Virus record (IMG/VR): IMGVR_UViG_3300042564_001856
Coordinates: 1-40,581 of that record
Direction: 5' to 3' (one strand)
Length of the DNA stretch: 40,581 nucleotides
From: a virus
Below, piece by piece: positions 1-40,581 of this stretch. Within the stretch, counting starts at the first letter, position 1. Each line of letters opens with the position of its first letter. The notes under the pieces are model-generated. The model saw nothing but the letters and a program-made list of their open reading frames with translations. It searched no databases and had not been told where the DNA came from. Position numbers and translations under genes: made by a program.

Positions 1-397
1 TATCTGATGTTGGCATACCATTAACATTTGTTTCATCTTCATCGTCCTCATTTTTATAATAATCTAACCAATCCGGTCTTTCTTGAACTTTAACACTCTC
101 AACCTTCTCAATCATTTTTTGAACTTCAGTTTTAGAACCTATTAACATTTTAGACATCTGAACTTTTTTTTCAATATTTCTAAATCTATTGTAAAAATTT
201 TGAGTTTTTGCTTCGTGAAAGTTAATATCTGTATTGTTTTCTTCTAAATAATTAATAATACTTATAATTTCATCACTATCATCAGTAATACCCATATCAT
301 TTATTAACTGAAAAAAGTCATCACACTTGATAATCTTTCTTGTTTCTGTTTTATCTTGTAAAAACTTAATTACAAAATCACCTAATTTAGTTTCCAT
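1..397 (-). CDS. hypothetical protein, 3' end beyond left edge
   Basis: An open frame starts at the ATG at 397-395 and stays open to the window edge, giving at least 132 residues; the stop codon lies outside. The protein begins METKLGDFVIKFL and is rich in Lys, Glu and Asp. Its charged helical character is clear, ending in a very acidic stretch with the pattern NEDDEDE, but I recognise no domain. It is the last visible gene of the minus-strand replication operon and starts only three bases after the stop of the DUF1360-like gene, so it is probably co-transcribed. A DNA-metabolism or recombination-accessory role would fit the position, but that is only inference. The frame is well supported by its length and tight spacing; the function is unknown. 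Confidence 0.7.
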   Translation of the reverse strand, partial: METKLGDFVIKFLQDKTETRKIIKCDDFFQLINDMGITDDSDEIISIINYLEENNTDINFHEAKTQNFYNRFRNIEKKVQMSKMLIGSKTEVQKMIEKVESVKVQERPDWLDYYKNEDDEDETNVNGMPTSD

Positions 398-400
398 AAC

Positions 401-760
401 TTAATTTTTTGTTGGTCTATTTTCTTCAAACCATTCTACCATCGAGTTGAATGACCATACAAACCCTGACGCTATCAACCCATCAAAGAACCATCCAATC
501 CAAGTCGGTGTTCCAATCAAAGATGTTGATGGGGAATAATAAGCAATTCCAAAGAAAAAACCAACCCAAGTTGATGTACACATCATACAAGATAGTAAAT
601 CCCCAATGAATTTAGCCAACCCATTGAAAGGTAATACTGATTCACCCCACGCTTTTATAAAATTTCTTAATCCCTGAAATATTGACCCATAGACCAATAT
701 GTTTGACATTCCGTATGCCGCTAGTAACCAAATTAATAATACCATATTACATTGTTTCAT
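401..760 (-). CDS. small membrane protein, DUF1360-like
   Basis: This is a 119-residue protein with several hydrophobic stretches: an N-terminal helix (about residues 6-27), a middle one (about 48-75) and a C-terminal one (about 83-105). The middle part has the pattern LLSCMMCTSTWVGFFFG, which matches the conserved L-x-C-x-x-C-x(3)-W-x-G core of DUF1360 membrane proteins found in phages and bacteria. The family's function is unknown; it is expected in the inner membrane. The gene overlaps the next upstream gene (747-1370) by 14 bases in another frame, which suggests translational coupling within the operon. The family call is from memory of the motif and is fairly confident; no function is claimed. 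Confidence 0.65.
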   Translation of the reverse strand: MKQCNMVLLIWLLAAYGMSNILVYGSIFQGLRNFIKAWGESVLPFNGLAKFIGDLLSCMMCTSTWVGFFFGIAYYSPSTSLIGTPTWIGWFFDGLIASGFVWSFNSMVEWFEENRPTKN

Positions 761-1370
761 TTAAGTTAGAACCTTTCAAATATACAGCTTTTTGATTAAC
801 CGCAATAGATTCTAATTGTTTATTTTTATTTTCAAGTTCTTCAATCTTTGTGTTTTTCAAAGATAGTTCTTTTTTAAGTGTCTGTAAAGTTTCTTGAAGA
901 AGTAATACTTTATCGTTTGGTTTTTCAATCTCAACAATCTTTTCTACTTCAACTATCTTCTCAACCTCAACTATTTTCTCCACAATTATTGGTTCAGGTT
1001 TGCCCCCAATTTCATCTATAATTGGGACAGGAACTTCCACTCTTACTTCTTTAATAACTTCTCTATCAACATATTTGATAACCTCAACTTCTTTAATAGT
1101 TTCAACGGGAACTTCCTTGACTATTTCTTTAATAACTTCTTTAACCACCTCAACTTCTTTAATAACTTCAACCGGTACTTCCACCCGTATTTCTTTTATT
1201 ACTTCAATCTCCATTACTTTTTCTGAATCACCACCTAGTAACCCATATTTGTTAATGTTATACCCTTCGGTAAAACATTTTGATATGAAATTATCTACAT
1301 CCTCAATATTGTTTAACTTACAATATTCTTGAACTGACTTTAATTGACTAGTTGTTAGTTTGACTTCCAC
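747..1370 (-). CDS. VE/IKE-repeat and coiled-coil protein
   Basis: This 207-residue protein has three parts. Residues 1-50 form a small folded-looking domain (MEVKLTTSQLKSVQEYC). Residues about 52-150 are an alternating Val/Ile-Glu-Lys low-complexity region built from units such as VEVIKEV and VEVPVE. Residues about 152-190 are a Leu/Lys/Glu-rich probable coiled coil. Proteins with such VEKIVEVE tracts are common in phage and host genomes and often act as spacers or scaffolds; no enzymatic motif is visible. It overlaps the gp47-like gene by 23 bases upstream and the DUF1360-like gene by 14 bases downstream, so all three are probably translated together. In the T4 plan a gp46-like SMC ATPase would be expected near gp47, but this protein has no Walker motif and is not gp46. 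Function unknown. Confidence 0.75.
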   Translation of the reverse strand: MEVKLTTSQLKSVQEYCKLNNIEDVDNFISKCFTEGYNINKYGLLGGDSEKVMEIEVIKEIRVEVPVEVIKEVEVVKEVIKEIVKEVPVETIKEVEVIKYVDREVIKEVRVEVPVPIIDEIGGKPEPIIVEKIVEVEKIVEVEKIVEIEKPNDKVLLLQETLQTLKKELSLKNTKIEELENKNKQLESIAVNQKAVYLKGSNLNETM

Positions 1371-2145
1371 TGTTAACCAGTTTTTCAGTTCCGTTTATTA
1401 TATCATCAAATGATTTCATTTTAAATGATAAGAAAGGTTTTGGATTATCCAAATCAACAAATGAATAATCATCTGATTCAAGATTGTAGATTCCGAATCC
1501 GTGTTTGGTTATTGTTTCACCATAGTTCTGTTGGATTGTTGAACCGACCATATATGCTTTCTTCCCACCAGGTATGTTAAAGATTTGTCTTTTGTGAATA
1601 TCACCACATAATACCAAATCACATCCGTTAAACTTATCCGTTTCAAATCCGGTTTCAAACTTATATCCAATATCGGTTGTTAATCCCTGAACCGGTCCGT
1701 GGAATAAACCTATCTTTAATCTACCCGTTTTTTCAATCTCAGGTGGAATGTTATGGTCAAGTAATGAATACACCACCCAATCAACATTATCGTCCTCGTA
1801 TTCACCTCTGTTCTTCAAATAAACGATGTTGTCGTTTTTCAATGAATCAATCACTGGTGTAAGAGCGTCCAACCTTGAAGAGTTACTCTCTAAGAAGTCG
1901 TGGTTTCCAATTATAACTATGGTTTTAGCAATTTGAGAACACTCCGTAAGAATCCAAGCAACAAACTCAATAAGTTCAGGAGTCATTTGATTTTTAGAGT
2001 GAACTAAATCTCCGGTGAAAACAATTCTGTCCGGAGCAATCTCTTTGAATTGCACCAACATATCATTCAAGATTCCTCGATATAAATCGTGGTCTTTAAA
2101 TAATCTTATATGTAAGTCACTAAAGTGAACTAATTTCTTTATCAT
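1348..2145 (-). CDS. gp47/SbcD-like recombination endonuclease subunit
   Basis: A 265-residue calcineurin-type metallophosphoesterase of the Mre11/SbcD/T4 gp47 family. The metal-binding motifs appear in order: SDLH (D10, H12), GDLVH (D46), GNHD (N81-H82), FHGP (H149) and GDIH (D182-H184), followed by the GSTIQQNYGE segment typical of gp47/SbcD. Family members form a complex with an SMC-type ATPase (gp46/SbcC) and process DNA ends for recombination-dependent replication. It is shorter than T4 gp47 (339 residues); the C-terminal partner-binding region is reduced. The gp46 partner is not in the window and may lie past the left edge. It sits in the replication operon, two bases from the small membrane-protein gene. 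The family call is strong; the exact equivalence to gp47 is inferred. Confidence 0.9.
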   Translation of the reverse strand: MIKKLVHFSDLHIRLFKDHDLYRGILNDMLVQFKEIAPDRIVFTGDLVHSKNQMTPELIEFVAWILTECSQIAKTIVIIGNHDFLESNSSRLDALTPVIDSLKNDNIVYLKNRGEYEDDNVDWVVYSLLDHNIPPEIEKTGRLKIGLFHGPVQGLTTDIGYKFETGFETDKFNGCDLVLCGDIHKRQIFNIPGGKKAYMVGSTIQQNYGETITKHGFGIYNLESDDYSFVDLDNPKPFLSFKMKSFDDIINGTEKLVNSGSQTNN

Positions 2146-2146
2146 C

Positions 2147-2335
2147 TTATTTTTTTATTTTCCAATTTAATAGTACCCAAATCAAAAACATTACAGGAAT
2201 TGCTACCCACCACACCCATTCTTTACTTGGTGATATTATATCATTCATCTTCAGCATAAAGTAAGTCATTGTTGGTATCCACCACAATGATGCGGTACAG
2301 ATACCACAAACTTCAGGTCGTTTAATTAATCTCAT
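2147..2335 (-). CDS. small membrane protein
   Basis: A 62-residue protein with a strongly hydrophobic, Trp-rich C-terminal helix (about residues 40-58, including WVWWVAIPVMFLIWVLLNW) and a weaker hydrophobic stretch at about 14-28, ending in KIKK. This predicts one or two membrane passes. No family is recognised. Its ATG overlaps the stop codon of the zinc-ribbon gene by one base (TAATG), a coupling arrangement seen repeatedly in this genome, and that tight fit supports it as a real gene. A membrane-anchored role in the infected cell is likely, but nothing in the sequence says which. Confidence 0.7.
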   Translation of the reverse strand: MRLIKRPEVCGICTASLWWIPTMTYFMLKMNDIISPSKEWVWWVAIPVMFLIWVLLNWKIKK

Positions 2336-2550
2336 TACTTATCAAATAATTTAAAATCTTCATTTACATGACCACAATCGTCACATCTATAAGTTGGGAA
2401 AGGAACTATGGTGTCTTCCTGACTTCCTGTTAACAATTTGTTAACTTTTTTTATCATTGTTACTTCCTTGAAGTAGATTCCGTCACACTCCTCACACACT
2501 AATGTCGGTTGTTGTTTTAAATCAATTTTTGGTTTTAATAAATCGTCCAT
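2335..2550 (-). CDS. small zinc-ribbon-like protein
   Basis: A 71-residue protein with two CxxC knuckles, CEEC (C19, C22) and CDDC (C56, C59), separated by 33 residues. This spacing is typical of a zinc ribbon or rubredoxin-like fold that binds a single Zn ion through four cysteines. The C-terminal knuckle reads YRCDDCGHVNEDF. Such phage proteins can bind DNA or RNA polymerase or act as structural zinc ribbons, and no specific partner can be named. The gene is followed by the small membrane-protein gene with a one-base TAATG overlap and is preceded by a 28-base AT-rich gap after the nuclease gene. The metal-binding inference is good; the role is unknown. Confidence 0.75.
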   Translation of the reverse strand: MDDLLKPKIDLKQQPTLVCEECDGIYFKEVTMIKKVNKLLTGSQEDTIVPFPTYRCDDCGHVNEDFKLFDK

Positions 2551-2578
2551 ATGTTTTTATTTTAAATTTAGTTAATTT

Positions 2579-3442
2579 TTATTTTTTAGTCAAATACTTT
2601 GACATATCCATTTCCAATATAGTTTCTTGAACTCCTTTTGGAACACGGAATTCTTCATACTCACCAATTTCCTTAACAAGAACAATAATACACCCATACA
2701 ATTTAATGTTCTCGTATTTTGTTCCTTGTAACATCTTAATAAGAAGTTTCCCATAAAATGGTAATTGGGTAAAGTAGTGACCCAATGCGTTATTTGGTAA
2801 TTTATCAAATGGGTAATACATTTTTTTGGTGAAATGACTCTCCTCAAAGTTCTTTGGTTTGTTTGACTTCCAATCGGTTATCACTAGCCCAAACTCTGTT
2901 TGTTCCTTATTCATTATGAGCCACACCTTATCGGGTTGTCCGGTATATTTTAATTCAGGGTCTCCCAATACAATCTCCGTATCCAATAACACCGCACCTC
3001 TCTCAACCATAAGATTTAGGTATGCCGCCCCGGCTGATATCATACTATCACCTTTTAATATTTGGGTGAAGTCACATTCAAATATTGGTTGTCTTACTTC
3101 TTTGTAATCACCAAACATCTCTATGGTTTTCTTTTCTAACATATAGTGAACCCTACTTCCCATATTGGTTGAATAGTCACCAGCAGCTTTCCATTCATCT
3201 AATAATTGTTGTTGAACTTCAGGGTCACCTTTGGCTTTCTTAAAAGATATCCCTTCTGTGTCAAACTCCTCGTAGAAATATTTCATTACCTTACTAACAG
3301 ATGGATAATCACTTCTGATAACTCCGGTCTCATCCTTCATATAATAAGTGTGGGTGTCCTCAACGAATGTTAATTCAAGTTCCTCTCTTCGTTTATCTAA
3401 TAACCCTCTTATTTCTTTCGCAACCTCATTTAAATCTATCAT
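2579..3442 (-). CDS. PD-(D/E)XK superfamily nuclease
   Basis: A 287-residue protein with the RecB/Cas4-like PD-(D/E)XK nuclease pattern. The motifs are GSRVHYMLE (about 95-103, with the motif I His), a Glu at about 156 (DTEIVLGD), GQPDKVW (D171), DWKSNK (D190, K192) and a later QLPFYGKLL segment resembling the Q-x(3)-Y motif. These residues would bind two divalent metals and cleave DNA; phage relatives act as exonucleases in recombination or replication. It directly follows the primase gene, with its ATG immediately after the primase TAG, so the two are co-translated. There are no Cys residues positioned for the Fe-S cluster of Cas4. The superfamily is well supported; exonuclease versus endonuclease activity cannot be decided from sequence. 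Confidence 0.85.
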   Translation of the reverse strand: MIDLNEVAKEIRGLLDKRREELELTFVEDTHTYYMKDETGVIRSDYPSVSKVMKYFYEEFDTEGISFKKAKGDPEVQQQLLDEWKAAGDYSTNMGSRVHYMLEKKTIEMFGDYKEVRQPIFECDFTQILKGDSMISAGAAYLNLMVERGAVLLDTEIVLGDPELKYTGQPDKVWLIMNKEQTEFGLVITDWKSNKPKNFEESHFTKKMYYPFDKLPNNALGHYFTQLPFYGKLLIKMLQGTKYENIKLYGCIIVLVKEIGEYEEFRVPKGVQETILEMDMSKYLTKK

Positions 3443-4342
3443 CTATTTTATTTTATAATAGTAATCACTGATGTTACCCCTTAAATCGGCAACATCGGCA
3501 TCACCTGTTAATTTTATTATTTTAACTTTACCATATAATTTACCACCATTTAGGTTGTGATATAACTTAACTGCGTCTGACCACGCATCGGCGTCGAGAC
3601 ATATAATTATATTACCATTCGCTTTCTCATACAACGTGTTAAGTAATAACTCGGACATATGTTTTCCTAACATAGCAATACTATTAGGTAGGAATATAGC
3701 ATCAAATGCACCTTCACAAAGATGGATGTCCTCATTCCAATTTATTGTGTTCTCAAAAAATATTATCTCATCTTTGGACGCTTCGGGGTTTTTATATTTT
3801 GCCCTTGAGTTTGCGTCCCAACTTCTTGCAATAAAATAATTTAATACACCTTTATTATCATAAGATGGTATAATAATTCTCCCCGAGAATGCTCCCGTAT
3901 CACAGAATCCAATACCATACTTCTCAATAATCTCATCGGTAATCCCACGTTGTTTAAGGTAATTGTAAGCTTGACGACGAACCGGATAAACCAAACTACT
4001 ATCTTTAAATAATGTAAAACCTGTCGGTAACTTTAAATAATCTTTACGTTTCTCTTTTGGTTTATGATTTTCAGGTTGAAGTAAGTTATATATTTTCTTT
4101 TGTTTCTTATCACCAAAGTTATCAATAAGTTTACCAAGAGGACCTTTTGTGTTATTCTCGTCACCACAACTCCAACACTTATATACGTGTTCAAAGTAAT
4201 TTACCTCAAGGTTTCCTTTATGTTGGTCTTCATCGCATATCGGACAATCAAAAGATATTTGACCTTTTGATTCATAGTGGAGTTTTTCATCTCCAAGAAT
4301 ATCGTGTAGTATTTCTAATAAAATTTCCGCATCATCTGACAT
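3443..4342 (-). CDS. DNA primase (zinc finger plus TOPRIM)
   Basis: The frame is open back to an ATG at 4525, but I place the start at the ATG at 4342-4340, giving 299 residues. The 61 extra residues look non-coding in composition and would overlap a plus-strand gene, and a promoter ends four bases before this ATG. The protein has a C4 zinc finger at the N terminus (CPIC, C33 and C36; CWSC, C56 and C59), a central RNA-polymerase core (GRIIIP, SRAKYKNP) and a TOPRIM signature, CEGAFDA (E about 211) and CLDADAW (two Asp about 250-252). This is the DnaG/gp61-type architecture that makes RNA primers on single-stranded DNA. No helicase domain is fused, so a separate helicase is expected elsewhere. 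It heads the replication operon. Confidence 0.9.
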   Translation of the reverse strand: MSDDAEILLEILHDILGDEKLHYESKGQISFDCPICDEDQHKGNLEVNYFEHVYKCWSCGDENNTKGPLGKLIDNFGDKKQKKIYNLLQPENHKPKEKRKDYLKLPTGFTLFKDSSLVYPVRRQAYNYLKQRGITDEIIEKYGIGFCDTGAFSGRIIIPSYDNKGVLNYFIARSWDANSRAKYKNPEASKDEIIFFENTINWNEDIHLCEGAFDAIFLPNSIAMLGKHMSELLLNTLYEKANGNIIICLDADAWSDAVKLYHNLNGGKLYGKVKIIKLTGDADVADLRGNISDYYYKIK

Positions 4343-4346
4343 ACAG

Positions 4347-4377
4347 CAAAGATAAGAAAAAATAATATAACTGTCAA
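4347..4377 (-). promoter_or_regulatory. Bacteroidota-type promoter for the replication operon
   Basis: Read on the minus strand, TTGA (4377-4374) is followed by a 19-base spacer and TATCTTTG (4354-4347). This matches the Bacteroidota housekeeping-sigma promoter, TTTG / TAnnTTTG with a 19-21 base spacer, in the -7 element and spacing, and partly in the -33 element. The -7 box ends four bases before the proposed primase ATG, so the transcript would be leaderless or nearly so. It lies in the 85-base divergent gap 4343-4427. Confidence 0.7.
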
Positions 4378-4403
4378 TCTTCACAAGTTTTTCATTCCCA
4401 TTA

Positions 4404-4410
4404 TATTTAT
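4404..4410 (+). promoter_or_regulatory. candidate late element (TATTTAT variant)
   Basis: TATTTAT followed by T lies 17 bases before the ATG of the 4428 gene, in the divergent gap opposite the primase promoter. It matches seven of eight bases of the TATTTATA octamer found before other virion genes here, and lies first upstream of the plus-strand fibre cluster. As an AT-rich heptamer it is weak on its own. Confidence 0.4.
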
Positions 4411-4427
4411 TGAGATAACCTAAAGAA

Positions 4428-4643
4428 ATGAGCACACAAATAACTATAAGTAATATTACCGGAGTATCTCCTTTTAAAGTGTATCTATGTGATAACCCTA
4501 TTACTTTATCAATATATATAGACACAATTTCAACATTCCCATATAATGTGACAATACCACCTATTTGGAGTTCGTTAACATCTTTTAATATAAAAGTTAT
4601 TGATAATAATAATTGTGAATCAATTTTAAATCTAACATTATAA
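4428..4643 (+). CDS. small Ig/SprB-like domain protein
   Basis: A 71-residue protein that looks like a single beta-sandwich domain: ISNITGVSPFKVYLCD near the N terminus and FNIKVIDNNNCES near the C terminus. These echo the core pattern of SprB repeats (G-x-x-P-Y/F at one end and V-x-D-x-x-x-C at the other). It is a clear paralogue of the 101-residue protein at 7784-8089, sharing the ITG-x(2)-PF/Y-x-VY/IY-x-CD start and the IKVI-x(4)-CE end. It has no signal peptide, so it is probably a virion component rather than a secreted protein. It opens the plus-strand fibre cluster and is one base from the next gene. The exact role is unknown; a small fibre or capping piece is a guess. Confidence 0.65.
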   Translation: MSTQITISNITGVSPFKVYLCDNPITLSIYIDTISTFPYNVTIPPIWSSLTSFNIKVIDNNNCESILNLTL

Positions 4644-4644
4644 T

Positions 4645-5550
4645 ATGCCGTGTAGTTCTACATATTGCCTTTCAAACACTGGTTACCCAACATTTAACGA
4701 CCTATACTTTAGTGCAGGGACATGGAATTCTCAACTATATTGGACCGGTCAAACAAATGGATTATCCATTTATTATAACACAGGGTCAACTCAATGGTGT
4801 TTATCAACAGTTTTAGACGGGTCTTGTCTTTTATCGGGTCAATCACCTTGTTTCAACCCGTGTCCGGATTTAGATGATGTTTATTTTTCTATTGGAGCGT
4901 GTCCAACACCAACTCCCACACCAACATTAAATTGTGCAAATTTAAATTTCTCAGCAATATTTGATTGTGATTTTGAAACAACTCCAACACCAACTGTAAC
5001 TAGTACAACTACATTAACACCTACACCAACACCTACACCAACTAAATTTTGTAATGTAGTTATAAGTGCAACAATTCAAAGTGTTACTTCCACTCCAACA
5101 CCAACACCTACAATGACCCCGACACCATCGGCACAAATTGCTCGTACTTGTACTTTTGAACAAGGGGTAACTTTCAATACAATTGATGATAGTATTGTAT
5201 GTCCTTATAGTTATCAATTCCAAAATTGTTATGACGGTACGATGTATTATACCACAAATCAATTAGTTACACCAGGAAATATCCCAATTGAAAATTTTCA
5301 AGTTTATCAAGCTAACGTTAATGGGACAGTAATATGTGTTGGATATATTGGGGTTAATAATAACACAATCGGTATTGATGATATTACATTACTAATTGGT
5401 CCTTATGGAAGTCAAATAGGTGCGGATTGTATTTTATGTTCAGAATCAATTATACCTACACCAACTCCAACTCCTACACCAACATCTTCAGGAATTCCAT
5501 CTCCGTGTATTGATTGTGGATTAGAGGGTTACTTATATAATAAAACTTAA
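4645..5550 (+). CDS. Cys- and Thr/Pro-rich fibre/adhesin-like protein
   Basis: A 301-residue protein built of small cysteine-containing domains joined by Thr/Pro linkers. Residues 1-88 form a Trp/Tyr/Cys-rich domain (GTWNSQLYW, STQWCLST). Linkers of alternating Pro and Thr occur at about residues 90-97, 113-132, 150-168 and 271-282. A larger domain spans about 170-265 (starting CTFEQGVTFN), and a short tail ends with CIDCGLEGY. There is no signal peptide or membrane segment. The Thr/Pro tracts resemble mucin-like spacers that hold binding domains away from a surface, and the same tracts recur in three other virion proteins in this window. No enzymatic motif is seen. A phage surface-binding role is inferred from composition and neighbours. 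Confidence 0.65.
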   Translation: MPCSSTYCLSNTGYPTFNDLYFSAGTWNSQLYWTGQTNGLSIYYNTGSTQWCLSTVLDGSCLLSGQSPCFNPCPDLDDVYFSIGACPTPTPTPTLNCANLNFSAIFDCDFETTPTPTVTSTTTLTPTPTPTPTKFCNVVISATIQSVTSTPTPTPTMTPTPSAQIARTCTFEQGVTFNTIDDSIVCPYSYQFQNCYDGTMYYTTNQLVTPGNIPIENFQVYQANVNGTVICVGYIGVNNNTIGIDDITLLIGPYGSQIGADCILCSESIIPTPTPTPTPTSSGIPSPCIDCGLEGYLYNKT

Positions 5551-5560
5551 AAATTAAAAT

Positions 5561-7780
5561 ATGCCGTTTTCAGCTTCAACTTGTTTAACCGATTTAGGAA
5601 CTACCCTTTTAGGTGGAACATTTAACATATATTCAAACGTTGATAATTATACATCACCTTTTCAAACTAACGTAAGTTATGATAGTTTATTTGGTCCGTT
5701 ATGTCCGTATGTTATGGGTAATGTACCCGATTTAACTACCACAATTAGAATAATAGACATATTATCAAAATGTTGTGCAACACTTGATTTATTATCTAAC
5801 GATTTATGTACAACTTGTGAGTTATCCTTTGATTCATATCAAACTAATACTATTGGTTTAATTGTCGCAGGAGAATTAACCGGTAGTTGTGAAAATGACA
5901 TTACAGATTATAGAATAATTTGGTACGGACCAAATTCTTCAACAAATATTGCCTTCACATCAGGTTTTGGTCAAGATATAAATTTTTTACCAAGAGATTT
6001 TACACATCCATTAGTAGGTATTAATTCTCCAATGCAGCCAGCAGGAACTTATATACCTGTAATTGATAAAGTTAAACTAAATGGACTTAATTATTCTCAA
6101 ACAGGTGGAACTGGTTATATTCAAGCCGAGTTAGAATGTTTTAACGCAACAACAGTTAATGTTCAACCTTTTACTTGTGACAATGGAACAGTACCGTTAC
6201 CGAACAATTATACTCATAGGGTTAATTTTGCTGGAGCAGCCGCAGGTGTAACTCCATTAACTTTACAATCAACATTTGAATTAGATTTAACAACCGATTA
6301 TTTTTCTTGGAAATTTCGAGGGTTTAATATACCGGACTCACTTAAAATTACGTTTTATGGTTCAGCATATACAGACCCAATTATTTTAGAGTATTGGGTA
6401 GTTGGAGGTGACCTTGGAACTTCATTTATTAATTTATTAACTTTTCCAAAATCAGCCGATACTTCAAATTATTTTTCAAAAGTAACATCATTAACATCAT
6501 TAACAAGAAGTCCCGGAGATTATTTAATTTTAGAAGTAATTCCAAATCAAATTAACCCACAAACGGAATGGGATTTTTATTTTACTTGTATGGACACCTT
6601 TGACTGTGATTTATGTTTATACGATTATTTAAATACACCATATAAAATACAATCATCATCTATTACTGGTTTTACAGGTTCTTGTTCATCAATTATAGTT
6701 AATCTTAATTTATCAGGTTGTACCTCAAGTGCTATAACTGATAACGATATTTACAAATATCAAGTAACAACTATAACAGCTATCAATACGACACAGTTCT
6801 CTGAGGTAAGCACCAATAATAGTACAGGACTACTTAATAGGAACTTCCCTAACACATTAGATTGGGACTCTACAACCTGTTCTGCAAATTATAACTTTAC
6901 TACAACACCAACTTGTTCACCCCCTAACACAAATACAATTAAATTTAAAAAAGAAAACACTGGTCCATCAGGACAAGGAGTAATTAAAATGGAATTTAGT
7001 AGTTTAAGTGATTTAATACATTATAAATCATCTTATGATTTGTTGTCACCTTATTATGGAACACCATCAAATCCTGCCGACCCAAATTATTATAGATATT
7101 TTGAGTTATATATACCAAAACAACCCCAATCTAATCCTTGTGGAGATGGAACAACTGTTGTAAAATATGATATACATTATTCTAGTATAGTAACAACCGG
7201 AGATACAGGAGGGGTTTATACTTTAAACATCACAATGCCAACAATATCTGACGGTTTACCACCGTTTGACCCTTGTGATATTAGTTGTCAAACCATCATT
7301 AACGATATAATTAGAAATGTTAATGTTAGTTCAACCGGAGTAACAAATATTGAAGATTTCACAACCAATACTGGTTCTAAATATGTTAGACCTTTTGGGG
7401 CATCTTTATATTTTGTAGAAAATCCACCAACCGTTGTTAGTGCATCAACTCTCCATGGGTTTTATTGGCTAAATAATTATCTTAACTCAACAGTACCTTT
7501 TTCAGGTAGTAGTTCACCTTATACACAAATACCTTCGTTATCCGCATTAACTTGTAATAATTTTACATCAATCGGAACATCGAGCGGTGGAGGTATTCAA
7601 CAATTTGTTTCCGTCTATCATTATAGAGTTGAATTAACAGACCCAAATAATGTTAAATCTTTTAGAATTTTAGCATCACCTATTGTTAATGGTGTTTCTA
7701 ATAGTGTATTTAGTGATGTCGTTGCAACAGTAATAAATGGTGTTCTTCAATTACCAACAAACCCATTATATACTTTTTAA
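5561..7780 (+). CDS. large uncharacterised virion/fibre protein
   Basis: A 739-residue protein, Ser/Thr/Asn/Tyr-rich and low in Lys, as expected for a beta-rich phage surface protein. It begins MPFSASTCLTDLG, similar in style to the preceding protein (MPCSSTYCLSNTG), which hints at a shared N-terminal attachment segment. Cysteines are spread through the whole length, often in pairs (KCCATLD, CTTCELS, CDLCLYD). No catalytic motif, signal peptide, coiled coil or membrane segment is visible, and I recognise no family. It lies ten bases after the 4645 gene and three bases before the 7784 gene, within the fibre cluster. The best inference is a host-contact or tail-fibre subunit. Confidence 0.6.
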   Translation: MPFSASTCLTDLGTTLLGGTFNIYSNVDNYTSPFQTNVSYDSLFGPLCPYVMGNVPDLTTTIRIIDILSKCCATLDLLSNDLCTTCELSFDSYQTNTIGLIVAGELTGSCENDITDYRIIWYGPNSSTNIAFTSGFGQDINFLPRDFTHPLVGINSPMQPAGTYIPVIDKVKLNGLNYSQTGGTGYIQAELECFNATTVNVQPFTCDNGTVPLPNNYTHRVNFAGAAAGVTPLTLQSTFELDLTTDYFSWKFRGFNIPDSLKITFYGSAYTDPIILEYWVVGGDLGTSFINLLTFPKSADTSNYFSKVTSLTSLTRSPGDYLILEVIPNQINPQTEWDFYFTCMDTFDCDLCLYDYLNTPYKIQSSSITGFTGSCSSIIVNLNLSGCTSSAITDNDIYKYQVTTITAINTTQFSEVSTNNSTGLLNRNFPNTLDWDSTTCSANYNFTTTPTCSPPNTNTIKFKKENTGPSGQGVIKMEFSSLSDLIHYKSSYDLLSPYYGTPSNPADPNYYRYFELYIPKQPQSNPCGDGTTVVKYDIHYSSIVTTGDTGGVYTLNITMPTISDGLPPFDPCDISCQTIINDIIRNVNVSSTGVTNIEDFTTNTGSKYVRPFGASLYFVENPPTVVSASTLHGFYWLNNYLNSTVPFSGSSSPYTQIPSLSALTCNNFTSIGTSSGGGIQQFVSVYHYRVELTDPNNVKSFRILASPIVNGVSNSVFSDVVATVINGVLQLPTNPLYTF

Positions 7781-7783
7781 TAT

Positions 7784-8089
7784 ATGACAGCAATTAACAT
7801 ACAAGCAATTACAGGTTCAAACTTCCCGTATACAATTTATGCGTGTGATGTTTATGGTAATCATTGTGCGTTAATTGCAACAATAGTTACTTCAGTACCT
7901 CCGGATAATATTATTGTGTTACCTTCACAATTTAATAATGTTGCCGCAGTAGGTATTAAAGTCATTTATGGGGATGGTTGTGAAAGATTTGAAGTGGTAT
8001 ATTGTAACTTATTACCACCAGTTCCAAAACAATTCCAAGATTACGAATATTTTGAATTTATGGACTTTGAGATATTCGATTTCCAATAA
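7784..8089 (+). CDS. small Ig/SprB-like protein, paralogue of the 4428 gene
   Basis: A 101-residue protein with one predicted beta-sandwich domain (residues 1-73), alignable by eye with the 71-residue protein at 4428-4643: both share an ITG-x(2)-P-F/Y start, a CD pair at about residue 22 and an IKVI-x(4)-CE end. It adds a C-terminal tail that is strikingly acidic and aromatic (YEYFEFMDFEIFDFQ), which the paralogue lacks. Such a tail could be a docking peptide for another virion protein, but this is a guess. It follows the 739-residue gene by three bases and is followed by a 30-base gap carrying a TATTTATA element. Function unknown. Confidence 0.65.
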   Translation: MTAINIQAITGSNFPYTIYACDVYGNHCALIATIVTSVPPDNIIVLPSQFNNVAAVGIKVIYGDGCERFEVVYCNLLPPVPKQFQDYEYFEFMDFEIFDFQ

Positions 8090-8094
8090 CGAAC

Positions 8095-8102
8095 TATTTA
8101 TA
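8095..8102 (+). promoter_or_regulatory. candidate late element TATTTATA
   Basis: An exact TATTTATA lies 17 bases before the ATG of the 1724-residue fibre gene, inside the only 30-base gap between it and the upstream gene. The same octamer precedes several other virion genes in this window. Confidence 0.5.
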
Positions 8103-8119
8103 ATATAAAACAAAAACCA

Positions 8120-11100
8120 ATGATTTTAACTCAAAGAACATATTCACCATCAGGGTTTACAACAAGTCAAACATTAATTCACATTGTTGATACTAATAAC
8201 CCGACTCAAAATCCTGCAGGTTCATCATATAAATCAACAATCGATGAAGCAATTAGTGGTTCACCATTTGTTGTAATTGTAAGTGGTACAGGTGTTAACT
8301 CATCAATTAGAAGAGATGTTAATAATCTTGCATCAGGAGATAATTCCGGTGCTTTAGGTGGATATTCAAACTCAGCAACTACAAACTATTCAATGGTTGT
8401 TGGTGGACGACAAAATGTAGTTAGTGGAGGAACACATTCGTTTATTGGAGGTGGTCGTTGTAATACGGTATCAAATAATGATTCAACTATAAGTGGTGGT
8501 TTTTGTAATAGTGTTTCAGGTGGTACATCAACAATTGGTGGTGGTCTTTATAATAGTATTTTTGTGGGTGTTGGTAAAAATGTAACACGAAGTTCTACAA
8601 TTGCTGGAGGTTATTGTAATATTATTTGCAATAATTCAATAGGAAGTACAATTGGTGGTGGTAGTAAGAATACCTTATCAGATAATTATTCTTTTATTGG
8701 TGGGGGACTTTGTAATACCTCATGCGGTGGTTCAACCGTAGGTGGTGGTCAAGAAAATCAAGCATTAGGAGACAATTCATTTATTGGTGGTGGTATATTA
8801 AACTCATCAACAAATATAACCTCAACAATAGTTGGTGGTCAACAAAATACCGCATCAGGAAACAATTCATTTATTGGTGGTGGTATTTCAAACTCAGCAA
8901 CAACAGATTCTTCAGTTGTAGTTGGGGGGTCTAAAAACATAATTAGTGGTGGGACAACATCATTCATTGGTGGGGGTGATTATAACAGAATATCAGGAAA
9001 TACTTCAACAATAATCGGTGGTTGTTGTAATGTTGTTATTGGGCCAAGAAATACAATTGGTGGTGGTGGATATAATTTAGCATGTGTTATTGGTCCAGGA
9101 GCAAATAGTGGTGATGCAACTATTGCCGGTGGTTATTGCAACTATGCCTTAGCGAATAACTCAACTGTTGGTGGTGGAGCGAATAACAAATCTTATTGTG
9201 ACAGTTCAACCATTGGTGGTGGAATGCAAAATACTGTTTGTGGAGATAAATCAACAATTACTGGAGGTAGATGTAATATTACCTGTAGTCCTTATTCATT
9301 CATTGGTGGTGGAAAATCAAATATTGTGTATACAGTATATGGTACGATTGGTGGTGGTTGTTGTAATATCTCATCAGGAGCTACATCATTTATTGGTGGT
9401 GGTCGTCGAAATACCGCATCAGGAAATTGTTCAACAATTGGTGGTGGTTATCTTAACTGTTCAGTAGGTGGTTGTTCAACAGTTGGGGGAGGTTGTTTTA
9501 ATACCTCATGTTGTAATTACTCAACAATTGCCGGTGGTAGATTTAATTTTATTTGTGGAACATCTTCTTCAATAGGTGGTGGGTTTAACAATCGTATTAC
9601 TAGTAATACACTGAACCCATCAAATTCAGTAATTGCCGGTGGTATTAGTAATACAATATGTAACGAATTTGGATTTATTGGTGGTGGTAGAAGTAATATG
9701 ATATCGGGTACAACAGGCGTTGGTGAAGATGGTGTTATTGGTGGAGGATTAAATAATAAAACATATGGAGTTAGAGCAGCAATTTTAGGTGGATGTGGAA
9801 ACTGTTTAGGTCAATGTTCTTATGGTGGTGGTATTGTAAGTGGTAATAATAATAGAGTCGTAGAAGACTTTGGTGTTATTGGAGGCGGAAGCGTTAATGT
9901 AACATTTGCTAGTCATTCAATGATTGGTGGTGGAGCATTAAACTTTATAGGTAATTCTCAAGTAATATCATCATATTCGGCAAACACTTGTACAATACAA
10001 TTGTACGGGAATCAATTATCATCATTTAGTGTAAACGACCTTTTATTAACATATGACAATTTTGGATGTAGTAGAAACGTAGTTATTACAGGTCAAACAT
10101 ATTCATCACCATATACAAACTTATATGTTACTGGAGCAACTGCCGCAATGGGAGCGTTCCCTTCGTCACAACCACTTTTACGAAATTTTACAACAAGTTC
10201 AGGTGGATTTTGTCAAGGATTTATTGGGGGAGGTATTGGTAATACCGTATCAGGTGCCACTTCAAGTATTGTTGGTGGTAGTCAAAATACTATAACAAGT
10301 ACCCATTCATTTATTGGTGGTGGTAGAGGTAATATATCATCCGGTAATTATTCATCAATATTAGGTGGTTCGTCTAATAATACTAGTGGTTGCACATGTG
10401 CTATGATTGTTGGTAGTAATATAACTGCAAATAGAAATTGTACAACATTTGTTAACGACATGATTATTGACTCTATGAGTACTTGTAGTGGTTGTTATGT
10501 TGGAGTTAGCACAAATGGACTTTTAGTACCTATTGCCGGTGGTGGAGGTGGTGGTTCATCAGCCGTAATTATAACCGGAACAGGTGTTAACTCATCTGTT
10601 AGATGTGGTGTTAGTAATCTTGCATCGGGAAATTGTAGTGCAGTATTAGGTGGGTCATCAAACTCGGGAACAACAGATTTTTCAGTTGTAGTTGGGGGAA
10701 ATCAAAACATTATTAGTGGAGGAACTCATTCATTTATTGGTGGTGGTTGTGGTAATACTGTTTCTGGTAGTACTTCAACAATTGGTGGTGGTTATAAAAA
10801 CACAGCATCGGGGGCATGTTCATTTATTGGTGGTGGTAGTAGTAATATTGCTTCAGGTCCTCATTCAACAATTGGTGGGGGTTTTAGTAACGAATCTAAT
10901 GGTAATTATTCAACAATAGCCGGTGGTAGAAATAATACAGTCTCTTGTAATTATACATTTATTGGGGGAGGTATAAATAATAACGCTTTAGACTATTGTA
11001 CAACAATTGGTGGTGGTGTTGGTAATATAGTATCTGGTACCTCATCAACAATTGGTGGTGGTAATCAAAACACAGTTTCAGGTAATTTTTCATTCATTGG

Positions 11101-13294
11101 TGGTGGAAGTTTAAATGTCGCCACAGGGCAAACTTCAACAATTGCCGGAGGTAGAAATAATACATCAGGAGGAATAGATTCAACAATATCCGGTGGTAGA
11201 AATAATACCGCGTCAGGAAATTGTTCATTTGTTGGAGGTGGGTGTAAGAACATAGCATCGTCTCAGTATTCAACAGTTGGTGGTGGACAATCTAACACAT
11301 CTTCATGTTTTAGGTCAACAATTGCCGGTGGACTAAGTAACACATCTTCAGGAGCTTATTCATTTATTGGCGCTGGATGTTGTAATATAGCATCAGGTAA
11401 TACCTCAACAATTGCCGGAGGTTGTAAAAATGTGACATCAGCATTATCATTTGTCGGTGGTGGTACTACTAATTGTGCTATCGGTAATTGTTCGTCAATT
11501 GTTGGTGGTTCAGGAAATACAGTATCAAGTGTGTTTTCAACAATTGGTGGTGGTAAATCTAATTATATATCTTCATATTATACTAAATATTCATCTATAG
11601 TTGGGGGACAATCTAATTGTGTTGGATACGGTTATCAGTCATTTATTGGTGGTGGTTGTTGTAACATAGTTTATGGTACTAGTTCCGCTATCATAGGAGG
11701 CCGTAAAAACACCGCATGTGGTAGTTATTCAATCATATCAAATGGATTTTGTAATTGTGCACGAAGTGGTTCATTTGTTGGTACAGGTGTCTGTCATCTC
11801 TCATGTAAGTCATCATTTGTTGGTGGTGGTTGTAAAAACACCTCTTCCGAATATTTTTCATTTGTAGGTGGAGGTACAGGAAACACTTCAAGTAATTGTT
11901 TTTCATTTGTGGGTGGTGGATATTGTAACACCGCATCAGGATGTACTTCATTTATTGGTGGTGGTAGTTGTAATTTATCTTCAGGTTGTTGGTCAACTGT
12001 TGGTGGTGGTTTTAAAAACACGGCATCATGTTGTTTTTCAACAATAGGTGGTGGTAATGGTAATACGGCATCAGGTTTACGTTCTTTTGTAGGTAGTGGT
12101 GGTGGTAACATATCATCATCAACTTCAACTGTTGTTGGTGGTGGTAATTGTAATACGGCATCAGGAGTTTATTCATTTATTGGTGGTGGTTCAAATAATA
12201 CATCATCAGGTTCTACTTCAACAATTGCCGGTGGTAGATGTAATACATCAGGTGGAATAGATTCAACAATAGGTGGTGGTAGATGTAATACGTTATTAGG
12301 AGAATATTCATTTATTGGTGGAGGTCGAGAGAATAATTCAGTATGTAGAGATTCTTCTATTGGTGGTGGACGAGGTAATTGTGCTAACGGTTATCGTTCA
12401 ACAATTGCCGGTGGTGGTTTTAACACAACACAAGGTACTAACTCATTTATTGGTGGTGGTAGAAGTAATATCGCCTCAGGTGTTGATTCAACAATAGGTG
12501 GTGGGTTTTGTAACACCGCATCAGGGTGTACCTCAGTTATTGGTGGTGGTATAAGTAATATCGTTTCAGGATTTTTTTCAACAATAGGTGGTGGATGGGA
12601 TAATACTGTAAATGGAAATCGTGCAACGATTGCCGGAGGTTTTTGTAATTCAGCAAGTGATAATTATTCAACTGTTGGGGGTGGTAGAGAAAATACCGCA
12701 TCGGGGGCAAATTCAACAATTGGTGGTGGTCAACTAAATGTCGCATCTGGAGCATCTTCAACAGTAACGGGAGGTTTTCTTAATAGAGCGTATGGAGAAA
12801 ATTCATCTATTATTGGCGGTAATAGAGCTTGTGCTCCTCGTTTTGGACAAAGGTCGTTTGCAAATGGAACTTGGACACCATTTACCGGTACAGGTGAGAC
12901 ACAACAAATAGATTTATTAGGTAGAAATACAACAACAGGTGTAACAACTGTTAACATTTTTTTAGATGGTTCATCACAAAGAATATCAGTTTTAAACGAA
13001 ACCGCAATGTTTGTTACTATTAATATTGCAGGAATTACTAGTGGTGGTACATCAGCAGCTCACTATATAAGAAAAGTTGCCATTAAAAATGTAGGTGGAA
13101 CAACTTCATTAATTGGTGCGAGTCCGGTATCAACCATAGGGACAGATGTTGAAGATAACGCTTTGTATGACGTTACAATATCTGCGGATGATACAAATGA
13201 TGCTTTAGATATACAAGTAACCGGTGCTGTTGGAGATACTATGAGATGGACAGTCCATATTAGTGGAGTTGAAATAAAATATTCTTGGACTTAA
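8120..13294 (+). CDS. giant trimeric fibre with YadA-head-like GGG repeats
   Basis: A 1724-residue protein. Residues 1-52 are a possible attachment region. Residues about 53-615 are about 37 tandem 15-residue units of the form S-x-IGGG-x-x-NTASG-x-x, the GGG variant of the YadA trimeric-autotransporter head repeat that forms a left-handed beta-roll trimer. Residues about 611-699 are a non-repeat insertion (NTCTIQLYGN). A few more repeats follow, then a linker with a run of six Gly (about 769-817), and a second block of about 50 repeats (817-1571). Residues 1571-1724 resemble a C-terminal domain I know from many phage tail fibres (pattern LDGSSQRISV, then ADDTNDALDIQVTG). This is most likely a long trimeric tail fibre for host attachment. 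It has no signal peptide, unlike true autotransporters. Many repeats carry Cys at fixed positions. Confidence 0.85.
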   Translation: MILTQRTYSPSGFTTSQTLIHIVDTNNPTQNPAGSSYKSTIDEAISGSPFVVIVSGTGVNSSIRRDVNNLASGDNSGALGGYSNSATTNYSMVVGGRQNVVSGGTHSFIGGGRCNTVSNNDSTISGGFCNSVSGGTSTIGGGLYNSIFVGVGKNVTRSSTIAGGYCNIICNNSIGSTIGGGSKNTLSDNYSFIGGGLCNTSCGGSTVGGGQENQALGDNSFIGGGILNSSTNITSTIVGGQQNTASGNNSFIGGGISNSATTDSSVVVGGSKNIISGGTTSFIGGGDYNRISGNTSTIIGGCCNVVIGPRNTIGGGGYNLACVIGPGANSGDATIAGGYCNYALANNSTVGGGANNKSYCDSSTIGGGMQNTVCGDKSTITGGRCNITCSPYSFIGGGKSNIVYTVYGTIGGGCCNISSGATSFIGGGRRNTASGNCSTIGGGYLNCSVGGCSTVGGGCFNTSCCNYSTIAGGRFNFICGTSSSIGGGFNNRITSNTLNPSNSVIAGGISNTICNEFGFIGGGRSNMISGTTGVGEDGVIGGGLNNKTYGVRAAILGGCGNCLGQCSYGGGIVSGNNNRVVEDFGVIGGGSVNVTFASHSMIGGGALNFIGNSQVISSYSANTCTIQLYGNQLSSFSVNDLLLTYDNFGCSRNVVITGQTYSSPYTNLYVTGATAAMGAFPSSQPLLRNFTTSSGGFCQGFIGGGIGNTVSGATSSIVGGSQNTITSTHSFIGGGRGNISSGNYSSILGGSSNNTSGCTCAMIVGSNITANRNCTTFVNDMIIDSMSTCSGCYVGVSTNGLLVPIAGGGGGGSSAVIITGTGVNSSVRCGVSNLASGNCSAVLGGSSNSGTTDFSVVVGGNQNIISGGTHSFIGGGCGNTVSGSTSTIGGGYKNTASGACSFIGGGSSNIASGPHSTIGGGFSNESNGNYSTIAGGRNNTVSCNYTFIGGGINNNALDYCTTIGGGVGNIVSGTSSTIGGGNQNTVSGNFSFIGGGSLNVATGQTSTIAGGRNNTSGGIDSTISGGRNNTASGNCSFVGGGCKNIASSQYSTVGGGQSNTSSCFRSTIAGGLSNTSSGAYSFIGAGCCNIASGNTSTIAGGCKNVTSALSFVGGGTTNCAIGNCSSIVGGSGNTVSSVFSTIGGGKSNYISSYYTKYSSIVGGQSNCVGYGYQSFIGGGCCNIVYGTSSAIIGGRKNTACGSYSIISNGFCNCARSGSFVGTGVCHLSCKSSFVGGGCKNTSSEYFSFVGGGTGNTSSNCFSFVGGGYCNTASGCTSFIGGGSCNLSSGCWSTVGGGFKNTASCCFSTIGGGNGNTASGLRSFVGSGGGNISSSTSTVVGGGNCNTASGVYSFIGGGSNNTSSGSTSTIAGGRCNTSGGIDSTIGGGRCNTLLGEYSFIGGGRENNSVCRDSSIGGGRGNCANGYRSTIAGGGFNTTQGTNSFIGGGRSNIASGVDSTIGGGFCNTASGCTSVIGGGISNIVSGFFSTIGGGWDNTVNGNRATIAGGFCNSASDNYSTVGGGRENTASGANSTIGGGQLNVASGASSTVTGGFLNRAYGENSSIIGGNRACAPRFGQRSFANGTWTPFTGTGETQQIDLLGRNTTTGVTTVNIFLDGSSQRISVLNETAMFVTINIAGITSGGTSAAHYIRKVAIKNVGGTTSLIGASPVSTIGTDVEDNALYDVTISADDTNDALDIQVTGAVGDTMRWTVHISGVEIKYSWT
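8275..12830 (+). repeat. degenerate 45-bp tandem repeat array
   Basis: About 90 imperfect 45-base units encode the 15-residue GGG repeats of the fibre protein; the most constant piece is ATTGGTGGTGGT. The array is interrupted at about 9952-10215 and 10425-10570. Its two halves both open with the same cap sequence (GGTGTTAACTCATC at about 8293 and 10584), indicating an internal duplication. Such an array can change length by recombination or slippage and may be hard to assemble from short reads. Confidence 0.85.
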
Positions 13295-13470
13295 ATATTT
13301 TCTTGTTTGGTTTTATTCAAACCCTCATAAATCCTTAAAAGTTTTAAGGATTCGTTGTAGTTTTTTTCTAATCTATCTAATTCTTTTTCGTTGACACCTT
13401 TTTCACAGGCTTCTTCGTAAATTTTTTTAGATTCAGTTACCAAATTCGATATTGTTCTAATCAGTTTCAT
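13291..13470 (-). CDS. small antisense helical protein
   Basis: A 59-residue frame on the minus strand within the plus-strand fibre cluster. It begins MKLIRTISNLVTESKK and is almost entirely charged and helical (Lys/Glu-rich, with heptad-like Leu spacing at about 31-47), so a short coiled coil is likely. The stop codon overlaps the end of the fibre gene by three bases on the opposite strand. An exact TATTTATA lies five bases upstream of its ATG on its own strand, which supports real expression. It occupies the only sizeable gap in the cluster. It is the sole minus-strand gene between 4428 and 20955. Function unknown; an assembly helper or regulator is conceivable. Confidence 0.6.
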   Translation of the reverse strand: MKLIRTISNLVTESKKIYEEACEKGVNEKELDRLEKNYNESLKLLRIYEGLNKTKQENI

Positions 13471-13474
13471 ATTA

Positions 13475-13482
13475 TATAAATA
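13475..13482 (-). promoter_or_regulatory. candidate late element TATTTATA (minus strand)
   Basis: Read on the minus strand this is an exact TATTTATA, ending four bases before the ATG of the 59-residue gene. Its orientation follows that gene, not the surrounding plus-strand genes, which argues for a strand-specific signal. Confidence 0.5.
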
Positions 13483-13516
13483 TCATCATCTTTACCATTT
13501 ATTACATTTGATTGTC

Positions 13517-13523
13517 ATTTATA
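13517..13523 (+). promoter_or_regulatory. candidate late element (ATTTATA variant)
   Basis: CATTTATA lies about 25 bases before the ATG of the glycosyltransferase-like gene and differs from TATTTATA by its first base. An overlapping TATTTAA follows directly. It lies in the divergent gap 13471-13548. Confidence 0.35.
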
Positions 13524-13548
13524 TTTAATTAAAAACGTTTTATATAAT

Positions 13549-14529
13549 ATGATTTTTGTTACAGCACAACCTGATGTACCTTATTTCCATTGGCAAATAA
13601 TGGTGTATATACATAACTTTATTGAACATGGTGTTCCCCCTAATCAAATACACGTATTACTTGGAATAATAAGTAAAGATGGTAAACCAACTAAAGAATC
13701 TTTAAAATTAAAAGATACCGGAGTTAACGTACATCATTATATCGACGATAGACCTCAAAAACATTATATACCGACAGTTAAACCTTTTTTAATTTCAAAA
13801 TGGTTAAAAGATTTTCCTGAACATGGTAAATGTTTCTTCTTACACGATTCTGATATTATATTCAGAAAATTACCAAATTTTGATAGTTTAATTAATGACG
13901 ATATTACTTACTTATCCGATACCATAGGTTATATCGGATATAACTATATTATGGATTGTTGTAATCGTTATGAAAGTGCTCACCCTACATCCGGTAAAGG
14001 TCAATTACTTAACGAAATGGCCGACGTTATTGGTGTGTCAGTCGAATGTATCGAATGTAATCAAGAAAATTCAGGTGGTGGTCAATACCTAATTAAAAAT
14101 ACGGATTGGTTATTATGGGAAAAAATTTATGCAGATTGTGTTCCACTATATGACCAAATGTTAGATTATCAAAGAAGATTCCCAATAAGTCCCGGTGAAA
14201 TTCAATTTTGGACCGCAGAAATGTGGTCATTATTATGGAACTTATGGTTACACGGAATTGAGACAAGAATTACACCCGAGTTTGAATTTTCATGGGCAAC
14301 CGACTCAATAAAAATATATGAAGATAAACCAATTCTTCATATGGCGGGTGTGACCGGTAATCAAAAACAAGATAAATTTTATAAAGGAGATTTTATTAAT
14401 ATTAACCCATTAGATAAATTAAAAGAGGATATTAACTTTTTTGATTATGTTAGTTCTCAAAGTTCAACAAAAAAATATGTAGAAGTTATGAAATCTTTGG
14501 TAAAAAAACAAATAAAGGATTATTTATAG
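13549..14529 (+). CDS. GT-A-fold glycosyltransferase-like protein
   Basis: A 326-residue soluble protein with the hallmarks of a GT-A nucleotide-sugar glycosyltransferase. It starts with a beta-strand (MIFVTAQPD), has a DxD-type metal motif in FFLHDSDIIF (D100, D102), a GGGQYLIKN segment (about 176-184) like acceptor or donor loops, WTAEMW (about 221-226) and a late His in ILHMAGV (H264) where many GT-A enzymes place the third metal ligand. The arrangement vaguely recalls hydroxyproline O-arabinosyltransferase-like enzymes, but I hold that link loosely. It lies between the giant fibre gene and the LRR-like/Thr-Pro-rich gene, so virion fibres are plausible acceptors; modification of host glycans or phage DNA is an alternative. 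The fold call is moderate to good; the substrate is unknown. Confidence 0.7.
   Translation: MIFVTAQPDVPYFHWQIMVYIHNFIEHGVPPNQIHVLLGIISKDGKPTKESLKLKDTGVNVHHYIDDRPQKHYIPTVKPFLISKWLKDFPEHGKCFFLHDSDIIFRKLPNFDSLINDDITYLSDTIGYIGYNYIMDCCNRYESAHPTSGKGQLLNEMADVIGVSVECIECNQENSGGGQYLIKNTDWLLWEKIYADCVPLYDQMLDYQRRFPISPGEIQFWTAEMWSLLWNLWLHGIETRITPEFEFSWATDSIKIYEDKPILHMAGVTGNQKQDKFYKGDFININPLDKLKEDINFFDYVSSQSSTKKYVEVMKSLVKKQIKDYL
14521..14528 (+). promoter_or_regulatory. candidate late element TATTTATA
   Basis: An exact TATTTATA overlaps the last codons of the glycosyltransferase-like gene and lies 21 bases before the ATG of the 750-residue gene. Because part of it is coding, it is less certain than the intergenic copies. 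Confidence 0.4.
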
Positions 14530-14549
14530 TATAACAGAAACAAATTATA

Positions 14550-16802
14550 ATGATATATTATTTTCAAACATGTTGCGTCAAATTAAATGAATCCGATAAT
14601 TATTTCGGAGTAAATGACCTTACATTAACAACTCCTATTTTAGGGAATGTTTATGCAATCACAATACCATCATTTAGTGGATGTGCGACACTAATACAAG
14701 GTCCGATACCATCAGGGTCATTAATTTATGATGCTGGAAATGGAAGTGTTGTATTATATCCTAATCGTTCTGATTGTATAGAAAACGCATATAGTTGTTT
14801 TCCACCTCCTCCACCTCAGCCAGCAATTACTTATATTCAATCAAATGAATGTGATGTAATTACAATATTTCCAATGACCGTTGAATGTGAGGTAATAAAC
14901 CCGTCAACTGTTGGTGGTCGTGATGGTAGAGCCTCTATTTCTATTACAGGAGGTACACCACCTTACACCATTACTTGGTCCGATGGTAGTATATCACCAG
15001 CAATTATGGATTTAGAATCGGGGTCATATCCTGCGACTATTGTGGATTCATATGGTGATTTTACGGCAAATACCGTATGCGTATTGTCAGGTCCAACACC
15101 TACACCTACTCAAACACCTACGTTAACACCTACACCAACTCAAACACCTACTTTATCTCAAACGGCATCACCTACACAAACACCTACACAAACATTAACC
15201 ACAACCCCAACTAATACACCTACACAAACACCTACCCAAACTTTAACTCAAACATCAGGGGCTGTCCCTACTAATACTCCAACTCAAACACTGACTCAGA
15301 CATTGACTCAGACACCTACCCCAACTAAAACATTAACACCTACACCAACTCAAACATTAACACCTACATCATCAACACCAATATTACCACCATACGGTCA
15401 AACTTTCACGATGATTGCGAGAAGTTTGAATAGTATCACAGTAAGCCCTTCATTACAATCATTTATAGTAATTACATCTTTACCGTTTAGAGTTGTTTGG
15501 GGAGATGGTAATACAACAAATTATCCGGCAGGGTCAATTAACATTACACATACGTATTCAACACCTTACACAGGAAACATATTAATTCAGACAGCAGATT
15601 TAACATCTATAACCCAATTATCACCTGGAGGTGTGTCTCCTCAAATAACTTCAAATAGTGTTAGATATTTAGAAGTCGAAACTTCTCAAATAAATATTTT
15701 AGATGGATTAACAACATTTGGTAATTATGGTTCTGGTTTTTTCACATCAGGTAATATAAGTTTATTACCATCAACGTTAATTTCTTTTGCGTCAAACTTA
15801 ACTAGTTGTTCCGGAAATGTTGCAAATTTACCAAGCAGTTTAGAAACATTTGGTGTAGATTTATTCCAGAGTCTCCCAAACCAATCAAATAATATATCAG
15901 GTAATATATCTAATTTACCGACAACATTAAAAAACTTTTTTGTTGGTGGTAATAATACTATAACTGGTAATATTGGTAATTGCCCACCATTAATGGAGGA
16001 TTTACAGATTACAGGTCAAAACACTATCACTAATGACATTTCTTTAATGTCAACACCTAATTTATTTAGAATACAATTAAGAGGACTTAATACTGTTTCA
16101 GGTGATTTAGGAGGTTTATCTAATTCTGTAACTGTTATACAATTATATGGGCAAAATTCTGTAACAGGTGATATATCAACATTACCACCAAATCTAACAT
16201 TCTTAGAGGTTGCAGGTAGTAACACTCTCTATGGTAATATTGGAACATTAAATTATACAACGTTATCTACAATAATTATTCTGGGGAATAACACTATTTC
16301 AGGAAATATTAGTGGTGTTAATTTAAAAACTAATGCAAGTTTAAGATTAGATGGTAATAACACTGTTACAGGAAATATTAGTGGTTTAGGTAATTCTTAC
16401 ATTAATCAACAATTATATATTAATGGTAATAATACAATTTCAGGAAATATTCAAGATTTACCATCTAACAATCGTAATGTTACTATACTAGGTAATAACA
16501 CAATATCTGGTGATTTATCATTAGTTCATTTAAATATTAGATTTTTAGTCATTAGCGGTAATAACACAATATCAACATTCTCAAATAGTTCAAGAATTTT
16601 TACTGATTTAAATCAAATTGAAATACTTGGTAGTGGACTTAATAGTACTAACATTAATAATTTATTAACGAGTTACGCATCATCAACTTGGTCGGGTATT
16701 AAACTATTAGCACTTAATGGAACTTCATCACCACCATACACTAACTATACATCCTATAGCACTCTTCAAACAACAAAAGGTGTAACAATATCAATATCAT
16801 AA
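14550..16802 (+). CDS. multi-domain adhesin: SprB-like, Thr/Pro linker, PKD-like, LRR-like solenoid
   Basis: A 750-residue protein in modular order. Residues 1-90 form a Cys/aromatic domain (MIYYFQTCCVKL). Residues about 118-180 are one SprB-like repeat (DGRASISITGGTPPYTITW, then a Ser-Gly-Ser-Tyr turn). Residues about 180-279 are a mucin-like Thr/Pro/Gln linker. Residues about 300-345 are a PKD-like segment (VVWGDGNTTNY). Residues about 390-690 are a solenoid of some 12 units of about 23 residues with the core GNNTISGNI, resembling BspA-type leucine-rich repeats. There is no signal peptide, which fits a virion protein rather than a secreted one. LRR and Ig-like modules commonly bind proteins or glycans, so host receptor recognition is likely but inferred. 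It ends one base before the next gene. Confidence 0.7.
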   Translation: MIYYFQTCCVKLNESDNYFGVNDLTLTTPILGNVYAITIPSFSGCATLIQGPIPSGSLIYDAGNGSVVLYPNRSDCIENAYSCFPPPPPQPAITYIQSNECDVITIFPMTVECEVINPSTVGGRDGRASISITGGTPPYTITWSDGSISPAIMDLESGSYPATIVDSYGDFTANTVCVLSGPTPTPTQTPTLTPTPTQTPTLSQTASPTQTPTQTLTTTPTNTPTQTPTQTLTQTSGAVPTNTPTQTLTQTLTQTPTPTKTLTPTPTQTLTPTSSTPILPPYGQTFTMIARSLNSITVSPSLQSFIVITSLPFRVVWGDGNTTNYPAGSINITHTYSTPYTGNILIQTADLTSITQLSPGGVSPQITSNSVRYLEVETSQINILDGLTTFGNYGSGFFTSGNISLLPSTLISFASNLTSCSGNVANLPSSLETFGVDLFQSLPNQSNNISGNISNLPTTLKNFFVGGNNTITGNIGNCPPLMEDLQITGQNTITNDISLMSTPNLFRIQLRGLNTVSGDLGGLSNSVTVIQLYGQNSVTGDISTLPPNLTFLEVAGSNTLYGNIGTLNYTTLSTIIILGNNTISGNISGVNLKTNASLRLDGNNTVTGNISGLGNSYINQQLYINGNNTISGNIQDLPSNNRNVTILGNNTISGDLSLVHLNIRFLVISGNNTISTFSNSSRIFTDLNQIEILGSGLNSTNINNLLTSYASSTWSGIKLLALNGTSSPPYTNYTSYSTLQTTKGVTISIS
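15091..15385 (+). repeat. Thr/Pro/Gln-coding low-complexity tract
   Basis: A run of short units related to CCAACTCAAACACC encodes a roughly 100-residue linker of alternating Thr with Pro, Gln or Leu. Related tracts lie at about 4900-5130 and 5455-5490, at 18430-18610 and, in opposite orientation, at 21675-21915. Short stretches of near-identical DNA are shared between them. Confidence 0.8.
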
Positions 16803-16803
16803 C

Positions 16804-17829
16804 ATGGAAATAGAATATAATTTTTGTCTAAATATAAGTATTAATAACTTACAAATTCATTTTAATCCAAATGGATTAGATGATAATGGATATAATCAAT
16901 GGGTGTCTGATGATTACACTTATTCAATTAATTGGGACGTTTCATTAAGTAGATGGAAATTGAATGGTGGTAATCTAACTTATTCAGTATTTTCTTCCTT
17001 ACCATCTTCTGTACCCCCACTTAACTCTTGGTATATATTAGGAGCTAACGGAACTGTTTATGCTAACGAAGGTGTTTGTAATCCATTAGGAATTAACTCA
17101 TTAACTTTTAGTGTTAATCAACCAATATGTACTTGTGATGGTAATTTAATGATTAATCTTTCGGGAGGTTATCCTCCATACCAATATTCAATAGATAATG
17201 GTGTCACTTATTTTAATTCACCAATTTTTAATAATTTATGTTCGGGTATGTATAGTGTTAAGGTGATTGATTCAAGTGGTAACACAAATAGTAATAATGT
17301 AAAATTAAATGAACCGGCACCTCCGACATTATATCAATTAAAATTAAATACAACAATAACAAATCCGGTTAATACAAATACAACACTAACTAAACAATAC
17401 ACAACAACTTTTAGTGTTATTCCTGAATTACCAAGTGGAGTAATAGTTAATTTTAACATATTACATTATAATACTTTTTACTATTCTCCAAGCGCTACCA
17501 CAGCAACTTTAACTACTAATACTGTGTTATCTAAAAATAATGTTTCTATTCCACTAACAACAAGTGGTTTAACAACAACTAACACTGATTATAATCCATT
17601 ACAAGGATGTCAGAATTTAACAAATTATTTAGATTATTATACTGAAAGTTGGAATTCTTTAAGTTTTACATCTTCAGATAGTATCATATTAAATACTACA
17701 ACGACAATAACACAAAACGACCCATTAACCCCTTGTACTTACACATCAAGTCAGGATTCATTCTCAATTGGTAACGCAAGTATTAGTGGTTGTGGATGTT
17801 GTAGAGTAGAAATAATAAGTGTCAATTAA
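16804..17829 (+). CDS. SprB-like repeat virion protein
   Basis: A 341-residue protein. Residues about 1-95 form a Trp/Tyr-rich domain (YSINWDVSLSRWKLNGG) that resembles the first domain of the 4645 protein. Residues about 98-172 are a typical SprB-like repeat (CDGNLMINLSGGYPPYQYS, then GMYSVKVIDSSGN). Residues about 175-325 are a Thr/Asn-rich beta-type domain. The C terminus is Cys-rich (CGCCRVEI). SprB repeats are known from flavobacterial gliding adhesins, where they form the surface filament. Here the absence of a signal peptide and the location within the fibre cluster suggest a virion surface protein. It is tightly linked to the preceding gene (one-base gap). Confidence 0.65.
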   Translation: MEIEYNFCLNISINNLQIHFNPNGLDDNGYNQWVSDDYTYSINWDVSLSRWKLNGGNLTYSVFSSLPSSVPPLNSWYILGANGTVYANEGVCNPLGINSLTFSVNQPICTCDGNLMINLSGGYPPYQYSIDNGVTYFNSPIFNNLCSGMYSVKVIDSSGNTNSNNVKLNEPAPPTLYQLKLNTTITNPVNTNTTLTKQYTTTFSVIPELPSGVIVNFNILHYNTFYYSPSATTATLTTNTVLSKNNVSIPLTTSGLTTTNTDYNPLQGCQNLTNYLDYYTESWNSLSFTSSDSIILNTTTTITQNDPLTPCTYTSSQDSFSIGNASISGCGCCRVEIISVN

Positions 17830-17847
17830 AAATAAAAAAAATAAGAA

Positions 17848-17855
17848 TATTTATA
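17848..17855 (+). promoter_or_regulatory. candidate late element TATTTATA
   Basis: An exact TATTTATA in the 30-base gap before the 829-residue gene, ending four bases before its ATG. This is the same short spacing as at 13475-13482 and 39578-39585. Confidence 0.5.
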
Positions 17856-17859
17856 TCAC

Positions 17860-20349
17860 ATGGGATACATATTAAAAAATACACAAGGTTTACTTAGCAC
17901 AAGGTTAACCGATACCGCAAGGTTAAAACTATCACAAGGTAGTTTTAATATCTCTTATTTTCAAGTAGGTGATAGTGAGGTTTCTTACAATACATTAACA
18001 GGAACACCTTATAATCAATTCACAACAAATATTCTTGAACCCGCATTTAATGCTCAGAATTCAACTGCTGCACCTGAAACAAACAAACAAAATGTTAAAT
18101 ACCCGTATTATGTTGATGGAATAACCGGTAACACATACGGAATTCCTTATATGGCATCAGTACCTCAAGCGGTTTATAATAGAGCCGCTATGAGAGGATT
18201 TTTTACAGGTAATACAACAGCAACTACAATTAATTGGAGTGCGTTAACAAATAGCCAATACACAATTAACTCTAACTATCTTGTAGATATGTCTACATTA
18301 ACAGGTGGTAGTGTTATTCAATTAGTGTATTCAGGGTGTAATTCAAATATTGTAAGATTACCAATGATTGGTGATTTTGTTACAATATATTACGACGGTC
18401 AAGGTGAATACAATTGTTATTGTGACCCTAACCCAACACCTACACCAACTTCAACACCTACACCTACACCAACTTACGAGGCCAATCCAACTCCAACACC
18501 TACACCAACAATAACTAAGAGTGCTAACATATGTGACCAAGGTCCAACACCAACACCTTCTTCAACTTGTTGTACTACACCTTTACCTCCAACTCCGACA
18601 CCACCTGATTGTGAGATGTCAATGAGTAGTTGTTACCCAATATTAACTTATAAAATTATAGATATCTGTAATGGTTTATATACATTAGACAGACCAACAC
18701 CTGACTTTTCAAACTTTTCAAGTGGATGTTTCGCTAGAGTATTAGTATACCCACCAAATATGACAACATTATACGATAGTATTACACCTAACTCACATTG
18801 GAATCAAAATGTTATTAATTTTGAATCTTTATGTAGTACGGATGAATCAGATGTTAAGATTTGGAATATGAATATTCCTTGGTCGGAAAATCCTGCTGGA
18901 TTGTATGATTCATTTTATAAAGGTTATCAATATTTTGGTTCAGCGTCTTATTTAGGTAGTAAAGAATATTTTGGATATATGTCAGATAGTGGACAAACCG
19001 ATACAAGTGTTGTTTATTATTATAATTCATTTGATGAACAAGTTGTTGTTCAACCAAGTGAGCAAAAAGCTATTGCTATTATTCACTATACTAATCAATC
19101 AATTGATTTCTTCTATGGTGAGAAATTTGCCTTTGAACCTTACGACTCTAATAACCCTTCAGATACTACAGGTGAAGCTCGTAACTTTAGATTACATTTG
19201 CCGTGGTTAATGTGGCATAAAAATCCTGAATGTTGTAAAGGTCAAACTTTTTGGGTTGACCCTCCAGGATTTGACTCAGACACATTTCCTCAAATATTTA
19301 AAGACCAATATATTCTATCAACTAAAAATTTAGGTATGAATGACCCGGGTATTAGATATTATAATTTATGGGACACTAATGTTAACGAGAGTACTGGTCT
19401 ACCAAATAGAGTTGGTAAAGTATTCCCTGATTCACAAATTATCATTATTGATGATGAAGAGATTATTGCCGCAATGTCTTACAAGTCAAACCGTAACTGG
19501 ACATTACCGGCACCTAAAGTTGGGTTAACTACACCAAACACTTGTGTTGTTGAAAATAATCAACCAACAGTTAATGGTATATTAACTGCGGACACTGAAT
19601 ATATGTATGTAACTTATAGATTTAGTAATACCGATATTTTCACTAATTCATTACATTGTAATTATTATACTAAAATTCAAGGGCCAAACATTTCTTGTGG
19701 TAATTTAACCGAACAAAACGTTTCAATTAGATTTGGAGCTGAATTCCCTTGTTTAAACCAACCAACGTTAATTCCAACCACAACTACCACAACAACAACA
19801 ACAACGACTCTGTGTCCTTCCTGTGACTTAATTACAGGGTTTTATGCGGACACATTCCAAGTTATTTGTCAAAAAGTAATTGGTACAGGTAGACCTAACC
19901 CGGATGATTGGAAAATCATTGATTTTACTTCACAAATAAGTGCAACTACTATCAATGGATATTTAACCGTAGATAGTTTAACAGGTACAACATTTACCAT
20001 TACTGAAGAAAATTACGCAGCTGCTGATGATTACAATTTAAATGATTATATTCCATTAGTGTCAGGTAATACAACCACACCTTCATTAAATTTTGGTGAT
20101 GAATATTATTTCTATGGTTCATTAGAAACTGATATTGAAGCAACTATCTATGAAATGAAATATAAGATAAATCTTGGTCAAGCGGAGTTTCAATCGACCT
20201 CAAATCCTACATGGACTAAAGGAACAAGTTCATATATTACTGAAATTGGGCTTTACGATAACGAAATGAATCTTATGATTGTATCAAAGCTACAATCTCC
20301 TGTGTTAAGACAAGGGATTCAACAGTTTTTGGTTAAATTTGATTTCTAA
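17860..20349 (+). CDS. tail-collar (DUF3751-like) protein split by a large insertion
   Basis: An 829-residue protein whose two ends look like two halves of a tail-collar fibre domain. The N terminus (LLSTRLTDTARLKLSQG, then FNISYFQVGDSE, residues 10-44) resembles the start of such domains, and the C terminus (SYITEIGLYDNEMNLMIV, about 790-807) resembles their conserved end. In usual family members these lie within a few hundred residues of each other. Here they flank more than 600 residues holding Thr/Pro linkers (about 190-217 and 227-249), a Cys-rich stretch, a large central domain and a poly-Thr run (about 641-651). The likely role is to attach to the baseplate or collar while displaying the inserted part. 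The family resemblance is from memory. Confidence 0.65.
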   Translation: MGYILKNTQGLLSTRLTDTARLKLSQGSFNISYFQVGDSEVSYNTLTGTPYNQFTTNILEPAFNAQNSTAAPETNKQNVKYPYYVDGITGNTYGIPYMASVPQAVYNRAAMRGFFTGNTTATTINWSALTNSQYTINSNYLVDMSTLTGGSVIQLVYSGCNSNIVRLPMIGDFVTIYYDGQGEYNCYCDPNPTPTPTSTPTPTPTYEANPTPTPTPTITKSANICDQGPTPTPSSTCCTTPLPPTPTPPDCEMSMSSCYPILTYKIIDICNGLYTLDRPTPDFSNFSSGCFARVLVYPPNMTTLYDSITPNSHWNQNVINFESLCSTDESDVKIWNMNIPWSENPAGLYDSFYKGYQYFGSASYLGSKEYFGYMSDSGQTDTSVVYYYNSFDEQVVVQPSEQKAIAIIHYTNQSIDFFYGEKFAFEPYDSNNPSDTTGEARNFRLHLPWLMWHKNPECCKGQTFWVDPPGFDSDTFPQIFKDQYILSTKNLGMNDPGIRYYNLWDTNVNESTGLPNRVGKVFPDSQIIIIDDEEIIAAMSYKSNRNWTLPAPKVGLTTPNTCVVENNQPTVNGILTADTEYMYVTYRFSNTDIFTNSLHCNYYTKIQGPNISCGNLTEQNVSIRFGAEFPCLNQPTLIPTTTTTTTTTTTLCPSCDLITGFYADTFQVICQKVIGTGRPNPDDWKIIDFTSQISATTINGYLTVDSLTGTTFTITEENYAAADDYNLNDYIPLVSGNTTTPSLNFGDEYYFYGSLETDIEATIYEMKYKINLGQAEFQSTSNPTWTKGTSSYITEIGLYDNEMNLMIVSKLQSPVLRQGIQQFLVKFDF
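18430..18610 (+). repeat. Thr/Pro-coding low-complexity tract
   Basis: Two short runs of CCAACACCTACA-type units encode Pro/Thr linkers in the tail-collar-like protein. They are related to the tracts at 4900-5130, 15091-15385 and (inverted) 21675-21915. Confidence 0.75.
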
Positions 20350-20355
20350 TAAATT

Positions 20356-20955
20356 ATGAAAAAAACACTTAAAGAAAGTCCTAAAGTTTTAGGATTAGAT
20401 GTGAGTACAAAAACAATTGGTTGGGCGTTATTTGATATACAAAGTCAACAACTACTTGAATTAACTCATATATCACCCATACCAAAACCGAAAGAAGAAA
20501 ATAAAATAAAAGAATTACTTTTAAAGGGTCAAATCTTTAGAACTAAACTTTTAGAATATAAAGATATGGGGATTACTAAAGTGATTATTGAAGAACCTTT
20601 ATTAAACTCAAATAATGTTTACACTGTTCAAACTTTATTAAGATTCAATACTTTAGTCACAAAAGAAATATATGACGTATTAGGTGTTGTACCTAACTTT
20701 ATATCAACATACAATTCTCGTAAGTTTGCCTTTCCGGAATTAACTCAATTAAACGATAAAGGTAAATACGTACTATTCGGAGGACTTCCTAAAGACATTG
20801 ACAAGAAAATGATTATATGGGATTTAATTGCCAAAAGAGAACCTCAAATCACTTGGTTATACACAAGAAACAATACTCTGAAAAAAGAAAATTTTGACCA
20901 AACAGACGCTTACTGTTGTGTTATAGGTCATATGAAACAAGAAAAAATATGGTAA
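20356..20955 (+). CDS. RuvC-fold Holliday-junction resolvase-like nuclease
   Basis: A 199-residue protein with an RNase H-like (RuvC) fold. Acidic motifs appear in the expected order: LGLDVSTKTIGWALF (D15), VIIEEPLL (E79/E80) and FDQTDAYCC (D181, D184). These residues would hold two metal ions for cleavage of branched DNA. Phage RuvC-like enzymes resolve recombination intermediates before packaging. It is the only DNA-metabolism gene in the fibre cluster, six bases after the tail-collar-like gene and directly before the bidirectional terminator, so it is probably expressed late, which suits debranching of DNA for packaging. The length is close to that of RuvC (about 170-190). Fold well supported; substrate inferred. 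Confidence 0.8.
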   Translation: MKKTLKESPKVLGLDVSTKTIGWALFDIQSQQLLELTHISPIPKPKEENKIKELLLKGQIFRTKLLEYKDMGITKVIIEEPLLNSNNVYTVQTLLRFNTLVTKEIYDVLGVVPNFISTYNSRKFAFPELTQLNDKGKYVLFGGLPKDIDKKMIIWDLIAKREPQITWLYTRNNTLKKENFDQTDAYCCVIGHMKQEKIW

Positions 20956-20989
20956 AAAAATAACCCCCTTTTAACGAGGGGGTTTTTTA
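20956..20989. terminator. bidirectional intrinsic terminator
   Basis: CCCCC (20964-20968) pairs with GGGGG (20978-20982) around a nine-base loop, extended by A-T pairs and flanked by A-rich sequence on the left and a T run on the right. It lies exactly between two convergent genes and has a T tract after the stem on either strand. Confidence 0.9.
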
Positions 20990-23900
20990 TTATTGACAAT
21001 CACCTGCAGTCACAAAAATTTCTAAAGTATCTGTTGGTAAAATTGTTACACCCGTAAATGAAACATCTATAAATAAAACCCCACTTGAGAATGTCCCTAT
21101 TTGTGACGCTGCTACAGAACCATTAACGATTAATGAAATACAAATATTTGTATTTGATTCATTAATTGATTGAATCGTAATAAATATAGTTTCATTGTTA
21201 ATACCGTTATGTGTACCATACATAGGATTTAAGACCCCTACAGGGAAATTATATGTATTATCATATAGGTAGAACGGTGGTTGTACATCTATGATTTGCG
21301 AATCATCTTTTGTAACACTAATAAGGAAATTATTTGTTGGTTCTAAAATTAATTCAATATCTTTCTCGCATAATCCACAAGCATCAACAGCACCATTTTG
21401 TGAATCGTAAATACCATTACCAATTGTTGTAAAATAATTAGTGTTCCAAATTTGAACATTAAATTGTGGTGGTAAGTTTGTTGGTTGTCCATTATAAATT
21501 TCTCTTAATATCCAACACGTTACCTTACCATTTTCATCAGTAAAAGTAAATCCGTCACCAACACCTAATAAAGGATTTACTAATATAGGTTGTAAAATTA
21601 AGTAGGCCGGTCCCTCAGTATTAACATCAACTTCACATGATGTATATAAATACCATAATTGTTTTGAACTAGGAGTTGGTGTCATAGTTGATGTAGGTGT
21701 TTGAGTTGGTGTTAATGTTTGAGTTTGAGTTGGCGTTAATGTTGGTGTTTGAGTTGGTGTTGGTGTTAATGTTTGTGTTAATGTTTGAGTAGGAGTCGGA
21801 GTTGGTGTTAATCCAGCAGTTGATGTAAGAGTTTGAGTTGGTGTTGGAGTTTGAGTTAATGTTTGAGTTGGTGTTGGAGTTTGTGTTGGAGTTTGTGTTG
21901 GAGTTTGTGTTGGCGGTAAACTACAATATTGACATGAAATATTATATTCAATAAACATATCAACAGTAACATCAGTTGTCACTAAATATTGTTCTTGACA
22001 TTTAGCAATTATTTGAATTCCGTTGTTTAATGGGTCAATGTTAACTTGAGCGACTTGGTCAAAAGTTTCTAATAACGCGACTAAAGCGTCAAAATATTCA
22101 TTATCTGTTGGAAAATCATTTAAAGCATAACTTGTATAAAACTCTGAAGTTTCTGTTACATCACCAATAGTTGCAACTATATTAAAAATTGCTTGATTAA
22201 GTAAACAATTTGTATATCCTGATGTTAAATCATAATAACCTTCATTCAACATTTCTTTAGGACCTTTTTTAACTAATTCCCCAATGTTTTCAAATTCACT
22301 ATCACAAATATTAAATGTTTGAAATGATGAGATAGAGTCAAACCCATCTATTGTTACCTCTCTAATTTTAACACACGCTTCACTATCCGTGATTTGTAAA
22401 CTGTATGTTCCGGCACTTAAATTACTTAAATAATACCCTGTTTGACCATTTACGTTATTACTCCATAATAATGTGAATGGAGGTGTTCCACTTGTAATAT
22501 ATGCTGAAACTGTACCATCATTACCATTGTTAGCATCAGTACCTGATAACATAAAATCAACGTTGTTTGATGGGTTAATCATAAAACTACTTGTTTGTTT
22601 ACAAATAATACCAGGAGTTGATTCTGTTATTTCTAACGAATAATCTCCGGAATATAAATCAATAAAAGTATATGCACTTAATGGTGTTTGGATAGAGTCA
22701 TAAGAAAATTCACCCCCAACAGTATATGTGTAAGGCGGTGTACCACCTGATACTGTAATCATTACATAACCATTATTTAAATTACATATTGTATCTGTAG
22801 TATCTGCAGTAAACGTAAATAAAGGAATATTATTTATGGTGATAGGTGGACTAACATAAGTACAACCTCCATTATCAGAAATAGTTAAAGTATATGTCCC
22901 CGTCGCTAAATTAGAAAAAATCCAACTTCTAAAATCAGTAGGTTCAATAATACTATTACCTAAAGAATCTGTTAAAGTATAAGTAAAAGGAACTGCACCA
23001 CCACTTACCTGAATATCTATTTTACCATCACTATTACCACAATTTGAATTAGTTGTCGTTACACTTACGATATTAAACCCGTTTGGTGGAATAATTGTTG
23101 TTGTTGGAGTTATTTTACATAAAGCTGCGTCAGTAACTTCAACAGCAAATGGTCCACCACCAATATTATAAAATGTTTGAGATGAACTAAAAGAAACCTC
23201 TATAACACCTGTCGATGCTGAATAATAATATGGTCCAGTCCCTCCTGTAATTACAAGAGTCACTTGACCATCATTATTAAAACATGTTGGTGGTATGGCG
23301 GTAAACGACCCAAAACCTAATGGTTCAACTTCAGTAACTGTTGCTGTTTGAGATAGGGTACACCCTAAACTATCAGTAATAAGAACAGAATAACTACCCG
23401 CAGTCAATCCTGTAATAAAATCGTCTGTCCCTCCATTAGACCATAAATAAGTAAATGGTGGTGTTCCGGTAAGACCTGTTACATATATTTTCCCCGAATC
23501 AACATTAGCACATCCGGAATCCATTACAGTATAAAATCCCCACGTAATATTTGTCGAAGGTTGAATAATAGTTGTTTCACTCTGACCACTACATCCACCA
23601 CCATCGTCAGCATTAACATAGTATATACCCGGAGATAAATTATTAAAAATATAATTATTGGTAAATGATGCGCCTGAAGTAATAAAACCTGTTAAGGTAT
23701 TATACAAACTAAACGTACTTATACCATAAAGATTAGACGTTTGTCCTGTTATTGACCCATTATTGTCATTACACGTCGTGTTAGATATTCCAACAATACT
23801 TGCACATGTACCACTAGATATGTTAATATTCACCGGCAATGAACTCATAGTGGGTGAACATGAATCAAGAATGTTAAATGAATATGTTCCCGCGGACAAT

Positions 23901-24079
23901 GTAGTCGCGGTATAACCTGTAACTCCGACACCTAATACAATAGTCCCTAAAGCAGGATTAACCCACTGAATACTATAATCCGGTGCGGTTCCAGTTATAT
24001 CAATACTAAAACCACCTAAATTAGAATTAGTACAATCTCCCGATAAACTCGTTAATACATATGATAAACTACAAGCCAT
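20990..24079 (-). CDS. SprB-repeat virion adhesin with Thr/Pro linker
   Basis: A 1029-residue protein. Residues about 1-585 hold some seven SprB-type repeats; clear cores include [26 protein letters not shown] and [12 protein letters not shown], each followed by a G-x-Y-x-x-x-I-x-D-x-x-x-C segment. Residues about 590-720 form a domain ([15 protein letters not shown]) whose end resembles the C terminus of the adjacent 1005-residue protein. Residues about 723-801 are a Thr/Pro/Gln mucin-like linker, and 801-1029 a C-terminal domain pair. SprB repeats are known from the flavobacterial gliding adhesin. With no signal peptide, and as the last gene of the baseplate operon, this is probably a baseplate-attached fibre. 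It overlaps the upstream gene by one base (TAATG). Confidence 0.75.
21675..21915 (-). repeat. Thr/Pro/Gln-coding tract, inverted relative to the others
   Basis: On the minus strand this encodes about 80 residues of Thr alternating with Pro, Gln and Leu. Units such as ACACCAACTCAAACACC also occur in the plus-strand tract at 15091-15385, making long-range inverted repeats across the fibre region. Confidence 0.75.
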
Positions 24080-27000
24080 TAATTACATAAAATTTCAAAA
24101 TTTATTCCAACATTCAATTTAAAATTGATTCCCGAATCATTTACCGAACAAATTGAACTATAAATAACCACATCGGTATCATTTAAAATATACTCAAAAC
24201 CATACAAATCTAAACCATTTAAAGCAGGTATTAACGCAGCATCCCATTGAGCTGTTGTTGGTGAACTCAAACCAGTGTTTGTATATCCTATACCCGTAAA
24301 GAATTGATATTGGACAACCACAACATCATCTAAACTTAACACCACATACCAAGTACTTTTTAAAGTATTCAGTTTACAATCATCTAACTCATAACCTTGT
24401 GGCTCCAAATAATTAGTTAACAGATATCCTAACACCGCACTAAATTCTGTCAATAGAGGATTAGTTTGCCACGGATAGATTGAACATTGTACCGATTGGA
24501 CATAACAATCATAGGTATACAGGTTGCTAGTCATTGAACATGGGTTACAAGGTACAGGTATTAATTGACAACCCTCTTGTCTTCTCCAAACAAATTTTTG
24601 TCTATGAAATATAGAATTTTCGTATTTAACACCCGTATTCCATATTGTACTTGCTGGAACCATTTGTTCAACTAATCTTACCCAATAATCACCCATTCCA
24701 TCTACATACTCAATCATGTTAGTATAATTAAAACTACCATCCGGTACCCCAGCTAAATTCTGAGCGTCTAAATATTTCCAATAAATTGACTGAAGGGTTG
24801 GATACCCCATTGTTTTACCATCAGTAGAGAATTGTCTATTTCTAACATTAATCATGTTTTTCCAAAATGTTTGGGCGAACTCAAAGAATGTCTTACGTTT
24901 TGGTTGTGGATTTATTTCCGTCCAATCCACTCCACCCCTCATCGGATAATTCGACACAGGATTTGGGTCACAATATGTTGGTTGAACATAATTTAAACCT
25001 TCATTTGGTATTGGAAAATTATATTCCCTTGACATAACCCATACATCATATGAAAGACCTTGAGCCGGATTCAAAAATAAATCGGTATTTTTAGCGTTAA
25101 GAACTAACGCATCATTTGTTGTAAAATATCTTGCATTGTATCCACCTTCTAAATTTGAACGTAGTCCAACTTCGGTATCAACCCAACTTTTATTATTATC
25201 AATAGTTTGAGTTAGATTGTACCCTAAAGTCATAAAAGGAAAATCTCTAAACCTATTGAAATATTCTTGACCATAACTATATGGTGTTAGAACTGTTTGA
25301 TAATTAGGGTTGGCACCTGTAAATACACTATTAGTAAAACTTACTTCTTCAGGGGCTCTATGTTTTGGTGTTTGTTCAAACCATCCACTACCTTTTTCAA
25401 AGAAAAAATCTTCAGTATTTGGCGGTGCTTTAGGAAATCCTAAATCATCCATCGGATACTCGTCTTTAGTTATATTAACATCTTGGATTACTGTGGTTGT
25501 TGTGAAACCAGTGTATTCAATATTTCTTAATCTGTATGTATTACCCGCCTCAAGTGTTGGTAGTTCTTGAGTATATGTACCACCCGATATTTGAGCAAAC
25601 TGTGTGTTGAATTGATTAACATTAATTCTTTGGTCAGCCAAATAAATGTATTCGTTAAATTCAACTAAAGCATCAGGAGCACCAATTAAAGCCATTAACG
25701 TTTCAATTGATTTTCTTGTACCTTTTGATTTAAACAAGTAAGCCGAGTTCAATATTAAATTTCTATAATATTGATAATTTAACTCATCCGGAGTAGTTGC
25801 GTCTGAAATACCCGGATATTGAGACCTATCAGTATTTGTTTGACCAAAAACTGAACTTAAAAAGTCATCAGTAGAAACAGGAGACATATTTGTTTGCCAC
25901 CCTAATGTTTGTGCTAAGTTTTTAAGTAATTGAGATGGAATATCATCACCAGGGTTATAATGAACTGAATTCATAAACGCTAACGCACTTATGAATTTAT
26001 TTGTTTCGTCAAAACTTCTACCGTAGATTTGTAATACCTTTTCCATTTTTTGACCTATTGTGTCAAACTCTTGGAACGCACCGGTAGTTAAAAATCTTGC
26101 AACAATATTGGTCTTATACTCATCCATTGTTACACCAATATCATTTAATTGAACTAAATAATTAGTGAACGCATTTGTAACTATATCTAAATTCCAAGAA
26201 CCATTTAATGGGAATGTTATAAATTCCTGTGAAGAAAAATATGTCCCATCTTCAGCGTCTCTTGGTACATTAAAACTTGCTGTATATTTTGGTGTAACAT
26301 TTCTATTTAAAAGAAAATTTTCAACCTCATCTAAATGTTCATTGAAAATTCTATTAACCTCATAATCATTTGGTCTAATAACTAAATCATCAAAAGTAAC
26401 TGTTTGAAATGGAAATGGGTGACCACTAACACTTATGTTTAAAGTCCCCGATGTCATTGAGGTTGTTGGAATAATTGCCGTAACATTATATCCATTACCA
26501 TTATAATATAAACTATAATTAGCATATTGAACCGTCATATCTCTAAGTGAAGATACCTGAATTTCTTTTAATTCCAAGTTTCTAGTTGAGTTAATGGTAA
26601 AATCAATTGCAAATGGATTCCTTAAACGAGCAATATCTAAATCAAAACTAGTGATATTATCAATCTCATTATAAGTTATATTTGTTGCAGTTTCACCTTT
26701 AATATAGTTCTCACCCATAAGAGTCGCTTCAAGTGCCGCAGGAAATTTTGCAATAATTGTTTCAACAGCTGTGGATAATCTTTTTACTAAAGACCCGTAT
26801 TGAGTAAAATTAGTAATTTGACTTAAATCAAAATTTGGGTAAACTTTAAAGTTATTTTCAAATATGGTTCTTGACTGAAGAGTACTTTCTAAACCTAACC
26901 CTTCTAAACTAATTGGGTCAGAAAATGTTCCGGTGTTAAAAGTTCTATTTGTTTTTTCATTAAAAGAAGTCGCAAATTCAAAATTACCCTGTGTCAAACC

Positions 27001-27096
27001 ACCCCCCGTAACTAGTTGGAAACCAACTAAATCATCAGAGAATGAACTTGCACCGGATGGACCTTGTGGAGGACATGTAAATTTTTGTAATGCCAT
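24079..27096 (-). CDS. large baseplate/tail structural protein
   Basis: A 1005-residue protein in the baseplate operon with no signal peptide or membrane segment. A central stretch (about residues 440-475, [17 protein letters not shown]) recalls the helical pattern of phage tail protein I/gpI-type baseplate proteins, in which a similar L-x(3)-KGT motif is common; this is a weak analogy. The remainder is beta-rich. The C-terminal 110 residues ([13 protein letters not shown] to the end) resemble a middle domain of the neighbouring SprB-repeat protein. Stop and start overlap by one base with both neighbours (TAATG), so it is translationally coupled. The most likely role is a baseplate wedge or fibre-connector subunit, based on size and context. 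Confidence 0.65.
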
Positions 27097-28013
27097 TATT
27101 CAGTTATGTTTGTAAAGTTTTTACTAAAATCAATATTATCACCTCTATTTTGTCTAACTTCGTATAATAACGTATTAAATTGGTCTCTAATTTCGTATAA
27201 GTTATATTGTTGGTAAATGTTGTTATTTGCGTCGTAAATAGTGTAAATACCATCATCCATAGATTTAGTTTGATTACCATAAAGAGCAATCGCCAATGTT
27301 GAGAAATCTTGGTCCGCAATCTCTATATCAAGTGTTATAGGATTAAAGAAGGTATTCGACATTATTATAGTTTGATTTGGCTGCCCAATATATGGTGTAG
27401 CATTTGGTTTGTTTGTCGGAGATGACGACGGAGAAACCGTACAAAAGATTAGATTTGTATTGTTATCAGTATATCTATATCTAATTGCTTTTTGTGACGT
27501 ATTTGTTAAATTTTGAACAACCGGTTCACAAAAGAATGATGATGTTACAATTCTAAAGAAATTAGGTATTTTTGTCCCATCAGAGTTTAAATACTCAATT
27601 CTAAAACCAACCAAACCTTGATTCACAAATTTATTTCTAAATTGACTTGGAACATCATTCAAATCAATAACAAGTCCTTTTACGTTAGGTAATGATGATA
27701 ACACACCACAATCTAATATACTCGTTCTAATCTCCGCAGGTCTTATGTATAAGGTATAGATACCTAATTGGTTAAATTGTTCCGCTGGCAATCTTAAATT
27801 GTACAATCCACCTAATATTTCAACATTAGGGTTAGGACTTGAAGGATTTGTCTGTGAATTATTAAAATAAGGTCTCAATATAGATACCGCATCTAACTTT
27901 GTTAATACAAAATTATCTGTTTCATCTCTTGATGGTGTATAATTAAGAATGATGTCTACATCCTCCGGTGATACATCTGCCGGTCTTATCGTTCCATATG
28001 TTCCTGTTGCCAT
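27096..28013 (-). CDS. baseplate-operon structural protein
   Basis: A 305-residue protein of mixed composition with no signal peptide, membrane segment or recognised family. A Ser/Pro/Asn-rich stretch (about residues 195-215, VSPSSSPTNKPN) looks like a flexible linker between a larger N-terminal domain and a C-terminal domain of about 95 residues (NQTIIMSN to NFTNITE). The gene sits between two clear structural genes, nine bases after the upstream stop and overlapping the next start by one base, so it is part of the same translational chain. A baseplate or connector subunit is inferred from context only. Confidence 0.6.
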   Translation of the reverse strand: MATGTYGTIRPADVSPEDVDIILNYTPSRDETDNFVLTKLDAVSILRPYFNNSQTNPSSPNPNVEILGGLYNLRLPAEQFNQLGIYTLYIRPAEIRTSILDCGVLSSLPNVKGLVIDLNDVPSQFRNKFVNQGLVGFRIEYLNSDGTKIPNFFRIVTSSFFCEPVVQNLTNTSQKAIRYRYTDNNTNLIFCTVSPSSSPTNKPNATPYIGQPNQTIIMSNTFFNPITLDIEIADQDFSTLAIALYGNQTKSMDDGIYTIYDANNNIYQQYNLYEIRDQFNTLLYEVRQNRGDNIDFSKNFTNITE

Positions 28014-28022
28014 ATTATTATT

Positions 28023-29249
28023 TTAATCTATTTTTATTATGTTGAAATATTTATAACCATATTTTTCAAGGTCACCTAAATTATCCACTTCTCCCAATCT
28101 TTCCATTGATTCAAATCCGGAAACTTTTCCTCTCTCTATAAATACATTGGATTGAACTTCTGGCTCATCAATTACATTTAATAATGCTTCATTTTTTACA
28201 ATTGGTTCACATACCGTATCTATTTGTGTTACACCACTAACTACAAAGACGGTTGTACCATCACTAAAATCATAGTAATCAACACCATTTATTGTATACC
28301 CGGTGTATAATTGATTACCGTTTGCACTTCCACCCCAATATGTCCCGACAACACCTGTAGTACCTGTTATCTGAACACCAACCTTATAATACCCGTCATC
28401 TAAATCTTGTTTTTTACCATAAACCCTTAAATCTGATACCGTTGATTGAGTGTATCCACTAACAACTAATGGTACGGTTAAATAAGGATTAACACCACTT
28501 TGATAAGTTTCACAACTCGCATCACCACTATAAATAAAGTCATAACAAATTGGTGTTGCCGACCAACTACCGCCCATAGGAGTAAAACAAGTTGTACCTT
28601 TTGGGTCTAATATAGTTGCGTTAGTAAATGGTACTGTGACCGTTTTCTTCACTACATTAGAACCCCACGGACTCATACCTGACATACTAATCGTAAATTC
28701 ACCGGATTGTGAGTATGGATGTGAATAAAAATTAGGACTGACATTTGTAACTGTTTGTTTTGGTGTACCATCACCCCAATCTATTTCATAAGACGAAAAT
28801 TCTAAATATTTTTTAAACTCAACATCAGAAGTATTATAAAAATTGTAAGTATATGCTGATAAAGTATTGGCCGAAAATAAAAAGTTAGTCATAACTTCTT
28901 GTTGGATAATCATACCATCAAATACAGAATAATACCCAACGTCCACGGTATTTTCAGTTATTAATATTGGAATAGTCATTCCGGTTAATAATGATGTGCC
29001 TCGTTTGAGTGTTGCTTTTGAAATATTAGAAGTCGCTGTTGTTCCCGTAGCACCTGTTAATATTTGAGTCATTGATGAATATACATAAGCAGACCCATCA
29101 ATATATTTGGTCACTTCTCTAGTATATATGTCACAACAAAAAGGAATTTTTTGTTCTTCAAGATATGGGTCACCGATATAATTAATTTTAAAAATATCCC
29201 CGTTTATAACTTCAGGTGATATTCTTATACGATAGGTGTTTGCACTCAT
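28023..29249 (-). CDS. baseplate-operon protein with PKD-like domain
   Basis: A 408-residue protein. Residues about 150-205 match the PKD pattern (YEIDWGDGTPKQTVTN, then a His-Pro-Tyr and a GEFTISMSG strand), a beta-sandwich usually found in surface proteins that bind proteins or sugars. The N-terminal 145 residues (starting MSANTYRIRIS) and the C-terminal half are beta-rich with no recognised family. There is no signal peptide. A PKD-like segment also occurs in the 750-residue fibre protein. It overlaps the gene upstream by one base. A baseplate-attached decoration or fibre-connector role is inferred. Confidence 0.65.
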   Translation of the reverse strand: MSANTYRIRISPEVINGDIFKINYIGDPYLEEQKIPFCCDIYTREVTKYIDGSAYVYSSMTQILTGATGTTATSNISKATLKRGTSLLTGMTIPILITENTVDVGYYSVFDGMIIQQEVMTNFLFSANTLSAYTYNFYNTSDVEFKKYLEFSSYEIDWGDGTPKQTVTNVSPNFYSHPYSQSGEFTISMSGMSPWGSNVVKKTVTVPFTNATILDPKGTTCFTPMGGSWSATPICYDFIYSGDASCETYQSGVNPYLTVPLVVSGYTQSTVSDLRVYGKKQDLDDGYYKVGVQITGTTGVVGTYWGGSANGNQLYTGYTINGVDYYDFSDGTTVFVVSGVTQIDTVCEPIVKNEALLNVIDEPEVQSNVFIERGKVSGFESMERLGEVDNLGDLEKYGYKYFNIIKID

Positions 29250-30049
29250 TATGGATTAATATATTCATACCATTTTATGGAACTAGTCGTTCCTGCCCTA
29301 TTACCTGAATCATCCAAGATTTCATAGGTTTTGTTAACATAATTTAAATTAACTTTATAATAAAAATACTTCGACTCAAATTGAAAAGCACTTGGTATTG
29401 TTGGAGGAATTTGAGGTACTTTCATCATTTTAACAAACACACCTAATTTACCATCAAAAAATTTAGCACTCATATAAAAAGTAGTTAAATCATAAAACTT
29501 AATATTTTTTAACCAATAAATGAAAAACCCTTCCTTATCACCAACAAAATCTAATTTGTAGGATGGACGTTTAATTAAAACATCCGGAATGTAAGGAGAT
29601 AATGTAACCAATTCCGTAAACCCCTGTTGAACGGGGATAATTATTGTGAAATAATTAGTTTGGGATTTACCATCCATTGTATCATAAAAATCCAATTTAA
29701 AGAATGATTTGGTAAAAGGTTTTTCATAATAATATATTTCACTCTTATCAAATCCTTCAGGTAAATAACTAGTCACCCAATCATTACTTGTTGCGGTCGT
29801 AACATTATTAACATTACCACTATAGAAATGAAAATCATACTTAACATCTGTTTTTGTATCATTATCATATGGTTTATGTGAAAATCTCAATAACTCAAAA
29901 TCTTCAGCAACACCAATGATATCCTTGATAACATCTTCCTCATAAAGTTCAATACTATCTTCTTGTCCATACATATCCCACTTCAGTTCAATCGGTAAAA
30001 GAATGTACTGTTCATCATTTGGGATTACAAATCTAAATTTATTACTCAC
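29249..30049 (-). CDS. baseplate-operon structural protein
   Basis: A 266-residue aromatic-rich protein (many Phe and Tyr, for example YYYEKPFTKSFFKLDFYD), predicted beta-rich, without signal peptide, membrane segment or catalytic motif. No family is recognised. It overlaps the upstream 622-residue gene by eight bases and the downstream PKD-like gene by one base, so it is firmly part of the baseplate operon. Probably a small baseplate wedge or connector component. Confidence 0.6.
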   Translation of the reverse strand: MSNKFRFVIPNDEQYILLPIELKWDMYGQEDSIELYEEDVIKDIIGVAEDFELLRFSHKPYDNDTKTDVKYDFHFYSGNVNNVTTATSNDWVTSYLPEGFDKSEIYYYEKPFTKSFFKLDFYDTMDGKSQTNYFTIIIPVQQGFTELVTLSPYIPDVLIKRPSYKLDFVGDKEGFFIYWLKNIKFYDLTTFYMSAKFFDGKLGVFVKMMKVPQIPPTIPSAFQFESKYFYYKVNLNYVNKTYEILDDSGNRAGTTSSIKWYEYINP

Positions 30050-31910
30050 AATCGTCTATTATTGGTTCTGCAGTTATTATCTGTTCATTATAATTAGTAC
30101 CTTCAGGTATTATTCTAAAAATAATATTTGTATAAGGGTAATGAGACCCATTTAAAAATGGATAATTAACCCCAATATTATTAGAGTCAATAAATCCGTA
30201 ACTATATAAATCCTTCCATAAAAAAGTATCTTTACTTGGAGAGTAATACGCATAATTAGGAACATCCACCACATTTTTCTTATCTCCCTCCTCAATGTAA
30301 TCTGAGAATTGTCTAATAGTTAAACTATTATGTGGTTGATAATAATACCCGTAAGGATTGTCCAAAGACATACGATAACCTGTTGAACTAGTTGGTCTTC
30401 CAATATTAAATACTTTTGCGTTATACGTTATCTTATGATATAAATTAGATATAACTCTTTCTGTTTGTTCAAAATTATTCCACTCACAATAATCACCATC
30501 TAACGTATCACCTTCCTTTAAAGACCTATTATATGTGAAAACTATTGGTACTCCATTATATATTCCCAACGGTGCGTTGCTTGGTGGTGGACCTAACGTT
30601 GTATTCACATAGGTATCTATTGGGATATTTGTGTCCGACAAATTATTTATTTCACTCCACCAATATGAGGGTAATTTAGTTTGGGGATTTAAAGGTAAAT
30701 TAAAATCATAACCAAATTTCATACCCTGATAACCCAATCCCGGCCCAATTAACCTACCAAACGTATAACCAAAATAACCTTTCCAAATTGTTGTAAAAAA
30801 CAATTCAGTTAATGGTCTTTTTTGATTATCAATTAAATCATTAATTCTAATATCCTTATCAAATGATAATGTGTAAGATTGAGAACCTTCCTTTATAGAA
30901 ACTCTAGCAATTCTGTTAGGTGTAAAACCACTACTTTCATATTTTTTCTTAACACCAAAAATATTTTGGTCAAATCCCGCATTTACTAAAATCGCATTAT
31001 CAGGGTTTGTTAAAATTTTATGTCTTCTAACATAATATGTTGAGATAGTATCACTTGGGTTATCACTATTTATAATTCGTTTAAAAGTCCCTTCTGTTCC
31101 GGTAGTAAATGTTGTTCCTGTAAACCCAACATTAAAAATGTTAAAAATATATAAGTCACTTTCGTATTTCCCATCACCTAAACTATATACTTCAAAAGTA
31201 TCAACCCCATTGTAGTTAAAATTTAATTTAACAAACTCTCCCGGTGTTAATCCATGTTTCATCGGACATATACATTTAATAATCCCTCTTCCGTTATATA
31301 CAGTTGTATCATCATTTTCAACCACAAAAGGAATCCCGTCTGAAGCGACCCAATCTAATGTAACTGCGTTTGAAATTGATGGTATTTTAATAATAGCATT
31401 TAATTGTTTTTGATAATCATTTTCAAATGGATAACTAACATAATGCGTCCAATTATATGTTGAAGCACTTTTGCTTACAAAAGTCAAATGATTATATGGT
31501 GGTTGAGTATAACCCGGAACATTGTAATCAGTTCTAATAAAATCAAATTCATTATATTGTGGAAATCCTGACCAAATAACACTTGGATTTATACCAGTTG
31601 GGGTACAATTATTCGCCGCCGCTTGAGCTTCATTAACATAATACAGATTATTTTCAAATGGTATGTAATCCGTACTACCTGTATATGAATTATTAAATAA
31701 TAATGAAAATTTACAGGTAGGTCTAAATATATCAGATTTTTGTCTTTCATCATCAAACACTTGTTCCAAACTAACATCAATATTCCTATCAAATTCAACA
31801 TTTATTTGAGCGGTTTGAACTAAAGGAACATTGAACATCAGATTGGTGTCTGGTGCCGATTTATATCGTAAAGAACCTAAAATTACTCTAGTATCAATTC
31901 TATTTCCCAT
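30042..31910 (-). CDS. baseplate-operon structural protein
   Basis: A 622-residue protein starting MGNRIDTRVILGSLRY. It is rich in Asn, Tyr, Thr and Pro and looks beta-structured, without signal peptide, membrane segment or enzyme motif. A central CICPMKHGL stretch (about residues 212-220) has two Cys. A large C-terminal region (about 360-622) is Tyr- and Pro-rich (SLDNPYGYYYQPHN). No family is recognised. It starts one base after the stop of the 1762-residue gene and overlaps the next gene by eight bases. A baseplate role is inferred from operon position between gp6-like and PKD-like genes. Confidence 0.6.
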   Translation of the reverse strand: MGNRIDTRVILGSLRYKSAPDTNLMFNVPLVQTAQINVEFDRNIDVSLEQVFDDERQKSDIFRPTCKFSLLFNNSYTGSTDYIPFENNLYYVNEAQAAANNCTPTGINPSVIWSGFPQYNEFDFIRTDYNVPGYTQPPYNHLTFVSKSASTYNWTHYVSYPFENDYQKQLNAIIKIPSISNAVTLDWVASDGIPFVVENDDTTVYNGRGIIKCICPMKHGLTPGEFVKLNFNYNGVDTFEVYSLGDGKYESDLYIFNIFNVGFTGTTFTTGTEGTFKRIINSDNPSDTISTYYVRRHKILTNPDNAILVNAGFDQNIFGVKKKYESSGFTPNRIARVSIKEGSQSYTLSFDKDIRINDLIDNQKRPLTELFFTTIWKGYFGYTFGRLIGPGLGYQGMKFGYDFNLPLNPQTKLPSYWWSEINNLSDTNIPIDTYVNTTLGPPPSNAPLGIYNGVPIVFTYNRSLKEGDTLDGDYCEWNNFEQTERVISNLYHKITYNAKVFNIGRPTSSTGYRMSLDNPYGYYYQPHNSLTIRQFSDYIEEGDKKNVVDVPNYAYYSPSKDTFLWKDLYSYGFIDSNNIGVNYPFLNGSHYPYTNIIFRIIPEGTNYNEQIITAEPIIDDCE

Positions 31911-31911
31911 A

Positions 31912-34900
31912 TTATAATGTTGTTGTTGTATCTAACCATTTAGTTGTGAATCTATCAAATGCCGATTTACCTTTTTTCAATCCAAAATAAAAATAAAACG
32001 GAGCTCCGGTATTAAACAATCTGTCATCATATGAATTTGATTCAATAGAGTTAAACTCCGGATTTAATGTTCCATCAGGATAAACAGAATAAATATAACC
32101 TTTAAAGTATTTGTTTTCAGGACTTTGAGATGTTCTCATATATCTTGATGAAGGTTCAGTTCTGTCTAACAATTGATAAGGATAATTAAAAAATGCTGGG
32201 TTGTTTATTGGGTTAGTATACCACCCATTTTTTTGAGACCCAAAAATACTATTGGTGTCATCTGGTTTTATATTCCATTGATAAAATGGAACCGTTTGAG
32301 TGAATACCGAAAAATAACTAAAAGTACACGGTTGATTCGCAATCCCATCAGGGTCAATAATCGTTCTTTTTGGTGATATAAAATCTCGCGTTTGAGTATC
32401 TGAAGAAAAGAAAACACCAAACACCACCTTATTAATATCACTTGACGGGTTATAATATATTGGGTTTTGTTGTCCAGCAGGATTGTCAGGATAATTTAAT
32501 GATTGGAACGGCGCCACCGATAATTCAGAATTAATAGCAATCATTTGAGCATAATCACCATCAATCATAAGTTTAGTTCTACTGAAAAATGATAGGATAC
32601 CAGTATTATTTAACCCAATTTTTTGCAAAAATCCGGGACTAGCTAATCTTGTAATAATTAAAAGATTTAATAATTCAGAAACATCACCATAACTTGACGT
32701 ATTTAACCTATTCATAACATACCCATCAAAATCATCAGACATAACCAATTCTTGTATATATAAGTTTCTTGGTCCTAAATCCATGATAGTTGTTGGATAT
32801 TTTAAATTTTTTAAATTACCACCATAACCACCAAATATACCTTCTATAACTGAAGCAGGACGAGGTCTATCCATACCAATAAATTCAGAAATACTATCAT
32901 TCCAAGGACTACTTCTATAATAAAAATTATTAGTGTCTTGGTCAAAATAAATATTTTCACTACAAATTCTACTCACAGGTCGATTTTGACTATTGAAAAC
33001 AATATCATTAGAAAATGAAAAAGTGTAAAGAACTCCATTAATCCAATTGTTCGTAAATAAATGAGAAAATACATTTCTACATGCACCAAACATTACTTGA
33101 ATCCTATTTGTCCATTCAAACACTACTTGAAAATCTTGACCTGATAATAAAGAAAGTATTGGTTGAGTAATTAATATGTAACAACCACCATCAAACTTAA
33201 CTTTACCACCACCAAAACTCCAACAAGAATTTCCTTTATCATATATTCTTAAATTATTTTTTCCACCAATTTCTTCACTATAATAACACCCTAACGGTGC
33301 CATATCACCACAATTAAATGACTTTAAAATTTGATTAACAAGTTCTGGTTCAGCATCCGGACCAACTATTGGTTCAGGTGCAAAAGCCCCCGCTTCTCCC
33401 ACAAATACATTTGATGACCCCGTACCACCAACACTTTGATTAATAGTTGCACCATCATCAGTTACAACAAAAATTGCAAAATTAGTGTTTGTGTGTAAAG
33501 GGAAACTATTACCTAAATTATTTTGTACAACTGTTGATGTTGGTAATCTATCAGACCTCATCACTATTTTACGTTGATTAACACTAGTTAAATCAAAATT
33601 TAAAACCGCCGTACTTGGATATTTTGGCGCGTAATAAATACCTTCAACTGAAAATGGGTTACTTCCAGTAGTTTGATTTATATCTAATCTCTGATAAAAC
33701 ATAGTACCACCTTCAACTATCTCACCTAAATAATAACCTCTATTATCATTAGGAGAAACGTTGTATGTTCCCGCTCTTCTATTATAAGGAACACTAAATA
33801 CTATACACTGTATGTCATAAGTATACTGAATGTCCCACTCCATAATAAACCCATTCCAACCACGCGTTCCTTCTTGATAAGGAAATGGTGGGTTATCATC
33901 ATTCGTATATTGGTTAACCACTTTAGACACTGTAGATGATGGTGATGTCACGGATGATAATGTAGGAAGTCCATTTACCGGAGTAAAACCACCGTTTGTT
34001 GTATCTAAATTAGAATAATACGTATGTAAATTACTCGAGAAAGCACTAAAACCAAATGTTTCAAATAATGGGTTAGGTGGTGTTATAGATGGTAGAAAAC
34101 GAAACGAATTAAAATAAAAATCAGATGTTAAATTACTATTAGTAATATGATTAACACAATTTAAAGTACCTTGAATTGGGTAATTTAATTTATATTTTTC
34201 ACCCATTACTATTGTTGATGAATTACCAAAATTATAACCAAATAATCGACTTAAATCATATTGAACTTTAGTTCTACTTGAATTAGGGTCAACACCTCTA
34301 ACCAAGAAAATAACTTTCTGTTTATCCATTGATTTATAATAATCTATAGGTGAAAAATATCTTTCTATTGTTGACCAAGACAAGTGTGGATTACAAGGAA
34401 ACGCAAATTCTTGAGGTTGGCTTACACGATAAAATCTCATATCGTTATTTAAAAACCTATTATAAAATGAATTATTGCTGTTCCAATCATTAGGTAATGA
34501 AGCCGTACTAGTATTACACATTCCACTATATTGAGCATAAGTCATACCTGTAATAACTTGAAAATATTCAACATCCATAGGGAATCTAGCATATCGAGGG
34601 TCACCTGAAAAAGTAACAATTTGATATGATACAGATTGATTACCTGAAGTACCATCAGGATTTGCATAAGTAATCGAAATTGTTCCGGGATTAGTTGTTG
34701 ACCCACTATTTATTGTCGTACCTGTAATGGTATTTGTACCATACTCATTTAATGTAGTTCCGGTATTAATAACATTTTTATCTTTTGATAGAGTAAAATC
34801 TTGAAAAGATAACATAGTACCCGCTTCTAAATTTGTTGCACTTTGAGTACATACTATCGCAACCACATTATCATAATGAAAATTAGTTGTTGGTGTCGGA

Positions 34901-37200
34901 GGATTTAAATCCGGTTGAAATGTTACTTTAATTCTATTAACCCCCCCACCAGGATTATCACCACTTTCATTAAAATATTTTCCTTTAGTATTAAACAAAT
35001 TTAATCTTTCAGATACAGTTAAACTCGATGAAAAATATAAATATTCAGGATTATCCGCAGATAATGCAGGGTCTTCGTCATCATTTGTTGATATAACTGA
35101 AGTAGGAACTCTTGTTGAGGGTGTAAATGACGCATTGTCAGCATTACCCAAACCATCTCCCGCAAATAAATTTTGATAAACAGAATCACCTGTGTTAACA
35201 CCGGGTACAGGTGGTGGTCCGGGTGTTCCATTATTTAATCTATTAATCTTATATTGTGAGGCGATTTCAAATGGGGTTAATAATGATGAACCAGCCCCTT
35301 CAGGAAGAGATTCGTCTGGCGCGTCTATTTCTAATTGTTCTACATCAGGTTCATCTTTAGGTAAATCTCCATTATCACCACAATCACAAAATGAACACTC
35401 CGGATAAGATAAATTTGGTATTTTAATATTTTTTAACTTATCAGGAAATTCAAGAATTTGTTTTGCCAAACGATTAGCGTCTGATATACCAGGACAATTC
35501 ATTTTGTCTCTTAATTTTCTAAATCGTCTACCAATTATCGGCAATGCCCCAAGAATACCTAAAAGTGGTTTTAAAATAGCCGCACAAATAAACCCAACAA
35601 GAAGTATTAAAGGATAAAGAATAACGACTAATATTATTCCTATAACTTTAAGAACAAACCAAAGAATATGAATAACAGGTATTAATGAGATAAAAACAGG
35701 TCTGAATAAAAACAACATTATCCAAAATAAAAAATAAATTAAGTCAAACCTAAAAACACCATCATTTGTTGGAAATTTATTGTTCTCACTTTCACAAGAA
35801 TCATCAATAATATTTTTAATACCAATAAATTGTGTATTTAAATACCCTTTTCTATATTGGTCAACTAATTGAGATACAGTATAAACTTTATTATATTGCA
35901 TTAAATAAAACGTATCTGTACAATCTATTGCCGATTGAAAATCAACATAATCATCCCAATCTAAACTAAACGCATATGACTTCTTTTGAAGTGTTGCGTT
36001 TGGGTTTGAACCACTAGTTGTCCAACCGTGTTCTTTAACATTTGGTACTAAAAAATACCCTCTTCTAACAGGTTCTGATATTGATGGTGATTGATTCCAT
36101 TTAACTTTGAATCGGTATTTACCTTTAGTCGGGATACCTTTTTTAGGGTCATCAGATATAACTTGTTCCCCAAACTCATTAGTTATTAAATAATCTAAAT
36201 TCATTGGGACATCTACTAACCACGCACCATTATCATCAATAACTTGACCACCTTCTTCTAAATCCACTGTCTCTAAAATTGGTTTACCCTGAGCATCTAA
36301 AAAAATAGTTTGTCTTATTGCTAATATTTCTCCCGGGCCGGTTACTAAAGTACATTGTGAACCGGATTTAAGTCGGGGTTTACAATTTCTCGGAAGGGCT
36401 TCGTCATCGTTACTTGAAACAATCGAACCCATAAAGATGGATGTTGGTCTAATATCAATACCGGATTCTTTAGATAAATCAAAATCAGTTCTTGTTATAC
36501 CCAAATTACATATTTCAGGTTGACCCCATAACGGCTCAACCTCAATAGTTCTATTAAAATTAATAATTTGAGGTAACGAATTTAAATTTGATGATGCTTT
36601 GAAATTTATACCAGCAACTTGAGTTGGTGTTGCAAGACCCATTCTAATTAAATCTTGAGGTGATAATGAAAATTCCCCAATATCTGATAAGTCAATATCA
36701 ACAACAACTGTTTGACTTCCGGTTGGTACACCAAAAATCATATAGTCACCGCTAGAGTTTGTTACAGTAGAGTATTTGTAGTATTTATCGTATACCTGTA
36801 TTAAAGTTGGGTCGGTTAAAACATCCTTCCGATTAAAAAAAGTTCCTGTTGGATTATGTCCACTATGAGATTTAACATATGGTAGTAGATTATATCTATA
36901 ACCATCTTCATTTAAATCTGTTAATGTTTTATACGGATATAAATCAGAAGTAACAGGATTAAGTTCGTCATTTGTGTCTAAAGGTATAAACACAGAAACT
37001 TTAGCATTTGGAATACCAAAACCATTGTTCACACTTACCCTACCAACAATTACCCCGTAATCAGAGCATTGTCTAGTATATATTTGACTTTGTAATAATT
37101 TTAGAGATAGTATTTCTAAATACTCAAATTCTTGGTCTATCAAGACGTTAAGTGATTTGTCAACACCAGGCTCAGTACGTATTCTAAATGAATTGGACAT
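31912..37200 (-). CDS. giant baseplate-region protein with internal hydrophobic segment
   Basis: A 1762-residue protein directly downstream of the gp6-like gene. Residues about 45-175 look like a carboxypeptidase-regulatory/Ig-like domain (VIVGRVSVNNGFGIPNAKVSVFIP). Residues about 487-556 are an almost unbroken hydrophobic stretch, enough for about three membrane helices (LIYFLFWIMLFLFRPVF and on), followed by a basic segment (GRRFRKLRDK) and a Cys cluster CSFCDC (about 601-606). The remaining roughly 1150 residues are beta-rich with no recognised family. A membrane-spanning stretch is unusual in a baseplate protein and could insert into the host membrane during ejection or stay buried within the virion. 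The position matches that of T4 gp7/gp10, but no homology is claimed. Confidence 0.7.
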   Translation of the reverse strand: MSNSFRIRTEPGVDKSLNVLIDQEFEYLEILSLKLLQSQIYTRQCSDYGVIVGRVSVNNGFGIPNAKVSVFIPLDTNDELNPVTSDLYPYKTLTDLNEDGYRYNLLPYVKSHSGHNPTGTFFNRKDVLTDPTLIQVYDKYYKYSTVTNSSGDYMIFGVPTGSQTVVVDIDLSDIGEFSLSPQDLIRMGLATPTQVAGINFKASSNLNSLPQIINFNRTIEVEPLWGQPEICNLGITRTDFDLSKESGIDIRPTSIFMGSIVSSNDDEALPRNCKPRLKSGSQCTLVTGPGEILAIRQTIFLDAQGKPILETVDLEEGGQVIDDNGAWLVDVPMNLDYLITNEFGEQVISDDPKKGIPTKGKYRFKVKWNQSPSISEPVRRGYFLVPNVKEHGWTTSGSNPNATLQKKSYAFSLDWDDYVDFQSAIDCTDTFYLMQYNKVYTVSQLVDQYRKGYLNTQFIGIKNIIDDSCESENNKFPTNDGVFRFDLIYFLFWIMLFLFRPVFISLIPVIHILWFVLKVIGIILVVILYPLILLVGFICAAILKPLLGILGALPIIGRRFRKLRDKMNCPGISDANRLAKQILEFPDKLKNIKIPNLSYPECSFCDCGDNGDLPKDEPDVEQLEIDAPDESLPEGAGSSLLTPFEIASQYKINRLNNGTPGPPPVPGVNTGDSVYQNLFAGDGLGNADNASFTPSTRVPTSVISTNDDEDPALSADNPEYLYFSSSLTVSERLNLFNTKGKYFNESGDNPGGGVNRIKVTFQPDLNPPTPTTNFHYDNVVAIVCTQSATNLEAGTMLSFQDFTLSKDKNVINTGTTLNEYGTNTITGTTINSGSTTNPGTISITYANPDGTSGNQSVSYQIVTFSGDPRYARFPMDVEYFQVITGMTYAQYSGMCNTSTASLPNDWNSNNSFYNRFLNNDMRFYRVSQPQEFAFPCNPHLSWSTIERYFSPIDYYKSMDKQKVIFLVRGVDPNSSRTKVQYDLSRLFGYNFGNSSTIVMGEKYKLNYPIQGTLNCVNHITNSNLTSDFYFNSFRFLPSITPPNPLFETFGFSAFSSNLHTYYSNLDTTNGGFTPVNGLPTLSSVTSPSSTVSKVVNQYTNDDNPPFPYQEGTRGWNGFIMEWDIQYTYDIQCIVFSVPYNRRAGTYNVSPNDNRGYYLGEIVEGGTMFYQRLDINQTTGSNPFSVEGIYYAPKYPSTAVLNFDLTSVNQRKIVMRSDRLPTSTVVQNNLGNSFPLHTNTNFAIFVVTDDGATINQSVGGTGSSNVFVGEAGAFAPEPIVGPDAEPELVNQILKSFNCGDMAPLGCYYSEEIGGKNNLRIYDKGNSCWSFGGGKVKFDGGCYILITQPILSLLSGQDFQVVFEWTNRIQVMFGACRNVFSHLFTNNWINGVLYTFSFSNDIVFNSQNRPVSRICSENIYFDQDTNNFYYRSSPWNDSISEFIGMDRPRPASVIEGIFGGYGGNLKNLKYPTTIMDLGPRNLYIQELVMSDDFDGYVMNRLNTSSYGDVSELLNLLIITRLASPGFLQKIGLNNTGILSFFSRTKLMIDGDYAQMIAINSELSVAPFQSLNYPDNPAGQQNPIYYNPSSDINKVVFGVFFSSDTQTRDFISPKRTIIDPDGIANQPCTFSYFSVFTQTVPFYQWNIKPDDTNSIFGSQKNGWYTNPINNPAFFNYPYQLLDRTEPSSRYMRTSQSPENKYFKGYIYSVYPDGTLNPEFNSIESNSYDDRLFNTGAPFYFYFGLKKGKSAFDRFTTKWLDTTTTL

Positions 37201-37213
37201 AATAATCTTTTTT

Positions 37214-37221
37214 AATAAATA
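37214..37221 (-). promoter_or_regulatory. candidate late element TATTTATT
   Basis: On the minus strand TATTTATT lies 13 bases before the ATG of the 1762-residue gene, within the 71-base gap 37201-37271. It differs from TATTTATA at the last base. This is the only sizeable gap inside the baseplate operon. Otherwise the gap is AT-rich with no hairpin that I can see. Confidence 0.4.
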
Positions 37222-37271
37222 GTTTATATACTATTTTCAAAAGATAATTCAATAAATTTTAAAATAAATTG

Positions 37272-39110
37272 CTAAGAGAAATTAACCGTTTTAATATTTT
37301 TAACTCTCACATTGATATCTTTGTTTGGATATCTAACTTGATACACTTGTCTTGGTTCGGCAAAAATTGTATCATCAACTAATTCAATTTGTTTAGTTTC
37401 CGAATCAATATATCTTTGTGATGTTTGAGAGGAAGAATATTGACCACCAACTTTATTAAAAAATGTCATGTCAGAAACGGAAATAACCCCATTTTCACTT
37501 TGAACTAATCTTCTTAATTCTGATACATTAACATTTTCACCCATTTCTTGGTTTGTTGGGTCAAAATAATCTGTGATTATATTAATTATTTGAGAAATAA
37601 TAGAACCTTGATTTTGTGAATTGTCTAACACAACGTCAACATTTATTGCTAAATCAATAACATTTGCACTTTCAATTGACACATAATCATTAATCATACG
37701 ATAATTTGACAGGTAGTTTGCAACATTATTTTTTAAAGTGTTTGAAACAATCTCAGTTAATCTACCAGTTTCATCATATGATAACATTTGAACTTTAATT
37801 TTATTATTCTCTTCAGTTATCGCAACTTTAGCCGGTGCTCCAAATTGTGAGGGCATTGTTCTAATGATTGATTCATAATCATTTACTGTAACTGCTCTGT
37901 TTTGTGCTGTAAAGTTATATGAAACTAAATTTCTAACTTCTTCTGTTGTTGGATAGTTTGCCCCACCAATAGCCGCTGTAATATTATTACATCTTAATGA
38001 ATTAACCACAGTCGTATTAACTGATTCAGATGGACCATTCACAAAAAATGAAACTGTACCAATTTGTGTTATAACCCCAACACCTAAATTAGTTCCTGTA
38101 CCACCACCAATTCTATATTGAACAAATAATGTGGTATTAGGTTTTAAAGTACTACCTAATGCGAAGTTATTAGAATATTTGTATAAATTTAATGGTTTAC
38201 CATCTCGGGCAAATTCTCTTAATTGTTCATCAGCCGATTGACTACCACCACCAAAGGTCATTTTAAAGAAACCTTCAGGTGTAAATTCTGTTATGAATTT
38301 AGTTGCGGTATTCACATATCTACCAACTTTAATACCAGGGTTATCCGAAACTTTTGTTGGGTCTTCAATAAACACTCTATCTTGGGCTAAAGCCTGTACT
38401 TCAAACCATCTATTATCAACACCTAAAAATTCTTGATTTGAGGGTACATTGGCGTATTGAGTTCCATCTTTTAATAAAACACTTGTTACTCCTAAAACGG
38501 TCTTTTCAGGTAAAAATAATTCAAAAAATGGTCTAACATCATTTGCGGTAATAACTCTTTTAAAAACTTTAGTTATACCATTAACAACGGTCTCACGTTT
38601 AACAATTGTATAATTTAATAACTTATTGTTTGAGTCGAAATTTGGGATTTTTAGTCTATTAGGAAATCCGTCTGCGTTTGATGGTGAAGAAAAATCAATA
38701 TCATAAACAGTTTCAAATACTTGACCCGCGCCACTTACTTGAGAACCTCTACGTAGAATACCACAATACCTTAAATCCTCTTTATCTCCAAAAGCAGGTA
38801 CAGTTATTGAAAAATCAACTAAAGCAACTGAAGGTCTTTGACCCGGAACTTTTAATCCATAAGTTTTGGCGATGTTAAATACTGATGACCTTTGTTGAGC
38901 GTACTGTAATACCGTTTCTTGAATACTTCTATCTATGTTGAATTGAAGGTTGTCGGTAACCGCAGCGTTTAGGTCTAATAATACAGAGAATACACTCGCA
39001 TCATTAAAGTTGTCAACTAAATCCGGATAATAAGTTCTTGTAAAGTTTATTAACTCGGTTCTAATTGATTGGAAATCTCTCGTAGTATACGATATTTTTT
39101 TATTTGCCAT
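37272..39110 (-). CDS. baseplate wedge protein, T4 gp6-like (baseplate J family)
   Basis: A 612-residue protein close in size to T4 gp6 (660). The N terminus has the typical arm of the family: YTTRDFQSIRTELINF, YPDLVDNFNDASVFSVLLD and then a Leu/Asn/Asp-rich helix. The middle holds a beta-domain, and later segments such as AITEENNKIKV and a YLSNYRMINDYVSIESA stretch match the J-type wedge pattern of phage baseplates. gp6 forms the ring that holds the baseplate wedges together. It follows the gp25-like gene by five bases, as gp25 and J-type genes commonly neighbour each other in phages with contractile tails. Family call confident, though exact equivalence is by order and motif rather than alignment. 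Confidence 0.85.
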   Translation of the reverse strand: MANKKISYTTRDFQSIRTELINFTRTYYPDLVDNFNDASVFSVLLDLNAAVTDNLQFNIDRSIQETVLQYAQQRSSVFNIAKTYGLKVPGQRPSVALVDFSITVPAFGDKEDLRYCGILRRGSQVSGAGQVFETVYDIDFSSPSNADGFPNRLKIPNFDSNNKLLNYTIVKRETVVNGITKVFKRVITANDVRPFFELFLPEKTVLGVTSVLLKDGTQYANVPSNQEFLGVDNRWFEVQALAQDRVFIEDPTKVSDNPGIKVGRYVNTATKFITEFTPEGFFKMTFGGGSQSADEQLREFARDGKPLNLYKYSNNFALGSTLKPNTTLFVQYRIGGGTGTNLGVGVITQIGTVSFFVNGPSESVNTTVVNSLRCNNITAAIGGANYPTTEEVRNLVSYNFTAQNRAVTVNDYESIIRTMPSQFGAPAKVAITEENNKIKVQMLSYDETGRLTEIVSNTLKNNVANYLSNYRMINDYVSIESANVIDLAINVDVVLDNSQNQGSIISQIINIITDYFDPTNQEMGENVNVSELRRLVQSENGVISVSDMTFFNKVGGQYSSSQTSQRYIDSETKQIELVDDTIFAEPRQVYQVRYPNKDINVRVKNIKTVNFS

Positions 39111-39115
39111 ATTCT

Positions 39116-39574
39116 TTAAATATTTAGGATTACAAAATCACTAGCGTTAAACACGTCATTATTTATTTGATAATCTATTTTTACTTTCGCAGTGTGTTCT
39201 TTAGTTCCAATACCCGGTACTCTAAAAACACGTGTATCGTATTGGTCAACATAAGTACCTTTATCTTCTTCACCATCTGATGCCGCGGTGATACTTATGT
39301 TTTTAATTGTTATTCCCGGTATATATTCCTCAACAGCGTCCCTAATTTCAGCATCAATATCTGAAAATGTAGGACCATCTAATGGTTCAAAAATAAATTC
39401 ATACAATCTTGTACCAAAATCGGGTAAAAAATATCTACTTCCTTTTCTAGTCAATAATAAATGTATTAAGTCCGTTCTTGTTTCTTGAGTACTATCTGTG
39501 GAAAGGTCTAAATACTTTCCATCATAAGAATCCCTAAAAGGGAAATTAATACCATATGTTTTTCCATCTGCCAT
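39116..39574 (-). CDS. baseplate wedge protein, gp25/GPW family
   Basis: The frame is open back to 39637, but I start it at the ATG at 39574 (MADGKTYGINFPF), giving 152 residues. The extra 21 residues would be encoded by the terminator hairpin and a promoter-like element. It carries the family signature LLTRKGSRYFLPDFGTR followed by LYEFIFEP, and a C-terminal strand pattern (KVKIDYQI). gp25 is a core wedge protein that binds the sheath and baseplate. T4 gp25 has 132 residues, so this one is slightly longer. It is the first gene of the baseplate operon and has two TATTTATA elements upstream. Confidence 0.9.
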   Translation of the reverse strand: MADGKTYGINFPFRDSYDGKYLDLSTDSTQETRTDLIHLLLTRKGSRYFLPDFGTRLYEFIFEPLDGPTFSDIDAEIRDAVEEYIPGITIKNISITAASDGEEDKGTYVDQYDTRVFRVPGIGTKEHTAKVKIDYQINNDVFNASDFVILNI

Positions 39575-39577
39575 ATC

Positions 39578-39612
39578 TATAAATATAGTGTCGTAATTAT
39601 TTCTTATAAATA
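39578..39612 (-). promoter_or_regulatory. two candidate late elements TATTTATA
   Basis: On the minus strand two exact TATTTATA octamers, at 39612-39605 and 39585-39578, precede the gp25-like ATG at 39574. The nearer one ends three bases before the ATG. They lie between the nrdA terminator and the first gene of the baseplate operon, the position expected for its promoter. Confidence 0.55.
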
Positions 39613-39619
39613 GAGTAAA

Positions 39620-39647
39620 ATAAAAAATCACGACCAAAGTCGTGATT
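39620..39647 (-). terminator. intrinsic terminator after nrdA
   Basis: On the minus strand AATCACGAC (39647-39639) pairs with GTCGTGATT (39634-39626) around a four-base loop and is followed directly by a T run. It lies 15 bases after the nrdA stop and isolates nrdA from the baseplate operon. Confidence 0.9.
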
Positions 39648-39661
39648 AATATTTATTTCTA

Positions 39662-40581
39662 TTAAGAACCACATCCAAAACACTCAAATTCTGTGTCTGT
39701 TGGTTTTGAAGTTAGTTCAACTGTTGGTTTCTCAATTGGTTTTAATTGACCAACTTTTGAGATATCCACCGCCAAGTGTTTAGCTCCGGTTGATATCGCT
39801 TTAGTTCTAACATAATAACAAAGAGTTTTCAATCCTTTACCCCAAGAATGGAAGTGTGATGATGAAATCTTTGATAGTGTTGGATTAGACATATAGATAT
39901 TCATTGATTGTGATTGGTCAATGAATGGTGCTCTGTCTGCCGCCATATCAATAAGTTCTCTTTGAGATATTTCCCAAATTGTTTTGTATTTTGGAATTAA
40001 ATGTTCAATTCTTTTAACTTTCTTGTTATAATTTTTATCTTCTTGGTCAAGATAATTATTAAAGTTAATATTTTGAATTGACCCTTCATTCATAATGATT
40101 TCATTTTTCAAATCTTCAGACCAAATACCAATTTTCTCAAAATCACTAATTAAGTATTTGTTAACAATTAAAATTTCTCCTCCAACTACACGACGATTAA
40201 ATAATGCCGAGTGAGCCGGTTCTGTCATTTCAAATGAACCTGTAATCTTAGCTGAAGATGCAACTGGCATCTGAGCCGTGAATAATGAGTTACAAACTCC
40301 GTGATTAGATACTTCTAATTTAAGTGAGTCCCAATCCCACATTCTTCCTAAACCTTCATAATCTAACCCCCACATATCGAATTGGAATATACCTTTTGAC
40401 ATTGGCGAACCGTTAAAGAATTCGTATGGTTTGTATTCACCTGATTTACATAATTCCATACTTTCGGTGATTGCCGCAAAGTAGATTGTTTCAAAAATTT
40501 CTTTGTTTAATTGTTTCGCCTCTTCAGATGTGAAGATATAATCCATTAAGAAAAATACGTCAGCAAGACCTTGAGTTCCAA
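39662..40581 (-). CDS. nrdA: ribonucleotide reductase class I large subunit, C-terminal part
   Basis: The frame has no stop before the right edge, and the residues upstream of the first internal Met (GTQGLADVFF) are typical of the family, so this is a gene cut by the window; about 306 residues are visible. Key features are the segment SNHGVCNSLF with AQMPVASSA, the FIDQSQSMNI motif, the adjacent tyrosines in LCYYVRTK, which are the radical-transfer pair, and a C-terminal CFGC that re-reduces the active site. The active-site radical Cys and its Asn/Glu partners lie upstream, outside the window. The enzyme makes deoxynucleotides for phage replication with an NrdB partner not seen here. It closely resembles the eukaryotic/T4-type class Ia enzyme. 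Confidence 0.95.
   Translation of the reverse strand, partial: GTQGLADVFFLMDYIFTSEEAKQLNKEIFETIYFAAITESMELCKSGEYKPYEFFNGSPMSKGIFQFDMWGLDYEGLGRMWDWDSLKLEVSNHGVCNSLFTAQMPVASSAKITGSFEMTEPAHSALFNRRVVGGEILIVNKYLISDFEKIGIWSEDLKNEIIMNEGSIQNINFNNYLDQEDKNYNKKVKRIEHLIPKYKTIWEISQRELIDMAADRAPFIDQSQSMNIYMSNPTLSKISSSHFHSWGKGLKTLCYYVRTKAISTGAKHLAVDISKVGQLKPIEKPTVELTSKPTDTEFECFGCGS

Follow-up and report, generated by a model that had tools for sequence, protein, structure and literature searches.

The octamer TATTTATA probably marks a phage-specific late promoter class, (A)TATTTAT(A), that would be read by a gp55-like sigma factor and would often yield leaderless mRNA; we put the probability of this reading at about 75%. 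It draws on the position, strand, conservation, gene-class bias and spacing of the octamer and on the presence of a sigma factor homolog. The stretch of DNA analyzed (the window) is a 40.6-kb viral record with a G+C content of 32.6% that derives from a large T4-related phage, probably one of Bacteroidota. It encodes gp6- and gp25-like baseplate proteins, ribonucleotide reductase, a primase, an SbcD-like nuclease and an exonuclease. When the window gp6 protein was compared with IMG/VR, hundreds of close relatives were found, and four of the matching contigs (G001, 318 kb; G003, 272 kb; G002, 215 kb; and G004, 99 kb) were used for further analysis. At 25-29% identity, gp6 also matched proteins of Flavobacterium phage immuto, uncultured LR756508 and Microcystis phage Mel-JY01. 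Contig genes and their starts were called with a simple home-made codon-usage caller. Pooled octamer counts refer to the window and G001-G004 and, as these contigs are related, are not independent.

Octamer sites in the window

The window contains 15 copies of TATTTATA versus 11.4 expected, which is not above chance, so the evidence here rests on position and strand. Nine exact copies fall within genes. In the 40 nt upstream of the 27 window genes there are six exact copies, which belong to five genes and lie on the coding strand, versus none on the other strand. In a resampled null, the number of boxed genes had a mean of 0.43 and a maximum of 4 in 5,000 resamplings, such that the observed value of 5 was never reached. 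The initial annotation had placed exact copies on the coding strand before the start codons at 8120, 13470, 14550, 17860 and 39574 (twice); all of these sites were confirmed (Table 1), and its argument that such strand-consistent placement speaks against chance is borne out by the resampling.

Copies with one mismatch precede 10 window genes (null mean 5.2, maximum 11), with 4 on the other strand; these are near noise and, taken alone, weak evidence unless supported by relatives. Among the one-base variants proposed earlier, those before 4428 and 37200 are backed by relatives: for the latter, CTATTTAT[T/C] is found in 24 of 27 distinct upstream sequences. The third, CATTTATA before 13549, is unsupported in relatives and was rejected as a variant box. 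The statement that every virion gene with a gap of at least 20 bases is boxed holds if variants are counted, but not on exact copies alone. Genes that abut their neighbour lack the octamer, as had been noted for the window, and the same is true in the relatives. The hairpin and T-run AATCACGACTTTGGTCGTGATTTTTTATTTT listed in Table 1 is conserved in an alignment of gp25 upstream sequences.

Table 1. Promoter-type boxes and associated features of the window
Feature	Position	Strand	Remarks
Host-type box TATCTTTG	4347..4354	-	TTG 20 nt upstream; 4 nt before ATG 4342 of DNA primase
Variant TATTTATT	4404..4411	+	16 nt before ATG 4428; TATTTATT/G in 4/4 relatives
TATTTATA box	8095..8102	+	17 nt before ATG 8120 (1,724-aa repeat protein); kept in G001 ortholog (46% identity)
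TATTTATA box	13475..13482	-	4 nt before ATG 13470 (59-aa antisense gene); leaderless spacing; kept in G001, G002 and G003
TATTTATA box	14521..14528	+	21 nt before ATG 14550; overlaps end of previous ORF; kept in G003 (38% identity)
TATTTATA box	17848..17855	+	4 nt before ATG 17860; leaderless spacing; kept in G001 and G003; TATTTATT in G002
Variant TATTTATT	37214..37221	-	13 nt before ATG 37200 (1,762-aa protein)
gp6-like baseplate wedge gene	37272..39110	-	phrog_219; query for collecting relatives
gp25-like baseplate wedge gene	39116..39574	-	phrog_261, phrog_43; downstream of best-conserved box
Proximal TATTTATA box	39578..39585	-	3 nt before ATG 39574 of gp25; leaderless spacing
Distal TATTTATA box	39605..39612	-	30 nt before ATG 39574; variable or lost in relatives
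Hairpin and T-run (AATCACGACTTTGGTCGTGATTTTTTATTTT)	39617..39647	-	Intrinsic terminator of nrdA-side unit; just before predicted gp25 promoters

Strand and gap distribution in related phages

Raw counts of TATTTATA in the relatives are about the same as counts of the pattern read backwards and are uninformative. Within the tandem gaps between genes in the window and G001-G004, TATTTATA is found 129 times on the coding strand versus 28 times on the other. The expectation from an order-1 Markov model is 10.4, which corresponds to an approximately 12-fold excess on the coding strand, and 18 of the 28 wrong-strand copies are overlapping palindromes (TATTTATAAATA). Divergent gaps are symmetric (29:29), the 44 convergent gaps contain only two copies (2:0) and the ratio in 875 kb of coding sequence is 75:58. 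This is the distribution expected of a promoter. The initial annotation had predicted that a phage-specific promoter would not be as frequent within genes or on the non-coding strand, and the bias in tandem gaps, compared with that in coding sequence, supports its reading.

When all A/T octamers were ranked by strand excess, ATATTTAT was first (115:8) and TATTTATA second, which makes (A)TATTTAT(A) the most fitting way to write the core. The more distant phages agree, with coding:other ratios for TATTTATA of 25:7 in immuto and 16:3 in Mel-JY01. LR756508 shows no TATTTATA excess (2 copies vs 0.9 expected) and was rejected as an additional positive, although it encodes a gp55-like sigma. In these phages, the T4 late box TATAAATA occurs about as often as expected or modestly more often, mostly due to palindromic overlap.

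Spacing to the start codon

The distance from exact boxes to the downstream ATG in G001-G003 is bimodal: 35 boxes fall at 2-5 nt, with a mode of 3, and the others at 9 nt or more, with a mode of 12-17, whereas distances of 6-8 nt do not occur. The short spacing accounts for 35 of the 130 exact boxes in these jumbo relatives and, among boxed genes, for roughly one quarter to two fifths. All 35 short-spacing genes begin with ATG, an observation of little weight because 98% of called genes share this start codon. The host-type box in the same three contigs has a similar spacing pattern, with a mode of exactly 4 nt.

The gp25 gene provides the clearest footprint. Upstream of it, all 36 distinct related sequences share an unchanged ATATTTAT at 3-5 nt from ATG, and the first codons that follow vary mostly at third positions (with Asp/Glu at codon 3). 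In several relatives, the distal box is eroded or has been deleted. The simplest reading of this pattern is that the gp25 late mRNA would be leaderless. The sigma-A box of Flavobacterium psychrophilum occupies positions -12 to -5, and 5.5% of the mRNAs of this species are reported to be leaderless (PMC9723704); the share predicted for boxed genes of the jumbo relatives is larger. With the sigma-A box in this position, a TATCTTTG sequence followed by 4 nt and ATG would place +1 on the A of ATG; by analogy, a phage box 3 nt from ATG fits the same start to within approximately 1 nt. Short or leaderless transcripts had been suggested from the window, and both the bimodal spacing and the gp25 footprint point in this direction.

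Gene classes and a second promoter class

In immuto, the exact octamer precedes 14 of the 25 virion genes with a gap versus 7 of 68 other genes (p=1.3e-5). Genes preceded by it in this phage include gp20, terL, gp18, gp19, the hub gene and TMP. In Mel-JY01, it precedes terL, gp20, gp19 and others. In the jumbo relatives, the box, either exact or slightly altered, is present in most cases before the gp25, gp20, gp21, gp18, gp19, hub and im203/im209 orthologs, and is lacking before ssb, recA, nrdA, nrdF and thyA. TATTTATA is also found before a few non-virion genes, among them a family-B DNA polymerase gene (in two relatives) and a carbonic-anhydrase-like gene. These exceptions make "late" a bias and not a rule, and a definition of the class as virion only was rejected as too strict. 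It is from the virion-gene bias that we infer late timing.

A second enriched motif consists of TATCTTTG with a TTTG-like element approximately 20 nt upstream, and corresponds to the Bacteroidota sigma-A promoter. The two classes are nearly exclusive (Fisher p 0.003-0.006 in three genomes), with a single gene carrying both in each of two genomes. No conserved upstream element and no -33/-35 partner were found for TATTTATA boxes, and the sequence downstream of them is A/T-rich.

A candidate sigma factor

A search with family models pointed weakly to a gp55-like protein in G001, G003 and immuto. Homologs were found in Mel-JY01 and LR756508, along with 217 related stretches in IMG/VR, and these proteins form one family (A2). 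The search for a phage-encoded sigma factor that had been proposed for the window thus provided a candidate in its relatives; the gp55 homolog is absent from the window itself, a 40.6-kb fragment. When the A2 profile was compared with all T4 ORFs, T4 gp55 was the first match (E-value: 5e-5; next match: 0.05), and when it was compared with the PDB, the gp55 structure 7d7c was first (E-value: 0.02). An hhalign comparison with T4 gp55 covered 115 columns over the sigma-2 region (described in PMC2988020) with a probability of 15%. An AlphaFold (AF2) model of the gp55-like protein had a mean pLDDT of 73 and a pTM of 0.43, and its top PDB matches in Foldseek were mostly sigma factors (best E-value: 2e-3). 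We consider A2 to be a remote but specific homolog of gp55. The member of the family in the cultured phage immuto, immuto35A_152, carries no annotation beyond hypothetical protein and is here put forward as a candidate late sigma factor.

Other components of T4 late transcription were searched for in the relatives. Neither gp33 (phrog_254, PF16805) nor the gp45 clamp (phrog_223, PF02916) gave a convincing match in these phages, and the T4 controls were found in both cases. Mel-JY01 and LR756508 encode gp44-like clamp loaders, which makes a divergent clamp likely in these two. Immuto has no recognisable gp44 or gp45 and, among the complete cultured records, it alone shows no recognisable trace of such a clamp system. 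A search for phage RNA polymerase with PF00940 gave no match anywhere, its controls included, and is therefore uninformative.

Comparison with known promoter systems

T4 late promoters (TATAAATA, used with gp55, gp33 and the clamp gp45) resemble the TATTTATA class in that they consist of a lone 8-bp TATA box without a -35 element, are A/T-rich downstream, serve virion genes and occur with an encoded gp55-related sigma factor. The lack of a conserved upstream element and the A/T-rich downstream sequence of T4 late promoters have been described previously (PMC2988020). In contrast to T4, the box in this clade is TATTTATA and is often 3 nt from ATG, gp33 was not found and gp45 was not recognised, and the gp55-like protein, at approximately 240-250 aa, is longer than T4 gp55 and has a C-terminal helical domain. 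In T4 itself, used as a control, the coding:other ratio is 12:0 for TATAAATA and 0:12 for TATTTATA, the mirror image of the window clade. These counts rule out equivalence of the two boxes, against which the initial annotation had cautioned. Gp55-type TATA boxes are also predicted for the T4-like phages KVP40, 44RR, S-PM2 and Aeh1; these are highly similar to the T4 consensus, with Aeh1 differing at -13/-12 (PMC2988020).

Bacteroidota sigma-A promoters (TAnnTTTG at -7 and TTTG at -33) are alike in having an A/T-rich box a few nucleotides before the start, but the TATTTATA box differs, has no -33 element and serves another gene set. The TATTTATA promoters do not show a TAnnTTTG -7 box with TTTG near -33, and the sigma-A class exists separately in the same phages. 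Its sigma factor and box-only architecture make the TATTTATA class a variant of the T4 late system, but its box sequence and the lack of a convincing gp33 match place it outside that system in a strict sense. No earlier description of such a promoter class was found in the literature searched and, to that extent, the TATTTATA box, the divergent sigma factor and the frequent leaderless geometry are new.

Alternative explanations

The least improbable alternative, although still an unlikely one, is that host sigma-A recognises TATTTATA as one form of its own TAnnTTTG -7 box, making a phage factor unnecessary. TATATTTA is partly like TAnnTTTG, and early genes of immuto have TATATTTAGG with TTG upstream. 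However, a separate TATCTTTG class with TTTG approximately 20 nt upstream is almost never found on TATTTATA genes, TATTTATA itself has no TTTG partner, and the box is also present in a phage recorded from Microcystis. It is similarly improbable that the reader is a sigma-A-like factor of the phages. Such a factor was found only in G001-G004, where it has strong matches to sigma-70 regions 2 and 4 and could share the role. No sigma-A-like factor was found in immuto or Mel-JY01, both of which have the box and a gp55-like protein, and the gp55-like protein is therefore the likelier reader. LR756508, which has a gp55-like protein without a TATTTATA excess, indicates that the pairing of box and gp55-like sigma is not fixed.

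The location of the box, often 3-5 or 12-17 nt before ATG, and the fact that Bacteroidota are not reliant on Shine-Dalgarno sequences (PMC9723704) would also suit a translation or mRNA element beside the start codon. This is very improbable given that the spacing ranges from 2 to 52 nt, that abutting genes lack the box and that divergent gaps carry it on both strands. In Mel-JY01, most boxes stand 24-52 nt upstream of ATG, and a purine-rich, Shine-Dalgarno-like sequence lies between them and the start codon; the octamer therefore does not serve as a translation signal in its own right. Chance in AT-rich DNA would explain the total in the window, but is refuted by the strand bias in tandem gaps, the excess over the composition null, the invariant gp25 sequences and the recurrence in immuto and Mel-JY01.

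Proposed transcription plan

For the preferred reading, a phage-specific promoter class with a gp55-like reader, we propose the following model. (A)TATTTAT(A) would be the sole core element, a -10/-7-type box without a -33/-35 partner, and would chiefly drive virion and lysis genes. The clade concerned consists of T4-related phages, the majority of which are probably phages of Bacteroidota. Host sigma-A would transcribe early or other genes from host-type TTG-N~20-TATCTTTG promoters. To redirect host RNA polymerase to TATTTATA, the phage would make its own divergent gp55-like sigma factor, which comprises a region 2 related to that of T4 gp55 and the C-terminal helical domain. With the box 3-5 nt before ATG, transcription would begin on the A of the start codon or very near it and produce a leaderless mRNA, while the remaining genes would have a leader of about 6 nt or longer. 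Start sites, late timing, the pairing of box and sigma factor and leaderless translation are predictions of this model. A more specific version, a gp55-type system that dispenses with gp33 (and also, in immuto, with any recognisable clamp), acts on the reverse complement of the T4 box and makes systematically leaderless late mRNAs, is more tentative, and we judge it somewhat short of an even chance. It raises the question of whether T4-type late transcription can proceed without gp33 and the clamp.

The model amounts to a predicted transcription plan, with host-type and phage-type promoters, for an abundant freshwater phage group. The leaderless prediction bears on start choice by ribosomes that are not reliant on Shine-Dalgarno sequences, and immuto is a culturable phage of Flavobacterium sp. 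LMO8.

In the window, the gap between the primase gene (4342) and the virion gene at 4428 is divergent, with a host-type box and a variant late box arranged back to back.

Promoter boxes and sigma factors in the relatives

The gp55-like sigma factor, the proposed reader of the late-promoter octamer TATTTATA, is also encoded by the uncultured record LR756508, and yet the octamer itself is missing there. CGTGTAAT/GTGTAA shows a strand bias 5' of LR756508 genes and may be its own box. In the cultured Flavobacterium phage immuto, 13 genes share TATATTTAGGTA, which is extended to TATATTTAGGTATCAATAATTAAAAC in most of them and is often accompanied by AGTTG approximately 25 nt 5'. These are mostly small genes for unknown products lying outside the virion blocks. 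The shared sequence likely marks an early promoter family. Besides the gp55-like protein, the jumbo relatives encode a full RpoD-like (sigma-A-like) factor with regions 1.2, 2 and 4; none was found in immuto, Microcystis phage Mel-JY01 or LR756508.

Putative virion proteins and variable loci

The 59-aa antisense protein begins with MKLIRTISNLVTESK (..VVTEAK in its orthologs), and several further products of genes preceded by the octamer begin with M(K)xIxITESxxxxL. These N-termini resemble the T4-style capsid targeting sequence, a substrate cut by a gp21-like protease, with such starts weakly enriched among the boxed genes (p 0.03-0.19). Putative tail proteins of the window carry SprB repeats (PF13573; one below the cut-off), and a 1,724-aa protein contains an LbR_Ice_bind beta-roll.

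Compared with the relative's stretch L001, many others (including L006, L010, L013 and L019) have a different gene directly 3' of gp6, between gp6 and the position of the large 1,762-aa homolog. In L067, the sequence at this place resembles the N-terminal part of a TnpB/OrfB transposase. The replication gene set is also not uniform in this clade: G001, G003, Mel-JY01 and LR756508 encode a family-B polymerase and immuto a family-A polymerase, while a gp44-like loader is limited to Mel-JY01 and LR756508.

Coordinates of features in the window and its relatives (L-numbers, sequence stretches; G-numbers, related contigs)
Feature	Location	Strand	Remark
gp55-like sigma, LR756508	L225, 100321-101031		40% to immuto
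Sigma-A-like factor	L136:1081-1881 (G004); also L137-L139
TATATTTAGGTA sites, immuto	L127-L128, e.g. before genes at 62184, 63145, 67621-73812
59-aa antisense protein gene	window 13291-13470	(-)	orthologs in G001, G002, G003
SprB or LbR_Ice_bind genes	window 14550-16802, 16804-17829, 20990-24079, 8120-13294
Replication-gene difference	L101:2473-5259 (G003); immuto L127; Mel-JY01
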